This document shows, piece after piece, positions 1 to 64,000 of a stretch of DNA of 64,000 nucleotides; within the stretch, counting starts at the first letter, position 1; each line of letters begins with the position of its first letter. The translations under genes and the position numbers were made by a program. The notes below the pieces were generated by a model that worked only from the letters and a program-made list of their open reading frames with translations, was not told the origin of the DNA and did not search any database. Source of the DNA: [Clostridium] asparagiforme DSM 15981 (GTDB lineage Bacteria > Bacillota > Clostridia > Lachnospirales > Lachnospiraceae). The stretch lies in the NCBI GenBank assembly GCA_025149125.1, contig CP102272.1:4588001-4652000 (forward strand), read 5' to 3'.

Positions 1-1159
1 CCTCCACCACCGTCTTGGCGCCTAAGACCACGTCGCCGGAGGCAAAGATGCCTTCCACCGTAGTCTCGCCGTATTCATTTGTCTCCAGAAGGCCGTTTTT
101 GGTGGCTTTTAAGCCTTCCGTGGTGTTCACAAGTTTGCTCTTGGGGCCCTGGCTGATGGAAATAATCACGGAGTCCGCATGTACCTGCTCGGTGTTCTCC
201 TCATAGCCGGTAATATTTCCGTTCTCATCGCTGTAAATGCTTCGGAATACCGGGCCGTCGTCGTTGATTTCAATGATCTGTTTGCCAAATTCAAATTTGG
301 CTCCGTCCAGCATGGCGTACTGGGTTTCGTGGAGACTGGCGTCGGAGCGGGCGCCGCGGGCGTAAAGGGTCACGTCCCGGGAGCCGTGGCGGATCACCGT
401 TCTGGCTACGTCCATGGCCGAGTTACCCACGCCGATCACCGCTACCTTGTCCCCCAGCTCGTAGGCGTCGGGGTTGGCCAGATAGTCGATGGCAAAGTGG
501 ACGTTGCCGAGGGATTCGCCCTTGATGCCCAGCTTCTTTGGACGCCACACGCCGGTTCCGATGAAAATGCTCTGGTAGCCGTCCCGGAACAGGTCCTTGA
601 TCTCCAGGGCTCCGCCGATGGTGGTGTTGGGGCGGATCTTGATGCCCATGGCGCGCAGCTTTTTCTTGTAGCGCTCCAGGATGGTCTTGGGCAGACGGAA
701 TTCCGGGATTCCGTACTGGAGCACGCCGCCGATCTTGTCCCGGGAGTCGAATATAGTCACGCTGTAGCCCTTCTTGGTCAGAAGGATGGCGATGGTGATG
801 CCCGCGGGCCCTGCGCCGATCACAGCGACCTTTTTCCCGTTTTTCGGAGCGCAGTGGACGTCGATTCGCTCGAAACAGGTGTCGGATATATAGTTTTCGA
901 TGCTGCTCACGTGGATGGGCTGGCCTTTGCGGCCTAAAACGCAGTGGCCTTCGCACTGGCGCTCATGGTTGCAGACCAGGGAGCAGACCAGGGACATGGG
1001 GTTGTTCTCAAAGGCAATTTTTCCGGCCTCCTCCAGGCGTCCCTCCCGCATCGCTTTTATGATCGCCGGTATGGGCGTGTGGATGGGGCACCCCTGCTGG
1101 CACATTGGTTTTTTACACTGGAGGCAGCGGTTTGCCTCGTCGATTACATGTACTGCCAT
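1..1159 (-). CDS. gltD: Glutamate synthase small subunit-like FAD/NAD(P) oxidoreductase (partial)
   Basis: The gene is open at the left window edge, with 386 residues visible. It starts at an ATG preceded by AGAGGAGG. The N-terminus carries Cys-rich iron-sulfur motifs (RCLQCKKPMCQQGC, then VCNHERQCEGHC), as in the beta subunit of NADPH-glutamate synthase and its paralogues. A GAGPAG dinucleotide-binding motif lies near residue 115 and a second Rossmann motif, GVGNSAMD, near residue 242. The visible end, SGDVVLGAKTVVE, is the typical FAD-contact region close to the C-terminus of this family. It would move electrons from NAD(P)H to a partner subunit, or act alone as a GltD-like oxidoreductase. 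The partner subunit is not visible. Reading is uninterrupted. Confidence 0.85.
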   Translation of the reverse strand, partial: MAVHVIDEANRCLQCKKPMCQQGCPIHTPIPAIIKAMREGRLEEAGKIAFENNPMSLVCSLVCNHERQCEGHCVLGRKGQPIHVSSIENYISDTCFERIDVHCAPKNGKKVAVIGAGPAGITIAILLTKKGYSVTIFDSRDKIGGVLQYGIPEFRLPKTILERYKKKLRAMGIKIRPNTTIGGALEIKDLFRDGYQSIFIGTGVWRPKKLGIKGESLGNVHFAIDYLANPDAYELGDKVAVIGVGNSAMDVARTVIRHGSRDVTLYARGARSDASLHETQYAMLDGAKFEFGKQIIEINDDGPVFRSIYSDENGNITGYEENTEQVHADSVIISISQGPKSKLVNTTEGLKATKNGLLETNEYGETTVEGIFASGDVVLGAKTVVE

Positions 1160-1229
1160 GTTTGCGTTTCCTCCTCTATGAGCTTCTGACTGTTTCATTT
1201 TTGTTCAGTCGCATCATAGCACGCAGACA

Positions 1230-1254
1230 GGGGCTCTGCAACACGCAAAGCCCC
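1230..1254. terminator. GC-rich hairpin between folT and the gltD-like gene
   Basis: A 10-bp stem (GGGGCTCTGC / GCAAAGCCCC, one G-T pair) has a 5-nt loop. The T-run (ATTTTT) follows it only on the + strand, although both neighbouring genes point left. It may stop antisense transcription or act as a leader element of the gltD-like gene. Confidence 0.35.
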
Positions 1255-1292
1255 ATTTTTCTGCACTTTTTGAGGAACAGCCCGTCAGCTTT

Positions 1293-1886
1293 TTAACGCT
1301 TCCCGCCGTTTTTTTGCCCCTTTTCCAGGGCGGGCTTTAAGCCAAATTGCCGAAGCACGCCCGCTGTTTCCATGAATTTGGCCAGATAAAAAAATATCAG
1401 GGAATCGATGGGCCACATGATCACGTTGCGCAGAATTCTGGGCGGAAGCAACAGCCAGAATCCCTTTCCCAGAAGAATGGACAGGCAAAAGGTATTGAGG
1501 ATCACGTTGCAGATCAACGCCACCGTGAATTTTGCCGCCAATACCCGCCACAGGCGCATGGGGCGGCCGTAGAAGAAGCAGCCGTAAATGCACCCGGCCA
1601 GCATGGTGACCATGGTCAGCCCCGGGAAATAGGCGTTGGTGGGTTTCGCCAGGTATTTCAGGATATCCATGGTGCCGTTGAACAGCGGCCCTACCACCGG
1701 GCCGAACAGCCAGGCCACAAACTCATTGGGGATACCGGAAAATCCGATCCGCACCGAGGGGATGATTTCCACGGAAAGACTGCCCAGCACCAGCGCGACG
1801 GCCCCCATCATGGCGCACACCGTGACGGTTTTTACCTGCTTGAATTCCTGTAGGGACCGGGTGAACAAAGTTGCTAATTTCTTCAT
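1293..1886 (-). CDS. folT: Folate ECF transporter S component FolT
   Basis: This 197-residue hydrophobic protein is the substrate-binding S subunit of an energy-coupling-factor importer for folates. The stretch IRIGFSGIPNEFVAWLFGP, followed by a membrane segment and NAYFPGL, is typical of FolT, and about six membrane helices are apparent. The start has a clear RBS (AAAGGAGGTAA). No ECF ATPase or T subunit lies nearby, so it probably shares the housekeeping energizing module. The THF riboswitch just upstream independently supports the folate assignment. Confidence 0.88.
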   Translation of the reverse strand: MKKLATLFTRSLQEFKQVKTVTVCAMMGAVALVLGSLSVEIIPSVRIGFSGIPNEFVAWLFGPVVGPLFNGTMDILKYLAKPTNAYFPGLTMVTMLAGCIYGCFFYGRPMRLWRVLAAKFTVALICNVILNTFCLSILLGKGFWLLLPPRILRNVIMWPIDSLIFFYLAKFMETAGVLRQFGLKPALEKGQKNGGKR

Positions 1887-1950
1887 AAAAAAATTACCTC
1901 CTTTGCAGACCTCTCGTACTACAATAGGAGATAATGATACACTATCCCTG

Positions 1951-2055
1951 TTGCAGCGGGATGCGGCCTACGCACCGCAAGGGATGATTCCCTTTTCGTC
2001 CAGCTGACAACTCCCTGTTCAGCCGGCACTTAACGCGCATAAACCTACTCTGCAT
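1951..2055 (-). promoter_or_regulatory. Tetrahydrofolate (THF) riboswitch upstream of folT
   Basis: On the minus strand the leader contains GAGTAG, then GCGCGTTAAGTG, a CCGGCTGAACAGGGA arm, GTTGTCAGCTGG, ACGAAAAGGG, and a closing arm with TGCGGTGCGTAGGCCGCAT and CCGCTGCA. These match the conserved blocks of the THF (folT) riboswitch in order. Outer strands TGCAG and CTGCA pair to form P1. The element ends about 65 nt before the folT start codon. There is no strong terminator between, so control of translation initiation at AAAGGAGG is the likelier mechanism. Confidence 0.88.
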
Positions 2056-2077
2056 TTCCATATTTAATTTTGACAAA

Positions 2078-2099
2078 GGCGGACCGGGAGAGGTCCGCC
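2078..2099 (-). terminator. Hairpin downstream of the MBL hydrolase gene
   Basis: A perfect 8-bp stem (GGCGGACC/GGTCCGCC) is followed on the minus strand by TTTGTC. It probably ends the PAP2/MBL transcript. A promoter-like TTGCAT-N16-TATAGT on the minus strand just upstream of it (near 2115-2145) could drive folT, in which case the hairpin would lie in the folT leader. Confidence 0.5.
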
Positions 2100-2174
2100 C
2101 TTCGCCTGACTATAACTATACACGATATTAAAAAATATGCAAGTAAAATTTCCGTAACCGTTCAGACGGTTGCT

Positions 2175-3200
2175 TTACGGCGCCTCCCAATAAAACACCC
2201 CGTCCCGCTCCGTCCGAAGCGCGAAGTCCTCCTCGTAGAGATATTCCAGGCAGGAGAACGTCTTGGAGATCACCATTTTCAGCTTGATGAACTGGGCCTG
2301 GTCTGCGGGCACGCGCTCCATCCCGTAGGCCAGCCGCGCCACCTCCTGGGTGGTCATGGCCCTGCGGCCGTGGACCAGGATGCTGCGGATCATATCCGCC
2401 TTGTCCAGGTAGGAGAACACGATCCGGTTCACCGTCCCCGCCAGATCCGTCACCGGGCCGTTGTGGGCCGGCAGCACCAGGCAGTCCGTGTAATGGTGCT
2501 TGATGTATTCCAGGGACTTAAAATACCGGGCCAAAAGCCCCTCGTCCGGGTAGCTGGTCCCCACAATAGGCACGATCCCGTTGATCACCTGGTCCGCGAT
2601 AAACAGCACCTTTTTGTCCGCATCATACAGCCCAAGCTGTCCGTAAGTGTGGCCGGAGAGCTCCACCGCCTCAAACCGGTAATTCCCATAGCAGAACACA
2701 TCCCCCGCCGATGCCGGGGTGTAGTAGAAACCCGGAATATCGAACTCCCAGCCCTTCTCCCCCTCGGCCCGCCGGTTGATCTCCATGAACATCTCCCAGA
2801 CCTCGGGCGTGTCCTGCGGGGTCACGCCCACGCTGCGCAGAACCTGAGGCTGATCCTCCGCAGCCCCGTGGCTGTGGCTGTAATACAGGCAGTCGTAACA
2901 GTGACGGTCCTCCAGACGGTTCAAAAACAGCCTGGCTCCCCGCTCCGCGTACACGCTGGCCAGCCCGCAGTGGTCGTGGTGCTTGTGGGTCAGAAAAATG
3001 TCCAGCTGGTCGTAACGGATCCCCAGCTCCTCAAGCACTCCCTCCATCACCCGCAGGCAGTCCCGGTTGCGGAAGCCCGCGTCCACCATCAGGCTCCGTC
3101 CGCTTTCCGTTCCCTTGACAATAAATATCTTAATCTCGCTGATGCTCAGCTGCCCGCTGTGCAGCTCCACCTCGAAAATTCCCGGTGCGCGCTCAATCAT
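2175..3200 (-). CDS. MBL-fold metallo-hydrolase
   Basis: The 341-residue protein has the metallo-beta-lactamase signature THKHHDHCG near residue 70 (the HxHxDH metal site). A downstream His and an Asp (LSGHTYGQLGLYD, VLFIADQV) complete a dinuclear zinc or iron site, and PAHNGPV supplies a further His. Members hydrolyse thioesters, phosphodiesters or lactones. The substrate cannot be read from the sequence. The chosen ATG has an RBS (GGAAGAGGTGAG) and overlaps the stop of the PAP2 gene (ATGA), so the two are translationally coupled. A longer in-frame extension upstream has no RBS and lies within the PAP2 gene. Confidence 0.8.
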   Translation of the reverse strand: MIERAPGIFEVELHSGQLSISEIKIFIVKGTESGRSLMVDAGFRNRDCLRVMEGVLEELGIRYDQLDIFLTHKHHDHCGLASVYAERGARLFLNRLEDRHCYDCLYYSHSHGAAEDQPQVLRSVGVTPQDTPEVWEMFMEINRRAEGEKGWEFDIPGFYYTPASAGDVFCYGNYRFEAVELSGHTYGQLGLYDADKKVLFIADQVINGIVPIVGTSYPDEGLLARYFKSLEYIKHHYTDCLVLPAHNGPVTDLAGTVNRIVFSYLDKADMIRSILVHGRRAMTTQEVARLAYGMERVPADQAQFIKLKMVISKTFSCLEYLYEEDFALRTERDGVFYWEAP

Positions 3201-3733
3201 ATTCTCACCTCTTCCTGATTTTTCCGGCGTTTTTCCGTCCGCTCCAGCAGCCGGTGCACGCCCAGGGCGATCACTGTTCCCATCACGGCTCCCGCCAGCA
3301 CATCCGTGGGAAAGTGCACGAACAGATACAGCCGCGAGAACGCGATCAGCACCGCCAGCGCCAGGGCCCACAGCCCCCAGTCCCTGCGGTACAGGAAAAT
3401 GCTCACCGCGCCCTCAAAGCTGGCCAACGTGTGTCCGGACGGGAATGAAAAATCCCTCGGACTGGCGATCAGAAGGGGAATGGACCCGTCCAGCCAGCAG
3501 GGCCGCTGCCTGGCGACCAGCGGCTTTAGGATCATATTTCCCAGCAGAAGCCCCACCGCCAGGGAGAGCGCCACCGCCAGGCCGATTTTCCTGGTCCGTT
3601 TTGGGCAGAATAACAGGACGGCCAGCAGAATCCAGAACCATCCGCTCTCCCCCAGAAACGTGATCCCTTTCATAACCTCATCCAGAAACGGCGTATGCAG
3701 CTTCTGGATCATATACAATAGTTCAAACTCCAT
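3197..3733 (-). CDS. PAP2-family membrane phosphatase
   Basis: The 178-residue membrane protein has the full acid-phosphatase signature: K70...R77P78, PSGH (98-101) and SR133-134...H140FPTDVLAG. Such enzymes dephosphorylate lipid phosphates such as undecaprenyl pyrophosphate or phosphatidylglycerophosphate at the membrane surface. About five transmembrane helices surround the motifs. It is coupled to the downstream MBL gene by a 4-nt overlap. The exact lipid substrate is not evident. Confidence 0.82.
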   Translation of the reverse strand: MEFELLYMIQKLHTPFLDEVMKGITFLGESGWFWILLAVLLFCPKRTRKIGLAVALSLAVGLLLGNMILKPLVARQRPCWLDGSIPLLIASPRDFSFPSGHTLASFEGAVSIFLYRRDWGLWALALAVLIAFSRLYLFVHFPTDVLAGAVMGTVIALGVHRLLERTEKRRKNQEEVRI

Positions 3734-3916
3734 CGTTTGACAGCCTCATCCTTCCTAAAAACAGCGTTCCATTATTTTTCCCATTATATACTACGGGCGT
3801 TTAAAATGCAAGGCGGCCCACCGCGGTCTCCCCGCTTTCATCCACATCGCAGCCTGCGCTCAAGTCCTCGATATTGTTAATTTTTTATCAATATCAGGCA
3901 TTTTTTTACAAAAACC

Positions 3917-3944
3917 TTGCTTTTTTCTAAAACTATGGTAAAAT
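3917..3944 (+). promoter_or_regulatory. Likely SigA promoter of the PTS IIC gene
   Basis: TTGCTT-N16-TAAAAT lies 55 nt upstream of the start codon in an AT-rich stretch. Confidence 0.5.
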
Positions 3945-3998
3945 CCCTAACAATTACGAAAAATTCTTCGAAAATAAATCTAAAGGGAGCGTAACATC

Positions 3999-5015
3999 AT
4001 GTCAAACTTCAAGGAATTCCTCAAAAAGAAGAACGTGAACTTCACCGTTCAGGCCTATCTCATCGACGCTCTGGGCGCTATGGCCTTCGGACTTTTCGCC
4101 TCGCTGCTCATCGGAACCATCTTCGACACCCTGGGGCAGCAGCTACATATCGAGAGCTTCAACGTGATCGCCCAGTACGCCAAAAGCGCCACGGGCGCGG
4201 CTCTGGGAGTTGCCATCGCCCACGCTTTAAAAGCGCCACAGCTGGTGCTCTTCTCCGCCGCAACGGTGGGCATCGCGGGCAACACCCTGGGCGGACCGGT
4301 GGGCGCGCTGGTGGCTACGGTGGTGGCCACTGAGCTGGGCAAGCTGGTGTCCAAGGAAACGCGGCTGGATATCGTCGTCACTCCCGGAGTCACCATCATT
4401 TTCGGCGTGCTGACGGCGCAGTGCGTTGGCCCCACCGTGGCCCGGTTTATGGACTGGTTCGGCACAGTGGTGAAAACCGCCACGGAGATGCAGCCCTTCT
4501 TTATGGGAATCCTGGTGTCCGCTCTGATCGGCGTGGCCCTGACCCTTCCCATCAGCAGCGCGGCCATCTGCATCGCCCTCTCCCTGGACGGCCTGGCGGG
4601 CGGCGCCGCAACCGCAGGCTGCTGCGCGCAGATGATCGGCTTCGCAGTCATGAGCTACCGCGAAAACCGTATCGGCGGCCTGATGGCCCAGGGCCTGGGC
4701 ACCAGCATGCTGCAGATGGGCAACATTGTGCTCAATCCCCGCATCTGGATCCCGCCCACGCTGGCTTCCATGATCACCGGCCCCGTCGCCACCATGGTGT
4801 TCCGGCTGGAAAACATCCCCACCGGTTCCGGCATGGGCACCTGCGGTCTGGTCGGCCCCATCGGCGTGTTCACCGCCATGGGCGGCGGCGCCAACATGTG
4901 GCTCGGCATCCTGATGGTCTGCTTCGTGCTCCCCGCGGTGCTGACCTTTATCTTCGGCGAAATCCTGCGCAAAATCGGCTGGATCAAACCCGGCGACCTG
5001 AAGCTGGACCTGTAA
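3999..5015 (+). CDS. PTS EIIC-type membrane transporter (EIIC_2 family)
   Basis: This 338-residue, highly hydrophobic protein has Gly/Ala-rich membrane helices and conserved blocks such as GNTLGGPVGAL, LPISSAA, and GSGMGTCGLVGPIG. They fit the stand-alone PTS EIIC_2 family. Family members are annotated as sugar permeases, but no EIIA or EIIB is encoded next to it, so coupling to phosphotransfer is unproven. It is monocistronic, with its own promoter-like sequence and an AAAGGGAG RBS, facing the cyclic-di-GMP gene convergently. Confidence 0.75.
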   Translation: MSNFKEFLKKKNVNFTVQAYLIDALGAMAFGLFASLLIGTIFDTLGQQLHIESFNVIAQYAKSATGAALGVAIAHALKAPQLVLFSAATVGIAGNTLGGPVGALVATVVATELGKLVSKETRLDIVVTPGVTIIFGVLTAQCVGPTVARFMDWFGTVVKTATEMQPFFMGILVSALIGVALTLPISSAAICIALSLDGLAGGAATAGCCAQMIGFAVMSYRENRIGGLMAQGLGTSMLQMGNIVLNPRIWIPPTLASMITGPVATMVFRLENIPTGSGMGTCGLVGPIGVFTAMGGGANMWLGILMVCFVLPAVLTFIFGEILRKIGWIKPGDLKLDL

Positions 5016-5038
5016 TCCGGTTTTGGGGTAGGAAAAAT

Positions 5039-5064
5039 GGCGGGCAGGTTAATCCCTGTCCGCC
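5039..5064 (-). terminator. Intrinsic terminator of the cyclic-di-GMP gene
   Basis: A 10-bp stem (GGCGGACAGG/CCTGCCCGCC) is followed by ATTTTT on the minus strand. The stop codon of the gene lies in the loop. It may also slow transcription from the convergent PTS gene. Confidence 0.72.
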
Positions 5065-8000
5065 AATTCATATCGAACCGCCTTCATGGACGGTTCATAG
5101 AGCTTATATCTGCCTTTTCCGTCCATCTTTGCCGCAAACAGCGCGATGTCCGCTTTCCGGTACAGCTCGTCAAAATCCCTCCCCTGGTCCGGCGTCATGG
5201 CGTAGCCCACGGACACGGAGAACAGGATTTCCCGGTCGCCATGGCTGCAAATGCTTTTCATGGAGCGGACAATGAAGTCCATCTTCCGGTCCGCGTCTTC
5301 CTGCCGGATCTGTTTGCACAGAACCAGAAATTCGTCGCCGCCGATGCGGCATACCACGTCCTTTTCCCGGAAAAGCCGTTTTAACTTGGCGGCGTTCTCC
5401 GCGATGATCCGGTCCCCGCAGGCGTGACCGAACACGTCGTTGGCCACCTTGAAGTCGTCCAGATCCAACATGATCAACGCCGCCGTCTCGTCCTCCTCCA
5501 TGCTGCAAAGATACTCGCGGATACGCGCCACTCCGCTCTGCCGGTTGTAAAGCCCGGTGAGGGAATCCGTGGCCGCCAGCTTTCTCAGCTTCAGCTCCTG
5601 GCTCTTCTGCTCGTCGATATCCATGACAAAAATACAGGAATACACGTCCGGGCGGTCCCCGATCTGCATCAGGTACATGACCGCCTTCATCCATCGCACC
5701 TGGTTTTTGTAGATCCGGCGGTACTCCAGGCTGTCTGTGTAAATCCCCGCCCGGTACAGGCCCAGCAGCCGGTCGCGGTCCATAAACTTGGCCGCGGCGG
5801 CCTGAAACTCAGGCGTCACCAGATTGTTGTTCAGATAGGCGACGGACTCGGTATAGCTTCCGTCCGGTACGTCCGCCTCCCTCATCCATTTCTCCCGCCC
5901 TTCGCCGCTCAGAATCATGTCCCTGGTCAGATTTACCTGGAAATCATAGGTCGCCTGGCTGCGCAGAAGCTCCAGGGTCTTCAGCTGTTCCTCCCGGCAC
6001 AGGGCCTCATTCTTCTGTTTTGTGACATCCGTGTAATAGCCCACCGCCCGGACGGGTCTGCCCTCCTCGTCCCGGATCGTCTCGCAGCCCACCCGGACCC
6101 AGACCGTTTTCCCTCCGCGGACGCGAACCGGGACCTCGCAGGTATGGCTCTCGCAGTTTTCTCCGCTTCGCACTTCCTCCACAAACCTGCGGTATCTCTC
6201 CCGGCCGGATTCCTGCAGACAGAAGTCCGCAAAGACCCGCTCCGGAAAATCCGTCACCGTAACCACGCCGCTGCGGAAACACTGGTAAGTGCCGATCATT
6301 TCCACATTCTGCACCACATTGGTCAGAACCAGCGTATTCTTTTCAAAATCCCAGTCCCAGCAGTTGAGCCCAGCCTGTTTGAGGATGCTCTCCGTCCGCT
6401 TGCCAGACACCCACAGCTCATACTCCTTCTGCTTGAGAGCGGTGATATCCAGAACCACGCCGTGCACATACCCCCGGCTCCCCTCCCGAATATACCGGCT
6501 CTGATCCGCCGCCCAGATATAGCCGTCCGCGCCCTTGATCCGGTATTCCAGATCAGTGGTCCCGCCGTTCTTCTCCATCTGGCACGCAGCAGCCCTCACC
6601 CGCTCCCGGTCGTCCGGATGAATCATGTTCATCATTTTATTGTCAAACCGCGCCTTGATTTCCTCTGCGCTGTAACCAAGAATTCCCAAAAAACGGTTAC
6701 TGATATACATAAAGGTGAGGCCGCGGTCATTCTCACAGCAGTGATAGCCGCCCGGCGTTTCATTGTTCAGGAAATGCAGCTCCTGGTTCTGCCGGATAAT
6801 CACCCGGTTGTGTTCCGCCAGCGCCTTCTGAGCCGCCATAGGCTCGGAAATATCCGCACAGGCGCTGATGATCGCCGGACGTCCGTCCCCGGTCAGAACC
6901 ACCTTGCCCTTGTCCAGCGCCCAGAACCATCCGCCGTTCTTTTTCATCATGCGGTAAGTGGTCATGTATTCTGTTCCCGGTTTGTTCGTATCGCCGATAT
7001 CCTCCATCACACGCAGCCGGTCGTCGGGATGAATGGTATTGATCACCCTGCCCCGGATCGCCTCCGAGAATTCCGCAAAGGACTGGTATCCCAACAGCCC
7101 GACCATCTCCTGGTTGGCAAAATACAGCGGAAATCCTTCCTCGCAATACCCGCCGATCAGGCCGCCCGGAGCCATCTGGGCGAAAATGGCCGCGGCGGCG
7201 CGGCGGTTGTCCTCGGTCATCGCCTTGAAACCCTCGTCGTCTTCCGCGGTACGGACCGCCGAGGCCAGCGCCCGCTGGGAGGCTTCCAGCTTCTGCTCCC
7301 TCCGCCTTTGTTCCGTCACGTCGCTGACCGCTCCGTAGAAAATCTGGTGCCCTCCCTGCTCCCGCAGGAAGAATGCCCGCAGATGCATCCAGATCGTGCC
7401 CTCCCCCTCGCAGAGACGGCGTATATCCCCCTCCGCTCCGTTTAACGGGTCCAGACGCGCGCGCCGGAAAATATCCACCGCAGCCGGGCGATCCTCCTCG
7501 TAAATCCCCTCCAGAATTGTTCTCCGGTATTCCTCCAGATCCACAGGGTTCGTCCGCGTCACCTTGTAATACTGCACATTGGCCCGGGTGAGTTCAATCT
7601 GGTCGCCGCACACGTCGTAGAAGGCCACGCCGCCCAGAATGTTGTTGATCAGAATATCACTGGCCACGCCACCGCGCAGAAGCTCATCCAGACTGAGGCG
7701 CTCCACCCCCGGGGCCGTCAGCCCGCGGAAATCCACATTCCGCTCGTCCGACAGCCGCGCCTCCAAATCCGCAACGGGCATGGGGCGGTAAAAATAGTAC
7801 CCCTGCCCGTAAATACAGCCCAGATTGAGCAGGAAATCCACCTGCTCCCGGGTCTCCACTCCCTCGGCGATCAGGCGCAGTCCCATGAGTCGGGCCATAT
7901 TGGTGATGGCTTCCAGAATTCCCACGCCCTTGCCCACGCTCTGCTCGTCCATATCCAGGAACTTCATGTCAATTTTGAGCACGTCCACATTGACATCCTT

Positions 8001-9746
8001 TAACATATTCAGGGAGGAGTAGCCGCTGCCGAAATCATCCATAAGCACGGTAAAACCTGCGGTTCTGAGCCCTTCCACCACAGCGGCCACCGCCGTCGTG
8101 TCCTCGGCGTAGGCGCTCTCCGTGATCTCCACCTCCAGCAGCCGCGGGTCCAGGCCGTACCGGTCCGTCAGCTCATTTAACTCCTTCACCACATCCAGGG
8201 CATACACGTCCACCCGCGATACATTGACCGAGATCGGCACCGGGCGGTGTCCATTTTGAATCCAATTCTTCAGACGAAAACAGACCTTGTCCCAAATATA
8301 CCGGTCCAGATTGGAAATAAACCCATTTTCTTCCAATAACGGCAGAAAATCCCCGGGGGCGATCAGCCCGCGCTCCGGGTGGTTCCAGCGCACCAGGGAC
8401 TCCAGGCCGATGATTTTTCCCGTAGCCATATTGCACTTGGGCTGGGCGTAAAATGTGAATTCGTCCTGCTCCAGGGCGCGCTGCACCTCGGAAAGGAGCA
8501 TGTGGTTTTCTTCCATTTTCCGCTTCATCCGCGAATCGTAGCGGCAGGACCTGCGGGCATAATTTCCCTTCATCTCCCCCAGCGCGATCACGGCCCGGTC
8601 GTACATTGTGCTGACCGATATACCCCGGTCCGCGATAGGGAAAATGCCAAAGGCCGGCTGGAATCCGGCGTTGCCGCCCCGCTCCTTGGCGTAGCGGATC
8701 ATCTTGTTCTGGAGCCGTTCCAGCACTTCAAGACGGTCCGGCAGGATAATCCCGAAATCGTCCCCGCCCATATACCCGGCAATCCCGCCGCTGGCCTGCT
8801 GTTCTTCCCTGAGAAAGGTTCCGAAATTCACCAGAAAGCTGTCCCCGGCCTCCTGCCCGTACCACTCGTTAAAGAGCTTGAAATGTTCGATGTCCACAGC
8901 CATGAGACAGTAGGGTTCCGGGCCCGCCTGTTTTAAAAACGCTTCCGCCTCCCGGAAAAATATAGCCCGCCGGTATACGCCGGTCAGGGGATCCACATTC
9001 GTGTCCTGCAGGTGGAAATTCCTCCGCAACTCCAGCTCGCGCTGTTTCTGCTCATCGATATCCTGTATGAAACACATGACGATCTTGTCGCCGTTTCCCC
9101 CATGACGCACCGGAACCACGGTCTGGACCACCCAGCAGTAGGAGCCGTCCGCCCGTTTGCTCCGGAATTGCCCTCTGAGCATATTGTCTTTCGACTCTGA
9201 CGCCAGACGGGACAGCAGACTTTCCAGACTCCAGAACTTGCGGAACACCTCCCGGTCGTCCGGGTGAACCAGAATCCGCGCCGCAATCTCCACGCCCTCA
9301 GCCAATCGCCCAATAAAGGACGGCAGATTGTATTTCCCCTCCACCTGATAGAGGACTTTGAACATATCGCGGGTCAGATTCATTTCAAACAGCACGTCAT
9401 AGGCCGAGGTGCTGGTCAGATTGAAGAACAGATTCCGGTTGCCCTCCTGTATTTTGCGGGCAAAAACAGCATGGCAGCGGCCCTCGCCGGGCCAATCGAT
9501 CCGGCCGGTATTGACCTCCACCCACTGGTCCACCAGCTGGTTGTAAAAAATGCTGTCGCTGCCATCCTCCTGGCCCAACGGGCAGTCGGAACAGGGAGCG
9601 GACTCCCCGCATAGCGCCCGATAGCACAGTTCGCCCGTTTTAAGGGACGGAAACACTTCCCCCAGCGCATGATTAAAGTAGACGATCCGATAGTGATCGT
9701 CCACGATATAGATTCTGGTATCTCTGCTCTCACTGTTGAATTCCAT
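5049..9746 (-). CDS. Giant multi-PAS GGDEF-EAL-PAS-GGDEF cyclic-di-GMP protein
   Basis: About 1565 residues, with no membrane segment apparent. Order: two PAS-type sensor regions, a first GGDEF domain with a degenerate GGDDF signature, and an EAL phosphodiesterase domain (ESL instead of EAL, but EVEITES, DDFGSGYSSL, KIDMKFLD and AEGVET are kept). About five further PAS domains follow, several ending in DITxxK/DVTxQ linkers, then a C-terminal GGDEF domain with intact IGGDEF. It could both make and degrade cyclic-di-GMP in response to redox or small-molecule signals. ATG at 9746 has AGGGGG five bases upstream. The longer reading frame to 9881 has a basic, GC-rich, RBS-less extension and was not used. 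Confidence 0.85.
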   Translation of the reverse strand: MEFNSESRDTRIYIVDDHYRIVYFNHALGEVFPSLKTGELCYRALCGESAPCSDCPLGQEDGSDSIFYNQLVDQWVEVNTGRIDWPGEGRCHAVFARKIQEGNRNLFFNLTSTSAYDVLFEMNLTRDMFKVLYQVEGKYNLPSFIGRLAEGVEIAARILVHPDDREVFRKFWSLESLLSRLASESKDNMLRGQFRSKRADGSYCWVVQTVVPVRHGGNGDKIVMCFIQDIDEQKQRELELRRNFHLQDTNVDPLTGVYRRAIFFREAEAFLKQAGPEPYCLMAVDIEHFKLFNEWYGQEAGDSFLVNFGTFLREEQQASGGIAGYMGGDDFGIILPDRLEVLERLQNKMIRYAKERGGNAGFQPAFGIFPIADRGISVSTMYDRAVIALGEMKGNYARRSCRYDSRMKRKMEENHMLLSEVQRALEQDEFTFYAQPKCNMATGKIIGLESLVRWNHPERGLIAPGDFLPLLEENGFISNLDRYIWDKVCFRLKNWIQNGHRPVPISVNVSRVDVYALDVVKELNELTDRYGLDPRLLEVEITESAYAEDTTAVAAVVEGLRTAGFTVLMDDFGSGYSSLNMLKDVNVDVLKIDMKFLDMDEQSVGKGVGILEAITNMARLMGLRLIAEGVETREQVDFLLNLGCIYGQGYYFYRPMPVADLEARLSDERNVDFRGLTAPGVERLSLDELLRGGVASDILINNILGGVAFYDVCGDQIELTRANVQYYKVTRTNPVDLEEYRRTILEGIYEEDRPAAVDIFRRARLDPLNGAEGDIRRLCEGEGTIWMHLRAFFLREQGGHQIFYGAVSDVTEQRRREQKLEASQRALASAVRTAEDDEGFKAMTEDNRRAAAAIFAQMAPGGLIGGYCEEGFPLYFANQEMVGLLGYQSFAEFSEAIRGRVINTIHPDDRLRVMEDIGDTNKPGTEYMTTYRMMKKNGGWFWALDKGKVVLTGDGRPAIISACADISEPMAAQKALAEHNRVIIRQNQELHFLNNETPGGYHCCENDRGLTFMYISNRFLGILGYSAEEIKARFDNKMMNMIHPDDRERVRAAACQMEKNGGTTDLEYRIKGADGYIWAADQSRYIREGSRGYVHGVVLDITALKQKEYELWVSGKRTESILKQAGLNCWDWDFEKNTLVLTNVVQNVEMIGTYQCFRSGVVTVTDFPERVFADFCLQESGRERYRRFVEEVRSGENCESHTCEVPVRVRGGKTVWVRVGCETIRDEEGRPVRAVGYYTDVTKQKNEALCREEQLKTLELLRSQATYDFQVNLTRDMILSGEGREKWMREADVPDGSYTESVAYLNNNLVTPEFQAAAAKFMDRDRLLGLYRAGIYTDSLEYRRIYKNQVRWMKAVMYLMQIGDRPDVYSCIFVMDIDEQKSQELKLRKLAATDSLTGLYNRQSGVARIREYLCSMEEDETAALIMLDLDDFKVANDVFGHACGDRIIAENAAKLKRLFREKDVVCRIGGDEFLVLCKQIRQEDADRKMDFIVRSMKSICSHGDREILFSVSVGYAMTPDQGRDFDELYRKADIALFAAKMDGKGRYKLYEPSMKAVRYELADRD

Positions 9747-10036
9747 AACCCCCCTCATTTCCATCCCCGGGATATGATATTTCAGAATTGGCCAATGGGA
9801 CATCTGCCTGCCGGTCCGCGTTCTCCTGCTGCCGGGCCGGCCGCGGCGCAGACCGCCCGGACCAATACGAATTAGCTTCATTATAGACTCATTTCACAGT
9901 ACAGTCAATTTCAAACGCACGGTTTCTGCCAGTTGTCCGCCGTGGTCCGTACCGCGGCCTGCGAAGCGCCCCGGAAAGGACGGGAATGGGAACAATGCGG
10001 TATCTGGGTTTTCTGCTTCTCGCAGATCACTTCCTC
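9747..10036. other. Intergenic region, no gene seen
   Basis: This is a divergent gap between the cyclic-di-GMP gene and the first collagen-like gene. No ORF with coding character, RBS or RNA fold was recognised. Its right end runs into the SigK-type promoter. Confidence 0.5.
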
Positions 10037-10064
10037 ACAAAATCCGTATTTTCTTCATATGGTA
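10037..10064 (+). promoter_or_regulatory. SigK-type promoter of collagen-like gene 1
   Basis: ACA (10037-10039), 16 nt, CATATGGTA (10056-10064). It matches the sigma-K consensus AC-N16-CATAnnnTA and is shared with four other genes here. The short leader contains an inverted repeat, ACATTCAC (10075-10082) with GTGAATGT (10118-10125), just before the RBS AAGGAG. Confidence 0.75.
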
Positions 10065-10144
10065 CTGTATATGAACATTCACGGGATACCACTCTGCCCT
10101 CTGGCGCAGGTCATATGGTGAATGTGGAATAAGGAGACTCGGTC

Positions 10145-11965
<1,821 letters not shown>

Positions 11966-12029
11966 CATCACACCTCTGCCGGGTTCCCCGGCAGCGCGCA
12001 CCTTCAGCCAGCCTTTATCACCACCCAAA

Positions 12030-12085
12030 AGCGGGACAGAATTCACCGCCCGCGCCTCCGGCGCTGCTCTGAATCCTGTCCCGCT
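12030..12085 (-). terminator. Long inverted repeat between collagen gene 1 and phnX
   Basis: AGCGGGACAG (near 12030) pairs with CTGTCCCGCT (near 12085), and inner bases ATTCA/TGAAT extend the pairing. On the minus strand it is followed by TTTT. A likely convergent terminator for the phn operon. Confidence 0.55.
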
Positions 12086-12171
12086 CTCAATCGGACGAAA
12101 AGGAAGATTTTAATGGTGGTTGGTCGTTACGGGACAGGCGAAACCAGTCGGACGCATCCCACGGCGCAGCT

Positions 12172-12963
12172 TTACAGAGTTGAATCTGCAACACATTCCA
12201 GCACCCCGCGGATATCCGCGATCACGTAATCCGCGCCGGCATCCCGGTAGCGCTTCTCCACCTCCCGGGCAAGGGCCTCCCGTGCCGTCCCGGATAGCGC
12301 TTCCCACTCCGCGCGGGACACCCCCAGTTCGGAACTTCCCTCCACGATCCCCACCGCCGTCACCCCGGCGTTTTTGGCCTCCAGAATATCGGAGATGGTA
12401 TCCCCCACTTTCATCACCGCAGCCACGGAAGTAACCTGCAATGCCTCCATGTTGCAAAAGATCATATAGGGATAGGGCCGCCCCATGTGCCCGGTGGAGT
12501 CGGGGGTAAACATACAGTCCGGCTCATAACCTGCCTTTTTTGCTTCCCTTGCCACAATCGCCATCATCTCGTCCGTGTAACCGGTGGTGGAGCCAATGCG
12601 GATGCCCGCAGCCCGCAGCGCAGCCACGGTCTCACACACATAGTCCTTGGGTTCTGAGAACTGATCCAGCACCTTCAGAAGTTTTTCCGTGAACCGGCTG
12701 TGAAGGGCATCCACATCACGATTCTCCGGTTCTCTCCCGTACCGTTTTACAAACTCACTGCGGATGCGCTCCATCCCCAGCATGGCCTTAATGTGGTCCC
12801 ATTTCAGCATGCCCATCGGCTTTCTGGTCTCCTCCACGGTCGGCCGGATGCCATAGTCCTGAAATACTTCCACAAAGGTCTGCACCGGCGCAAAGCATCC
12901 GTAGTCCACTGTGGTGCCCGCCCAATCAAAAATCACTGCTTCATATTTCATTCTCTTAAACAT
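12172..12963 (-). CDS. phnX: Phosphonoacetaldehyde hydrolase (phosphonatase)
   Basis: The 263-residue HAD-family enzyme cleaves the C-P bond of phosphonoacetaldehyde to acetaldehyde and phosphate. The nucleophile loop is FDWAGTTVD (D13). The Schiff-base lysine sits in KPMGMLKWDH (K54), which is specific for PhnX among HAD proteins. KVGDTISDI carries the acidic motif near the end. ATG at 12963 is five bases after AGGAG and overlaps the end of phnW by 16 nt, showing coupled translation. It is the last gene of the phosphonate operon. Confidence 0.93.
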   Translation of the reverse strand: MFKRMKYEAVIFDWAGTTVDYGCFAPVQTFVEVFQDYGIRPTVEETRKPMGMLKWDHIKAMLGMERIRSEFVKRYGREPENRDVDALHSRFTEKLLKVLDQFSEPKDYVCETVAALRAAGIRIGSTTGYTDEMMAIVAREAKKAGYEPDCMFTPDSTGHMGRPYPYMIFCNMEALQVTSVAAVMKVGDTISDILEAKNAGVTAVGIVEGSSELGVSRAEWEALSGTAREALAREVEKRYRDAGADYVIADIRGVLECVADSTL

Positions 12964-14054
12964 CCTTTCTCCTGCAAAAAGTCAGCCAGAATCCCGCACA
13001 ATTTTTCCATATCCCGGGGATAAATTTCTCCGATATTGCCCACCCGGAAGGTCTCGGCATCCGTCACCTTGCCCGGATAGATGGCGTAGCCCCGCTCCTT
13101 GATATAGCCGTACATTTCCTGAAAATCGTAATTTTTTCCCTCCGGGTAGAAAAAGGTGGTGATGATGGGCCCCTGGTGTTCCTCCCCAACGTAGGGACGA
13201 AAACCCAGCTCCTTCAGGCCGCAAATCAGCAGACGGTTGTTCTCCGCGTAACGCCTGTGGCGCGCCGCGATTCCTCCCTCCGCTTCCAGCTCCCGGATGG
13301 CCTGGGCGAAGGCCAGGACCACATGGGTGGGCGAGGTATAACGCCATTTGCCGTCCAGCTCCATGCATTTCCACTGTCCGTACAGGTCCAGTGAAAGGCT
13401 TTTAGCCCTGCCGCGGCACATTTCCAGCGCCTCCCGCCTGCACACGATAAAGGAGAAGCCCGGAACGCCCTGGATACACTTGTTGGCGCTGCTGATTATG
13501 AAGTCGATGCCCCACTCCCCCACCGGAATCTCCACGCCGCCAAAGCTGGACATGGCGTCCACGATCATGGTCCGGCCCGCAGCCTTCACCGCCCGGCTCA
13601 CAGCTTCAATGTCGTTCAAAATCCCGGATGTGGTCTCGCTGTGGACCATGGCCACATGGGTGATCCGCGGGTTCTCCGCGAGCATCCGCCCGATCACCCC
13701 GGCGTCCGGTATCTCGTCGTAGTTTGTCTCGTACACCGAAAAGGAGAGTCCGGCCTGCCTGGCGATCTCGGCCATGCGCAGTCCATAAGCGCCGTTGGCC
13801 GCAATCAGAAGATGATCCTCCCGACCTACCGCGCTGGTCAGCACCGACTCCACGCCAAAGGTTCCGCTGCCCTGCATCAGCACAGCCGTGTATTCCCGTT
13901 CGTCCACCCCAGCCAGCTTAAGCAGCTTTCTGCGAATCCACTGGGTGATCTGCTTGTAATCGTCGTCCCAGGTACAGTGGTCCACCATCATTTCCCGTTT
14001 TACCGTCTCCGTGGTGGTCAGAGGGCCTGGGGTTAATAACTTATAGTTTATCAT
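12948..14054 (-). CDS. phnW: 2-aminoethylphosphonate--pyruvate transaminase
   Basis: The 368-residue PLP-dependent class V aminotransferase transfers the amino group of 2-aminoethylphosphonate to pyruvate, giving phosphonoacetaldehyde and alanine. It begins LLTPGPLTTT, contains QGSGTFGVE, and carries the PLP lysine in SSANKCIQGVPG near residue 191. Length is normal for PhnW. It feeds the overlapping phnX directly, so the pair forms the complete two-step 2-AEP pathway. Confidence 0.93.
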   Translation of the reverse strand: MINYKLLTPGPLTTTETVKREMMVDHCTWDDDYKQITQWIRRKLLKLAGVDEREYTAVLMQGSGTFGVESVLTSAVGREDHLLIAANGAYGLRMAEIARQAGLSFSVYETNYDEIPDAGVIGRMLAENPRITHVAMVHSETTSGILNDIEAVSRAVKAAGRTMIVDAMSSFGGVEIPVGEWGIDFIISSANKCIQGVPGFSFIVCRREALEMCRGRAKSLSLDLYGQWKCMELDGKWRYTSPTHVVLAFAQAIRELEAEGGIAARHRRYAENNRLLICGLKELGFRPYVGEEHQGPIITTFFYPEGKNYDFQEMYGYIKERGYAIYPGKVTDAETFRVGNIGEIYPRDMEKLCGILADFLQEKGCLRE

Positions 14055-14169
14055 ATCGATCGGTTCCTCGCTTCATAATATTTTGTGATTCGGCTCATAA
14101 GCGGGCCGTCACCGCTTGTTTTGTATCGATTGCCCGGCAGCCGCGGGGACGCTCCTGCCCGCAGATTTC

Positions 14170-15165
14170 CTACTGCGCTCCCGCCTTTGCGTTCTCCGAA
14201 ATCTGCTGGTGTTTTTCCAACAGCTGCACCGTCAGCTTCTCCGGGAACACCATGGGGTAAGCGGACTTGTTTGCGGAATCGCCGTTCTCGCCCTCGTACA
14301 CTGCAAGGGGGTAGGTTTTCAGCAACTCCGGCCTGCCGTTTTTGATGATGCACTCCGCCATCTCCATCGCCAACGGGTTGCTCTTCTCTCCCTTGTCGAT
14401 CACAGCCACAGATTCGGTCAGGGAAAAATTGCCCTCCGCCGGGTCCGCATAGTCCACCGGAAGCCCGCTCTCCTTATCGGCCACCGCCTGATGCCGCAGC
14501 CCGAAGCCAACGGCCACCTCGCCGGCCCGCACCTTTTTCAGCGGCGCGGAACCGGAGCTCTCAATGTGATCCCCTGCATTTTCGTAGATTCCGGCCAACA
14601 CCTCTTCGGCCCCTTCCTCCCCGTAAGCGCTGACCAGCGCCTGAATCAGCAGCCAGGCGGTGGAAGAACTTTTGACGTCGGTCACAGACACCAGCCCCGC
14701 GTACGCCGGGTCCGCCAGATCGCGGATGCAGGTGGGCATGGGCAGATTGTTCTCCTTCAAAACCTGGGTATTGACCAGGATCGTCCCCTCCTGAGCGGTG
14801 ATGGGCGTGTAAAATGCCGGGTACTCCGCCAGGGATTTCGTCTCAAACGTCAAATCCTGAAACATATGGTTGGTCTCCTGGGCGCTGTCCAGATAAAAGG
14901 AACTCATGGTCACCATGTCCGCCTCAATATTGGCGCCCTCTGCCAGCAGCTTTCCGCCCAGCTCCGAAGTTCCGAAGGACTGAAGGATGTATTTCCCCTC
15001 ATAGCCGCCTCCGTCCAGAGCGCCCTTCATGGCCTCGATGGCCTCGTCGTCCGCGTTGGTGTAGATCACCACCTCCCGCTCCTTCTTCTGGCAGCCCGTC
15101 AGCACAGCAGCCGCGCACAGCCCGCATGCGGCCGCAACCGCAAACGCTTTTTTCATTCTTCTCAT
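14170..15165 (-). CDS. 2-aminoethylphosphonate ABC transporter binding lipoprotein (putative)
   Basis: The 331-residue protein starts at ATG 15165 after AGGAGG and has a lipoprotein signal ending LTGC. The mature part starts VVIYTNADDEAIEAM, typical of the iron/putrescine/phosphonate type of solute-binding protein (SBP_bac_6/8-like). Its start overlaps the permease stop by one base. The substrate is inferred from the adjacent phnW and phnX. Confidence 0.8.
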   Translation of the reverse strand: MRRMKKAFAVAAACGLCAAAVLTGCQKKEREVVIYTNADDEAIEAMKGALDGGGYEGKYILQSFGTSELGGKLLAEGANIEADMVTMSSFYLDSAQETNHMFQDLTFETKSLAEYPAFYTPITAQEGTILVNTQVLKENNLPMPTCIRDLADPAYAGLVSVTDVKSSSTAWLLIQALVSAYGEEGAEEVLAGIYENAGDHIESSGSAPLKKVRAGEVAVGFGLRHQAVADKESGLPVDYADPAEGNFSLTESVAVIDKGEKSNPLAMEMAECIIKNGRPELLKTYPLAVYEGENGDSANKSAYPMVFPEKLTVQLLEKHQQISENAKAGAQ

Positions 15166-16853
15166 CACTTTGTTCCTCCTGCTATTTGTTTTAAAATTCG
15201 TCCGGCTCCGGCCGGCAGACACCTGGACGCAGCGTCCCTGCGCTCTGTCGCCAGAAAACGGAACAGAGCTTTGGCCGCCAGGTTTGTAGCCAGTATCAGA
15301 ATGGACAGGACGAAAATTTCATTATATTTGGTGTAATACTGTAATTCCTTGATCTTCGTGGTGATCACCATAGTCCGCGCCCCGGCGATAAAAATCACCG
15401 CGCTGACCGTCACCATGGCGTTGACAAAATAGTAGCTGAACACTTCCAGAATCGTGGCCATGGCATTGGGCGTCACCACCCGAACAATGGTTTTCAGCCA
15501 GGTGTCCCCCATGAGCATGGCCGTCGTCTCCCAGGAGGCGTTCATTTTCGCCAGGGAATTTTTCATCATCAGATAGGGGGTGGAAAAATAGTGGATCACA
15601 TTGCAGATCACAATGAGCGCCAATGTGTTCTGCAAAGAGGTTCCGGTAAAAACCAGCATATAGGCGATGCCGACCACCATTCCCGGTATGGTATTGGTGA
15701 TCAGGGAAATATTTTCAATCACCCGCTTCCCCCGTTCCGGCAGGTGGCTTCTGGCCGTGGACAGCGCCGCTGCGTAGGTGGTCATTGCCCCCAAAAAGGC
15801 GGTCATAAACGCGGCCAGCAGTGAATTCCGGTACACGCCCAGCAGACTTTTATCCCGCAGCACGCTCCGCAGATGTCCGGTGGTGAAGCTGACCTTGTAG
15901 GGCCACTCCTCCACAAAGGGAACCAGGAAGATCACTGCAAATACAGAGAGCACCACCGCCAGCACCGCCGCGCTTGCCAGTCCCAGAAGCCCGTCCCTCA
16001 GCCTGTTTTTCCGGATCTCAATGGGGGAAATTCTGTTGTAACGGATGTTGTACTTTTCCAGGTAGCGGAGCAGCGCGATGGTAATCACCGAAGGCACCAG
16101 CATAAGCACCGCTACCACGGAACCCCGGTTGAAATTGGGCAGGCTTCCCAACATCTCGTTGTAGAGCACCGTGGCCACCACCTCGTAGCGTCCGCCCACG
16201 GACGCCGGAATACCATAATCCGTAAAGCACAGGAAAAAGCACTGCACAAAGGAGGCTGCCAGGGTTCCCGACAGCGGGCGGGCCACCGTCCCCACAAAGG
16301 TCTGCCAGGGCTTATCCCCCATAATCCGGGATACCACGGAAAACTTTTTGTCAATATACTCCATGGTCACGGATACCAGCAGAAACGACACCGGCAGCGT
16401 GTAGATCAGATACCCCAGCAGCAGGCCCCAGAAGCCGTAGAGATCGAAGAGCTGCCGTCCGAAAAGCTTCGTGATCAATCCCTGCTTGCCGAAGGAGTAG
16501 ATAATGGCAAAGCCGTAGGTGATGGTGGGCAGCAGCATGGGGATCACCGCCGCCCTGCGTATGAACCGCTTGAACGCGCCGGGCAGGTTGCTGTAGTGTA
16601 TGGTATATGCAAGCAGAAATGCCAGCAGCGTGGACAACAGGCCGCAGCAGACGGATATCCTCACGCTGTTGCCGAACGCCGCCAGAAATCCCCTGCCCGT
16701 CAGCACCTCCCGGTAATTGTTCAGGGTCAGCCCGCCCCCGTTCTCAAAGGATTTGAAGAACAGACGGCACAGCGGAATCAGCAGAAAAACCAGGAACAAC
16801 AGGGTCACCGCCAGATAGATTCCTTTTATTTCCAGTTCCTTTCTCGCTCTCAT
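15165..16853 (-). CDS. Fused ABC permease, 2-aminoethylphosphonate type (putative)
   Basis: The 562-residue membrane protein is made of two permease domains of the BPD_transp_1 type in tandem, about twelve helices in all. Conserved EAA-loop-like stretches appear in each half. This double-domain layout is usual for Fe3+/thiamine/2-AEP importers. It begins three bases after the ATPase gene and overlaps the binding-protein gene. Confidence 0.8.
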   Translation of the reverse strand: MRARKELEIKGIYLAVTLLFLVFLLIPLCRLFFKSFENGGGLTLNNYREVLTGRGFLAAFGNSVRISVCCGLLSTLLAFLLAYTIHYSNLPGAFKRFIRRAAVIPMLLPTITYGFAIIYSFGKQGLITKLFGRQLFDLYGFWGLLLGYLIYTLPVSFLLVSVTMEYIDKKFSVVSRIMGDKPWQTFVGTVARPLSGTLAASFVQCFFLCFTDYGIPASVGGRYEVVATVLYNEMLGSLPNFNRGSVVAVLMLVPSVITIALLRYLEKYNIRYNRISPIEIRKNRLRDGLLGLASAAVLAVVLSVFAVIFLVPFVEEWPYKVSFTTGHLRSVLRDKSLLGVYRNSLLAAFMTAFLGAMTTYAAALSTARSHLPERGKRVIENISLITNTIPGMVVGIAYMLVFTGTSLQNTLALIVICNVIHYFSTPYLMMKNSLAKMNASWETTAMLMGDTWLKTIVRVVTPNAMATILEVFSYYFVNAMVTVSAVIFIAGARTMVITTKIKELQYYTKYNEIFVLSILILATNLAAKALFRFLATERRDAASRCLPAGAGRILKQIAGGTK

Positions 16854-16856
16854 CCC

Positions 16857-17633
16857 CTACCCAACCCTCATTTCCATCTGCGCTCCGGCATCCTGCCCGA
16901 AAAGGGTGAAAATATTGTTGCGCTTGATGACCAGCTGGTTCAGGATAAACTCTCTCACGAACTCATTTCCGGGTGTCCCGATGATCTCCTCCGGCCGGCC
17001 GTACTGGGAAATGCGTCCCTCATTGACGATCAGTACCTTATCCGACAGGGTCAGCGCCTCCTCCGGGTCATGGGTCACAATGATGGTGGTCAGGCGGTAA
17101 TCCCTGGCAATCTGCCGGATTTTATCCTTGATGGACTCCTTGATCACGCCGTCCAGGGCGCTTAAAGGCTCATCCAGCAGCAGAATCTTCGGCTTCATCA
17201 CCATGGTCCTGGCCAGGGCCACCCGCTGCTTCTGACCGCCGGAGAGCTGTTCAATCTTCTTGTGCAGATGTTCCCGCAGCCCCAAAAGGCCGATCAGCTC
17301 TTCCACCTCCTGGCGTGTGCAGATCTCCGGCTTGTTTTTCAGACCATATGTAATGTTCCGGTACACATTTAAGTTGGGGAACAGGGCGTAATCCTGGAAC
17401 ACAATATTGAACCCTCTCTGTTCCATCGGCACATTGGTAATATTCCTGCCGTCAAACACAATGGATCCCTCATCCGCGTCCGTCAGCCCCAGAATAAGGT
17501 TGAGCAGCGTGGTCTTACCGCACCCGGACGGCCCCAAAATGGACACGATCTCCCCCTCCTCAATCTTCAGATTCACATCCTGTAAAATGATAGTCCCGTC
17601 ATAAGACTTTTTCAGATTTCTAAGTTCCAGCAT
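16857..17633 (-). CDS. ABC transporter ATP-binding protein, 2-aminoethylphosphonate type (putative)
   Basis: The 258-residue ATPase has Walker A (GPSGCGKTT), the signature LSGGQKQR, Walker B (ILLLDEPLSALD) and the switch His (TIIVTHDPEE). The chosen ATG (MLELRNLKKSYDG) has GGGAGGA upstream. An in-frame extension to 17699 lacks an RBS. It is the first gene of the five-gene operon and powers the fused permease. Confidence 0.85.
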   Translation of the reverse strand: MLELRNLKKSYDGTIILQDVNLKIEEGEIVSILGPSGCGKTTLLNLILGLTDADEGSIVFDGRNITNVPMEQRGFNIVFQDYALFPNLNVYRNITYGLKNKPEICTRQEVEELIGLLGLREHLHKKIEQLSGGQKQRVALARTMVMKPKILLLDEPLSALDGVIKESIKDKIRQIARDYRLTTIIVTHDPEEALTLSDKVLIVNEGRISQYGRPEEIIGTPGNEFVREFILNQLVIKRNNIFTLFGQDAGAQMEMRVG

Positions 17634-17797
17634 AGATCGTCCTCCCTTTATTTCCATACGGCCTGTGGCCGCCTGTATTCTTGCCGACGCTTCTATCAAA
17701 CCACATTTTTCCTCATTCCATCTACCAGGATTTAGGAAATTCTATGTAAAATGGGCGTAAAAAGGACGCCCCGTCCGCGGCGGAGCGCCCTGCATTC

Positions 17798-17825
17798 ACC
17801 AAACTTGTTCACATTTCATATAGTA
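17798..17825 (+). promoter_or_regulatory. SigK-type promoter of the glycosyltransferase
   Basis: ACC (17798-17800), 16 nt, CATATAGTA (17817-17825). The spacer begins AAACTTGTT, the same bases as in the promoters of the collagen-like genes. It places the glycosyltransferase in the same late mother-cell regulon. Confidence 0.75.
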
Positions 17826-17874
17826 ATAGTGAGCTGGAAAACAGCTCTATCTTAAACCATACGGGGAGGACGCC

Positions 17875-18960
17875 GTGATTACCATCAGTTTATGTATGAT
17901 TGTCAAAAATGAGGAGGCGGTTCTGGGGCGGGTTCTGGAGCAAATGAGGGGGATTGCAGACGAAATCATTGTCGTGGACACCGGCTCCGCAGACCGGACC
18001 AGGGAAATTGCCGCACAGTTCACCGATCACGTGTTTGATTACAAATGGCACCAGGACTTCGCAGCAGCCAGAAACTTTGCCTGTTCAAAGGCGTCCATGG
18101 ATTATTGGATGTGGCTGGACGCGGACGACGTGATCCGCCCGGACCAGCAGAAGCTTCTGCTGAGGCTGAAGGAATCGTTAAATCCTGCCACGGACATTGT
18201 GATGATGAAATATCTGACCGGCTTCGACCAGAACGGCCATGTGACATTTTCCTATTACCGCGAGCGGCTGATCAAAAACCGCCGGGGCTTTTTGTGGGAA
18301 GGCAGAGTCCACGAGGCGGTCACACCCCGCGGCAATATTCTCTATTCGCCGGTGGAAATCGAGCACCGCAAGCTCGCCGCCGGGGACAGCGACCGGAACC
18401 TCAGGATCTATGAGACCATGATCGGGGAGGGCGAAACACTTTGCCCGCGCCATCAGTTTTACTATGGGCGCGAGCTGTATTATCACCAGAGATATGAGGA
18501 GGCCGTCAAAGTCTTCGAGCATTTTCTGGAGGAACCCGACGGCTGGGTGGAAAACCGGATCGACGCCTGCCTGCAGCTGTCCCGCTGCCGGGAACAGCTG
18601 GGGCAGAAGCGGGAGGCGTTCCTGGCTCTGACGGGCAGTTTTCTCTACGACGAGCCCAGGGCGGAAATTCTCTGCGAGATCGGCCGCCTGCTGATTGGGG
18701 AACGCGCTTACAAGACCGCCGCCTACTGGTACCAGCGGGCCCTGGAGCTCACGCCCCGGGAAACCTCCGGCGCATTTGTGCTGCAGGACTGCTACGGGTA
18801 TATCCCGTATATGCAGCTGTGCGTGTGCTTCGACCGCCTGGGCGACCACAAAAAGGCCCGCGAATATCACCTTCTGGCCAGGGAATTGAAGCCGGAGGCG
18901 GAGGCCGTTAAACAGAACCAGTTGTATTTTGACAAGCTCTTTCAAGATGAGGAAGGATAA
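17875..18960 (+). CDS. Family 2 glycosyltransferase with TPR-like C-terminus
   Basis: The 361-residue protein starts with GTG after GGGGAGGA. Residues 1 to about 220 form a GT-A domain: ISLCMIVKNEEAVL, VVDTGSADRT (residues 34-42) and the metal-binding LDADD (81-85). The rest consists of helical TPR-like repeats (YHQRYEEAVKVFEHFLEE; YKTAAYWYQRALEL; HKKAREYHLLAREL). This build is seen in protein-modifying SunS-like transferases. With a SigK-type promoter identical to that of the collagen-like genes, it probably glycosylates their Thr-rich repeats. The sugar is not known. Confidence 0.85.
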   Translation: MITISLCMIVKNEEAVLGRVLEQMRGIADEIIVVDTGSADRTREIAAQFTDHVFDYKWHQDFAAARNFACSKASMDYWMWLDADDVIRPDQQKLLLRLKESLNPATDIVMMKYLTGFDQNGHVTFSYYRERLIKNRRGFLWEGRVHEAVTPRGNILYSPVEIEHRKLAAGDSDRNLRIYETMIGEGETLCPRHQFYYGRELYYHQRYEEAVKVFEHFLEEPDGWVENRIDACLQLSRCREQLGQKREAFLALTGSFLYDEPRAEILCEIGRLLIGERAYKTAAYWYQRALELTPRETSGAFVLQDCYGYIPYMQLCVCFDRLGDHKKAREYHLLARELKPEAEAVKQNQLYFDKLFQDEEG

Positions 18961-19525
18961 CCTGTTCACATCCTCCTCACATTCCGTTCACAAAATTGTT
19001 ACCATTTCAACAAACTTTCCTAACATTTACCGGATATACTAAATCATGTAAAGAGCTAATGCCAACAAGACTTTTTTTCATAATACTCTGGCCGACCGGA
19101 AGAATCCGGTCGGCCTCCTCCCTTTTCAGGGGCAAAATTCCACTTTATTTTCAATCAGCAGCAACCGTGGCCCGCCATCTCAAAATGCCCGTTGGTCCCG
19201 TCGTAGGGTTCATTCTTCATGCACAGGTGCACGGCCGGGAGCCAGGCTGCATCGACGAGCGCCGTCTTCTGTCCCCCATCCGGCAAGCGCTGATCGAATA
19301 CCGGGATACAGAAGAGAGCAGACCCCTGACCGCTCTGGTGGAACAGGCGGTCGGCGAGACTGCCGGGGAACTGCTGGTACATTTCGGCCAGGCCGGGATG
19401 GCTGGTACTGTGGTGTTTTAGTGTTTTTACAATTATACCCATTTATTTGAGTCATGGATTGCCGGGGAGGACTTCCCCGGCTTTTCTCATCCTTTTTCTT
19501 CGCAGCCTTTGCCTTAGGCTTGTTC
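18961..19525. other. Intergenic stretch with hairpins and ambiguous small ORFs
   Basis: A 10-bp hairpin (GGCCGACCGG/CCGGTCGGCC, 19090-19115) probably ends the glycosyltransferase transcript. Beyond it, two overlapping frames both have GC3-rich, coding-like composition: a + frame ending at 19421 and a - frame 19442-19155 ending EMAGHGCC. Neither has a good RBS. A + strand terminator (19461-19485) after the + frame slightly favours that strand. No family recognised. Confidence 0.35.
19461..19485 (+). terminator. Intrinsic terminator
   Basis: An 8-bp stem GCCGGGGA/TCCCCGGC is followed by TTTTCTC. It lies between an uncertain ORF and the promoter of collagen gene 2. Confidence 0.6.
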
Positions 19526-19553
19526 ACCAAACTTGTTTGATTTTCATATAGTA
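19526..19553 (+). promoter_or_regulatory. SigK-type promoter of collagen-like gene 2
   Basis: ACC (19526-19528), 16 nt, CATATAGTA (19545-19553). A leader of about 165 nt separates it from the start codon. Confidence 0.75.
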
Positions 19554-19722
19554 TATTGAGTTGGTAAACAGCGTCCGGCCGGACTGTCTCCATAATTCCC
19601 GCCGCTGTCCTCTCACACTGCCGGAACCGACCGCCATAACCGTTTCCGGTGTACCGATCACGCATTTGAATCTCAGACAGCTTCCCAGAGAAGCCAGGCA
19701 TCGACAATAAGGAGCGATTATT

Positions 19723-21510
19723 ATGTGTTATAATTATCCAAATGGAATGAATTACGGCGGCGCCCCCGGAGGAGGCGAGCCGGATCCGGCCGCATATGAC
19801 GCGCGCAGATATCCCGGATCGAATTGCTGCAACTGTTGCAACCGCGGTCCTACCGGACCGCAAGGGCCCATGGGTCCTCAGGGACCGATGGGACCCATGG
19901 GACCGCGGGGCTGCCAGGGCCCCCGGGGAATCACAGGACCGACCGGCTCAATGGGCCCTCAGGGTTATGTGGGACCCACAGGCGCAACTGGACCAACCGG
20001 ACCGATCGGCTATCCCGGACAGCCCGGACCGATGGGGCCAACCGGACCAACCGGACCGGCGGGTGCGAATGGGCTTAACGGAGCCATGGGACCCACCGGA
20101 CCGACCGGAGCCACGGGGGCCAACGGATTAAACGGAGCCAATGGCCCGATGGGCCCGACCGGGCCAACTGGACCGACAGGGGCAAATGGGCTTAACGGAG
20201 CTATGGGACCCACCGGGCCGACCGGACCGGCAGGGGCGAATGGGCTTAACGGAGCTATGGGACCCACCGGGCCGACCGGGGCAACCGGCCCTACTGGAGC
20301 AAACGGCGCGACTGGACCAACTGGACCGACCGGAGCGAACGGCGCGATTGGTCCAACCGGACCCACCGGGGCGAACGGCGCGATTGGTCCAACTGGACCA
20401 ACTGGGGCCAACGGACTTATCGGACCGACTGGACCCACCGGCGCGAACGGTATCACCGGGCCGACCGGCGCAACCGGTCCGACCGGACCAACCGGACCGG
20501 CCGGCGCAACCGGATCCACCGGAACGACAGGTGCCAGCGGCACAACTCCTGTCATTACCGTAGCCGGAACAGTGACCGGCAATCCTGGCACTCAGGCAAA
20601 TGTGGATGAAACATTTACGCCGAACGGTGCACAACTGCTCTTTACCATTCCCGCCGGTCCAACAGGTCCCACCGGAGCAAACGGTTTAATCGGGCCGACA
20701 GGACCCACCGGCGCGAACGGCATCACCGGGCCGACTGGCCCCACTGGGGCAAACGGTTTAATCGGGCCTACCGGACCCACCGGGGCGAACGGCATCACCG
20801 GGCCGACTGGACCCACTGGGGCAAACGGTATTACCGGGCCTACCGGACCCACCGGCGCTACTGGCGCTACCGGGGCCACCGGGCCCACCGGCGCTACTGG
20901 CGTTACCGGGCCAACCGGACCAACTGGCGCTACCGGGGCTACTGGCACTGCCGGAATTACCGGCGCCACCGGGCCGACCGGAGTGGCGGGTTCTTCCGCG
21001 ATTATTCCCTTCTCATCGGGAACGCCATTGACAATGACCACCATAGCCGGCGGCCTGGCCGGCATTCCATCGCTGATTGGCTTTGGCAGCAATGCTCCCA
21101 GCGTCAGTGTTCTGGGTGCCACGATTGACCTTACAAATGCTGCCGGTACGTTAACAAACTTTGCATTTTCCGTACCGCGTGACGGAACAATTACCGCTCT
21201 GTCGGCATTTTTCAGCACCACTGCGGCGCTGTCCCTGACCGGCTCCACCATCACAATCCGGGCGCAGCTCTATCAGTCCACTACGCCGAACAATATTTTT
21301 TCACCGATAGCCGGAGCAGTTGTCACCCTGGCGCCAGCGCTTACCGGTGTTATCTCCATCGGTAGTTTGTCCAATGGACTGACAAGCGGACTCTCCATTC
21401 CGGTGACCGCGAGAACAAGGCTTTTGCTGGTATTTTCCACTACCGCTTCCGGCGTGGCTCTGGTTAACACAGTTGCGGGTTACGCGAGTGCCGGCCTCTC
21501 AATTTCGTAA
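19723..21510 (+). CDS. Collagen-like exosporium protein 2 with BclB-type C-terminal domain
   Basis: The protein has 595 residues. The N-terminus, [13 protein letters not shown], is shared with the next two genes. G-X-Y triplets fill about residues 45 to 265 and resume at about 305 to 420. Between them lies a short non-collagen insert ([12 protein letters not shown]...LLFTIPAG). The C-terminal ~170 residues ([15 protein letters not shown] ... [21 protein letters not shown] ... [11 protein letters not shown]) match the BclB C-terminal domain of exosporium glycoproteins. RBS AAGGAG lies before ATG. It is probably glycosylated and assembled on the spore surface. Confidence 0.88.
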
Positions 21511-21535
21511 AACGCGCCGGTTCGCAAAATTATCA

Positions 21536-21574
21536 CCCCCGGATAGTGGAAACTTCAAACTGTCCGGGGGCTTT
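21536..21574 (+). terminator. Terminator of collagen-like gene 2
   Basis: An 11-bp stem CCCCCGGATAG/CTGTCCGGGGG is followed by CTTTAAC, about 25 nt after the stop codon. Confidence 0.65.
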
Positions 21575-21916
21575 AACACAACGTTCAAAAATGCCTGTAA
21601 AACGATCGGTAATACCCCTGATATTCCGACCATAATTGGGGCGGCGGGCAGAATGGCCGACTGCATTCGCTGACCTGTTTAAACATTGGCCCCAGAGCCA
21701 GCGCCAGCTTTATATTTTCAAAAGCTTGTTTTCATTTCACATGGTATACCAGACTGTCAAATGGATACCATCTCATTTTGCCGGGATCCATTTAACCGTT
21801 TGCATGTTACGTTTCATCTTATTTACAAGACATGCAGCCTGTTTTCTTTTAGCTGCATTACATCGGCTCCAATGGGCTGCAAGTGCGACCGGGACAGCCG
21901 GCCTGCCGCGCATTTC
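21575..21916. other. Intergenic region with a decayed promoter copy
   Basis: No gene seen. Bases 21722-21760 (GCTTGTTTTCATTTCACATGGTATACCAGAC in two parts) resemble the active promoter and early leader at 21917-21955. The -10 has changed to CACATGGTA, and no AC is found 16 nt upstream. It looks like an old duplicate of the SigK-type promoter. Confidence 0.45.
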
Positions 21917-21944
21917 ACAAAACTTGTTTACTTATCATATGGTA
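21917..21944 (+). promoter_or_regulatory. SigK-type promoter of collagen-like gene 3
   Basis: ACA (21917-21919), 16 nt, CATATGGTA (21936-21944). The leader is about 215 nt. Confidence 0.75.
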
Positions 21945-22161
21945 TACTAGACCGCCGGGCGGATGTCCCTTCGTTTTGCTGCAAATCGGACATCCTGCCA
22001 TTTCCCCTCCTCCCATTGGATTACGCCAGGCAATTTAAATCGCCTGCCAAACCCTCTGCCGCAGGGGGGCGGACCACTGCAGGGATGCCAGATACGCAGT
22101 ACATGATACGGGCAATACCGGCTCCTGCTGTTGGAAGATTAAAAAATAAGGAGCGATCGCT

Positions 22162-23334
22162 ATGTATTATAATGATCCAAATCGAACAAATTGTGGTAAT
22201 ATCCCTGGAAACTATCCTCCTGACGAATCGGCATTTGACATGTGCAGATGTCCCGGAGCAGGTGGAAACGCTCCCAGAGATTGTAACTGTTGTTGTAACC
22301 GCGGACCGACTGGCCCCCAGGGGCCCGTAGGCCCCGCAGGCCCCAGAGGGCCCCAAGGCTTTCCTGGAATCCCCGGTCCGACTGGCCCTACAGGCGCAAC
22401 CGGTACCAACGGAATGAATGGCATTATGGGGCCAACCGGGCCTACAGGCGCAACGGGTGCTAACGGGCTTAACGGCGCCATGGGGCCAACCGGGCCTACG
22501 GGAGCCAACGGACCCACCGGCGCCACTGGTGCTACTGGGCCTACAGGGGCTAACGGTATCACCGGTCCCACCGGTGCCAACGGCGCAACCGGCGTCACAG
22601 GACCCACCGGACCCACTGGCGCCAACGGCGTTACCGGCCCCACAGGACCCACTGGCGCCAACGGCGTTACCGGTCCCACAGGGCCCACCGGTGCCAACGG
22701 TGTTACAGGCCCCACAGGGCCCACCGGTGCCAACGGTGTTACCGGCCCCACAGGGCCCACCGGTGCCAACGGTGTTACCGGCCCCACAGGCCCTACTGGA
22801 GCCACCGGCGTTACCGGCCCCACAGGCCCTACGGGTAATACGAATTCTGCCTGTTGTGGATGTACGGAGCAAATAAGAAATATACTCCAACAGATTATTA
22901 CGCTATATCCCAATAACAATATATTTGTCACATTAAGGAGTGGTGATGCAGTTGTCGGCCGCCCTGGCGCTTTAATCCCCGGGCCAAATGGACAAACCGG
23001 ATTATTTGAAGTGACAACCTCCCAAAATCTCACACAGTTTTTGTCTATCTGCAGTATCGACACGATTCAAATAAACAATGCAACGTACAATGATGCTATT
23101 ACCTATTTACCAGAACCGGTTCCCGCTCCGACCGACTGTTGCTCTGATTGCGAATCAACCATTCGCTCTCGCCTGCCTGTCGGAACGCCCAACGTTAGTA
23201 TCAACACAAGTACCCAGACGCCATCTACGGGAACGGTTATAAGAAATGAATTCGGTATGATCGTACTGGCTAATGAGGCAGCTGCCACGATAACCTTCTT
23301 ATCATCCTGCAGTATCGATCTATTTTTCATTTAA
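22162..23334 (+). CDS. Collagen-like exosporium-type protein 3
   Basis: The protein has 390 residues. The N-terminus MYYNDPN and a Cys-rich segment ([15 protein letters not shown]) match genes 2 and 4. G-X-Y triplets run from about residue 48 to 227, with six near-identical [12 protein letters not shown] units. The C-terminal ~160 residues hold two related halves with CC pairs and the motif S-C-SID ([20 protein letters not shown]). This is not the BclA or BclB head domain, and I do not recognise the family. The paired Cys may cross-link spore-surface proteins. A terminator follows. Confidence 0.8.
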
Positions 23335-23341
23335 AGCTCAG

Positions 23342-23372
23342 AACGGGTGGACAACAATGCCCACCCGTTTTT
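23342..23372 (+). terminator. Terminator of collagen-like gene 3
   Basis: A 9-bp perfect stem AACGGGTGG/CCACCCGTT with a 10-nt loop runs into TTTTT. Confidence 0.8.
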
Positions 23373-23854
23373 CGATGTAATTTGCCAATATTACTGATTC
23401 TAAACGAAAAACCGTGCAATAAAATGAATTTTTCTATCCCATATCCCTTGAAAACAATCCCTGCAATCTGCAAAGAACTTCCGGCAGACAGGGGCGCAGA
23501 TACTCACCGGGCCAGCTGACATTACCACCAGCCATCTTTCCTGTTTTGATCGGCAAACAAAACGGCGGAGCCGTTCCTTCAGACGCAGGAATCATTTCGG
23601 AACAGATCACGTTGTATTATTCTGCCTGATTCTGGTGCTTATGAGTCGGAATGTAATGTCTGCGCGCTTACCAACAAAGAGACAGATACCATTTTTCTCC
23701 ATTTGAGTAAATATGAAACGAACACTTATGGTCCTTTGATGAGACAACGGCATTATTCGCAATAACGAAAAACACGCGCTGCTGGTATGCGATTGTTTAT
23801 GGGATAAATCCTTTGGTCAAACAGTTCAACAGGTTCCGAGCTGCAACTCGTATC
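23373..23854. other. Intergenic region, no gene seen
   Basis: AT-richer DNA between collagen genes 3 and 4. I saw no coding frame with an RBS and no RNA gene. The gene 4 promoter follows. Confidence 0.45.
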
Positions 23855-23882
23855 ACCAAACTTGTTTACTTTTCATATGGTA
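23855..23882 (+). promoter_or_regulatory. SigK-type promoter of the interrupted collagen-like gene 4
   Basis: ACC (23855-23857), 16 nt, CATATGGTA (23874-23882). The spacer AAACTTGTTTACTTTT is nearly identical to that of gene 3. The leader of about 215 nt ends in AAGGAG before ATG. Confidence 0.75.
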
Positions 23883-24097
23883 TATTAGACCGCCAATCGG
23901 ATGCGGGTCCATTTCATTGCGGGCCCTGCATCCCGTCATCTCCCCTCCTTCGATTGGACAATGCCTGTCCATTCACACCGGCGGCCCTCTCTGTTGCAGG
24001 GGGACGGACAAATACAGAAAAAGTCAAGACTCAAACTATCATACTCAGCAAGATCGGCCACTGTTATTGAAAAACTGATTATTAAGGAGCGATCAAT

Positions 24098-25060
24098 ATG
24101 TTTTATAATTATCCAAATGGATCAAATTGCGGAAATACACCTGGAGGCTGCAATCCTGACGAAGCGGCATTTGACGAGTGCAGATGCCCCGGAGCAGGCG
24201 GATGTGCCCCCAGAGGTTGTAATTGTTGTTGTAACCGCGGACCGACCGGTCCCCAAGGGCCCATGGGCCCCAGAGGCTGCCCCGGACCGCAGGGTCCCAT
24301 CGGACCCAGAGGTTATCCCGGCCCTCAGGGCCCAGTGGGCCCAATCGGCCCCAGAGGACCACAGGGTTTTCCGGGAGTCCCCGGCCCTGCGGGTCCCACC
24401 GGGCCAACCGGCGCCAACGGCATGAACGGTGCCATGGGACCCACTGGACCCACGGGCGCTAACGGTATGAACGGCGCTATGGGACCCACTGGGCCCACGG
24501 GTGCCACTGGGCCAACCGGTCCCACCGGACCCACCGGCGCCAACGGCATGAATGGTGCCATGGGACCCACTGGACCTACAGGCGCAACCGGCGCTTCCGG
24601 GACTACCGGACCCACTGGTCCCACGGGTGCCAACGGCCTCAACGGTGCAACCGGACCCACCGGGCCCACTGGCGCTAACGGTGCTGCTGGCGCAACCGGA
24701 CCAACCGGAGCCACTGGTCCCACCGGCGCGAACGGTGCTGCCGGCGCAACCGGTGCGACCGGCGCCACGGGGCCTACCGGTGCTAACGGCGCGGCTGGCG
24801 CGACCGGTGCCACGGGCCCGACCGGGGCTGCCGGAGCCACCGGAGCTAGCGGCGCGACCGGTGCAACCGGACCGACCGGACCCATCGGACCGACCGGCCC
24901 CACTGGCGCCAACGGCACTGCTGGCGCAACCGGCCCCACCGGTGCCACGGGCCCCACTGGCTCCACCGGACCCACTGCCCCGTCAATATATGCACAACAA
25001 GGAAAATGCCGTAACCATGCGGCTTTCAGCACATTACAGACAATTAAACAACCCCTATAA
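24098..25060 (+). CDS. Collagen-like protein 4, promoter-proximal part, interrupted by the ICE
   Basis: Residues 1 to about 293 are host-encoded: [13 protein letters not shown], a Cys-rich segment (GCNCCCNRG), then G-X-Y triplets ([19 protein letters not shown] and similar). At 24974-24977 the ICE begins, and the frame reads 28 element-encoded residues (starting APSIYAQQG) to a stop at 25060. The product would be a headless collagen stalk. The missing C-terminal part lies at 52688-53806 in the compatible frame. RBS and start match genes 2 and 3. Confidence 0.85.
24951..25000. repeat. attL of the ICE
   Basis: The host part ends GGACCC; ACTG (24974-24977) is shared with attR. The element arm TGCCCCGTCAATATATGCAC continues to CAAC at 24998. 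This arm is the inverted counterpart of the arm at 52665-52687, with each arm exactly 23 nt from the central AC. Confidence 0.8.
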
Positions 25061-25065
25061 TTACA

Positions 25066-25114
25066 CCTAAAACGCCGTAGCAAGGTTGGACAAGCCTTGA
25101 TATGGCGTTTTTAA
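25066..25114 (+). terminator. Hairpin terminator inside the ICE left end
   Basis: AAAACGCC pairs with GGCGTTTT across an inner AAGG/CCTT stem, followed by TTTTTAAG. It lies just after the stop of the interrupted collagen frame and may insulate the ICE from collagen gene transcription. Confidence 0.55.
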
Positions 25115-25322
25115 GTGAGTAGGATATGTCGCCGCAGCTTGAAAAGAGTTGCGGTTTTTTTATGCCCGAAAACAGGCGGTAACGTGGAACGTTAGGCGCG
25201 AAAAAGCCCTTATAATACAAGGCTTTTCAGACGCAAAAACGGCAAAGGCATACTGCAATACCAAAACCGCCGAAAACGGCTTTCTATTATTCCACGCAGA
25301 CCGAGAAAGGAAGTGATAAAAA
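25115..25322 (+). promoter_or_regulatory. Leader region of the ICE transfer operon
   Basis: Contains an inverted repeat GAAAAAGCC...GGCTTTTC (25200-25228) that encloses TATAAT (25211-25216), which suggests an operator over a -10 box. The word GTGGAACGTTA occurs at 25184-25194. No gene seen. The next start has RBS AAAGGAAGTG. Confidence 0.4.
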
Positions 25323-26267
25323 ATGGCAGTTTTCCGAGTTGAGAGAAATACGGGCTATACCGTTATGAGCAACCACCACTTGCGCAATAAGGAACTCACC
25401 TTAAAGGCAAAAGGCTTGCTTTCGCAAATGCTGTCTTTGCCCGAAGATTGGGATTATACCCTTGCGGGCTTATCCCATATCAACCGGGAGAAGATCGACG
25501 CAATCCGCGAAGCGGTAAAGGAACTCGAAAAAGCCGGATATATCGTGCGCAGCCGGGAGCGCGACGAAAAGGGACGCTTGCGGGGCGCAGATTACGTCAT
25601 ATACGAGCAGCCGCAGCCGCGAGAGCCGGAAGCAGCTACCAGCGGCGGACAGCCGCCTATATTGGATTTACCTACATTGGAAAATCCAACATTGGATAAT
25701 CCAACGTTGGAAAAACCTACGCAGGAAAAACCTACGTTGGAAAATCCAACGCAATTAAATAAAGATATATCAAGTAAAGAACAATCAATTACTGATCTAT
25801 CAAGTACCCATTCCATTCCTTTCCATTCCCTAAATCCCTTGCCTTATGAGCAGGACGAAGCGGCTACGCCGCCGGAAAGGAAAAGAACGGAAGCGAAAAC
25901 AAACAGTGCAATAGAGATTTATCGGGAAATCATCAAAGAAAACATCGACTATGACATTCTCATTCAAGACCCTAAAATGGATAAAGACCGTTTGGACGAG
26001 ATTGTAGAAATCATGCTGGAAACCGTCTGCACAGCGCGAAAGACAATCCGTATTGCCGGGGACGACTACCCCGCCGAACTGGTGAAATCAAAGTTTATGA
26101 AGCTGAACAGCAGCCATATTGAGTTTGTTTTGGATTGCATGAGGGAGAACACAACCAAAGTGCGCAACATCAAGCAGTATCTAAAAGCGGTGCTGTTCAA
26201 CGCGCCGAGTACCATTGACAGCTACTATACCGCCCTTGTCAATCACGACTTTTACGGCAGCAAATGA
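25323..26267 (+). CDS. ICE helix-turn-helix / replication-initiator-like protein
   Basis: The 314-residue protein has an N-terminal winged helix region (LRNKELTLKAKGLLSQMLSL then INREKIDAIREAVKELEKAGYI). A repetitive linker of LENPTLDNPTLEKPT-type pentamers (residues about 117-145) and a DUF6017-like C-terminal half follow. Proteins of this kind open the transfer operon in Tn1549-like elements and are often called replication initiators. Its role here is inferred from position. RBS AAAGGAAG. Confidence 0.65.
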   Translation: MAVFRVERNTGYTVMSNHHLRNKELTLKAKGLLSQMLSLPEDWDYTLAGLSHINREKIDAIREAVKELEKAGYIVRSRERDEKGRLRGADYVIYEQPQPREPEAATSGGQPPILDLPTLENPTLDNPTLEKPTQEKPTLENPTQLNKDISSKEQSITDLSSTHSIPFHSLNPLPYEQDEAATPPERKRTEAKTNSAIEIYREIIKENIDYDILIQDPKMDKDRLDEIVEIMLETVCTARKTIRIAGDDYPAELVKSKFMKLNSSHIEFVLDCMRENTTKVRNIKQYLKAVLFNAPSTIDSYYTALVNHDFYGSK

Positions 26268-26303
26268 GCATAGCCGCAGTTTACCGGGAAAGGAGTTGAT
26301 ACC

Positions 26304-26777
26304 TTGCAGGAGGAAGTAACCCAAAAAACGATTGCCCTATCCGTCAACGTGGGAAAAGGCGCGGCAAGGCTTACCGAACAGGCGTTACAGAAAGCAATCA
26401 AGAAGTTTTTGGAGCAGAAAAGCAAAGCACCGCATGGGAAACAGACCATGCGGCAGCTTATGAAGCAAAATGCGGGGGTTTCCAACATCGAGATCACCGA
26501 CAGCAATATCAAAGCCTTTGAGAGTACCGCGAAGAAATACAACATAGATTTTTCGCTGAAAAAGGTTAAGGGCGAACAGACCCGTTACCTTGTGTTTTTC
26601 AAAGGCAGGGACGCGGACGTTATGACCGCAGCGTTTCAAGAGTTTTCCGCAAAGAAGCTGAACAGGGATAAAAAGCCCTCTATCCGCAAAGCCCTTGCCG
26701 CAGCAAAGGACAAGGCGAAGCAGCTTAACGCCGCCCGCGACAAGGTAAAGAAAATAGACAGGGGGCGCGAGATATGA
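26304..26777 (+). CDS. PcfB-family conjugation protein
   Basis: The 157-residue basic, soluble protein starts with TTG after AAAGGAG. Sequence features such as VNVGKGAARLTEQALQKAIKKFLEQ and FKGRDADVMTAAFQEF are typical of PcfB proteins, which sit next to VirD4 and are thought to link the relaxosome to the coupling protein. Its stop overlaps the VirD4 start (ATGA). Confidence 0.78.
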   Translation: MQEEVTQKTIALSVNVGKGAARLTEQALQKAIKKFLEQKSKAPHGKQTMRQLMKQNAGVSNIEITDSNIKAFESTAKKYNIDFSLKKVKGEQTRYLVFFKGRDADVMTAAFQEFSAKKLNRDKKPSIRKALAAAKDKAKQLNAARDKVKKIDRGREI

Positions 26778-28558
26778 AGCAGATAAACTACAAAAAGCTG
26801 ATAATCCCGAATATCCCGTATGTGTTCTTTGTCTATCTCTTTGATAAGGTGGGACAGGCGGTGCGGCTTGCCCCCGGCGCGGATATTTCCGAAAAGATAC
26901 TCAATATCACACAGGGATTTTCCGAAGCGTTTTCAAATGCCTTGCCGAGCGTTCACCCGTTGGATTTGCTTATTGGCATTGTCGGCGCGGTGGTTATCCG
27001 TCTGATTGTCTATGTCAAAGGGAAAAACGCGAAGAAATACCGCAAGGGCGCAGAATACGGCAGCGCACGTTGGGGCAACGCCGAAGATATAAAGCCCTAC
27101 ATCGACCCAGATTTTCAGAACAACATCATTTTGACGCAGACCGAACGGCTTACCATGAACAGCCGCCCTAAATCACCGAAATACGCGAGAAATAAAAACG
27201 TCGTGGTGATCGGCGGCAGCGGCAGCGGAAAAACAAGGTTTTTTGTAAAGCCTAATTTAATGCAGCTTCATTCTTCCTACGTCTTGACCGACCCGAAAGG
27301 CACCGTCCTAATCGAGTGCGGAAAGCTGCTGCAACGGGCAGGCTACCGCATTAAGGTACTGAACACGATAAACTTTCGGAAAAGTATGCACTATAACCCC
27401 TTTGTCTATATCCGCAGCGAAAAGGACGTGTTAAAGGTTGTCAATACCCTTATCGTGAATACCAAAGGCGAGGGAGAAAAGAGCGCGGAAGATTTTTGGG
27501 TGAAAGCCGAGAGGTTACTATATTGCGCGTTGATCGGCTACATTTGGTATGAAGCCCCCGCCGAGGAAATGAACTTTATTACCCTGTTGGAACTTATCAA
27601 CGCAAGCGAAGCACGCGAGGACGACGAGGAATACCAAAGCCCCGTTGATCTGCTCTTTGCCGATTTGGAAGAACGCAGCCCCGACCATTTCGCGGTGAAG
27701 CAATATAAAAAATACAAATTGGCGGCGGGCAAAACGGCAAAGTCAATCCTTATTTCTTGCGGTGCGCGTCTTGCCCCTTTTGATATAGAGGAACTCCGGG
27801 AACTCATGTCCTATGATGAATTGGAACTTGATACATTGGGCGACAGGAAAACCGCGCTTTTCCTCATAATGAGCGATACCGACGACACCTTTAATTTTGT
27901 TATCGCTATTTTGCAATCGCAACTTTTCAATTTACTTTGTGATAAAGCGGACGACGAATATAACGGCAAATTGCCTGTTCACGTCCGCTTTTTGCTTGAC
28001 GAGTTTGCCAACATCGGGCAGATACCTCGCTTTGATAAACTAATTGCGACCATTCGCAGCCGGGAAATGTCCGCTTCTATCATTCTGCAATCGCAGAGCC
28101 AGCTAAAAGCCATTTACAAGGACGCGGCAGAAATCATACTTGATAATGCCGACAGCACCTTGTTTTTGGGAGGACGTGGGAAAAATGCAAAGGATATTTC
28201 GGATAACTTGGGACGGGAAACAATCGACAGTTTCAACACTTCCGAAAATCGCGGCACGCAGGTTTCTCATGGACTTACTTATCAAAAATTAGGAAAGGAG
28301 TTGATGACACAGGACGAAATAGCAGTTATGGACGGTGGGAAATGTATTTTGCAGCTACGCGGTGTACGTCCCTTTTTAAGCGACAAATACGATATAACGA
28401 AACACCCGAACTACAAATACCTTTCCGACTTCGACAAGAAAAACGCTTTTGACGTTGAACGGTATATGTCTACCCGTCCGGCAATCGTAAAGCCCGATGA
28501 AGCCTTTGACATATACGAAATAGATTTGTCCGACGAGGACGCAGCCGCCGAGGAATAA
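26774..28558 (+). CDS. virD4: VirD4-type conjugative coupling ATPase
   Basis: The 594-residue protein has two N-terminal membrane segments, Walker A (GGSGSGKTRF, near residue 146), the block SYVLTDPKGT and Walker B (FLLDEFANIG, near 405). It belongs to the TraG/VirD4 family, which hands the relaxase-DNA complex to the mating channel. The acidic tail (DLSDEDAAAEE) is common in Gram-positive ICE homologues. Confidence 0.9.
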   Translation: MKQINYKKLIIPNIPYVFFVYLFDKVGQAVRLAPGADISEKILNITQGFSEAFSNALPSVHPLDLLIGIVGAVVIRLIVYVKGKNAKKYRKGAEYGSARWGNAEDIKPYIDPDFQNNIILTQTERLTMNSRPKSPKYARNKNVVVIGGSGSGKTRFFVKPNLMQLHSSYVLTDPKGTVLIECGKLLQRAGYRIKVLNTINFRKSMHYNPFVYIRSEKDVLKVVNTLIVNTKGEGEKSAEDFWVKAERLLYCALIGYIWYEAPAEEMNFITLLELINASEAREDDEEYQSPVDLLFADLEERSPDHFAVKQYKKYKLAAGKTAKSILISCGARLAPFDIEELRELMSYDELELDTLGDRKTALFLIMSDTDDTFNFVIAILQSQLFNLLCDKADDEYNGKLPVHVRFLLDEFANIGQIPRFDKLIATIRSREMSASIILQSQSQLKAIYKDAAEIILDNADSTLFLGGRGKNAKDISDNLGRETIDSFNTSENRGTQVSHGLTYQKLGKELMTQDEIAVMDGGKCILQLRGVRPFLSDKYDITKHPNYKYLSDFDKKNAFDVERYMSTRPAIVKPDEAFDIYEIDLSDEDAAAEE

Positions 28559-28621
28559 CGGCGGCATTTTCATTTTCAACAACATTTTTTGAGCCGCACA
28601 ACGGCAGAAAGCGAGGTTTAT

Positions 28622-28837
28622 ATGGATTTCTTTAACAGCGCAGTTGGTGTATTGCAGACTTTGGTTATCGCGCTTGGCGCAGGTCTTGGCATTTGGGGTG
28701 CCATTAACTTAATGGAGGGTTACGGCAACGACAATCCCGGAGCCAAAAGCCAGGGCATGAAGCAGCTCATGGCGGGCGGCGGCGTCGCTTTGATCGGCGG
28801 CACCCTTGTTCCGCTTCTTTCCAAACTTTTTGGATAA
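28622..28837 (+). CDS. Maff2-family small membrane protein
   Basis: The 71-residue protein has two hydrophobic segments and starts MDFFNSAVGVLQTLV. This VirB2/Maff2-like ORF normally follows VirD4 in Tn1549-like ICEs. It may be a pilin-like or channel subunit. The ATG at 28622 is used. An upstream TTG in frame has no better RBS. Confidence 0.75.
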   Translation: MDFFNSAVGVLQTLVIALGAGLGIWGAINLMEGYGNDNPGAKSQGMKQLMAGGGVALIGGTLVPLLSKLFG

Positions 28838-28858
28838 TGCCTAAAACAAATACCACCC

Positions 28859-28890
28859 GCCGCGCCCTCTCGGAAACGGGAGGGCGCGGG
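28859..28890. other. Intergenic hairpin in the transfer operon
   Basis: CCGCGCCCT pairs with AGGGCGCGG around a 12-nt loop just before RBS AAAGGAGGG. With no T-run, it may stabilise the mRNA or tune translation of the next gene. Confidence 0.4.
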
Positions 28891-28907
28891 AAAGGAGGGA
28901 TTAACTT

Positions 28908-29771
28908 TTGATATGGCAGATGATTGAAGATTGGTTTCGTGGCATTTTGACAGACGGGATTTTATCGAACCTCTCCGGCTTGTTTGACAGCGTAAATACA
29001 GAGGTTGGAGAAATCGCAACGCAAGTCGGCACGACCCCCGCCGGGTGGAACGCGGGCATATTCAACATGATACGCAGCCTTTCGGAAAATGTCATTGTAC
29101 CGATTGCGGGCGTTATCATTACCTTTGTCATGTGCTACGAACTAATCCAGATTGTAATTGAAAAAAACAATCTGCACGATCTCGACACTTGGATTTTCTT
29201 CAAATGGATTTTTAAGACCTTTGTTGCGGTGCTGCTGGTAACAAACACTTGGAACATCGTCATGGGAGTTTTCGACGTTACGCAGAGCGTCGTCAATCAG
29301 AGCGCGGGGGTTATCATATCCGATACAAGCATAGACGTTACCACCGTCATTACCGACATTGAAGCAAAACTCGACGCTATGAGCGTGGGCGGTCTTTTGG
29401 GGTTATGGTTTCAATCCCTCTTTGTAGGGCTTACCATGAAAGCCCTGTCAATCTGCATTATGCTTGTGGTGTATGGGCGCATGATTGAAATATATCTTGT
29501 AACGAGCGTTGCCCCTATCCCTATGGCAACAATGGTAAATCACGAATGGGGCAGCATGGGACAGAATTACTTAAAATCTTTGCTTGCGCTTGGTTTTCAG
29601 GCGTTTTTGATTTTGGTGTGCGTGGGCATTTATGCGGTCTTGATACAGACAATCGCAGCAACCGACGACATTTCCGGCGCGATCTGGTCTTGCATGGGCT
29701 ATACCGTCCTCTTGTGCTTTACCCTTTTCAAAACGGGGAGCCTTGCAAAGAGCGTCTTTTCGGCACATTAA
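28908..29771 (+). CDS. VirB6/TrbL-like conjugation membrane protein
   Basis: The 287-residue protein has about six membrane helices and a central loop (DTSIDVTTVITDIEAKL). Features such as IVIEKNNLHDLDTWIFFKW and SVAPIPMATMVNHEWGSMG mark the VirB6-like protein of Tn1549-type elements. It would form the inner-membrane channel with VirB4. TTG at 28908 is eight bases after AAAGGAGGG. Confidence 0.78.
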   Translation: MIWQMIEDWFRGILTDGILSNLSGLFDSVNTEVGEIATQVGTTPAGWNAGIFNMIRSLSENVIVPIAGVIITFVMCYELIQIVIEKNNLHDLDTWIFFKWIFKTFVAVLLVTNTWNIVMGVFDVTQSVVNQSAGVIISDTSIDVTTVITDIEAKLDAMSVGGLLGLWFQSLFVGLTMKALSICIMLVVYGRMIEIYLVTSVAPIPMATMVNHEWGSMGQNYLKSLLALGFQAFLILVCVGIYAVLIQTIAATDDISGAIWSCMGYTVLLCFTLFKTGSLAKSVFSAH

Positions 29772-29787
29772 GGGGGTGAGTTATGAT

Positions 29788-30684
29788 TTGAAAATCGGTT
29801 TAATCGACGTGGATAGTCATAACTTCCCCAACCTCTGCTTGATGAAGCTATCCGCGTATCACAAAACAAAAGGGCATAAAGTGGAATGGTGGAACGCAAA
29901 GGGGCGGTACGACCTTGTATATAAAAGCCGCGTCTTTACGGACACCTATTCCAAAGACACGATAACCGTTACCAACGCGGAACAGGTTATTTTCGGCGGT
30001 ACGGGCTACGACACGAAAAACCGCTTGCCGCCGGAAGTGGAACACAGTTACCCGGATTATTCTATCTACCCGCAGTTTTTCGGGATTGCCTACGGCTTTT
30101 TAAGCCGGGGTTGTCCGAGAAATTGCGGGTTTTGCATTGTCAGCGGTAAAGAGGGGCGCAAAAGCGTTAAGGTTGCGGATTTGTCCGAGTTTTGGAAATG
30201 GCAGCCGGAAATAAAAATCATGGACGCTAATCTGCTTGCCTGTCCCGACCATGAAAATCTCATTGAGCAGCTTATACGAAGCCGCGCATGGGTGGATTTT
30301 TCGCAAGGGCTGGATATTCGCCTTGTGAACAGGGATAATGTCAGCCTGTTAAATCGGGTACGGATAAAAGCGGTACATTTTGCATGGGATAATCCCGACG
30401 AGGACTTGACCGGGTATTTCCAACGTTTTTTGGATTTGACAGCCATTAAAAGCAGCCGCCAGCGGCGCGTGTATGTTCTTACCAACTACGGCAGCACTCA
30501 CGAACAGGATTTATACCGCGTGAACACCTTGCGGGCTATGGGCTTTGACCCGTATGTGATGATTTACGAGCGTCCAACCGCCCCGCCTGTTACCCGCCAT
30601 TTGCAACGATGGGTAAACAACAAGCGGCTTTTCTATGCTGTTCCCCGCTTTGAAGATTACATTCCGGGCAGAAAGGAGGTATGA
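29788..30684 (+). CDS. Radical SAM protein of the transfer operon
   Basis: The 298-residue protein starts MKIGLIDVDSHNFPN at TTG 29788 after AGGGGGTGAG. It has a Rossmann-like N-terminus and the radical SAM cluster CPRNCGFC (near residue 112). DANLLACPD and GLDIRLV resemble B12-type or MiaB-like radical SAM barrels. Its conserved position between VirB6-like and PrgI genes suggests a role in the ICE lifestyle. The substrate is unknown. Confidence 0.75.
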   Translation: MKIGLIDVDSHNFPNLCLMKLSAYHKTKGHKVEWWNAKGRYDLVYKSRVFTDTYSKDTITVTNAEQVIFGGTGYDTKNRLPPEVEHSYPDYSIYPQFFGIAYGFLSRGCPRNCGFCIVSGKEGRKSVKVADLSEFWKWQPEIKIMDANLLACPDHENLIEQLIRSRAWVDFSQGLDIRLVNRDNVSLLNRVRIKAVHFAWDNPDEDLTGYFQRFLDLTAIKSSRQRRVYVLTNYGSTHEQDLYRVNTLRAMGFDPYVMIYERPTAPPVTRHLQRWVNNKRLFYAVPRFEDYIPGRKEV

Positions 30685-30685
30685 A

Positions 30686-31078
30686 ATGGCGTATGTAACC
30701 GTCCCAAAGGACTTAACAAAAATCAAAAGCAAGGTAATGTTCAACCTTACGAAACGACAGCTAATTTGTTTCAGCGCGGCGGTGGCAATCGGACTGCCGC
30801 TGTTCTTTTTGGTAAAAGGCAGCGTTGGAACGAGCGCAGCGGCATTGTGCATGGTGCTTGCCATGCTGCCTATGTTTTTGCTTGCCATGTACGAGAAAAA
30901 CGGGCAACCGCTGGAAGTGATTATTCGGCAATTTGTGGAAGTGAAGTTTCTTCGCCCCAAAGAGCGACCTTATCAGACCAACAATTTTTATGCCGCCCTT
31001 GCGCGGCAAGAGCAATTAGATAAGGAGGTACGGGCGATTGTCAAAGGAAAAGAAAAACACCCAAAACGAAAAGCGTAA
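30686..31078 (+). CDS. PrgI-family conjugation protein
   Basis: The 130-residue protein starts MAYVTVPKDLTKIKSKVMFNLT, followed by two membrane helices and KNGQPLEVIIRQFVE. This is the PrgI/VirB3-like partner always found next to VirB4 in Gram-positive conjugation systems. RBS AAAGGAGG. The end overlaps the VirB4 gene by 41 nt. Confidence 0.85.
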   Translation: MAYVTVPKDLTKIKSKVMFNLTKRQLICFSAAVAIGLPLFFLVKGSVGTSAAALCMVLAMLPMFLLAMYEKNGQPLEVIIRQFVEVKFLRPKERPYQTNNFYAALARQEQLDKEVRAIVKGKEKHPKRKA

Positions 31079-33434
31079 ACTTTCCCGACAGGAAAGAAAA
31101 CAGATAGATACCCTTATCCGACAGGCAAAGGGCGACAGGAAGCCCCATACGGCGCAGGACAGCATACCGTTTGAGCGAATGTATAAGGACGGGATTTGCC
31201 GCCTTGCAAACGGGCGGTATTCCAAGTGCATTGAGTTTGAGGACATCAACTATCAGCTTGCGCAGCCGGACGACAAAACCGCCATTTTTGAAGCCCTTTG
31301 CGATATGTATAACTCGTTCGACGCTTCTATCGGCGTGCAGCTTTCCCTAATCAGCCGCCATGCGAACAAGGACGATTTCAAGAACAGTATCACGATTGCG
31401 CCGCAGAATGACGACTTCGACAGTATCAGAGCAGAATACACCGAAATGCTTAGGACGCAGCTTGAACGCGGAAACAACGGGCTTATCAAAACCAAGTTTC
31501 TCACCTTTACCGTTGAAGCAAAGGACATTAGATCGGCGCGGGCGCGTCTTGCCCGCATTGAAACGGACACCCTTAACCATTTTAAGGTGATCGGCGCAGC
31601 GGCGCGGGTATTGGACGGGAAACAGCGTCTTGAAGTGCTGCATGGGATTTTCCACCCGGACGGGGAACGCTTTAACTTTGCGTGGGAATGGCTACCCGCA
31701 AGCGGGCTTTCCGTCAAAGACTTTATCGCCCCGTCCTCTTTCCGTTTTGGCGACGGGCGAATGTTTCAAATGGGCGGCAAGTTCGGCGCGGTTTCCTTTT
31801 TGCAGATCGTCGCGCCGGAACTCTCCGACCGTATGCTTGCCGACTTCATGGACGCGGAAAACGGGATTATCGTCAATCTGCACATTCAGAGTATCGACCA
31901 CAACGAAGCAATCAAGACGATTAAGCGCAAGATCACCGACCTTGACCGCATGAAGATTGAAGAACAAAAGAAAGCAATCCGCAGCGGTTATGACATGGAT
32001 ATTATTCCGTCCGACCTTGCCACCTACGGCGGGGAAGCAAAAAACCTACTCCGCGATTTGCAGAGCCGCAACGAAAGAATGTTTCTGCTTACGCTGCTTG
32101 TCTTAAACCTTGCAGATACCAAGCAGAAATTGGATAACGAAGTGTTCGGGGCGGCGGCAATCGCACAGAAATACAACTGCATTTTGACCCGTCTTGACTA
32201 CCGGCAGGAACAGGGGCTTATGTCCTCTATCCCGTTGGGGGATAACCTTATCCATATCCAGCGCGGCTTGACGACCAGCAGCACCGCCGTTTTCGTTCCC
32301 TTTACGGTGCAAGAGCTGTTCCAAAGCGGCGAAGCATTGTATTACGGCTTAAATGCCCTTTCCAACAACATGATTTTGTGCGACCGAAAGAAGCTGAAAA
32401 ACCCCAACGGCTTGATACTCGGCACACCGGGCAGCGGCAAAAGTTTTTCTGCAAAACGTGAAATCACAAACGCTTTTCTCATTACGGCAGATGATATTAT
32501 CATTTGCGACCCCGAAGCCGAATATTACCCCCTTGTCGGACGTTTGAAAGGACAGGTTATCAAGGTATCGCAGAACAGCACGCAGTACATTAACCCTATG
32601 GATATAAACCTCAATTACAGCGAGGGCGACACGCCCATAGCCTTAAAGAGCGATTTTATCCTTTCCTTTTGTGAGTTGATTATGGGCGGTAAAAACGGGC
32701 TGGAAGCTGTTGAAAAGACCTTGATTGACCGCGCCGTTATCAGCGTGTACCGCAACTACCTTGCCGACCCGAAGCCGGAGAATATGCCGATTTTGGGCGA
32801 CCTCTACGACGAGATCAAGAAGCAGCCGGAAAAGGAAGCGCAGCGTATCGCGGCGGCATTGGAACTCTATGTAAACGGCAGCTTGAACATTTTTAACCAC
32901 AGGACAAACGTTGACATTCATAATCGCCTTGTCTGCTTTGATATTAAGGAACTCGGTACACAGCTTAAAAAAGTCGGTATGCTTATCGTCCAAGACCAAG
33001 TATGGAACAGAGTAACGGTAAACCGCAGCGAGGGCAAGGCGACGCGGTATTACATCGACGAGTTTCATTTGCTCTTGAAAGAGGAACAGACCGCCGCCTA
33101 TTCCGTCGAGATTTGGAAGCGTTTTAGGAAGTGGGGCGGTATTCCGACAGGTATCACCCAAAACGTGAAAGATTTGTTGTCGTCCCGCGAGGTGGAGAAC
33201 ATCTTTGAAAACAGTGATTTTGTGTATATGCTCAACCAAGCCCAGGGCGACCGGGAAATCCTTGCCAAGCAGCTTAACATTTCACAGCAGCAAATGACCT
33301 ATGTAACCCATTCCGAAGCGGGCGAGGGACTTATCTTCTATGGCAACGTGATTTTGCCCTTTATTGACCGTTTCCCAAAAGATACGGAACTCTACCGCGT
33401 GATGACGACCAAGCCCGGCGAGGTGTCAGCATGA
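31038..33434 (+). CDS. virB4: VirB4-like conjugation ATPase
   Basis: The 798-residue protein has a TTG start after AAGGAGG. The N-terminal region is typical of the CagE/TrbE/VirB4 family. The ATPase domain has Walker A (LGTPGSGKSFSAK, near residue 462) and Walker B (YYIDEFHLLL, near 670). It powers assembly of the mating channel. Its stop overlaps the methyltransferase start. Confidence 0.9.
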   Translation: MSKEKKNTQNEKRKLSRQERKQIDTLIRQAKGDRKPHTAQDSIPFERMYKDGICRLANGRYSKCIEFEDINYQLAQPDDKTAIFEALCDMYNSFDASIGVQLSLISRHANKDDFKNSITIAPQNDDFDSIRAEYTEMLRTQLERGNNGLIKTKFLTFTVEAKDIRSARARLARIETDTLNHFKVIGAAARVLDGKQRLEVLHGIFHPDGERFNFAWEWLPASGLSVKDFIAPSSFRFGDGRMFQMGGKFGAVSFLQIVAPELSDRMLADFMDAENGIIVNLHIQSIDHNEAIKTIKRKITDLDRMKIEEQKKAIRSGYDMDIIPSDLATYGGEAKNLLRDLQSRNERMFLLTLLVLNLADTKQKLDNEVFGAAAIAQKYNCILTRLDYRQEQGLMSSIPLGDNLIHIQRGLTTSSTAVFVPFTVQELFQSGEALYYGLNALSNNMILCDRKKLKNPNGLILGTPGSGKSFSAKREITNAFLITADDIIICDPEAEYYPLVGRLKGQVIKVSQNSTQYINPMDINLNYSEGDTPIALKSDFILSFCELIMGGKNGLEAVEKTLIDRAVISVYRNYLADPKPENMPILGDLYDEIKKQPEKEAQRIAAALELYVNGSLNIFNHRTNVDIHNRLVCFDIKELGTQLKKVGMLIVQDQVWNRVTVNRSEGKATRYYIDEFHLLLKEEQTAAYSVEIWKRFRKWGGIPTGITQNVKDLLSSREVENIFENSDFVYMLNQAQGDREILAKQLNISQQQMTYVTHSEAGEGLIFYGNVILPFIDRFPKDTELYRVMTTKPGEVSA

Positions 33435-34387
33435 AGATAGAAACGGATAAAATCTATTGCGGCGACAGCTTGCAGGTGCTTCAAACCTTGCCGGATAACT
33501 GTATGGATTGTTGCGTAACGTCCCCGCCCTACTATGCTTTGCGCGATTACGGCACAGACGGGCAGATCGGACGGGAAGCAACGCCGGAGGAATATGTTTC
33601 CCGCATTACAGCGGTTTTCCATGAGGTAAAGCGGGTGCTTACGCCGGAGGGTACTTGTTGGCTGAATATCGCGGACACTTATTGCGGCACAGGCAGCAAA
33701 GCCGACCACCAAGACCCGAAATATCCCAAAGGCAGGAACGGGCAGCAAGTGGCGGTAAACCACCGCGCCCCCGGCTGCAAGCCGAAAGACCTAATCGGTA
33801 TTCCGTGGCTTGTAGCCCTTGCCTTGCGGGGCGACGGTTGGTATTTGCGCAGTTCTATCATTTGGCACAAGGGAAACGCCATGCCGGAAAGCACGCGGGA
33901 CAGACCGACGCGCTGCTATGAATATGTGTTTCTGCTTACCAAGTCGAAGAAATATTACTACGATTGGCAAGCAGTAGCCGAGCCGATAGCCCCCACAACG
34001 GCGGTACGGCTGAAAAGCGGAGTTGGGAAAGGCAACAAATATGCCGCTACCGTTCCGGGGCAAAACCAGCCGCAGAAAATCAACCGTCCCCGCAGGAAAG
34101 GCGCATACACCGACGAAATGATTTCCCCCGTCCGCAGCCGCCGCAACGTTTGGCAGATCAACACAGCTTCCTATCGCGGCGGGCATTTTGCAGCGTTCCC
34201 GCCCAAACTTGCGGAAACGTGCATTTTGGCGGGCTGTCCTGTCGGCGGGATTGTGCTTGACCCGTTTTTAGGCAGCGGCACGACCGCAGCGGCGGCAAAA
34301 AGCCTTTCCCGCCGCTATGTGGGTATAGAGATCAACCCCGAATACTGCACCCTTGCAAAACAGCGTATTGGAGGTGATGAACATTGA
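33431..34387 (+). CDS. Orphan DNA methyltransferase (N4-C/N6-A type)
   Basis: The 318-residue enzyme has the catalytic motif TSPPYY near residue 30 and the SAM-binding motif DPFLGSGTTAAAAK near 277. This order (IV before I) marks beta-class amino-methyltransferases. SPPY favours N4-cytosine methylation, but N6-adenine is possible. There is no restriction enzyme nearby. It probably protects the element's DNA on entering a new host. Confidence 0.82.
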   Translation: MKIETDKIYCGDSLQVLQTLPDNCMDCCVTSPPYYALRDYGTDGQIGREATPEEYVSRITAVFHEVKRVLTPEGTCWLNIADTYCGTGSKADHQDPKYPKGRNGQQVAVNHRAPGCKPKDLIGIPWLVALALRGDGWYLRSSIIWHKGNAMPESTRDRPTRCYEYVFLLTKSKKYYYDWQAVAEPIAPTTAVRLKSGVGKGNKYAATVPGQNQPQKINRPRRKGAYTDEMISPVRSRRNVWQINTASYRGGHFAAFPPKLAETCILAGCPVGGIVLDPFLGSGTTAAAAKSLSRRYVGIEINPEYCTLAKQRIGGDEH

Positions 34388-36354
34388 GCAAGGAATTAAA
34401 AGCCCCCGACAAGGTAACGCAGAAAATGACCCGCGACGGGGCGGTTGCGGAAAACCTTACGACGGGCGAAACAACGAGTATCAGCGAAAGACCGCCGGAG
34501 GAAAACTATTCAGCCCCCGTAGCGGGAGCAGCGGAAAAAGCCACCCAACGTATTGGCACAGAGGTTAGCCGCCACTTTGAAAAGGGCGCGGAGAAAAAGA
34601 CCCTTGACGCAGCACAGCTTAAAACCCATACGTCCCGCTTGCAGTTTTCCGAAGCGGAACGGGCAACGCCGGACCTGCAAAAGGCAATCAAAAAATCCGA
34701 TACGGCGGCTGACCGTTTAGACAAAGCGCGGGCAGCTATCCCCAAACAGACCAAAATCACAAAAGAGCGCGTTTTTGACGAAGCCAAAGGCAAAGCAAAG
34801 ACGCGCCTTGCTTTTGAAAAAACGGATAAGCCCCCAAACGGCAAGTTGCGTCATAACCCGTTATCCCGTCCGGCACAGGAATTGGACGCCGCCGTACATG
34901 GAAAAATCTATGAGGTGGAGAAAGAAAACGTCGGTGTGGAAAGCGGACACAGGATAGAACTTGTGGGCGAGAAAGCGGGCGGCATGACGACGCGGGCAGT
35001 AAAACGCGGCATACGCAGCCATAAGCTGAAACCTTACCGGGCGGCGGCAGCAGCCGAGAAAAAGGCAGCAAAGGCAAACGCCGATTTCCTCTACCAAAAG
35101 GCGCTGCATGATAACCCCGCCCTTGCGCACTCCAACCCGATTTCCCGTTTTTGGCAAAAACAGCGCATTAAAAAGCAGTATGCAAAGGCGTTGAAAACGG
35201 GCGGCAAGGTGAAAAAGACCGCCGAAGCCACCGCAAAGGCGGCGAAGAAAACGGCGCAGGAAACCAAACGGGCGACGTTCTTTGTCGTCCGGCATTGGAA
35301 AGGCTGTTTGATTGTGGGCGGGATTGCCTTTATCGTGCTTCTGTTTTTCGGCGGCTTGTCCTCTTGTTCCCTGTTCGGCGGCAACAGCGGCAGCGGCTTG
35401 ATTGCGTCGTCCTATCTCTCCGAGGACGCGGATATTACAGGCGCAGAAAGCGCGTATGTCGCTATGGAAGCCGAGTTACAGGATATGCTGGATAACATCG
35501 AAAGCGAATACCCCGGCTATGACGAATACCGGGTAACGGCTGACGAGATCGAGCATGACCCGTATGTGCTAATCTCTATCCTCTCCGCTTGGCATGAGGG
35601 CGTGTTTACTCTCGATGAAGCGCAAAGCACCCTTGAAATGCTCTTTGATAAACAGTATATCTTGACGGTTACGGAGGAAGTCGAGGTACGCTACCGCACC
35701 GAAACGCGGACGGACAGCGAGGGCAACGAATACGACGTTGAAGTAGCCTATAACTATTACATTCTCAATGTGGATTTGGAAAACTTCAACCTCTCCCATG
35801 TTCCCGTTTACATTATGGGCGAGGAACAGCTATCCATGTACGCTATGTATATGTCGTCGCTTGGGAACAGACCCGACCTTTTCCCGCAATCCGGCTATAT
35901 TTCAAAATACTATGAAAACCCGCCCGCAGATTACGAAGTCCCCGCCGCGCTGCTCAATTCCGATGAAAAGTTTGCGCGGCTCATTGAGGAAGCGGAAAAG
36001 TATGTCGGTTTTCCTTATGTGTGGGGCGGCAGCAGCCCGGAAACCTCTTTTGATTGCAGCGGTTTTGTTAGCTATGTGCTGACGAACAGCGGCTTATACA
36101 ATACAGGCAGACTTGGGGCGCAGGGGCTTTACAACATTTCAACCCGCGTTTCCAACCCGCAGCCGGGGGATTTGGTTTTCTTTACGGGTACATATGACAC
36201 ACCGGGGGTATCTCATGTGGGTATCTACGTTGGCGAGGACGGGGACGGAAGCCCCGTCATGCTGCATTGTGGCGACCCGATACAATACGCAAAACTTGAT
36301 ACAAGCTATTGGCAATCCCATTTTTACGCCTATGGGCGGCTACATTACAACTGA
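34384..36354 (+). CDS. CD1108-type ICE protein with NlpC/P60 peptidase domain
   Basis: The 656-residue protein starts at TTG after GGAGGTGA. The basic, Ala/Lys-rich cytoplasmic half is followed by one membrane helix (LIVGGIAFIVLLFFGG, near 310). The extracellular half ends in an NlpC/P60 domain with Cys in FDCSGF (near 557), His in SHVGIY (near 610) and LHCGD. It would cut peptidoglycan to let the mating channel through the wall. Confidence 0.85.
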   Translation: MSKELKAPDKVTQKMTRDGAVAENLTTGETTSISERPPEENYSAPVAGAAEKATQRIGTEVSRHFEKGAEKKTLDAAQLKTHTSRLQFSEAERATPDLQKAIKKSDTAADRLDKARAAIPKQTKITKERVFDEAKGKAKTRLAFEKTDKPPNGKLRHNPLSRPAQELDAAVHGKIYEVEKENVGVESGHRIELVGEKAGGMTTRAVKRGIRSHKLKPYRAAAAAEKKAAKANADFLYQKALHDNPALAHSNPISRFWQKQRIKKQYAKALKTGGKVKKTAEATAKAAKKTAQETKRATFFVVRHWKGCLIVGGIAFIVLLFFGGLSSCSLFGGNSGSGLIASSYLSEDADITGAESAYVAMEAELQDMLDNIESEYPGYDEYRVTADEIEHDPYVLISILSAWHEGVFTLDEAQSTLEMLFDKQYILTVTEEVEVRYRTETRTDSEGNEYDVEVAYNYYILNVDLENFNLSHVPVYIMGEEQLSMYAMYMSSLGNRPDLFPQSGYISKYYENPPADYEVPAALLNSDEKFARLIEEAEKYVGFPYVWGGSSPETSFDCSGFVSYVLTNSGLYNTGRLGAQGLYNISTRVSNPQPGDLVFFTGTYDTPGVSHVGIYVGEDGDGSPVMLHCGDPIQYAKLDTSYWQSHFYAYGRLHYN

Positions 36355-36375
36355 CTTTGAAAGGAGTTTATTTCT

Positions 36376-36642
36376 ATGGCAAACACGAAACTTGACCGTA
36401 TCGAAAGGGATATTGAGAAAACGAGGGCGAAAGTCCTTGAATACCAAAAAAGGCTGAAAGACCTTGAAGCGCAGAAAATCGAGGAAGAAAACGCGCAGAT
36501 CGTTCAAATGGTGAAAGCGGTACACCTTGACGGGGCGCAGCTTGCCGCGTTCCTCTCCGCCTATGCCAACGGCGAAATCATTTTGCCGCAGCCGGACACA
36601 GACTATACCGACGAACAGGAGGAAACCGAAGATGAAGCATAA
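36376..36642 (+). CDS. DUF4315-family ICE protein
   Basis: The 88-residue protein is mostly coiled coil (KLDRIERDIEKTRAKVLEYQKRL cut here to its start) with an acidic tail. It is found at this position in Tn1549-like ICEs. Function unknown. RBS AAAGGAG. Confidence 0.75.
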   Translation: MANTKLDRIERDIEKTRAKVLEYQKRLKDLEAQKIEEENAQIVQMVKAVHLDGAQLAAFLSAYANGEIILPQPDTDYTDEQEETEDEA

Positions 36643-37363
36643 AAAACTGTTCCGCAGCGTTACCGCTTTGCTTGCCGCCCTTGTACTCATGGGCGGCTTT
36701 TCTGTTACCGCTTTTGCGGGCGGCGGTGATGTGAGCGACGAGCCGCCTACCCCCGTAACCGAAACCGAGCCGGAAGAAACGACGGGCGGCTATGAGCCGC
36801 AGCCCTTAACGCCGGAGGGCAACATGAGCCTTGTGGACGACATAACGGGCGAAGCGTCCGGCGATAAGCAGTTTATTACCGTCGTTACGAAAAACGGAAA
36901 CTATTTTTACATCATCATTGACCGCGCCGAGGACGGAGAAAACACCGTCCATTTCCTCAATCAAGTTGATGAAAAAGACCTTTTGCAGCTTATGGAGGAC
37001 GAACAGACCGAAGCCCCCGCTTGTAGCTGTACTGAAAAATGCGTTGCCGGAAGCGTCAACACCGATTGCCCCGTTTGCAGCGTCAATATGAGCGAGTGCG
37101 CGGGCAAGGAAGCCGAGCCGGAGCCGGAAGAAACCGAGCAGCCGGAGCCGGAGGAAGATAAAGGCGGCGGCATGGGCGGTGCTATTCTGCTTGTCGTGCT
37201 GCTTCTTGCCGCAGTGGGCGGCGGCGCGTTCTATTACTTTAAGATTATGAAGCCCAAAAAGGACGCGGCAAAAGGCAGCAGCAACCTTGACGATCTCGAT
37301 TTTGACGAGGACGACGAGGACGAGGAAGAATTAGAAACCGAGCAGGAGGACGAGGAAGTATGA
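36632..37363 (+). CDS. DUF4366-family secreted ICE membrane protein
   Basis: The 243-residue protein has a signal peptide (KLFRSVTALLAALVLMGG...FAGG) and an extracellular domain with FITVVTKNGNYFYIIIDRA. A Cys-rich stretch (CSCTEKCVAG...CPVCSVNMSEC), a C-terminal membrane helix and a very acidic tail (DEDDEDEEELETEQ) follow. The start ATG 36632 lies in the previous gene's end with an AGGAGG RBS. It belongs to the cell-surface part of the mating apparatus. Molecular role unknown. Confidence 0.75.
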   Translation: MKHKKLFRSVTALLAALVLMGGFSVTAFAGGGDVSDEPPTPVTETEPEETTGGYEPQPLTPEGNMSLVDDITGEASGDKQFITVVTKNGNYFYIIIDRAEDGENTVHFLNQVDEKDLLQLMEDEQTEAPACSCTEKCVAGSVNTDCPVCSVNMSECAGKEAEPEPEETEQPEPEEDKGGGMGGAILLVVLLLAAVGGGAFYYFKIMKPKKDAAKGSSNLDDLDFDEDDEDEEELETEQEDEEV

Positions 37364-39435
37364 AACTTGTAATTGCAGAGAAACCGAGCGTCGGGGCGGC
37401 GATTGCCGCCGTACTTGGCGCGAATAAAAAGCGCAGCGGATATTTTGAGGGCAGCGGCTACCTTGTGTCCTGGTGTATCGGGCATTTGATTAGCCTTGCG
37501 GACGCGGCGACCTACAACGAGCAGTACCGAAAATGGAAGTATGACGATCTCCCCATTGTCCCGCAGGATTGGCAGTTTACCGTTGCCAGCGGCAAGGAGC
37601 AGCAGTTTTCCGTACTCAAAGACCTTATGCACCGCAGCGACGTTTCCGAGATTGTCAATGCGTGCGACAGCGGGCGCGAGGGAGAACTCATTTTTCGCTT
37701 TGTCTATGAACAGGCAAATTGCAAAAAGCCCTTTTCCCGCCTTTGGATTAGCAGTATGGAAGAAAGCGCAATCCGCGAGGGCTTTTCAAACCTCAAAGAC
37801 GGGCGCAGCTATGACAACCTCTATCAATCCGCGCTTTGCAGAGCAAAGGCAGATTGGCTTGTCGGGATTAACGCGACCCGCCTTTTCTCTATCCTCTATC
37901 ACAAAACGCTGAATGTCGGCAGAGTGCAGACGCCCACCCTTACCATGCTGGTAAACCGCGACTATGCGATCAGCAGCTTTAAGAAAGAAAAATATCATGT
38001 TGTCCGTCTGGACGTTGGCGGCGTTGCCGCCCTTTCGGAACGGCAGGACGACGAAGCGGCGGCGCGGCATATGAAAGCGGCTTGCGAGAAATCGCAGGCC
38101 GTTTGTACTTCCCTCAAAAAAGAGAAAAAGACCGTTGCACCGCCGAAGCTGTTTGACCTTACCGCGTTGCAGCGCGAAGCCAACCGCCTGTACGGGTTTA
38201 CGGCGAAACAGACCCTTGATTATGCGCAAGCCCTCTACGAAAAGCGGCTTTTGACCTATCCCCGCACCGACAGCAAATATATCACTTCCGATATGCAGGA
38301 CAGCACAAAGGAACTCATTACCGGGCTTTGTTCGCTGCTTCCCTTTATGCGGGACGTGAAGCTGCAAGCCGACCTTACAAGGATTTGCGACAACAGCAAA
38401 GTAACCGACCACCACGCCATTTTGCCGACAGCGGAATTTTTGAAAAACGGTTTTGCGCCCCTTGCCGAGAGCGAGAAAAAGCTAATGACCCTTGTGTGCG
38501 CAAAACTGCTTTGCGCCGTTGCCGCGCCCTATACCTATGAAGCGGTTACGGCGGTTTTCACTTGCGGCGGCTATCCCTTTACCGCAAAGGGCAGGACGAC
38601 GCTTTGCGAGGGTTGGCGCGAGATTGAAAGACTATCCCGCGCCGTAGCTGAAGAACAGGACGAGGACGCAGAGCCGGAAGCGGTTTTGCCCCCGCTTACC
38701 GAGGGGCAGACCTTTGACAATCCGGCAGCGGAGATCTCCGAGCGTTACACGCAGCCCCCAAAGGCATTTACCGAAGATACGTTGCTTTCGGCTATGGAGA
38801 GCGCGGGCAAGGAGGAAACGCCGGAGGACGCGGAACGCAAGGGATTAGGCACCACCGCGACGCGGGCGGGTATCATTGAAAAACTCATTTCAGCGGGCTT
38901 TGCCGAGCGCAAGGGCAAGAAACTAATCCCCACAAAAGACGGGTATAACCTTGTCGCCATTCTGCCCGAAAGCCTTACGTCCCCGCAGCTTACGGCAGAA
39001 TGGGAAACGCGCCTTACCGGGATTGCAAAGGGCAGCGACAGCCCCGCCGACTTCATGCGCGGGATTGAGGAAATGACAGCGGGGCTTGTCAAGACCTATT
39101 CCGCGATTTCCGAGGATAAAGCGAAGCTGTTTACCCCGCAGAGGGAAGCAATCGGCACTTGCCCCCGTTGCGGCGCGGCGGTTTATGAGGGCAAGAAAAA
39201 CTTTTATTGCTCCGACAGGGCTTGCAGCTTTGTGATGTGGAAGAATGACCGCTTTTTTGAGCAGCGCAAAAAGACTTTCACAAAGGCGATTGCCGCCGCC
39301 CTTTTGAAAGACGGAAAGGTAAAAATCAAGGGTATGTACTCCACCAAGACGGGAAAGACCTTTGACGGGGTTGTGCTGCTTGCCGACACAGGCGGCAAGT
39401 ATGTAAACTTCCGCGTCGAGCAGAACCGAAAATGA
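37360..39435 (+). CDS. topB: DNA topoisomerase III (type IA)
   Basis: The 691-residue protein has a TOPRIM domain (MKLVIAEKPSVG; ACDSGREGELIF near residue 105) and the catalytic Tyr in LTYPRTDSKYI (near 301). A C-terminal zinc ribbon (CPRCGAAVYEG...CSDRACSF) completes it. ICE-borne copies are thought to relax DNA during transfer or re-circularisation. Starts by ATGA overlap with the previous gene. Confidence 0.92.
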   Translation: MKLVIAEKPSVGAAIAAVLGANKKRSGYFEGSGYLVSWCIGHLISLADAATYNEQYRKWKYDDLPIVPQDWQFTVASGKEQQFSVLKDLMHRSDVSEIVNACDSGREGELIFRFVYEQANCKKPFSRLWISSMEESAIREGFSNLKDGRSYDNLYQSALCRAKADWLVGINATRLFSILYHKTLNVGRVQTPTLTMLVNRDYAISSFKKEKYHVVRLDVGGVAALSERQDDEAAARHMKAACEKSQAVCTSLKKEKKTVAPPKLFDLTALQREANRLYGFTAKQTLDYAQALYEKRLLTYPRTDSKYITSDMQDSTKELITGLCSLLPFMRDVKLQADLTRICDNSKVTDHHAILPTAEFLKNGFAPLAESEKKLMTLVCAKLLCAVAAPYTYEAVTAVFTCGGYPFTAKGRTTLCEGWREIERLSRAVAEEQDEDAEPEAVLPPLTEGQTFDNPAAEISERYTQPPKAFTEDTLLSAMESAGKEETPEDAERKGLGTTATRAGIIEKLISAGFAERKGKKLIPTKDGYNLVAILPESLTSPQLTAEWETRLTGIAKGSDSPADFMRGIEEMTAGLVKTYSAISEDKAKLFTPQREAIGTCPRCGAAVYEGKKNFYCSDRACSFVMWKNDRFFEQRKKTFTKAIAAALLKDGKVKIKGMYSTKTGKTFDGVVLLADTGGKYVNFRVEQNRK

Positions 39436-39800
39436 TTAGGCTTGATGAAAAGCAGTATCGAGCCGTTAAGAAAATGACCCGCGCCGCGTGCGCCAACAAC
39501 GATTGCGGGAACTGTCTGCTATTGGACGACGGGGAAACTTGCGTGTGTGTGCAGAGTATCAGCTATTCGCTGTTATGCCGTTATTTCCGCGAAGCGGTTT
39601 TACCCGCAGACAGGCAGCTTTGCGAACAGATCACCCGCAGCGGGGAAACCGATTTGAAGCGTTGCGCGGTATGCGGCAGCACGTTTGCGGCGGGCAGCAA
39701 TCGGGCGAAATACTGTCCCGATTGTGCGGCAAAGATACGCCGCAGGCAGAAAGCGGAAAGCGAGAGAAACAGGCGTTTACGGATAAGAACAACTACATAG
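39432..39800 (+). CDS. Cysteine-rich VLP-type ICE protein
   Basis: The 122-residue protein has an N-terminal Cys cluster (CANNDCGNCLLLDDGETCVC) and a zinc-ribbon-like pair CAVCG...CPDC near the end, then a basic tail. It fits the Cys-rich VLP family from Tn1549-like elements. Nucleic-acid binding is plausible but not shown. Overlaps topB by ATGA. Confidence 0.72.
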   Translation: MIRLDEKQYRAVKKMTRAACANNDCGNCLLLDDGETCVCVQSISYSLLCRYFREAVLPADRQLCEQITRSGETDLKRCAVCGSTFAAGSNRAKYCPDCAAKIRRRQKAESERNRRLRIRTTT

Positions 39801-39895
39801 CAAGCACAGCAAACGAGTACCCGTTTGCGAGAAATGCCCGCGCTGCTCTATGGGAAGCGCGGGCATTTTGCTTGTTGGGATAGTCCCAAACCCTT
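39797..39895 (+). repeat. Inverted repeat copy A with nested dyads (oriT-like)
   Basis: Matches the reverse complement of 46858-46923. It contains GCAAACG-AGTACC-CGTTTGC and TTGGGATAGTCCCAA dyads, plus a hairpin (GCCCGCGCT/AGCGCGGGC) that is absent from copy B. It lies just upstream of the anti-restriction gene. Confidence 0.6.
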
Positions 39896-39925
39896 AAAAA
39901 TCGAGAAAGGACGTGATGAAACAAT

Positions 39926-42900
39926 ATGCCGTATTCTTCATACGACCATGACAAATTGGAAACCGCCGAAACCATGCGGATAGAACGCCGGATATATTTT
40001 GAAGCAAAGGACGGGGATATTGCCCCCTATGTTTCCTTGCCGCCGGAGCAGCTACACGCCATGCGCGAGGAAAGCGCGGCAGCGGAACAGGCGATTTTTA
40101 ACGATCTCTCAAGCCGCGCCGCCGCATGGGAGGAACAGGCGGGCAAAACGCTTTTGCTTGACAAAGCGATTGAATACACAAGGACAACCGTTGTGCAGCA
40201 CACTTCTAACGAGTGGCAGAAAGGCGAATATGACCGATATACCCGCAGCAACCGGGTATATCAGATGAACTACCACATTTACGAGAACACCCGTTACGAC
40301 AGGGAGAAGCAGCAAAGCGTCCCTTACTCTTATTCTCTCACATGGGGCGTTTATACCAACAGCCCGAACAGGAACGGGCAAGCGAAGATTGCCGGACAGG
40401 ACAGAAAGGTTTTTTCCGACAAGGCGGCTATGGAAAAGTATCTGAATGGACGTATCAAAGCATACGACCGTCTGTTTACGGAAATCTCCCCGCCTATCCC
40501 GCAGGAGTACGCCGACTATTTCAAAGTAAACGGTATGCTCATGCCGGACTACACCATAGAGGGCGAAGAACTCCCGCAGCAGCAACAGGCGGCAGCTATC
40601 CCCGAAAATACCGGGCAGGAAAAGGAGCGTGAACACATGAGCGAACAGTTTTCTATTATGATAGGCAACCGCAGCCGCTTTGAAGCGGGCGACCCAAGCG
40701 GCTATTGGTTGGATATGCCCGCTACAAAAGAGCAGCTTCACGAAGCCATGCAGAGCGTCGGCATTACCGCCGATAACCCGCAGGATTTTTCCATTCGCGG
40801 CTATTCCGACGACCCGGAGAAACATATTGCTTTGCCTTATGAAATGGTATGCGCCGCCGACGTGGACGAACTCAATTTTCTTGCGGCGCGGCTCGAACAG
40901 CTTGACCCCGCCGAGGTTGGCAAGCTGAACGCAGCTTTGCAGCAGAAAAACGGGCTTGCAAATATCGGACAGGTAATTGACTTCACCTACAACGTGGATT
41001 TTTACGTCCATATCCCCGAAGTACATACCTACCGCGATTTAGGCGATTATTACTTAAATCAATCCGGCATGGTACAAATGCCCGAAAAATGGAAAGGCGG
41101 CATTGACCTTACTACTTTTGGCAGAAACGCCGCCGAGCATGAAAAGGGCGCGTTTACCGAATACGGCTATCTCGTCGAAAGCGGCGACGAGTGGGAGCGT
41201 CAGTTTGAGGGGCGCGAAGTGCCGGAGGAATACCGCATTATGAGTTACCCGCAGCAAGAGCGCGGCGAACAGGATAAAGTCTTTATGGACGCAGCCGAAG
41301 CGCAGCAGACAGAAACGCCGCCCGCCGAGCCGCCGCAGCCCCGCCCCGTCGTGCCGATTATCCTTTCTTCTGAAAAACCCGGCGACAAGGTAAAGGAGAT
41401 CACCGCCCGTCTGGAACAGGGCATACAAGCGATTTTTGACAGCGACCGCTACAAAGAGTTTTTAACGGCTATGTCAAAGTTTCACGATTACAGCTTGAAT
41501 AACACTATCCTAATTGCCATGCAGGGCGGCAATTTGGTAAAGGGCTATTCACAATGGCAGAAAGAGTTTGACCGCCATGTGAAAAGCGGCGAGAAAGGCA
41601 TTAAAATCTTTGCCCCCGCGCCCTACAAGGTAAAAAAGCTGGTGGATAAAATCGACCCCGACACAAGAAAGCCCATACTTGACAGCGAGGGAAAGACGGT
41701 TAAGGAAGAAAAGGAAGTTACCGTTCCCGCCTTTAAGGTTGTAACCGTCTTTGACATTTCGCAGACCGAGGGCAAGGAGTTCCCCGATCTTTCGGTTAAG
41801 CCGCTGCTTGCCGATGTGGAACAGTACGAGGACTTTTTCGCTGCCCTTGAAAAAGCGTCCCCCGTTCCGATTGCTTTTGAGCAGATCACAAACGGCGCAA
41901 ACGGATATTTCAGCTTGACCGATAAGCGAATTGCTATCAAAGAGGGCGTGAGTGAGTTACAGGCGGTAAAGACCGCCATTCACGAAATCGCCCATGCGAA
42001 GCTGCATGACGTGGACTTAAACGCCCCGCTGGAGGAGCAAAACCGCGTTGACCGCCGCAGCCGCGAGGTACAGGCTGAAAGCGTTGCCTATACGGTGTGT
42101 CAGCATTTCGGGCTTGATACGTCGGATTACTCTTTCGGGTATGTGGCGGGCTGGAGCAGCGGCAAGGAAATGACCGAATTAAAAGCGTCCCTTGAAACGA
42201 TACAGGCGACCGCAAAGGAACTCATTACCGAGATTGAGGGGCATTTTACCGAATTGCAGCAGCAGCGGCAAGCCGAGCAGGAGCAGGAAGCGAAAGCAAA
42301 AGAAACCTTGCTTCTCAACGGCAAGGAGGACAGCTACGGGATTTATCAGTTAGCCCGCAGAGATGAAACTATGGATTTGCGCTTTGAGCCGTTCGACCGT
42401 CTGCAAGCAACGGGGCATACCGTTGACCGGGCAAATTATGAACTCGTCTATACCGCGCCGCTTACAAAGGATATGACGCTTGGCGGCATTTGGGAAAAGT
42501 TTAATATCGACCACCCCGCCGATTTTAAGGGGCATAGCCTTTCCGTTTCCGACATTGTTGTGCTTCATCAGAACGGCGAGAACACCGCCCATTATGTAGA
42601 CAGCATAGGTTTTCAGCAGGTGCCGGAGTTTTTGCAGGAACAAGCGCAGCAGACCCCCGTATTTGATAAGCTATCTCCCGAACAGCAGCAAGCCCTATCC
42701 GATACCGTAAAAGATACGCTGCAACTGCTTGTAGACGCAGACAAGCGGATTTATGGCGACGTTACGGGCAAGACCCTTGAAGCAATCGCGGCACAAGGGT
42801 ATTCCTACAAGGACGGGCAGCTTGAAAAGCAACAGCCGGAAGCGACCCCCGAAAGCCTTATGACGGGCGAAACCGTCAGAACGCCGAGGGGCAATTTTTA

Positions 42901-43321
42901 TATTACCGACATGAGCCGCGAACAGATCGAAGCGGCGGGCTTTGGTTTTCATCATGCGTCGGAGGACGGGAAGTATCTCATTATGGGAAACGGCACACAG
43001 GCTTATGCCATAGCTGCCGAGCAGCCGCAGCGGGATAATCCCTTAAAGCACGTTGAGGATATTGTAGAGCAGAACGACAACAACTTTGACGGGCTTATCA
43101 ATAACACGCCGCAAACGCCCACCGTCGCGGATTTGGAGCAGCGGGCAAAGGCGGGCGAAGCGATCTCCGTTGCCGACCTTGCGAAAGCGGTAAAAGCCGA
43201 GAAACGGGAGCAGCCGCAAAAGAAACCGTCCATTTTGAAGAAGCTGGACGAGTACAAGAAACAGGCGGTGCAGCAACCGAAAGACAAGCAGAAAGAGCAG
43301 AAAAAGGATTTGGAGGTTTGA
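39926..43321 (+). CDS. Multi-domain anti-restriction protein (ArdA-like, ArdC-like, YodL-like)
   Basis: The 1131-residue protein has four parts. Residues 1-230 are an LPD28-like N-terminal region. About 240-460 are ArdA-like, acidic and DNA-mimicking (GYWLDMPATKEQLHEAM; FSIRGYSDD; VDELNFLAARL). About 485-760 are an ArdC-like ssDNA-binding segment with a zinc-metallopeptidase motif HEIAHAKLHD (near 685). About 810-910 are YodL-like (SYGIYQL...LRFEPFDRL), followed by a basic Lys/Gln tail. An internal ATG (40637) has a perfect AAGGAG nine bases upstream, so a shorter form may also be made. It would shield incoming ICE DNA from host restriction. Domain names are from memory of the families. Confidence 0.8.
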   Translation: MPYSSYDHDKLETAETMRIERRIYFEAKDGDIAPYVSLPPEQLHAMREESAAAEQAIFNDLSSRAAAWEEQAGKTLLLDKAIEYTRTTVVQHTSNEWQKGEYDRYTRSNRVYQMNYHIYENTRYDREKQQSVPYSYSLTWGVYTNSPNRNGQAKIAGQDRKVFSDKAAMEKYLNGRIKAYDRLFTEISPPIPQEYADYFKVNGMLMPDYTIEGEELPQQQQAAAIPENTGQEKEREHMSEQFSIMIGNRSRFEAGDPSGYWLDMPATKEQLHEAMQSVGITADNPQDFSIRGYSDDPEKHIALPYEMVCAADVDELNFLAARLEQLDPAEVGKLNAALQQKNGLANIGQVIDFTYNVDFYVHIPEVHTYRDLGDYYLNQSGMVQMPEKWKGGIDLTTFGRNAAEHEKGAFTEYGYLVESGDEWERQFEGREVPEEYRIMSYPQQERGEQDKVFMDAAEAQQTETPPAEPPQPRPVVPIILSSEKPGDKVKEITARLEQGIQAIFDSDRYKEFLTAMSKFHDYSLNNTILIAMQGGNLVKGYSQWQKEFDRHVKSGEKGIKIFAPAPYKVKKLVDKIDPDTRKPILDSEGKTVKEEKEVTVPAFKVVTVFDISQTEGKEFPDLSVKPLLADVEQYEDFFAALEKASPVPIAFEQITNGANGYFSLTDKRIAIKEGVSELQAVKTAIHEIAHAKLHDVDLNAPLEEQNRVDRRSREVQAESVAYTVCQHFGLDTSDYSFGYVAGWSSGKEMTELKASLETIQATAKELITEIEGHFTELQQQRQAEQEQEAKAKETLLLNGKEDSYGIYQLARRDETMDLRFEPFDRLQATGHTVDRANYELVYTAPLTKDMTLGGIWEKFNIDHPADFKGHSLSVSDIVVLHQNGENTAHYVDSIGFQQVPEFLQEQAQQTPVFDKLSPEQQQALSDTVKDTLQLLVDADKRIYGDVTGKTLEAIAAQGYSYKDGQLEKQQPEATPESLMTGETVRTPRGNFYITDMSREQIEAAGFGFHHASEDGKYLIMGNGTQAYAIAAEQPQRDNPLKHVEDIVEQNDNNFDGLINNTPQTPTVADLEQRAKAGEAISVADLAKAVKAEKREQPQKKPSILKKLDEYKKQAVQQPKDKQKEQKKDLEV

Positions 43322-43325
43322 TAGC

Positions 43326-43532
43326 ATGAATATCCGCTTTACCATTGAGGAAGAAAACATAATTGCGATTTACGCCGAGGACAGCCGGGAAAGGACGATT
43401 GATAATATCAACTCTGCCATGCCCTACATGGACGAGGATATGCGCCAGCTTGCCGCCGCAGCGGTAAACAAGCTGCAAGCCATGACGGACAGCGAGTTTT
43501 CCGAAAGGGAGTTTATCTTGACCGACGAGTAA
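43326..43532 (+). CDS. TnpW-family small protein
   Basis: The 68-residue acidic protein, MNIRFTIEEENIIAIY..., matches the short ICE-encoded TnpW type. It starts four bases after the anti-restriction gene and ends at a strong terminator. Function unknown. Confidence 0.65.
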   Translation: MNIRFTIEEENIIAIYAEDSRERTIDNINSAMPYMDEDMRQLAAAAVNKLQAMTDSEFSEREFILTDE

Positions 43533-43546
43533 TAGCCCATAGTACA

Positions 43547-43590
43547 CAGGGGCGCGGTGCCGGCAATCGGCAACCGCGCCCCTGTTTTTT
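43547..43590 (+). terminator. Terminator at the end of the rightward transfer operon
   Basis: An 11-bp stem CAGGGGCGCGG/CCGCGCCCCTG is followed by TTTTTT. It separates the operon from the convergent SLOG gene. Confidence 0.88.
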
Positions 43591-44041
43591 ATCGTTCCAG
43601 CAAGATTATCTTTTTCCCCTGTTTTTGCGCGTACCGCAGCGTCGTATATGCCCCGCCGAAGTCGCGCCATACCATAGCTATTAAATAGTCGCTATTATCC
43701 ACAAGCCACCTGTTGCGGGCGGGTATTGCCCGCTTATAGTGTATCTCCGCTAACTCTGCCGGGATAAGAATGTCGTCAAAACTCGTTTCGTAATACTCCT
43801 TATACTCGTTTAATTTTTGCTGCATATAGGGCAGAACAAGCGTCAGCCGGATTTCTTTGTTTGGGTATTTCCTTTTCAGATTGCGGACAGCAGCAGCGGA
43901 AAATCCGTCGAACTCTCCCATACCGCCGACGTAACAGTATAACGTATCTTCGTTTTCGATCAGCGTTTCAAGCGCGTTTTCTATTTTTTGAGTGCAGGAG
44001 CCGAAAACTTCTCTATGCCCCGCAAAGGTGCAAGTAATCAT
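43589..44041 (-). CDS. SLOG-domain protein (YpsA/DUF1273-like)
   Basis: The 150-residue protein has a Rossmann-like SLOG build: TCTFAGHREVFG at the start, YVGGMGEFDGFSAAAVRNLK with the GG nucleotide-sensing loop, and NSDYLIAMVWRDFGGAYTTLRYAQ. Such proteins are thought to bind nucleotide-derived ligands and occur in phage-defence settings. Here it stands alone inside the ICE, divergent from an XRE regulator. Role not determined. Confidence 0.7.
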   Translation of the reverse strand: MITCTFAGHREVFGSCTQKIENALETLIENEDTLYCYVGGMGEFDGFSAAAVRNLKRKYPNKEIRLTLVLPYMQQKLNEYKEYYETSFDDILIPAELAEIHYKRAIPARNRWLVDNSDYLIAMVWRDFGGAYTTLRYAQKQGKKIILLER

Positions 44042-44113
44042 TGTATTCCCTCACATATATTAGAAATACAGCTTGTGAGGTGGAATATAAAATATTTTCA
44101 AAAAAACACAAAC

Positions 44114-44148
44114 TGTATAAAGTAATTCTTTATACAGATTATTATAAT
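44114..44148 (+). promoter_or_regulatory. Operator and -10 box upstream of the XRE regulator
   Basis: Perfect inverted repeat TGTATAAAG-TAATT-CTTTATACA (44114-44136), seven bases before TATAAT (44143-44148). It covers the -35 region, as expected for an autoregulated repressor, and may also control the divergent SLOG gene. Confidence 0.65.
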
Positions 44149-44203
44149 GATACAGCGGAAAAAATACAATATAGGAAAGAGCGTGATTGCGAGGGATTTT
44201 TGA

Positions 44204-44554
44204 ATGGAATTAGATTATAGAGCGATTGGCAAGCGCATAAAGATTGCCCGTATTAAAGCGGATTTGACACAGGAAGCATTAGCGGAAAAAGCGTCGCTTT
44301 CCACAACACACATGAGCAATATTGAAACGGGCAACTCCAAATTGAGTTTGCCGACGATTGTATCTTTGGCAAATGCCCTTTCCGTTTCTGTTGACGAGTT
44401 TTTATGTGATAGCGTGATACACTCCAAAGATATTTTTTCACAGGAAATACAAGACCTCGTTTCCGATTGCGACGAATACGAAATCCGTATGATTGCAGAC
44501 TTTGTAAGGGCAGCAAAGGAAACCATACGCAAAAATGCCAAACTGAAAGAGTGA
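44204..44554 (+). CDS. XRE-family transcriptional regulator
   Basis: The 116-residue protein has an N-terminal helix-turn-helix (IGKRIKIARIKADLTQEALAEKASLSTTHMSNIETG in two helices). Its length and C-terminal region (EIQDLVSDCDEYEIRMIADFVRAAK) are typical of ICE regulators. A perfect dyad over its promoter suggests self-control. A terminator follows. Confidence 0.85.
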   Translation: MELDYRAIGKRIKIARIKADLTQEALAEKASLSTTHMSNIETGNSKLSLPTIVSLANALSVSVDEFLCDSVIHSKDIFSQEIQDLVSDCDEYEIRMIADFVRAAKETIRKNAKLKE

Positions 44555-44567
44555 TTAGAATAAAGCA

Positions 44568-44608
44568 AGGGCGCGGCTGCCGATTGTTGGCACCGCGCCC
44601 CATTCTTT
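44568..44608 (+). terminator. Terminator after the XRE gene
   Basis: An 8-bp stem GGGCGCGG/CCGCGCCC is followed by CATTCTTTTTT. Confidence 0.8.
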
Positions 44609-44745
44609 TTTGCGTTTTCGTGGAACATTAGAAAGGCACTTTTTGAGGTTTGAGTATAAAGTATCGTCTATGCCGTTTTCGCGCTCTGGAAGCCGCAGAA
44701 ATACAGCCATTTTCAGCCCTTAACGTTCCACTTGCTACCCTTGTT

Positions 44746-45141
44746 TTATGCTTTATCTCTTGCCTTGATATGGAGAAGCAGCATGATGATAAAAGCAAGC
44801 CCGCAGACCACATAAAACCAAAGTTGATCTGCATTGGAGATAATAAACGCCAGCAGCCCGAAAATAACCGCCCAGGCAGCGGACAGCAGCACCCCGATTA
44901 CCCAAAATCCAAAGCGTGTTTTTTGGAGAAACAGCAGCAGCGCGAATACAGCAGCGCCGATCAGCACGCATAATGCAGGGTGTAGCGTGAAAAAGTGATT
45001 GCAGCACACGCCGGATATAATACCGAGGGCGATACTGTCAAAAACAATGATATGCCCGATAAAAAGCCCCACTACCATAAGGATAAAGCTAACTACAAGA
45101 CCGATTATTAAATAGGCTCCCGCCGCCGCTAAATAGCCCAT
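44746..45141 (-). CDS. Small hydrophobic membrane protein, unknown function
   Basis: The 131-residue protein has four predicted membrane helices (for example AYLIIGLVVSFILMVVGLFIG and LWFYVVCGLAFIIMLLLHI, each shortened here in meaning to one helix) and a short basic tail. It lies downstream of the relaxase on the same strand. I do not recognise a family. Confidence 0.55.
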   Translation of the reverse strand: MGYLAAAGAYLIIGLVVSFILMVVGLFIGHIIVFDSIALGIISGVCCNHFFTLHPALCVLIGAAVFALLLFLQKTRFGFWVIGVLLSAAWAVIFGLLAFIISNADQLWFYVVCGLAFIIMLLLHIKARDKA

Positions 45142-45209
45142 ATATACACTTCCTTTGTTCTCTGAATATAGTTTGATTGTAACAGGTTATTGTAAAGAAA
45201 TCTACGGTC

Positions 45210-46547
45210 TTACCCCCGTTCCTGTTCTTTCGCCCTGCTTTGGGACGGATATAGAATACTGTCAACGTTCTTTTTGACAACGCTGTATTCCTGCATTTGC
45301 TTCTTGGCTTGCCGATAATCTTCATACAATTTGGTTTTCCTGTCGTTTAAGCTGCTATACTCCTTGCGCAGCGCGGCGAGATCGGGCAGCTTCTTTATCT
45401 GCATTTCCTTTAATGCCCTTGCCGCAGCTTCAAACAGGATAATTTCGCTTTCATGCCCCCGCAGATACTTTTCCTTGTCCCGCGACTTTTTGTATTCCTC
45501 GTAAATCGGTTTTAATTGTCGGTATGTGGTTGTGTGCTTGATAAGCAGCGACAAATCAGACATACGCTGCTCTACGTCCTTAACCGCCCTTGCCGCCGCG
45601 TCATGGGCGGTCATAATATCCGCGATTTTGCTTTCAAGGTCGCTGTAATATTCAATCTTGTTTTCGGTCAAGAAGTTCATGCTTTTTGCAGCCTGTTTCA
45701 GATTATGGATTTTCGCCCACCGTTCATAGCCCGCCGACTGTTGCGCTTTGATACTGTTTTCAAGATCGACGACAAGCCGGATTTTCTTATCTTCCCGCAG
45801 CGGTTTTGACTTGGCGATATATACGCCCTTGATACGTTCCTTTATCGCTTCTTCCGTATAGGCCGCGCCGAGCGTCTTTGTGCGGGTAAACCGTTCCTGT
45901 CCGGCAGCGCGAAAGGAAATGTATTTGCCCTGTTTGATTTCATACCCCATTTCCTGCAAGCGGCGCAGCAGTTCGTCAAAATCTTTCACTTGGGGAATGA
46001 GAGTATCTATCGCCGTTTTCAGCTTTGCTTTGTAGCTTGTCCCTTGCTTTTCGGCGGTGTATTCCGCATAGCTTTTTCCCTTGTCCTGTCCCGGTACGAC
46101 GACGGATAGCCCATGCTCTTTACATATCCTGTCGCTGGTGCGCCGGATAAAGTGATAGCTTTGCTTGTTGGAATGGTACTTTTTGTAGTCAACGAAGCTA
46201 ACCGCGTTGAAAATCAAGTGATTATGCAGATGGTCTTTATCGACGTGAGTTGTCAAAACAAACTCATACTTGCCGCCTAATACCGCCCCGGCAAGTTCCA
46301 TGCCGATTTTGTGCGCTTCTTCCGGTGTGGTTTCTCCCACCGCAAAGGATTGTATCAAGTGCCGCCCTAAATGTGTGCCGCGATCTCCGGCAGCTTCCCG
46401 CGTCCATGCAAACTCAATATCGGCGGTTTCCAGCCCGCAGCCGAAAGAGGACGCAAGCAGCTTCCCGTCTGTCTTTTCGGGATTTAAGATATAGTCTATC
46501 GCAGCCTTTAAGGTTGATTTAATAGGGTGCGTCTTTGTAACCGCCAT
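45210..46547 (-). CDS. Relaxase / mobilization nuclease
   Basis: The 445-residue protein has the relaxase motif HVDKDHLHNHLIFN near residue 105 (HxDxDH-type His triad), preceded by an N-terminal Tyr (AIDYILNPEKT) likely to attack DNA. The C-terminal half is helical and coiled. It nicks oriT and is carried into the recipient. It overlaps mobC by 40 nt, which is normal for mob pairs. Confidence 0.88.
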   Translation of the reverse strand: MAVTKTHPIKSTLKAAIDYILNPEKTDGKLLASSFGCGLETADIEFAWTREAAGDRGTHLGRHLIQSFAVGETTPEEAHKIGMELAGAVLGGKYEFVLTTHVDKDHLHNHLIFNAVSFVDYKKYHSNKQSYHFIRRTSDRICKEHGLSVVVPGQDKGKSYAEYTAEKQGTSYKAKLKTAIDTLIPQVKDFDELLRRLQEMGYEIKQGKYISFRAAGQERFTRTKTLGAAYTEEAIKERIKGVYIAKSKPLREDKKIRLVVDLENSIKAQQSAGYERWAKIHNLKQAAKSMNFLTENKIEYYSDLESKIADIMTAHDAAARAVKDVEQRMSDLSLLIKHTTTYRQLKPIYEEYKKSRDKEKYLRGHESEIILFEAAARALKEMQIKKLPDLAALRKEYSSLNDRKTKLYEDYRQAKKQMQEYSVVKKNVDSILYPSQSRAKEQERG

Positions 46548-46837
46548 ATCTCGTCCACCGCCTTTTTAATGTCCTCTATATCCTGCCTGTAAACCGTCCC
46601 CGTCGCATTGGCGCGTTTTGCAATTTGGTTGATGTTCCGGCTCACCGCTTGCAGTTCCCGGATATATGCTTTTGTGTCGCTTCGGTCAACGACAAGAATA
46701 TACCCGTCTATCGCCATTTTACGGAAGTATGCCCCATACTGCTTTATGGGAAGCTGCTTCATCTTCTCGTCGATCAGCCGCTTTTCTTCTTCCGTAACGT
46801 AAAACTTCATCTGTATATTTCTCTTTCGGTTTTCCAT
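46508..46837 (-). CDS. mobC: MobC-type relaxosome accessory protein
   Basis: The 109-residue protein starts MENRKRNIQMKFYVTEEEKRLI with a ribbon-helix-helix-like N-terminus and ends in the conserved NINQIAKRAN block. It binds near oriT and helps the relaxase. It lies directly downstream of the dyad-rich repeat copy B, a plausible oriT. Confidence 0.85.
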   Translation of the reverse strand: MENRKRNIQMKFYVTEEEKRLIDEKMKQLPIKQYGAYFRKMAIDGYILVVDRSDTKAYIRELQAVSRNINQIAKRANATGTVYRQDIEDIKKAVDEIWRLQRRTLLNQP

Positions 46838-46857
46838 TTCCGCACCGCCTTTCGGTA

Positions 46858-46923
46858 TAAGGGTTTGGGATTATCCCAACAAGCATTTTCCGCAAACGGG
46901 TACTCGTTTGCTGTGCTTGCTAT
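46858..46923 (-). repeat. Inverted repeat copy B with nested dyads (oriT candidate)
   Basis: About 66 nt, in inverted orientation to 39797-39895. It contains TTGGGATTATCCCAA-type and GCAAACGGGTACTCGTTTGC dyads, 21 nt upstream of mobC. The position and dyads fit an origin of transfer. Confidence 0.6.
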
Positions 46924-47038
46924 CTACTCCATACCCCCACCGAAAGGCGGTATTTGTTGCGCGTTCCTTTGATTTTGGACGCAAAAAAAGATTGCAGCCG
47001 CCATGCGCTGCAATCTCCCGATTTCTCATATTGTGAGG

Positions 47039-47401
47039 TTAATCCTCTGCTTTTTCGACTTCCGTTATCTCCCTTGCTGTTGCGGTTACAATCCGTATGC
47101 CTTTATCGCTCATACCGTCCAGCAGCGCGTCAAGCTGCCGCCGCCCGGTGGATTTCTCCGCATTGCTGTTCGGGAAGAAAAATTGATCTACCGAAATATG
47201 ATACCGGGTTACAAGGTCATAGAATACCTGTAAACTCGGCTGTTGTCCCTTGTTCTCGATATTCGCAAGGTAGCGCGGGGAAATATATAACTCGTCGCTT
47301 ACCTTTTTGCGGCTCTCGCCGTATTCATTTCTCGCGGCTTTTATAGCTGCCCCGAAAGCCTTAAAGTCGTACAATGGTACGGGTCTTTTTGCCATTTTCA
47401 T
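47039..47401 (-). CDS. XRE-family regulator (second)
   Basis: The protein has up to 120 residues with a helix-turn-helix in KAARNEYGESRKKVSDELYIS...NIENKGQQPSL. The ATG at 47395 (MAKRPVPLYDF) has better spacing to GGGTGA than the ATG at 47401. It lies next to the relaxase genes and the AT-rich cargo and probably controls ICE transfer functions. Confidence 0.82.
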   Translation of the reverse strand: MKMAKRPVPLYDFKAFGAAIKAARNEYGESRKKVSDELYISPRYLANIENKGQQPSLQVFYDLVTRYHISVDQFFFPNSNAEKSTGRRQLDALLDGMSDKGIRIVTATAREITEVEKAED

Positions 47402-47488
47402 TCACCCTGTTACATTTTACAGTTCACCTTTCTTTTTGGATATGTCCACACAATTCATATCATTAGGTTAAATACTTCCTGTTGTGTA

Positions 47489-47517
47489 TTGACAGTAGAC
47501 TGATTTTCTGATAAAAT
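47489..47517 (+). promoter_or_regulatory. Strong promoter of the cargo module
   Basis: TTGACA (47489-47494), 17 nt, TAAAAT (47512-47517). A near-perfect SigA promoter in AT-rich DNA. Confidence 0.8.
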
Positions 47518-47545
47518 AAAATTTATGTAAAAGGAGGCGGCGTTT

Positions 47546-47572
47546 ATGTTGCATAGCATGCGTATTAGATAA
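47546..47572 (+). CDS. Leader peptide MLHSMRIR
   Basis: An 8-codon ORF (ATG TTG CAT AGC ATG CGT ATT AGA TAA) has a strong AAGGAGG RBS and is followed at once by terminator-like hairpins. This layout is known from ribosome-mediated attenuation of tet(M)-type and other ribosome-protection or rRNA-methylase resistance genes. Stalling here would let RNA polymerase read through. Confidence 0.75.
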   Translation: MLHSMRIR

Positions 47573-47592
47573 GCATTGAAAAAAAGGATTTT

Positions 47593-47616
47593 CCCATTTT
47601 CAACATGGGCTTTTTT
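47593..47616 (+). terminator. Attenuator hairpin 1
   Basis: CCCAT/ATGGG stem with a 7-nt loop, followed by CTTTTTT. Outer bases GCAT...ATGC (47573-47622) extend it. Begins 20 nt after the leader stop. Confidence 0.6.
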
Positions 47617-47725
47617 GTCATGCTTATTTTGCGGATGCTATACAAAAAACTAACGACGTATAGATATAGTATAGACATAGTGCAAGCTATGCCTTAGTTT
47701 TGTTGTACTGCTCTGTGCATTATAA

Positions 47726-47768
47726 ATGCAGGTCAATGCTCATGTTGAGGATTGACCTGCATTTTTTT
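47726..47768 (+). terminator. Attenuator terminator 2
   Basis: A perfect 12-bp stem ATGCAGGTCAAT/ATTGACCTGCAT is followed by TTTTTTT. A strong intrinsic terminator between the promoter and the KTR/RlmN-Cfr genes. Confidence 0.85.
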
Positions 47769-47793
47769 GTGTAAAAAGGACGAGTGAAATATA

Positions 47794-47979
47794 ATGCTTA
47801 AAAAATATTGGATAAAATGTCCGATTTGTAACGGAAAGACGAGAGTTCAAGTATTTCATAATACTGTATTAAAAGATTTTCCTCTTTTCTGCCCTAAATG
47901 CAAATTGACGCATATCATTGATGTAGAAAAATTAGAGATTGTAATCAAAAATACAGAAAAACAAACTTTTATTATTTAG
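47794..47979 (+). CDS. Cysteine-rich KTR-domain protein
   Basis: The 61-residue protein has CPICNGKTRVQ and CPKCK zinc-ribbon motifs, matching the short Cys_rich_KTR proteins found next to tet genes in conjugative transposons. RBS AAGGACG. It is co-transcribed with the methyltransferase 17 nt downstream. Confidence 0.75.
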   Translation: MLKKYWIKCPICNGKTRVQVFHNTVLKDFPLFCPKCKLTHIIDVEKLEIVIKNTEKQTFII

Positions 47980-47995
47980 AAGAAAGGATATAAAA

Positions 47996-48979
47996 ATGAA
48001 ACGTTTACCTAAATATACGCCTGCGGAAGTACGGAATGATCCATACGGATTTACTTACAAAGAAATGTCGGAAGTTATTGGCGAGAATGAAGCAAAAGCC
48101 TTATATGAAGAATTATATAAGCAATTACCACGCAAAAAAAATCTATCAATGTTGGTAAAAAATATTTGCAAAAGCAGTGATACTGAAAAGTATGTTTACG
48201 AACTGAAAGACAACAAATACATTGAAACGGTTTTTATCAAGCGGCGAGATGGTGGAACTGTTTGCGTGAGCACACAAGTCGGTTGTCCTGTTGGTTGTAT
48301 TTTTTGTGAGTCCGGGCGAAATGGCTTTGTTCGTAATCTAACATCGTCAGAAATCGTACAACAGATTATATTGTTGCGTCGAAAAGTAAACCGTATCGTT
48401 TTTATGGGTATGGGAGAGCCTTTATTCAATTATGACAACTTGATAAAAGCAATCCATATTCTCCGAGATAGATATGGGCTCAACTTTCCAACCGACGGCA
48501 TTACCATATCAACAGTTGGTCCGGTCGATCAATTAAAAAAATTGCGCGAGGAACATCTTAAAATTCAGTTGACAATATCTTTACACGCAGCAACACAATC
48601 TGCAAGAAATCGTATTATTCCTCACATGCGCATATATGCTATTGAAGATGTTGTTAAGCAAGCCTTATCCTATTCTGAAAGGCATAATCGCAAAATTGTC
48701 TTTGCGTATTTGCTTTTACCGGGTATAAATGACCGGCCCTCAGATGTAAGACAACTTGCAAAATGGTTTCGGGGCAAAAAAGTTATGATTAACGTGTTAC
48801 AATACAACCCAACAAGCAATTCAAGAATTAAAGCACCACAGAAACGGGAAATAGTTGCATTCAAACATCAATTAGAGCAAGCAGGACTTGAAGTTACTAT
48901 GAGAGTTTCTCATGGCAGAGAGATTAACGCGGCTTGTGGACAGTTAGCTAACACATATAATAAATTCAAAAAAAAATGA
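47996..48979 (+). CDS. Radical SAM 23S rRNA methyltransferase of the RlmN/Cfr family (possible resistance gene)
   Basis: The 327-residue protein has the radical SAM cluster CPVGCIFC (near residue 97) and GMGEPLFN. It also has SLHAA, LLPGIND and the C-terminal ACGQL Cys used for methyl transfer (near 313). RlmN methylates C2 and Cfr methylates C8 of A2503 in 23S rRNA; Cfr gives resistance to phenicols, lincosamides, oxazolidinones, pleuromutilins and streptogramin A. Being accessory, AT-rich and behind a leader-peptide attenuator points to a Cfr-like role, but C2 versus C8 specificity cannot be told here. Confidence 0.78.
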   Translation: MKRLPKYTPAEVRNDPYGFTYKEMSEVIGENEAKALYEELYKQLPRKKNLSMLVKNICKSSDTEKYVYELKDNKYIETVFIKRRDGGTVCVSTQVGCPVGCIFCESGRNGFVRNLTSSEIVQQIILLRRKVNRIVFMGMGEPLFNYDNLIKAIHILRDRYGLNFPTDGITISTVGPVDQLKKLREEHLKIQLTISLHAATQSARNRIIPHMRIYAIEDVVKQALSYSERHNRKIVFAYLLLPGINDRPSDVRQLAKWFRGKKVMINVLQYNPTSNSRIKAPQKREIVAFKHQLEQAGLEVTMRVSHGREINAACGQLANTYNKFKKK

Positions 48980-49006
48980 TTAAAAGTGCCAGACGCATAG
49001 ACGCAG

Positions 49007-49055
49007 AGCCGATAACGCATTAGGTCAAAAAACCTATGTGTTATCGGCTTTTTTA
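49007..49055 (+). terminator. Terminator of the cargo operon
   Basis: A long stem, AGCCGATAACGCATTAGGT with ACCTATGTGTTATCGGCT, is followed by TTTTTT. Confidence 0.85.
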
Positions 49056-49452
49056 TTTAATATTGCGCAAAAGCCGCTGTTCCCTATTATAGAATGGATT
49101 GCGGGTAGTGTATTAAAGTCGCCCTTTTTTAAGGATACGGCGGTATCGGGGAGGTATCGCCGTGTCCATTTTTATTTACTGTAACCCGCCTAATGCTTTG
49201 CGGTCAAAAAAAGCTATGCTCCGCAAGCGGGATATTCCGGCTATGAGTATGAACTGTCAATACATCTAAATACTTCTTACATTTCCTTTGCGCTCGTCCG
49301 CGTCTTGCGGACGGGCGCATTTTGCTTTTTTCAACTTTTTTCTGAAAAACGCACTCAAGAGCCATCTCCCGAACGGGTACGGAGCGAAAGGGGCAGAGAG
49401 GACAAGCCCTTAACTCCCGTCCTCTACTCCACGCGGGAAGGAGGTGAACTCT
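49056..49452. other. Intergenic region with two further hairpins
   Basis: No gene seen. GGATACGGCG/CGCCGTGTCC (49133-49167) is followed by ATTTTTATTT. CGTCCGC/GCGGACG (49295-49313) sits within a TGCGC...GCGCA outer stem followed by TTTTGC. Both look like terminators isolating the cargo from the sigma factor gene. Confidence 0.5.
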
Positions 49453-49890
49453 ATGGAGCTATCTTCTTCCGACAAGGAAAGAATACAACATCAGTACGAC
49501 GCATTAGCAAAGAAAACTTTGGTTGGCGAAGCGAAAAGCCACCGCCGCACTCTTGCGAAACGCGCAGCACGCGAAGTACCTTTTTCGGATTTGAGCGAAA
49601 GCGAACTCGCGCAGCTTTTCACAACGGACGAATACAAAAGCGATTATTTCCGTTTTCAAGTGTCCGGCTTTGATGTACTCGTCAAAAATGAACTGCTTGC
49701 CGAAGCCCTTAACGCTTTGCCCGAAAGGAAACGCGACATTATCCTTTTGTCCTACTTCTTGGACATGAGCGACGCGGAAATTGCTGAACTGCTGAATGTT
49801 GTACGCACGACGGTTTTCCGGCACAGGAAATCCGCGCTTGCGAAAATCAAACAGTATTTGGAGGGAAAAGCAGATGATGAATACCGTTAG
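49453..49890 (+). CDS. Sigma-70-family (ECF-like) sigma factor of the ICE
   Basis: The 145-residue protein starts MELSSSDKERIQHQ at ATG 49453 after AAGGAGG. It has the region 4 helix-turn-helix (LNALPERKRDIILLSYFLDMSDAEIAELL, given here as one region) and a weak region 2. ORFs of this type precede the HTH/integrase genes of Tn916/Tn1549 elements and are thought to regulate them. Confidence 0.82.
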   Translation: MELSSSDKERIQHQYDALAKKTLVGEAKSHRRTLAKRAAREVPFSDLSESELAQLFTTDEYKSDYFRFQVSGFDVLVKNELLAEALNALPERKRDIILLSYFLDMSDAEIAELLNVVRTTVFRHRKSALAKIKQYLEGKADDEYR

Positions 49891-50116
49891 GAAATCTGAA
49901 AATCTGTTGCCGTTCCCTGTCATTTCCGCAGCGGCAAACGGCGACACAACCGCCATGTGCGCGATCTTGAAGCATTACGAGGGTTACATAGCGAAACTTT
50001 GTACCCGCACGCTGAAAGACGACGCGGGCAATACCTATTCCTATGTGGACGAGGAAATGCGTAACAGGCTGCAAGTGCGCCTTATTACCCGCACCCTTGC
50101 TTTTCATGTAGGATAA
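49874..50116 (+). CDS. Helix-turn-helix ICE regulator (small)
   Basis: The 80-residue protein (MMNTVRKSENLLPFPVISAAANGD...) overlaps the sigma factor end by 17 nt. AAANGDTTAMCAILKHYEGYI is typical of the helix-turn-helix partner found after the ICE sigma factor. RBS GGAGGG. Confidence 0.78.
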   Translation: MMNTVRKSENLLPFPVISAAANGDTTAMCAILKHYEGYIAKLCTRTLKDDAGNTYSYVDEEMRNRLQVRLITRTLAFHVG

Positions 50117-50121
50117 TCTTT

Positions 50122-50171
50122 TAGCCCATGCGGGGAGCGTGTCCCCTTTCCACGCTTCCCGTTATGGGCTA
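50122..50171 (+). terminator. Long hairpin after the HTH gene
   Basis: TAGCCCAT...ATGGGCTA with an inner GGGGAGCGTG/CACGCTTCCC stem, followed by TTTGTC. Could end the sigma/HTH transcript. Confidence 0.55.
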
Positions 50172-50596
50172 TTTGTCGTTCCGCAAAAGCATATCCGCTG
50201 TTGATGTGCTGTTACAGGCCGACAAAGCCTATTGTTCTTTGACAAAGAAAGCGGCCTTTGGTGCGCAGCATAGCAGGCAAACGGGTACATTCCGTTTGTA
50301 TCGAGCCGGGCGGCGGGTACGCCATGATAGCTTTTCCCCTACGGGGAAAAGCCGAGCGAGAACTACCGCGCCGTAAAACAAGTTTAGCAGCTTGTGGGCG
50401 ACGACATACAAACGGCTACAATGATACTCCCGCGTTGAACACCCTCAAAGTATTGCGCGGCGCACCCATAAGCATGGGCCGGGGTGAAACTCCCGTGAGG
50501 TTGCAGCTAACAACCGCCCGTTTTTGCCTTATTTCTCATATCGTACAAGCCGGAGCGCATATTCTGTACTATGCCGCTAACCGGGAGGGAAAGAAG
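50172..50596 (+). ncRNA. Candidate structured RNA region upstream of the integrase block
   Basis: About 420 nt without a convincing gene. It holds several tight hairpins: AAACGG/CCGTTT (50280-50297), GCTTTTCCCC/GGGGAAAAGC (50330-50352), GGGTGAAACTCCC near 50482, and a closing CCGCCCGTTTTTGCC. The density of hairpins and the absence of an RBS-led ORF suggest a structured transcript or long leader. Not matched to a known family. Confidence 0.35.
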
Positions 50597-50851
50597 ATGA
50601 TTACCAAGTTACAACTTCAACAAATGAGAAATGTTGATATTACACAGGTTGACCGCAGCACTTTGGTTGATATTAGCAATATCCATATTGACAGTTCTTT
50701 GCCAGCAGCAAAGAAAATGCAAAGCTACTTGGAGCAGATCGTCAATCCATATTGTTTTCTTTGCGGCGATACGCCCGTAAGAATACGGTTTGTCGCAGAG
50801 GATAGAACGCTAAAGCAATCATTGTGTGATTACTTTTTAAGTCTGAAATAA
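50597..50851 (+). CDS. Small ICE protein (DUF6870-like)
   Basis: The 84-residue protein starts MITKLQLQQMRNVDITQVDR with RBS GGGAGGGAAAG, and has a Cys pair in YCFLCGDT. An in-frame extension upstream has no RBS. It resembles the DUF6870-type ORF that precedes the recombinase in related ICEs. Function unknown, perhaps an excision or regulatory factor. Confidence 0.6.
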   Translation: MITKLQLQQMRNVDITQVDRSTLVDISNIHIDSSLPAAKKMQSYLEQIVNPYCFLCGDTPVRIRFVAEDRTLKQSLCDYFLSLK

Positions 50852-50909
50852 CCGCCGACTTTCCCTTAACCCTACGGGTAAAGACCTTGTGATTACGGGT
50901 CGAAAATGG

Positions 50910-50930
50910 TATAATTAACTCGTAATTATA
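50910..50930 (+). promoter_or_regulatory. Dyad over the recombinase promoter
   Basis: Perfect inverted repeat TATAATTA-ACTCG-TAATTATA ends seven bases before the AAAGGAGG RBS. Its left half includes a TATAAT -10 box, so it is a candidate operator for the recombinase gene. Confidence 0.5.
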
Positions 50931-50947
50931 GGGGGAAAGGAGGTATA

Positions 50948-52630
50948 ATGCCCCGCATACGCAAAGACAAAATGGCACGCAGTTATGCAGAGCCGTTTTG
51001 GAAAATTGGGCTATACATTCGACTATCCAGAGAGGACGACAACGAGGACGAAAGCGAGAGTGTTATCAACCAAGAAAAGATACTCCGCGACTTTGTAGAC
51101 AGCTATTTTGAGCCGGGAACCTATGTAATTGTAGACGTGTTTGCCGACGACGGATTGACAGGCACCGACACAGCGCGACCAAACTTCAAACGGCTTGAGG
51201 GCTGCATTGTCCGAAAAGAAGTAAACTGCATGATTATCAAATCCCTTGCACGCGGTTTCCGCAACCTTGCCGACCAGCAAAAGTTTTTAGAGGAGTTCAT
51301 ACCCATTAACGGTGCAAGGTTTATTTGCACAGGCACACCATTTATTGACACTTACGCAAATCCCCATTCTGCAAGCGGCCTTGAAGTACCTATTAGGGGA
51401 ATGTTCAACGAGCAGTTTGCCGCGACCACTTCCGAAGAAATCCGCAAAACATTCAAGATGAAACGGGAGCGCGGCGAGTTCATAGGCGCGTTTGCCCCTT
51501 ATGGCTACAAGAAAGACCCAAACGACAAAAACAGCTTGATTGTAGATGAAGAAGCAGCGGAAGTTGTCAAAAGCATTTACCATTGGTTTGTCAATGAGGG
51601 GTACAGTAAAATGGGGATTGCAAAGCGGCTTAACCAAATGGGAGAGCCGAACCCCGAAGCCTATAAGAAGAAAAAAGGCTTTAAGTATAACAACCCTAAT
51701 TCAGACAAAAACGATGGTTTGTGGTCTGCCAGCACGATTGCAAGGATATTGCAGAATGAAGTTTATACGGGCGTAATGGTGCAAGGCCGTAATCGCGTAA
51801 TAAGCTACAAAGTACACAAGCAGATCAACGTCCCCGAAGAAGAATGGTTTGTCGTCCCCAACACACACGAAGCGATTATTGACAGGGAAACATTCGAGAA
51901 AGCGCAAGCCCTACATAAGCGCGACACAAGGACAGCCCCCGGCAAACAGGAAGTCTATCTCATGTCCGGCTTTGTCCGTTGCGCGGATTGCAAAAAGGCC
52001 ATGCGGCGCAAAACCGCCCGCGATATTGCCTACTACTCTTGCCGCAGCTACACCGATAAGAAGATTTGCAGCAAACATTCTATCCGGCAAGACAAGTTGG
52101 AAAACGCGGTATTGGCAGCGTTGCAAATGCAAATTGCCCTTGTAGATCGGCTTGCAGAAGAAATTGAACGGATTAACAACGCGCCTGTTATCAACCGGGA
52201 AAGCAAAAGATTATCCTATTCCTTGAAACAGGCAGAGAAGCAGCTAAAACAGTACAATGACGCTTCCGACAGCTTGTACCTTGATTGGAAAAGCGGTGAG
52301 ATTACCAAAGAGGAATACCGCCGCTTGAAAGGCAAGATTGCAGAACAGATACAACAGCTTGAAGCGAACATCTCCTATCTGAAAGAGGAAATGCAGGTAA
52401 TGGCTGATGGTATCGGAACCGATGACCCGTATCTAACCGCCTTTCTGAAACACAAAAACATTCAGAGCCTTAACCGCGGGATTATGGTTGAACTCGTAAA
52501 AGCGGTTTGGGTGCATGAGAACGGGGAAATAACGGTTGACTTCAATTTTGCCGACGAGTACCAGCGAATTATTGATTACATTGAGAATAACCACAACGTT
52601 ATCCAGGTGATTGAGAGCAAGGCAATCTAA
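50948..52630 (+). CDS. Large serine recombinase (TndX/TnpX-like integrase)
   Basis: The 560-residue protein has an N-terminal resolvase domain with the catalytic Ser in LYIRLSRED (near residue 27). A recombinase domain follows (GYSKMGIAKRLNQMG; NEVYTGVMVQGR), then a zinc ribbon (CADCKKAM...CRSYTDKKICSKH) and a coiled coil. It catalyses attP x attB integration and, with a helper, excision. It lies 58 nt inside attR, whose arms are its likely binding sites. Confidence 0.92.
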   Translation: MPRIRKDKMARSYAEPFWKIGLYIRLSREDDNEDESESVINQEKILRDFVDSYFEPGTYVIVDVFADDGLTGTDTARPNFKRLEGCIVRKEVNCMIIKSLARGFRNLADQQKFLEEFIPINGARFICTGTPFIDTYANPHSASGLEVPIRGMFNEQFAATTSEEIRKTFKMKRERGEFIGAFAPYGYKKDPNDKNSLIVDEEAAEVVKSIYHWFVNEGYSKMGIAKRLNQMGEPNPEAYKKKKGFKYNNPNSDKNDGLWSASTIARILQNEVYTGVMVQGRNRVISYKVHKQINVPEEEWFVVPNTHEAIIDRETFEKAQALHKRDTRTAPGKQEVYLMSGFVRCADCKKAMRRKTARDIAYYSCRSYTDKKICSKHSIRQDKLENAVLAALQMQIALVDRLAEEIERINNAPVINRESKRLSYSLKQAEKQLKQYNDASDSLYLDWKSGEITKEEYRRLKGKIAEQIQQLEANISYLKEEMQVMADGIGTDDPYLTAFLKHKNIQSLNRGIMVELVKAVWVHENGEITVDFNFADEYQRIIDYIENNHNVIQVIESKAI

Positions 52631-52659
52631 CGGCTTGCCTACTCAACACAAAGGAAAAT

Positions 52660-52701
52660 CTAATGTTGTGCATAAATAAACGGCTCTACTGGTCCCACTG
52701 G
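52660..52701. repeat. attR of the ICE
   Basis: The element arm GTTGTGCATAAATAAACGG (52665-52683) plus CTCT leads to ACTG (52688-52691), then host GTCCCAC. The arm mirrors attL. Host bases rejoin collagen gene 4 in frame. Confidence 0.8.
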
Positions 52702-53806
52702 CACAACCGGTCCCAGAGGCCGTACTGCCACCGTATCTGTAGGCAGCGTTATTGCCGGCGAACCGGATGACCCTGTTGAGGTCAACAACTCCGGCACCAA
52801 CGAGGATGCAATCTTTGATTTTGTAATTCCCCGTGGCGCAACCGGTGCAACTGGTGCGGATGGCGCGGCAGGCGCGACCGGGGCTACCGGCCCTGCCGGA
52901 GCTGCTGGCGCTGCCGGCCCGACCGGCCCTACTGGCCCGACCGGCGCTACTGGCCCCACCGGTCCAACCGGACCCACCGGCGCTACTGGCGCTACCGGCG
53001 CTACCGGCCCCACCGGCGCCGCAGCCACCATCACGGTTGGCACCGTGACCACCGGAGAGCCGGACACCACCGCCGAGATCACCAATACCGGCACCAGCGA
53101 GAACGCGGTCTTTGATTTCGTGATCCCGCGCGGCGCAACCGGTGCAGATGGCGCGACCGGCGCCGAAGGCCCCATTGGCCCCACCGGCGCGGATGGCCCC
53201 ATCGGCCCTGAAGGCCCCATGGGCGAGACCGGTCCCACCGGCGCTGCCGCCACTATCACAATCGGCTCCGTGACCACCGGAGAACCGGGTACCCCGGCGG
53301 AAGTTACCAACAGCGGCACGGATGAAAACGCGGTATTCGACTTTGTAATCCCCCGCGGAGATACCGGTCCCACCGGTTCCGCCGGTGGTGCTCCTGAGGT
53401 CCTGGCGACCACGGACTCCACCGGTCAGGCTTCTGTAGCAGGAGGCGCTCTGACCTTCAACGAGAATCCCCTGGTATCCGGTACCGCGATCACCCATACG
53501 GCCGGATCCACGGATATCCAGATCACAGAACCCGGCATTTACCAGGTTTCCTTCCAGAGCTCCATCGCAGTGGATGCCGGTACGGCGATCCCGTCCACGC
53601 TCACCCTGCGGGCCGAGTTCGACGGTACCAATATTCCAGGGGCTGTGTCGACCCACACCTTCACCGCCACAGGCGAAGTGGCCAACATGTCCTTCAGCGT
53701 TCCCTTCCGGGCTACAGGCCCCGGGACCCTCCGCATTGTCGCCGACGCTGCCGGTTACACCTACGAGGACATCGCGCTCACCGTATTCCGACTGGGCAAC
53801 GCCTGA
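52688..53806 (+). pseudogene. Collagen-like protein 4, distal part separated by the ICE
   Basis: Open reading continues in frame from ACT at 52688: G-X-Y triplets and three copies of a non-collagen module (GEPxxPxEVxNSGTxENA followed by VFDFVIPRG). A BclA/C1q-like C-terminal domain ([13 protein letters not shown] ... LTVFRLGNA) ends the gene. It has no promoter or RBS of its own in this state. Joined to the 24098-24973 part it would encode about 664 residues. An internal GTG at 53045 is not supported as a real start. Confidence 0.85.
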
Positions 53807-53813
53807 TTCCAAT

Positions 53814-53890
53814 GATGACCCGCAGGCCTGGCCAGCGGGTCATCTCCTTCACTGACAATGAGGCCGCGGGACATCCCACGGCCTCATTTT
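53814..53890 (+). terminator. Double hairpin terminator of collagen-like gene 4
   Basis: GATGACCCGC/GCGGGTCATC (53814-53844) is followed by AATGAGGCCG/CGGCCTCATT (53857-53888) with TTTT. The second can also serve the convergent PpiC gene. Confidence 0.75.
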
Positions 53891-53902
53891 ATCGCTCTGA
53901 AA

Positions 53903-54898
53903 TTATTTTGGAAAATAACTGTGGTACAATTCAAAAAAATTGGTAGTCGTGGACCCTTCCCCGCCCTCAAAGTGGATTTCCGACCACATTTTCTCGTCGA
54001 ACACCACCACATGGCTGTCCGCGAAGGGGGCGTAGATCTTTTGGAAGGCGTTGTTCTTCTTCTCCTGCGCCAACTTTTTCTTGCGCGCCGCAGTCGCCGC
54101 CTCGTCGTAGGCGTTGGTGCACTTTAAAATGTAAAAGGCGCCATTTTCCTCCACAATCCCACTGATCTCGTCCTGTTCCAACGCAAACGCCGCTTTCTCC
54201 AGCTCGCTCTGATTCTGATTCCGCTCCATCTGCACCGCGACCCCGCCGTCCGTTGAATATTTCTTGGCAATGGCTGAGAAATCCGCGCCCTCCGCCTGAG
54301 CCTGGGCCAGAACCTCCTCGGCGGTCTGGCGGTTCCTCACCGAGATGGGCAGCACTTCGATCACTTTGGCCTCCGCGTCGCTGATTTCCAGATTCTGGTC
54401 CTGCGTCAGCTCCGTCACCAGCTTGTCCGCCCGGTAATACTCGCAGTATAGTTCGTAGACCTCTTCCTGATCCGCTCCGATATAGTCCCGGTCCGCTTTG
54501 CTCAAAAGCCCGTAATACTGTTCCGACAAACGCTTGATGGAATCCTTCTCCTGGCTGGTAAGCTCAATGCCGTTCTCATCCGCCAGCAGGTTCATGGTTC
54601 CCAGCTCCATGAAAAATTGACGAATCTGCCCGGTCAGCCGGTCCTCGAAATTCCCTCCGCCCGTCTTGTCCTCCACCGACCAGATCTGGCTGGTATAAAT
54701 ATTCTGATATCGGTTTCGTTCCGTGGCTGCAATGGTCATCAGCTGACCCTTGGTGTAGGATCGCTTCACTTCCTCTTTGCCCGGCTCAACCGCAGCGCTT
54801 CTGCTGCAGCCCGCCGCCAAAAGAAAAACCATCAGTACAACCGCCGCGAGGCCGCAGCGGAATATTCTCCCCCGGCTAAGGTGCTCTCTCGTCAATCT
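53903..54898 (-). CDS. PpiC-type peptidyl-prolyl isomerase lipoprotein
   Basis: The protein has about 331 residues, starting at TTG 54898 eight bases after AAAGGAG. The lipobox is LLAAGC. The rotamase core includes VLAQAQAEGADFSAIAKKYS and GIVEENGAFYILKC. It resembles PrsA-like foldases working outside the membrane. It follows a HAD hydrolase gene on the same strand. Confidence 0.78.
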   Translation of the reverse strand, partial: RLTREHLSRGRIFRCGLAAVVLMVFLLAAGCSRSAAVEPGKEEVKRSYTKGQLMTIAATERNRYQNIYTSQIWSVEDKTGGGNFEDRLTGQIRQFFMELGTMNLLADENGIELTSQEKDSIKRLSEQYYGLLSKADRDYIGADQEEVYELYCEYYRADKLVTELTQDQNLEISDAEAKVIEVLPISVRNRQTAEEVLAQAQAEGADFSAIAKKYSTDGGVAVQMERNQNQSELEKAAFALEQDEISGIVEENGAFYILKCTNAYDEAATAARKKKLAQEKKNNAFQKIYAPFADSHVVVFDEKMWSEIHFEGGEGSTTTNFFELYHSYFPK

Positions 54899-54909
54899 CC
54901 AAACTCCTT

Positions 54910-55695
54910 TCAAAGTAACTGCTTCAAAACTTTTAAAACGCCGTCGTTTTTGTTGCTGTCCGCCTGGAAGCGCGCCAGTTTGCGCACTTCCTCCCTGGCA
55001 TTGGCCACGGCGAAGCTGTAATAAGCCTGCTGCAGCATCTCGATATCATTTAACTGGTCTCCGAAAGCCATGGTTTCCTCCGGGCGGATCTCCAGGCTCT
55101 CCTGAAGCCGTTTGACGGCCTGACCCTTGTTTACGCCCTGAGCCATGCAGTCCATCCACATTTCACCGGCCAGCGTAATCTTCATCCGGTCCTGAAACGC
55201 CTCCCGGATATCCGCGGCCGCGTGCTCCACATCCTGCTCCTTGTAAATGGAAATCTTGATACAGGGGTCCTCCAGGGCCAGCACATCCTTCACCCGGCGG
55301 ATGTTGAATTTATATCCCTCCAGCATCCAGCGGTATAAGGCGTCATTTTCCGAGTCCATATAGTCCCCGTCCTGGCCCGCGTAGATCGCACTCAGATCCG
55401 GGTGCCTGCGCACCGCTTCGATTACCTCCCGGACCAGCTCCGGTTCAATGGGATTTACAAACAGGCTCCTGCCGTGGCAGCCCAGATACGCCCCGTTGTT
55501 GGCGATATAAAATATCTTCTTCTTGACCGGCTCAAACGCTCCCTCAACGCTGGCCCAGGGCCGGCCGCTGGCAATCGCAAACTGAATTCCCTTTTCCCGC
55601 AGCTTCAAAATCACATCGAACAGCTCCGGATTCACTCCACCGGAACCATCCTCCACCAGCGTGCCGTCCACATCCGATACGATCAGTTTAATCAT
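54910..55695 (-). CDS. Cof-type HAD-IIB phosphatase
   Basis: The 261-residue protein starts MIKLIVSDVDGTLVED (nucleophile DVDGT) and has ASGRPW and AFGDQLNDIEML motifs. It is a cytosolic sugar-phosphate or flavin-type phosphatase. ATG 55695 lies within the end of maf. An in-frame ATG at 55707 is possible. Confidence 0.85.
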   Translation of the reverse strand: MIKLIVSDVDGTLVEDGSGGVNPELFDVILKLREKGIQFAIASGRPWASVEGAFEPVKKKIFYIANNGAYLGCHGRSLFVNPIEPELVREVIEAVRRHPDLSAIYAGQDGDYMDSENDALYRWMLEGYKFNIRRVKDVLALEDPCIKISIYKEQDVEHAAADIREAFQDRMKITLAGEMWMDCMAQGVNKGQAVKRLQESLEIRPEETMAFGDQLNDIEMLQQAYYSFAVANAREEVRKLARFQADSNKNDGVLKVLKQLL

Positions 55696-56299
55696 CTTCC
55701 CTGTCATCCTCCGTCAAATTCTTCAGTTCATGGTAGAGCCGTCCCAGCGGAAGCCCCACCACGTTGTCGTAATCGCCGTCAATTTTGCGGATATACACCG
55801 CAAAACGGCCCTGTATTCCATATGCCCCCGCCTTATCCAGCGGCTCCCCGCACCCGGCGTAGTCCCGGATTTCCTCATCGGTCATGGGGTAAACATACAC
55901 ATCCGTTTTCTCCACAAACGTGGTCCCGTGCAAACATCCCCCGGGCTCCACCAGCAGCAGCGTCACGCCGGTATAAACCTGGTGCGCCCTTCCCTGAAGC
56001 TTCTCAATCATCTCCGCGGCCCGCTCCGGCGTCCCGGGCTTTCCCAGCACCTCTTTGTCCACGGCCACCATGGTGTCGGCCCCGATCACCAGCGTCCCTT
56101 CCGGGCATCTGGAAGCCACGTCCTCCGCCTTGATCCGCGATAATTCCATCACCATCAAATCCGGCTCCGTCTCCTCGGTACACTCCTCCACCAGACTGGG
56201 AACAATCTCCGGCTCCATCCCGACCTGAGCCAGCAATTCCCGGCGTCTGGGCGATCCGGAGGCCAGCACCACATTTCTTCCCTTCCACATAACGCTCAT
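55688..56299 (-). CDS. maf: Maf-family nucleotide pyrophosphatase
   Basis: The 203-residue protein has the SGSPRRRELL signature at residues 14-23 and IGADTMVAV, and ends in an acidic tail. Maf proteins hydrolyse dTTP/UTP or modified nucleotides and are linked to septum control. RBS AAAGGAG. Confidence 0.9.
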   Translation of the reverse strand: MSVMWKGRNVVLASGSPRRRELLAQVGMEPEIVPSLVEECTEETEPDLMVMELSRIKAEDVASRCPEGTLVIGADTMVAVDKEVLGKPGTPERAAEMIEKLQGRAHQVYTGVTLLLVEPGGCLHGTTFVEKTDVYVYPMTDEEIRDYAGCGEPLDKAGAYGIQGRFAVYIRKIDGDYDNVVGLPLGRLYHELKNLTEDDREDD

Positions 56300-56408
56300 C
56301 CCGTCGTTCTCCTTTTCTCAATTCATCCCGCGGCCGCAGCCGCCTTTGCCGGTACGCTCAAAACAGGGCCGCCACAAAACATGCGCTTGCAGCAGCCCCC
56401 ATAATTTG

Positions 56409-56960
56409 TCAAAACACTTTCAAACGTCCGATCACCGGCTCCTCATCCTCCGCGCCGCCCAGACGGGCCCGGACACAGACGATAAAATCCGCCAGATAAA
56501 ATACGGTAAGGCCCACGGCCAGCACGCTCCCAACATGGCCGGGAATCCGCACCACCGCCTGTCTCACCCGCGCGTCCAAAAAATAAAAGAAAAACAATCC
56601 CAAAAATCCCCAGGCCAAGCTGCTCTCCAGACAGATAATGCCGCGGTAATTAAACGGCTTTCGGCTGTAATCCCACCAGAACGCCCCGAACAGGCGGATC
56701 ATGATGTTGGCCGTGAACAACTCCATGGTCGTTGCCATTGCCATGGAAGCGGTGTACAGTTCCACCGGCCGGCCCACCATGGGGCTCAGCAATATGTATG
56801 CCCCAAGGGCGCCCACGCCGTAGATCACGCAGAACGGGCCATGCCCGAAACCGCGGTCTATCACCGGTCGTCTGTTTTCAAAGCTGAGCACGGCGCACTC
56901 CAAGAGATATCCAAGAAAACTGTACAGAAAAAACAAGTTTATCATTTGGTAAAGACCCAT
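56409..56960 (-). CDS. CmpB-family putative ABC transporter permease
   Basis: The 183-residue membrane protein has about five helices and the conserved FLGYLLECAVLSFENRR and WDYSRKPFNYRGIICLESS type motifs of PF06541-like proteins. The permease name is by family convention; no ATPase is nearby. RBS AGGAACTGG. Confidence 0.75.
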   Translation of the reverse strand: MGLYQMINLFFLYSFLGYLLECAVLSFENRRPVIDRGFGHGPFCVIYGVGALGAYILLSPMVGRPVELYTASMAMATTMELFTANIMIRLFGAFWWDYSRKPFNYRGIICLESSLAWGFLGLFFFYFLDARVRQAVVRIPGHVGSVLAVGLTVFYLADFIVCVRARLGGAEDEEPVIGRLKVF

Positions 56961-57051
56961 TTTCCAGTTCCTCCCATCCGTCCTGCCAGGACGATGTGAT
57001 CAATCCCCCATTCAAGCTGCCCTTATACCGTTTTGCCGCACCTCATTCCAT

Positions 57052-57510
57052 TTAATAATACCCGTTAATCACCAGCGCAAGGCAGATTCCCAGAATCGCC
57101 CCTGCGACCACCTGAAGCGGCGTGTGTCCCACATACTCCTTCAGCTTCTCCTGCAGCACCTCCGCGTTCAGCTTGAGCGGATTCTCACTCAGGATGGAAT
57201 TCAGCAGCTTCGCCTGCTTTCCGGTCTCACGCCGCACGCCGGTGGCGTCGTACATCACCACCATGGACAGGACAAAGCACACGGCGAACTCAAAGGAGCT
57301 CACGCCGTACCGCAGCGCGGCAGCCGTGGTCAGCCCGCACACGGTGGCCGAGTGGGAGCTTGGCATACCGCCGGAACCCACCATGCGCTCCCAATTTATC
57401 GTGCGGTTCAGCGCGAAATCGAGCATCGTTTTCAGCACCTGGGCCACAATCCAGCCCGCAACCGCACTCACCAGCACCTGGTTGCTCAGTATTTCATTCC
57501 AAATCTTCAT
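57052..57510 (-). CDS. Divergent PAP2-family protein
   Basis: The 152-residue protein has GGMPSSHSATVCGL and YDATGVRRETGKQA, the hallmarks of the divergent PAP2 (DUF212) family, with about four membrane segments. Probable lipid phosphatase, substrate unknown. Confidence 0.85.
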   Translation of the reverse strand: MKIWNEILSNQVLVSAVAGWIVAQVLKTMLDFALNRTINWERMVGSGGMPSSHSATVCGLTTAAALRYGVSSFEFAVCFVLSMVVMYDATGVRRETGKQAKLLNSILSENPLKLNAEVLQEKLKEYVGHTPLQVVAGAILGICLALVINGYY

Positions 57511-57579
57511 CCAACCGTCTCCTAATTGATTCTACCCTAAGTCCCTTTTCTTGTTCCGGCTCCGAAAAATCCATGCGTC

Positions 57580-58158
57580 TCAATGCCTGGCGGGCTGCAG
57601 CATGCGCAGCAGGCGAAGATGGCGCAGCCGCCCCAGCGTCTCCGCCCCGCCGCAGAATTTATCCGCCCAGACAATGGCAAAGCCCGCCGCGCTGGAAGGC
57701 GGGACGGGAGTCAGCGGCCACATGTGGCGCAGAATGATATTCTGTTCTTCGTCTGTCAGTTGAAAATGCAGGCACGCATTCTCCAGCGCCCTGCGGGGAT
57801 GGGTGAAACCGTGAAAATGCTCCCCCGTCTCCCGGGCATGGGTATGCCAGTCGTACAGAAACAAATCGTGGAGGAGACCTGCCCGGGCAGCGCTCCTCCA
57901 ATTCCCGCCGTATCGCCTGCAAATCCGGTAGCCCAGATAGGATACCTGGATGCAGTGGGTTTTACACGTAGTATTCCCATGCTGTATATACTGATCCATG
58001 GAATTAAAAACCGGATGCGCCAGAATGTCCTTCACACACTCCATGTACTCCGGATCGTTTTCGTATTTTCTGCACCGGACCCAGGTCTCGTCCGCAGCCC
58101 ACTGGGCCGCCTGGCTTCTCCTGTCCCCGGCTGTCAGGTCTGTTTTAAAATGTTCCAA
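57580..58158 (-). CDS. HD-domain phosphohydrolase
   Basis: The protein has about 192 residues, starting at TTG 58158 after AGGAGAGGCG. HD motif GLLHDLFLYDWH is present, with a preceding CIQVSYLG helix and RHMWPLTPVPP. Predicted metal-dependent phosphohydrolase. The start further upstream in frame lacks an RBS. Confidence 0.78.
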   Translation of the reverse strand: MEHFKTDLTAGDRRSQAAQWAADETWVRCRKYENDPEYMECVKDILAHPVFNSMDQYIQHGNTTCKTHCIQVSYLGYRICRRYGGNWRSAARAGLLHDLFLYDWHTHARETGEHFHGFTHPRRALENACLHFQLTDEEQNIILRHMWPLTPVPPSSAAGFAIVWADKFCGGAETLGRLRHLRLLRMLQPARH

Positions 58159-58211
58159 TCGAATATCGCCTCTCCTCAACGCAGCGCCCGCGCCCATTGC
58201 ATTCAATCCAT

Positions 58212-58246
58212 ATTTGGGCCCCCGGGACTAACCCGGGCGCCCAAAT
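58212..58246. terminator. GC-rich hairpin between glgA and the HD gene
   Basis: ATTTGGGC...GCCCAAAT with an inner CCCGGG pair. It is followed by CTTTT only on the + strand. Probably ends or processes the glgA transcript. Confidence 0.5.
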
Positions 58247-58252
58247 CTTTTA

Positions 58253-59695
58253 TCAACCAATCAGCCAATCGTAGAGCTCCTGATACTTTCCTGCCGAAAC
58301 CCTCCAGGAGAAGTCCGTCGCCATAGCGCGGTCGATGATCTTATTCCACTCTCTTCGCTTGTCGTAGTAAATGTGTTTCGCGTACCGCACGCTGCCCAGC
58401 ATCTCATGGGCGTTGTAGTTGGCAAAGGAAAATCCGGTGCCGGTGCTCTCGAATTCATTGTACGGCTCCACCGTGTCCTTAAGTCCGCCGGTCTCGCGCA
58501 CAATGGGCACCGTGCCGTACCGCAGCGCCATCAGCTGGCTCAGACCGCAGGGCTCAAACAGCGACGGCATCAGGAACGCGTCGCAGCCCGCGTATATCAT
58601 GCGCGACAGGGCATCGGAATAGTAAATCTGCGCTGAAACCCGGTCCTGGTACTTCCACGCGTAATGGCGGAACATGTTCTCGTAGCGCTCGTCTCCGGTT
58701 CCCAGAACCACCAGCTGCATGTCCTCGCCGCACAGCTCATCCATCACGCACTGGATCAGATCCAGTCCCTTCTGGTCCGTCAGGCGGGACACAAGACCCA
58801 CCATGAACTTCTTCTCGTCCACCGGCAGTCCCAGCTGGGCCTGGAGCGCCTTTTTATTCTTAACCTTTTCCTTGCGGAAATTCTTCGCGTTGTAGTGCTG
58901 AACGATGCTCCCGTCGGTCTCCGGGTTAAAATCGTCGTAGTCGATGCCGTTGACGATGCCCCGCAGGCTGCCTGCCCGCGCGCGCATCAGGCCGTCCAAG
59001 CCCTCGCCGTAAAACGGCAGCTTGATCTCCTCCGCGTAGGTATTGCTCACCGTGGTGATGGCGTCCGCAAAGACGATCCCGCCCTTTAACAGGTTGCCGT
59101 CCTTGTACGCCTCCAGCTTGTCGGGGGTGAAGTAATAGTCCGGCAGCATAGTCAGCTTTTTGATCGTCTTGACATCCCAGATTCCCTGGAACTTCAGGTT
59201 GTGGATGGTGATCACGGACTTGATATCGCGGAAGAAGTCGCCTCCGTGGAAGCGGTCCTTGAGCAGCACCGGCACCAGACCGGTCTGCCAGTCGTGGCAG
59301 TGGATCACATCCGGCTGGAAACCGATCACCGGAAGTGCGGAGAGGCCGGCCCAGCAGAAGAAGCAGAACTTCTCCAGATCCCAGTACCAGTCGCCGTAGG
59401 GCTTCGATCCGTTGAAATAGCTCTCATTGTCAATAAAATAAAAGGTGATTCCCTGATATTCGTACTGTAAAATACCTACATAGCGGCTCTGACCCAGGTA
59501 ATCCATATAAAAATGGTTTACATACTGCATCTTCTCCAGCCACTCCTGTTTGATGCACAGATACTTGGGAATCATCACCCTCACGTCAAAATACTCTTTA
59601 TCGCAATATTTCGGCAGAGAACCGACAACGTCCGCCAAGCCTCCGGTTTTGATGAACGGTACAGCTTCCGAAGCCATGAATAATATCTTCTTCAT
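58253..59695 (-). CDS. glgA: Glycogen synthase
   Basis: The 480-residue GT5 enzyme makes alpha-1,4-glucan from ADP-glucose. N-terminal KTGGLADVVG (K16) binds the donor. The C-terminal part has LVSRLTDQKGLDL and PSLFEPCGLSQLMALRYG. Length is normal. Clostridial glycogen reserves are often tied to sporulation. Confidence 0.93.
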   Translation of the reverse strand: MKKILFMASEAVPFIKTGGLADVVGSLPKYCDKEYFDVRVMIPKYLCIKQEWLEKMQYVNHFYMDYLGQSRYVGILQYEYQGITFYFIDNESYFNGSKPYGDWYWDLEKFCFFCWAGLSALPVIGFQPDVIHCHDWQTGLVPVLLKDRFHGGDFFRDIKSVITIHNLKFQGIWDVKTIKKLTMLPDYYFTPDKLEAYKDGNLLKGGIVFADAITTVSNTYAEEIKLPFYGEGLDGLMRARAGSLRGIVNGIDYDDFNPETDGSIVQHYNAKNFRKEKVKNKKALQAQLGLPVDEKKFMVGLVSRLTDQKGLDLIQCVMDELCGEDMQLVVLGTGDERYENMFRHYAWKYQDRVSAQIYYSDALSRMIYAGCDAFLMPSLFEPCGLSQLMALRYGTVPIVRETGGLKDTVEPYNEFESTGTGFSFANYNAHEMLGSVRYAKHIYYDKRREWNKIIDRAMATDFSWRVSAGKYQELYDWLIG

Positions 59696-59793
59696 TCAAA
59701 CCTCCCTCTCCTGTAAAAACAGGCGCCATTACGGCTGCTACTGTATAGTATACATTATTTTTCCGTAATTAGGAAGTCTTTTAGGTTTTTCTC

Positions 59794-60609
59794 TTAAATT
59801 TTTTTGTACTCCAAGGTGATTTTATCCGATATCAGTGCGATGAATTCAGAATTTGTAGGCTTGCCTTTTCCGGTGCTGACCGTATAACCGAAGACTTCAT
59901 CAATGGTTTCCATCTTGCCTCTTCCCCACGCCACCTCGATGGCATGACGGATGGCCCGTTCCACGCGGCTGGCTGTGGTCTGGTGCTTCTTGGCAATGGT
60001 GGGATACAAAATCTTCGTCACCGAGGTCATCATCTCGGAGTCCTGCACCGCCATGGAAATGGCGTCCCTCAAATACTGATATCCTTTGATATGAGCCGGT
60101 ATTCCCAGCTCGTGGAGCATGCGGGTGATGTCCTTTTCCAAATGCTCCTCAATGTACTCCTCCCGGCTCAGGCGCGGCTGTTCCTTCACGGACCGCGGTT
60201 TCACTTCCCTTGCCTGATCGTTCCTGGGCTGGCCGCCGATGTGGCGGATCTTGTTCACCAGAGCCTCCCGGTCAAAGGGCTTCATCAGGTAATAATAATT
60301 CGCTCCCGCCTGAAACGCTTCCTCGGCCATCTGTTCGCCGCCCACCGCGCTGAGAATGATAAATGCGGGATTCTTGATCGCAGGATGTTCGCTTTTCACC
60401 CGCTCTACGACGGATATTCCGTCGATCTTTGGCATGATCAGGTCCAACAGCACTACATCCGGCGTTTTATCCTTGATCATGTTGATCGCTTCCTCTCCGT
60501 TCTCTGCTTTTCCAATTACGGACAAACCGTCTTCGTTCTTTAATATCTCATCCAGTGTATTCAGAATTATTGGATTGTCGTCTACAATCGCTACGCTTAA
60601 CTCTGCCAA
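59794..60609 (-). CDS. spo0A: Sporulation response regulator Spo0A
   Basis: The 271-residue protein has a receiver domain with D10, D11 and the phospho-acceptor D56 ([11 protein letters not shown]). The linker is Arg/Pro-rich. The C-terminal DNA-binding domain has the invariant [20 protein letters not shown] and [17 protein letters not shown] start after GGGGAGG. Master switch of sporulation, which is needed for SigK and hence for the collagen-like genes here. Confidence 0.95.
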
Positions 60610-60651
60610 TGCTCAAATCCTCCCCTTCATTTTTTAGCGGCAGTCACATTT

Positions 60652-60729
60652 TGTCGAATTTACAGTTTTTTCCTGCCATAGGGTTCTTATTTACATAATT
60701 GTCGGTTTTTCATCTCAAATTCCCGACAA
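60652..60729 (-). promoter_or_regulatory. Spo0A boxes upstream of spo0A
   Basis: TGTCGAA at 60652-60658, TTGTCGG at 60699-60705 and CCGACAA at 60723-60729 match the 0A-box core TGTCGAA or its variants. Suggests self-regulation. Confidence 0.6.
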
Positions 60730-61325
60730 ATTACATTATAAGCAACGCTCCTCCCATACTGCAACAAATTATGACCGCAACATTTGACACGTGATGGTTT
60801 GCAATTCTACCATCAAACCCGAAGAAAAGCAATCAATTAAAATTGGTTTTAACAAAATTTTAACATATTTTCGTCTAATTCGTCGATTGTTGCCCTATAT
60901 TAACGCTTTTTTTGCAACATTTTCCACTATTTAGCAATTTTTTCTTCCGTCATCTCTTTCAAGGGGGGTATAATCGATCAAACCTAAATGCTCCTTCAGC
61001 CTGACGGCAGGCAAGCTGCCGCAATCCATGTCAATCCGCATACGGTTTCCAGGGAATGATCCGCAAAACAATCCTTCTCCACCCGTTTTTGCGCGTGTCT
61101 CTACTCTGTCCGCGATGCTGTAATGTATGTTAACGTCCCTCTGCATGATCCTCCATAAATTTTCTTATGTGCCCGTTCAGACCTGTATCGGTGTCCCCGC
61201 TGTCCGCCGGGACGTCCCCAAAACTAAAAGTCTGGGGATTCAGGTCCATAACTTTAAACGCACGTGTTCTCTTTTCTCCCCTCCCTATTTATAACAAAAA
61301 TATTTTTAATGCCTCAAAAATTTTG
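60730..61325. other. Intergenic region with a doubtful small ORF
   Basis: AT-rich upstream of spo0A. A minus-strand 71-codon ORF (61146-60931, MQRDVNIHYS...) has GGAGGATC just before its ATG but no recognised family. Its spacing is short, so it is listed only as possible. Confidence 0.3.
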
Positions 61326-61354
61326 TTGAATATTTGTGCCGCCTCTGTTACAAT
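61326..61354 (+). promoter_or_regulatory. Promoter of hppA
   Basis: TTGAAT (61326-61331), 17 nt, TACAAT (61349-61354). Confidence 0.75.
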
Positions 61355-61405
61355 AGTGTTAGGATCATTCAGAAGGATGAATGAAAATCTAAGGAGGGGA
61401 TTATT

Positions 61406-63388
<1,983 letters not shown>

Positions 63389-63409
63389 TACCGGCCGATC
63401 CCAAAAAGT

Positions 63410-63454
63410 GCCGCCGCGCCCGCGATTCAACCGCAGGCGCGGCGGCGCTTTTTT
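63410..63454 (+). terminator. Terminator of hppA
   Basis: An 11-bp stem GCCGCCGCGCC/GGCGCGGCGGC is followed by GCTTTTTT. Confidence 0.88.
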
Positions 63455-63620
63455 ATCTGCTTAAATCCCGCCTCCCCAATCAAAAAACGCGTTAAACGTC
63501 CAATCAATATTGCAACCTCCCTCCAAATCTGATATACTGATAAAAGCTCAATGTGAACGCGATAACATTCTCGAGCGCCATCACATTCAACTAAAAAACG
63601 AATCAATCCGAGGTGTAAAA

Positions 63621-64000
63621 ATGACAAACACAAACCAGACGCCATCAGAGCCATTGACCTACCAGATCGACCGCACCCTGTACCAGGGACGCCCGGCGGA
63701 CACGGCGGGACGTTCGGACAAGGAGCTGAGGGCCTACGACCTGCTGGACTCCCTGAACGTATCCTACAGCCGCGTGGACCACGACGCCCTGCCCACCATC
63801 GAGGCCTGCCAGGAGGTGGACCGCCTGCTTGGCACGGAAATCTGCAAAAATCTCTTCCTGCGCAATGCCCAGAAAACCGACTTCTACCTCTTGCTCATGC
63901 CCGGCGACAAAAAATTCAAGACAGCCGCCCTGTCCAAGCAGATTGGCAGCGCCCGCCTATCCTTCGCGGAGCCGGAGTTTTTGGAATCCCTGCTGGGTCT
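63621..64000 (+). CDS. Prolyl-tRNA editing-type (YbaK/ProX) protein, partial
   Basis: 126 residues are visible before the window ends. After a short N-terminus the YbaK-type domain appears (SYSRVDHDALPTIEACQ; NLFLRNAQKTDFYLLLMPGDKKF). Such proteins deacylate mischarged Ala- or Cys-tRNA(Pro). AGGTG RBS. Confidence 0.8.
   Translation, partial: MTNTNQTPSEPLTYQIDRTLYQGRPADTAGRSDKELRAYDLLDSLNVSYSRVDHDALPTIEACQEVDRLLGTEICKNLFLRNAQKTDFYLLLMPGDKKFKTAALSKQIGSARLSFAEPEFLESLLG

Follow-up and report, generated by a model that had tools for sequence, protein, structure and literature searches.

Why does an ICE of a spore-forming gut bacterium lie within a collagen-like gene at a position from which its excision would put the two halves back in frame? 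Integrases usually settle in sequence held constant by one conserved gene, for example a tRNA gene. Sporulation genes are also known to be interrupted by intervening elements (skin in sigK, SP-beta in spsM, gin in gerE, vfbin in spoVFB, yin in yabG). The first-pass annotation of the window (the whole stretch of 64,000 nucleotides analysed here) proposed either that the ICE behaves like skin and SP-beta or that it exploits a target encoded by the repeats of the gene.

The interrupted gene

The gene and the element are delimited as follows.

24098..24975, + strand: collagen-like gene, 5′ part (ATG to core AC); 292 codons upstream of the core codon
24974..24998, + strand: left junction; core AC + TGCC + CCGTCAATATATGCACAAC
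24976..52689, + strand: ICE; 27,714 bp
52665..52689, + strand: right junction; GTTGTGCATAAATAAACGG + CTCT + core AC
52688..53806, + strand: collagen-like gene, 3′ part, in the same codon phase as the 5′ part; 372 codons + stop

The exact interruption of a collagen-like gene is borne out by the junctions and the frame. The frame of the 5′ part (Pfam Collagen, E 3e-39) continues into the ICE as a 28-aa tail, giving an ORF of 320 aa that extends to 25060. When the ICE is integrated, the gene product would thus be limited to a truncated stalk (292 codons + this tail) lacking the C-terminal head. The C-terminal domain encoded by the 3′ part (53399-53806) is BclA_C-like (PF18573, E 1.2e-5, 25.6 bits, below the curated 38); the top match in the PDB (E 1.5e-4) is named FliK, and exosporium chains (BxpB, ExsF, 7r1m) are found at E 0.13-0.22.

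Exact excision restores the frame, as had been claimed: 292 + 372 codons give 664 aa by coordinate arithmetic (ATG 24098 to 24974; 52688 to the stop ending at 53806) rather than by joining of the letters, and the core falls on the same codon in both halves. Relatives whose gene naturally ends at 24977 were not encountered, three genus-mates carrying an uninterrupted similar gene with a similar leader and tail within a single continuous ORF. Neither an excised circle nor an empty site of the same species was seen.

Gene content of the element

The main genes and sites of the ICE are listed below.

26774..28558, + strand: VirD4-like coupling protein, CD1115 family (562 bits, cut-off 250)
31038..33434, + strand: VirB4-like ATPase, CD1110 family (1131 bits, cut-off 325)
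34384..36354, + strand: CD1108-family mobile element protein, C-terminus cell-wall hydrolase-like
37360..39435, + strand: DNA topoisomerase III
45210..46547, - strand: relaxase (MobA/VirD2 type), adjoining a NikA/MobC-like protein at 46508-46837
47996..48979, + strand: cargo, radical-SAM RlmN/Cfr-like protein (under the curated cut-offs of both)
50597..50851, + strand: DUF6870 protein, 84 aa, frequent neighbour of the recombinase
50887..50915, + strand: sigma-70-type promoter-like site, TTGTGA-17-TATAAT, upstream of the recombinase
50948..52630, + strand: large serine recombinase (LSR), 560 aa (Resolvase, Recombinase, Zn_ribbon_recom)

CD1107-like, PrgI and TrbL_2 proteins are also encoded. 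The presence of a type IV secretion and relaxase module of the CD1107-CD1115 type confirms the assignment of the element to the ICEs. By its gene content it is a CTn/Tn1549-like ICE, predicted to be conjugative. The recombinase has the domain set of LSRs (PF00239, PF07508 and PF13408, all over cut-off), its activity being predicted from sequence, and its stop codon lies 34 bp before the right arm.

Ends of the element and att sites

Both attP arms lie exactly 23 nt from AC and form an inverted repeat (match at 16/19 positions), as annotated. The shared ACTG is present at both ends (24974-24977 and 52688-52691); it is rejected as a 4-nt core, only AC being common across elements and the extra shared TG being coincidental here (element TGCC, host TGG). 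A 2-bp crossover core common to attP and attB, as expected of an LSR, was found in 21/21 two-ended elements (11 with inward-facing ends on one contig; 9 pairs on different contigs; one pair, L026/L070, facing outward). The core bases always agree and the neighbouring ones rarely do (following base, 8/21; preceding base, 6/21), so the overlap is 2 bp (AC).

The attB dyad described in the first-pass annotation is real; it is also weak and periodic, with matches at 6/12 positions around the core of the window and a mean of 5.6/12 over 17 two-ended collagen sites. Sliding one flank by 9 bases (one repeat) gives the same score, slides of 1-8 bases giving 2.2-4.5. A tRNA target is ruled out: ARAGORN found 0 tRNA or tmRNA in the window.

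Integration sites of related recombinases

The junction set (n=34) includes the window and 33 of 39 fetched relative loci, L035, L039, L042, L043, L044 and L047 being left out for want of a recognisable right end. The loci were gathered with a query from the window, and close relatives are therefore over-represented. Right ends read as collagen Gly-X-Y repeats in 28/34 cases, in at least ten named genera. Among these 28, 23 satisfy a strict count (at least 5 consecutive Gly codons, in phase, spanning the junction), two (L033, L040) are firm on longer flanks and three (L029, L032, L034) rest on short runs of 2-3 triplets. The core of the strict junctions is AC in 21, GC in one and GT in one; it corresponds to the first two bases of a Thr codon in 21/23, of an Ala codon in L045 and of a Val codon in L025.

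All 34 right flanks are distinct, which indicates separate insertions; related recombinases are thus found in many target genes, collagen and others. The six junctions located outside collagen repeats (L012, L013, L020, L036, L048, L049) indicate that the enzyme tolerates other sites. The in-phase counts of L036 (4), L013 (3) and L049 (2) resemble those of the weakest collagen rows, from which they were separated by translations; L013 matches GGNCCN-AC-NGGNCC though it lies outside any collagen gene. Recombinases of identical sequence occur in both groups, and identical or near-identical ones occupy, from genus to genus, different collagen genes and in some cases genes of another kind.

In 10/25 relatives at 41-58% identity, the 500 bp downstream contain at least 5 Gly-X-Y units in a row, the other 15 having no collagen run just downstream; this was the case for 0/20 distant control LSRs (30-37% identity). 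Three controls carry other runs: a five-unit Gly-X-Y run at another place in the 2-kb flank of L107, and a three-unit run immediately downstream in each of L115 and L117. In a 76-row tree, the collagen label, assigned by hand, requires 10 changes versus 24 in shuffles (0/500 shuffles as low). The clade that holds the window comprises 34 rows (support 97/95), including 28 collagen rows. Phage and plasmid collections contained no close copies (relatives of the recombinase occur in 438 phage and 312 plasmid records, all at < 60% identity); viral contigs scanned with the left arm, and with the right-arm pattern, gave 0 matches each.

The whole recombinase family (junctions, tree and controls) thus strongly supports the repeat-encoded target, which had been mentioned only as an alternative. 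This family-wide collagen target is a stronger result than the original claim.

A probable target encoded by codons

Very probably, this recombinase clade exploits a repeat-encoded target, its usual attB being DNA that codes for collagen Gly-Pro/Ala-Thr-Gly repeats. Crossover would occur on AC, the first two bases of the Thr codon. The codons GGN-[C/G]CN-ACN-GGN-[C/G]C would make the dyad unaided, the genetic code providing each half-site with any choice of synonymous codons. Since GGN-CCN-ACN-GGN-CC is in itself a dyad, a collagen gene amounts to an array of attB sites. Any spore-former possessing such a gene would offer dozens of near-equal landing sites, and the ICE would here have entered one of about 200.

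A target-like motif, defined after the junctions had been seen, has 205 of its 266 genome matches in the 64-kb window, all 205 within pieces of four collagen genes. The backwards-motif control has 4 matches in the window of 527 in the genome; the genome-wide total of the motif being below that of this control (266 vs 527), only the share inside the window discriminates. The other genes of the cluster and the SigK-like sequences are given below.

10145..11965, + strand: collagen-like gene 1; 68 forward target-like motifs; SigK-like sequence at 10037
17875..18960, + strand: glycosyltransferase family 2 with TPR; SigK-like sequence at 17798
19723..21510, + strand: collagen-like gene 2; 51 forward target-like motifs; SigK-like sequence at 19526
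22162..23334, + strand: collagen-like gene 3; 26 forward target-like motifs; SigK-like sequence at 21917
23855..23882, + strand: interrupted gene, SigK-like promoter sequence AC-N17-CATATGGTA; 215 bases upstream of the ATG

A generic preference for GC-rich dyads, i.e. a multi-targeting LSR that strikes collagen genes only for their many GC-rich dyads, is a rather unlikely explanation. Multi-targeting LSRs are known (PMC10083194), 6/34 sites are not collagen and the dyad is no better at the core than one repeat away. However, such a preference does not fit an insertion phase that is nearly fixed (first two bases of the Thr codon in 21/23 strict cases) or a collagen habit common to a deep clade. 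Furthermore, DUF4368, a domain described as common in the multi-targeting LSR clade of Durrant et al. 2022 (PMC10083194), did not appear when the recombinase was compared with Pfam at E 0.001. The two explanations differ mainly in emphasis.

With a repeat-encoded target, the constant sequence would be the codon pattern of a protein repeat. A Gly-Pro-Thr-Gly-Pro dyad under any synonymous codon would explain the sites of one recombinase across genera, with many sites per genome. It would also connect the spread of ICEs in gut bacteria with spore-surface variation, and would offer a natural, motif-defined recombinase family.

Probable spore-surface genes and SigK-like sequences

A SigK-like promoter sequence lies upstream of the interrupted gene and is common to its neighbours. 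A 28-base SigK-like pattern has 4 matches in the whole genome, all in the collagen cluster; the sequence of gene 1 (10037) is a diverged form missed by this pattern. Taken alone, the short pattern AC-N17-CATANNNTA discriminates poorly: it occurs 5 times in the 64 kb, whereas 200 local shuffles gave 1.4 on average and up to 5. The 28-base form is stronger evidence, to which tandem duplication of upstream regions could contribute. In genus-mates, a search of the 350 bp preceding the collagen genes (7 genes; two starts set 3 bases early) did not find this promoter sequence, which counts against its conservation. In C. difficile, bclA1-3 are SigK genes (PMC3789822) and SgtA is a BclA3 glycosyltransferase (PMC7157674). 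The SigK-like sequence shared by the collagen genes and the glycosyltransferase gene makes a spore-surface role of the cluster proteins likely.

Possible control of excision

Exact excision would need a recombination directionality factor (RDF) and would then restore the gene. The DUF6870 protein may be considered a candidate RDF. A gene of this type is found just upstream of the recombinase at 49/81 loci with at least 600 bases there (a few loci being counted twice, and row L038 being the second, unrelated recombinase of its locus), including 5/20 controls. Its presence in controls shows that it accompanies a broader LSR group and is not tied to the collagen habit. The sigma-70-type site before the recombinase has 10/12 consensus bases; the 600-base region contains 2 such sites versus a mean of 1.0 in shuffles. 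A conserved block with two CATA boxes precedes the DUF6870 gene; no sigma factor could be assigned to it. The window also has 7 weak SigE-like matches, 6 of them inside the ICE, which are not assignable and were not used as evidence.

Excision of the skin/SP-beta kind, in which the ICE would be excised in the mother cell during sporulation, the spore would receive the full-length collagen protein and the forespore would retain the ICE, is improbable. The target gene has a SigK-like promoter sequence and could be a SigK gene like bclA1-3 (PMC3789822). SP-beta provides a precedent for an active mobile element, its small accessory protein being made in sporulation and its recombinase in vegetative cells (PMC4191935), and the recombinase found here is preceded by a sigma-70-type promoter-like site and by the gene of the 84-aa protein. 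However, the ICE contains no SigK-like site, the block before the DUF6870 gene fits no assignable sigma factor, and integration sites vary between hosts, some lying outside collagen genes. Remnants with a truncated or broken recombinase persist in collagen genes (L046; L126, of another recombinase lineage), and restoration is thus not essential there. In-frame restoration is automatic for any conservative site-specific insertion and is therefore no evidence of timing. Developmentally timed excision, as first proposed, is not supported so far.

A combined scheme, in which collagen-like spore genes are a shared codon-encoded docking array for the ICE clade across Clostridia and excision is coupled to sporulation by the DUF6870 protein acting as RDF, appears equally doubtful. 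If true, spores would bear full-length or headless collagen filaments depending on the state of the ICE, with the forespore retaining it. Removal during sporulation of a conjugative element, beyond a prophage or a gin-type element, becomes directly testable.

An assembly artefact or chance (halves that do not belong to one gene, or a misassembled join) is almost certainly not the explanation: nothing was found for it beyond an estimated assembly contamination of 5.45%, whereas the genome forms a single 6.35-Mb contig, comparable left ends are present in 20/29 other genomes searched, and leader and tail lie in a single ORF in the three genus-mates.

Comparison with known systems

Like BclA-type exosporium glycoproteins (C. 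difficile bclA1-3), the interrupted gene has Gly-X-Thr repeats, a BclA_C-like tail and a SigK-like promoter sequence, and the glycosyltransferase gene of its cluster can be likened to that of SgtA for BclA3 (PMC7157674). It differs in that the BclA_C match is below the curated cut-off and that the spore location of its product is a prediction.

With sporulation gene-intervening elements, the ICE shares a serine recombinase near one end and an exact in-frame interruption, the gene being here probably sporulation-specific. Their target is one unique site, whereas it is here a repeat array, and near-identical recombinases are here found in different genera and genes; the ICE shows no sign of timed excision.

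CTn/Tn1549-like ICEs of Clostridia have the same VirB4 CD1110, VirD4 CD1115, CD1108, CD1107-like, PrgI, TrbL_2, topoisomerase III and relaxase with MobC/NikA. The recombinase differs by targeting collagen-coding repeats, a target that did not come up in the literature searched.

As for multi-targeting LSRs (Durrant et al. 2022, PMC10083194), closely related recombinases enter many target genes that share a short motif. The word 'collagen' has 0 occurrences in the main text of PMC10083194. Compared with the LSRs described there, the motif recognized here is the codon pattern of one protein repeat.

Boundaries and gene content of the ICE

The window corresponds to positions 4,588,001-4,652,000 of the host chromosome (one 6.35-Mb contig), and the ICE within it is 27,714 bp long. 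Both junctions were read directly and are as the first-pass annotation had described them. Features are given in window positions where these apply.

Left junction: host ...GGACCC-AC, then TGCC, then CCGTCAATATATGCACAAC
Right junction: GTTGTGCATAAATAAACGG, then CTCT, then host AC-TGGTCC...
10145, 19723, 22162 and 24098: four collagen-like genes, the last being the interrupted one
17875: glycosyltransferase of the collagen cluster
47996-48979: radical-SAM cargo gene, RlmN/Cfr-like; it scores 277.6 bits for RlmN against a cut-off of 290 and 199.5 bits for Cfr against 530, missing both
ICE right end: 84-aa DUF6870 protein (candidate recombination directionality factor, RDF) and 560-aa recombinase, whose stop codon precedes the right arm by 34 bp

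The conjugation module is of the CTn/Tn1549 type: VirD4 CD1115, VirB4 CD1110, CD1108, a CD1107-like protein, PrgI, TrbL_2, topoisomerase III, a relaxase and a MobC/NikA-like protein. The left and right arms form an inverted repeat with 16 matches in 19 positions. Codon ACT falls on the core (AC, the crossover overlap) in both gene halves, which by frame arithmetic add up to 292 + 372 = 664 residues. From the left junction the collagen frame continues into the ICE as a 28-residue tail (24976-25060). Sense insertions should gain much the same tail, the core being fixed on a Thr codon.

The width of the core was read from elements with two ends (n = 21: 11 inward-facing on one contig, nine split over different contigs and one, L026/L070, outward-facing on one contig). 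The core bases are identical left and right in 21/21; the next base agrees in 8/21 and the preceding one in 6/21. This pattern is the trace expected where the overlap used by a large serine recombinase is 2 bp. A four-base core was rejected, the overlap being two bases in these elements. The core of attP, the circle junction, varies between elements (AC, 22; GT, 11; GC, 1; n = 34; e.g. L045/L065, L048/L060, L022-L026); the core can therefore change without loss of the match between the two ends.

The interrupted gene and its cluster

The sequence AC-N17-CATANNNTA precedes all four collagen genes and the glycosyltransferase gene. These are its only five matches in 64 kb (local shuffles: mean 1.4, maximum 5), and none lies inside the ICE. 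We take this sequence to fit the SigK consensus. A 28-base form has four genome matches at ≤3 mismatches, all within the collagen cluster, and its backwards control has none in the genome; the gene at 10145 carries a diverged form only. The same promoter sequence was not found upstream of seven collagen genes in genus-mates. In C. difficile, according to the part of PMC3789822 consulted, a SigK promoter has AC at -35 and CATATAAT at -10, and bclA1-3 are under positive SigK control. The C-terminal domain of the interrupted gene resembles BclA_C (E 1.2e-5, below cut-off). A PDB sequence search gave a chain named FliK as best match (E 1.5e-4), exosporium chains being weaker (E 0.13-0.22). Judged from sequence, a spore-surface function of the gene is likely.

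That C-terminal domain was matched in nine other genomes, 16 other genus members having been searched. The first-pass annotation had proposed a comparison with ICE-free relatives, and the uninterrupted gene was found in three genus-mates, where leader, repeats and tail form a single ORF: the citroniae genome (623 aa), G011 (606 aa) and G003 (422 aa). In G005, G006, G015 and G016 the short stretch available yielded no ORF passing the filter; the comparison does not include G013. In G012 (L126, 4259-9518), the related gene is split at a different position by a remnant of 3.6 kb, whose ends are AATAAGAAAAC / GTTTTCTTATT. The remnant carries a DUF6870 gene and a broken recombinase that belongs to another lineage and is about 47% identical to that of the window; more than one recombinase lineage hits collagen genes.

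Collagen-coding DNA as the target of a recombinase family

The recombinase query against the genome collection, in which each species is represented by one genome, gave 39 loci. The right end was recognisable in 33, which together with the window form the right-end set (n = 34); L035, L039, L042, L043, L044 and L047 are left out. In 28/34 the junction reads as collagen repeats with the core in register, and 23/34 pass a strict count, which asks for an unbroken series of at least five in-phase Gly codons spanning the junction. On the collagen-coding strand, the core of these 23 is AC in 21, GC in L045 (Ala) and GT in L025 (Val). The collagen assignment is firm for L033 and L040, from longer flanks; for L029, L032 and L034 it is based on two or three triplets, a head domain following in L032. 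The six non-collagen junctions are L012, L013, L020, L036, L048 and L049; L036, L013 and L049 have four, three and two in-phase Gly codons, and their translations are not collagen-like. Among the omitted loci, L039 has collagen repeats directly after the recombinase.

Right flanks are all distinct (34/34), and both orientations relative to the collagen gene occur. Collagen sites are occupied in, among other named hosts, Flavonifractor, Pseudoflavonifractor, Hungatella, Diplocloster, Mediterraneibacter, Agathobaculum, Eisenbergiella, Oscillibacter, Neglectibacter, Clostridium fessum and [Clostridium] citroniae. Identical recombinases are found in different genera and genes, which indicates separate horizontal insertions.

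Two loci have unusual arrangements. In G034 (L046/L053), about 1.8 kb is left between the ends and only recombinase residues 413-560 were matched; the collagen gene there holds a decayed copy. On the 6,921-base contig of L026, a right and a left end point outward; they enclose about 3.7 kb of host DNA that is edged on either side by collagen repeats, as though two copies or a circular arrangement were present.

The wider search covered 392 genomes of the order and recombinases down to about 30% identity. A Gly-X-Y run of at least five within 500 bp downstream of the recombinase is found in 10 of the 25 relatives at 41-58% identity that have downstream sequence (L039, L040, L041, L079, L080, L082, L086, L088, L094, L099) and is absent in 15. 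It is found in 0/20 controls (distant recombinases, 30-37% identity); two have a run of three, and in control L107 a run of five occurs at a different place in the flank. On the tree (76 rows), 10 changes of the collagen label suffice (shuffle mean 24; 0/500 shuffles as low), a clustering inflated by near-copies, of which the 41-58% relatives are independent. The window clade (34 rows, support 97/95) contains 28 collagen rows; none occurs in the 23-row group on the other side of the midpoint root. At L088 (G307), long collagen repeats flank a recombinase of 46% identity on either side within a 3.8-kb stretch.

A probable repeat-encoded target

Read directly, GGN-CCN-ACN-GGN-CC is GGNCC-N-AC-N-GGNCC: codons for Gly-Pro-Thr-Gly-Pro form a dyad by themselves, whatever the third bases. 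The best-kept half-site positions in the junction table are G -6 (20/21), C -2 (20/21), G +2 (33/34) and C +6 (31/34). By plain dyad score the core does not stand out: the mean is 5.6/12 there and equal one repeat (9 bases) away, with 2.2-4.5 at slides of 1-8. The target-like pattern GGNSCNACNGGNSC, picked after the junctions had been seen, matches the host genome 266 times. The window, 1% of that genome, holds 205 of these matches, all within pieces of the four collagen genes. Read backwards, the pattern matches 527 times in the genome but only four times in the window. This host thus presents about 200 near-equal sites in an array. The recombinase family as a whole strongly supports the repeat-encoded target that had been one alternative of the first-pass annotation.

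Excision and comparison with known systems

The other alternative was departure of the ICE during sporulation, as for skin elements. The exact in-frame interruption on which it was built holds, and skin-like timing does not follow: restoration of the frame results from any exact insertion and so does not point to timing. Timed excision requires a recombinase or RDF under sporulation control. The recombinase is preceded by a sigma-70-type promoter-like site, and a DUF6870 gene adjoins it in 49 of the 81 loci with room for such a gene (including 5/20 controls), a layout that would permit control like that of SP-beta. Against such timing, integration sites vary among hosts, some lie outside collagen genes, and decayed copies have remained in such genes; timed excision is improbable. 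The block upstream of the DUF6870 gene (50530-50597), with two CATA boxes, is kept with DUF6870 proteins down to about 51% identity and is possibly a promoter or operator.

In SP-beta, as given in the part of PMC4191935 consulted, sprB drives timed excision and sprA is made in vegetative cells. Collagen-coding DNA as an integrase target is unreported in the open-licence literature searched, including the parts consulted of PMC10083194, PMC13188886, PMC4191935, PMC10747680 and PMC5595907. Within that scope, the target class is new for an ICE with a large serine recombinase.
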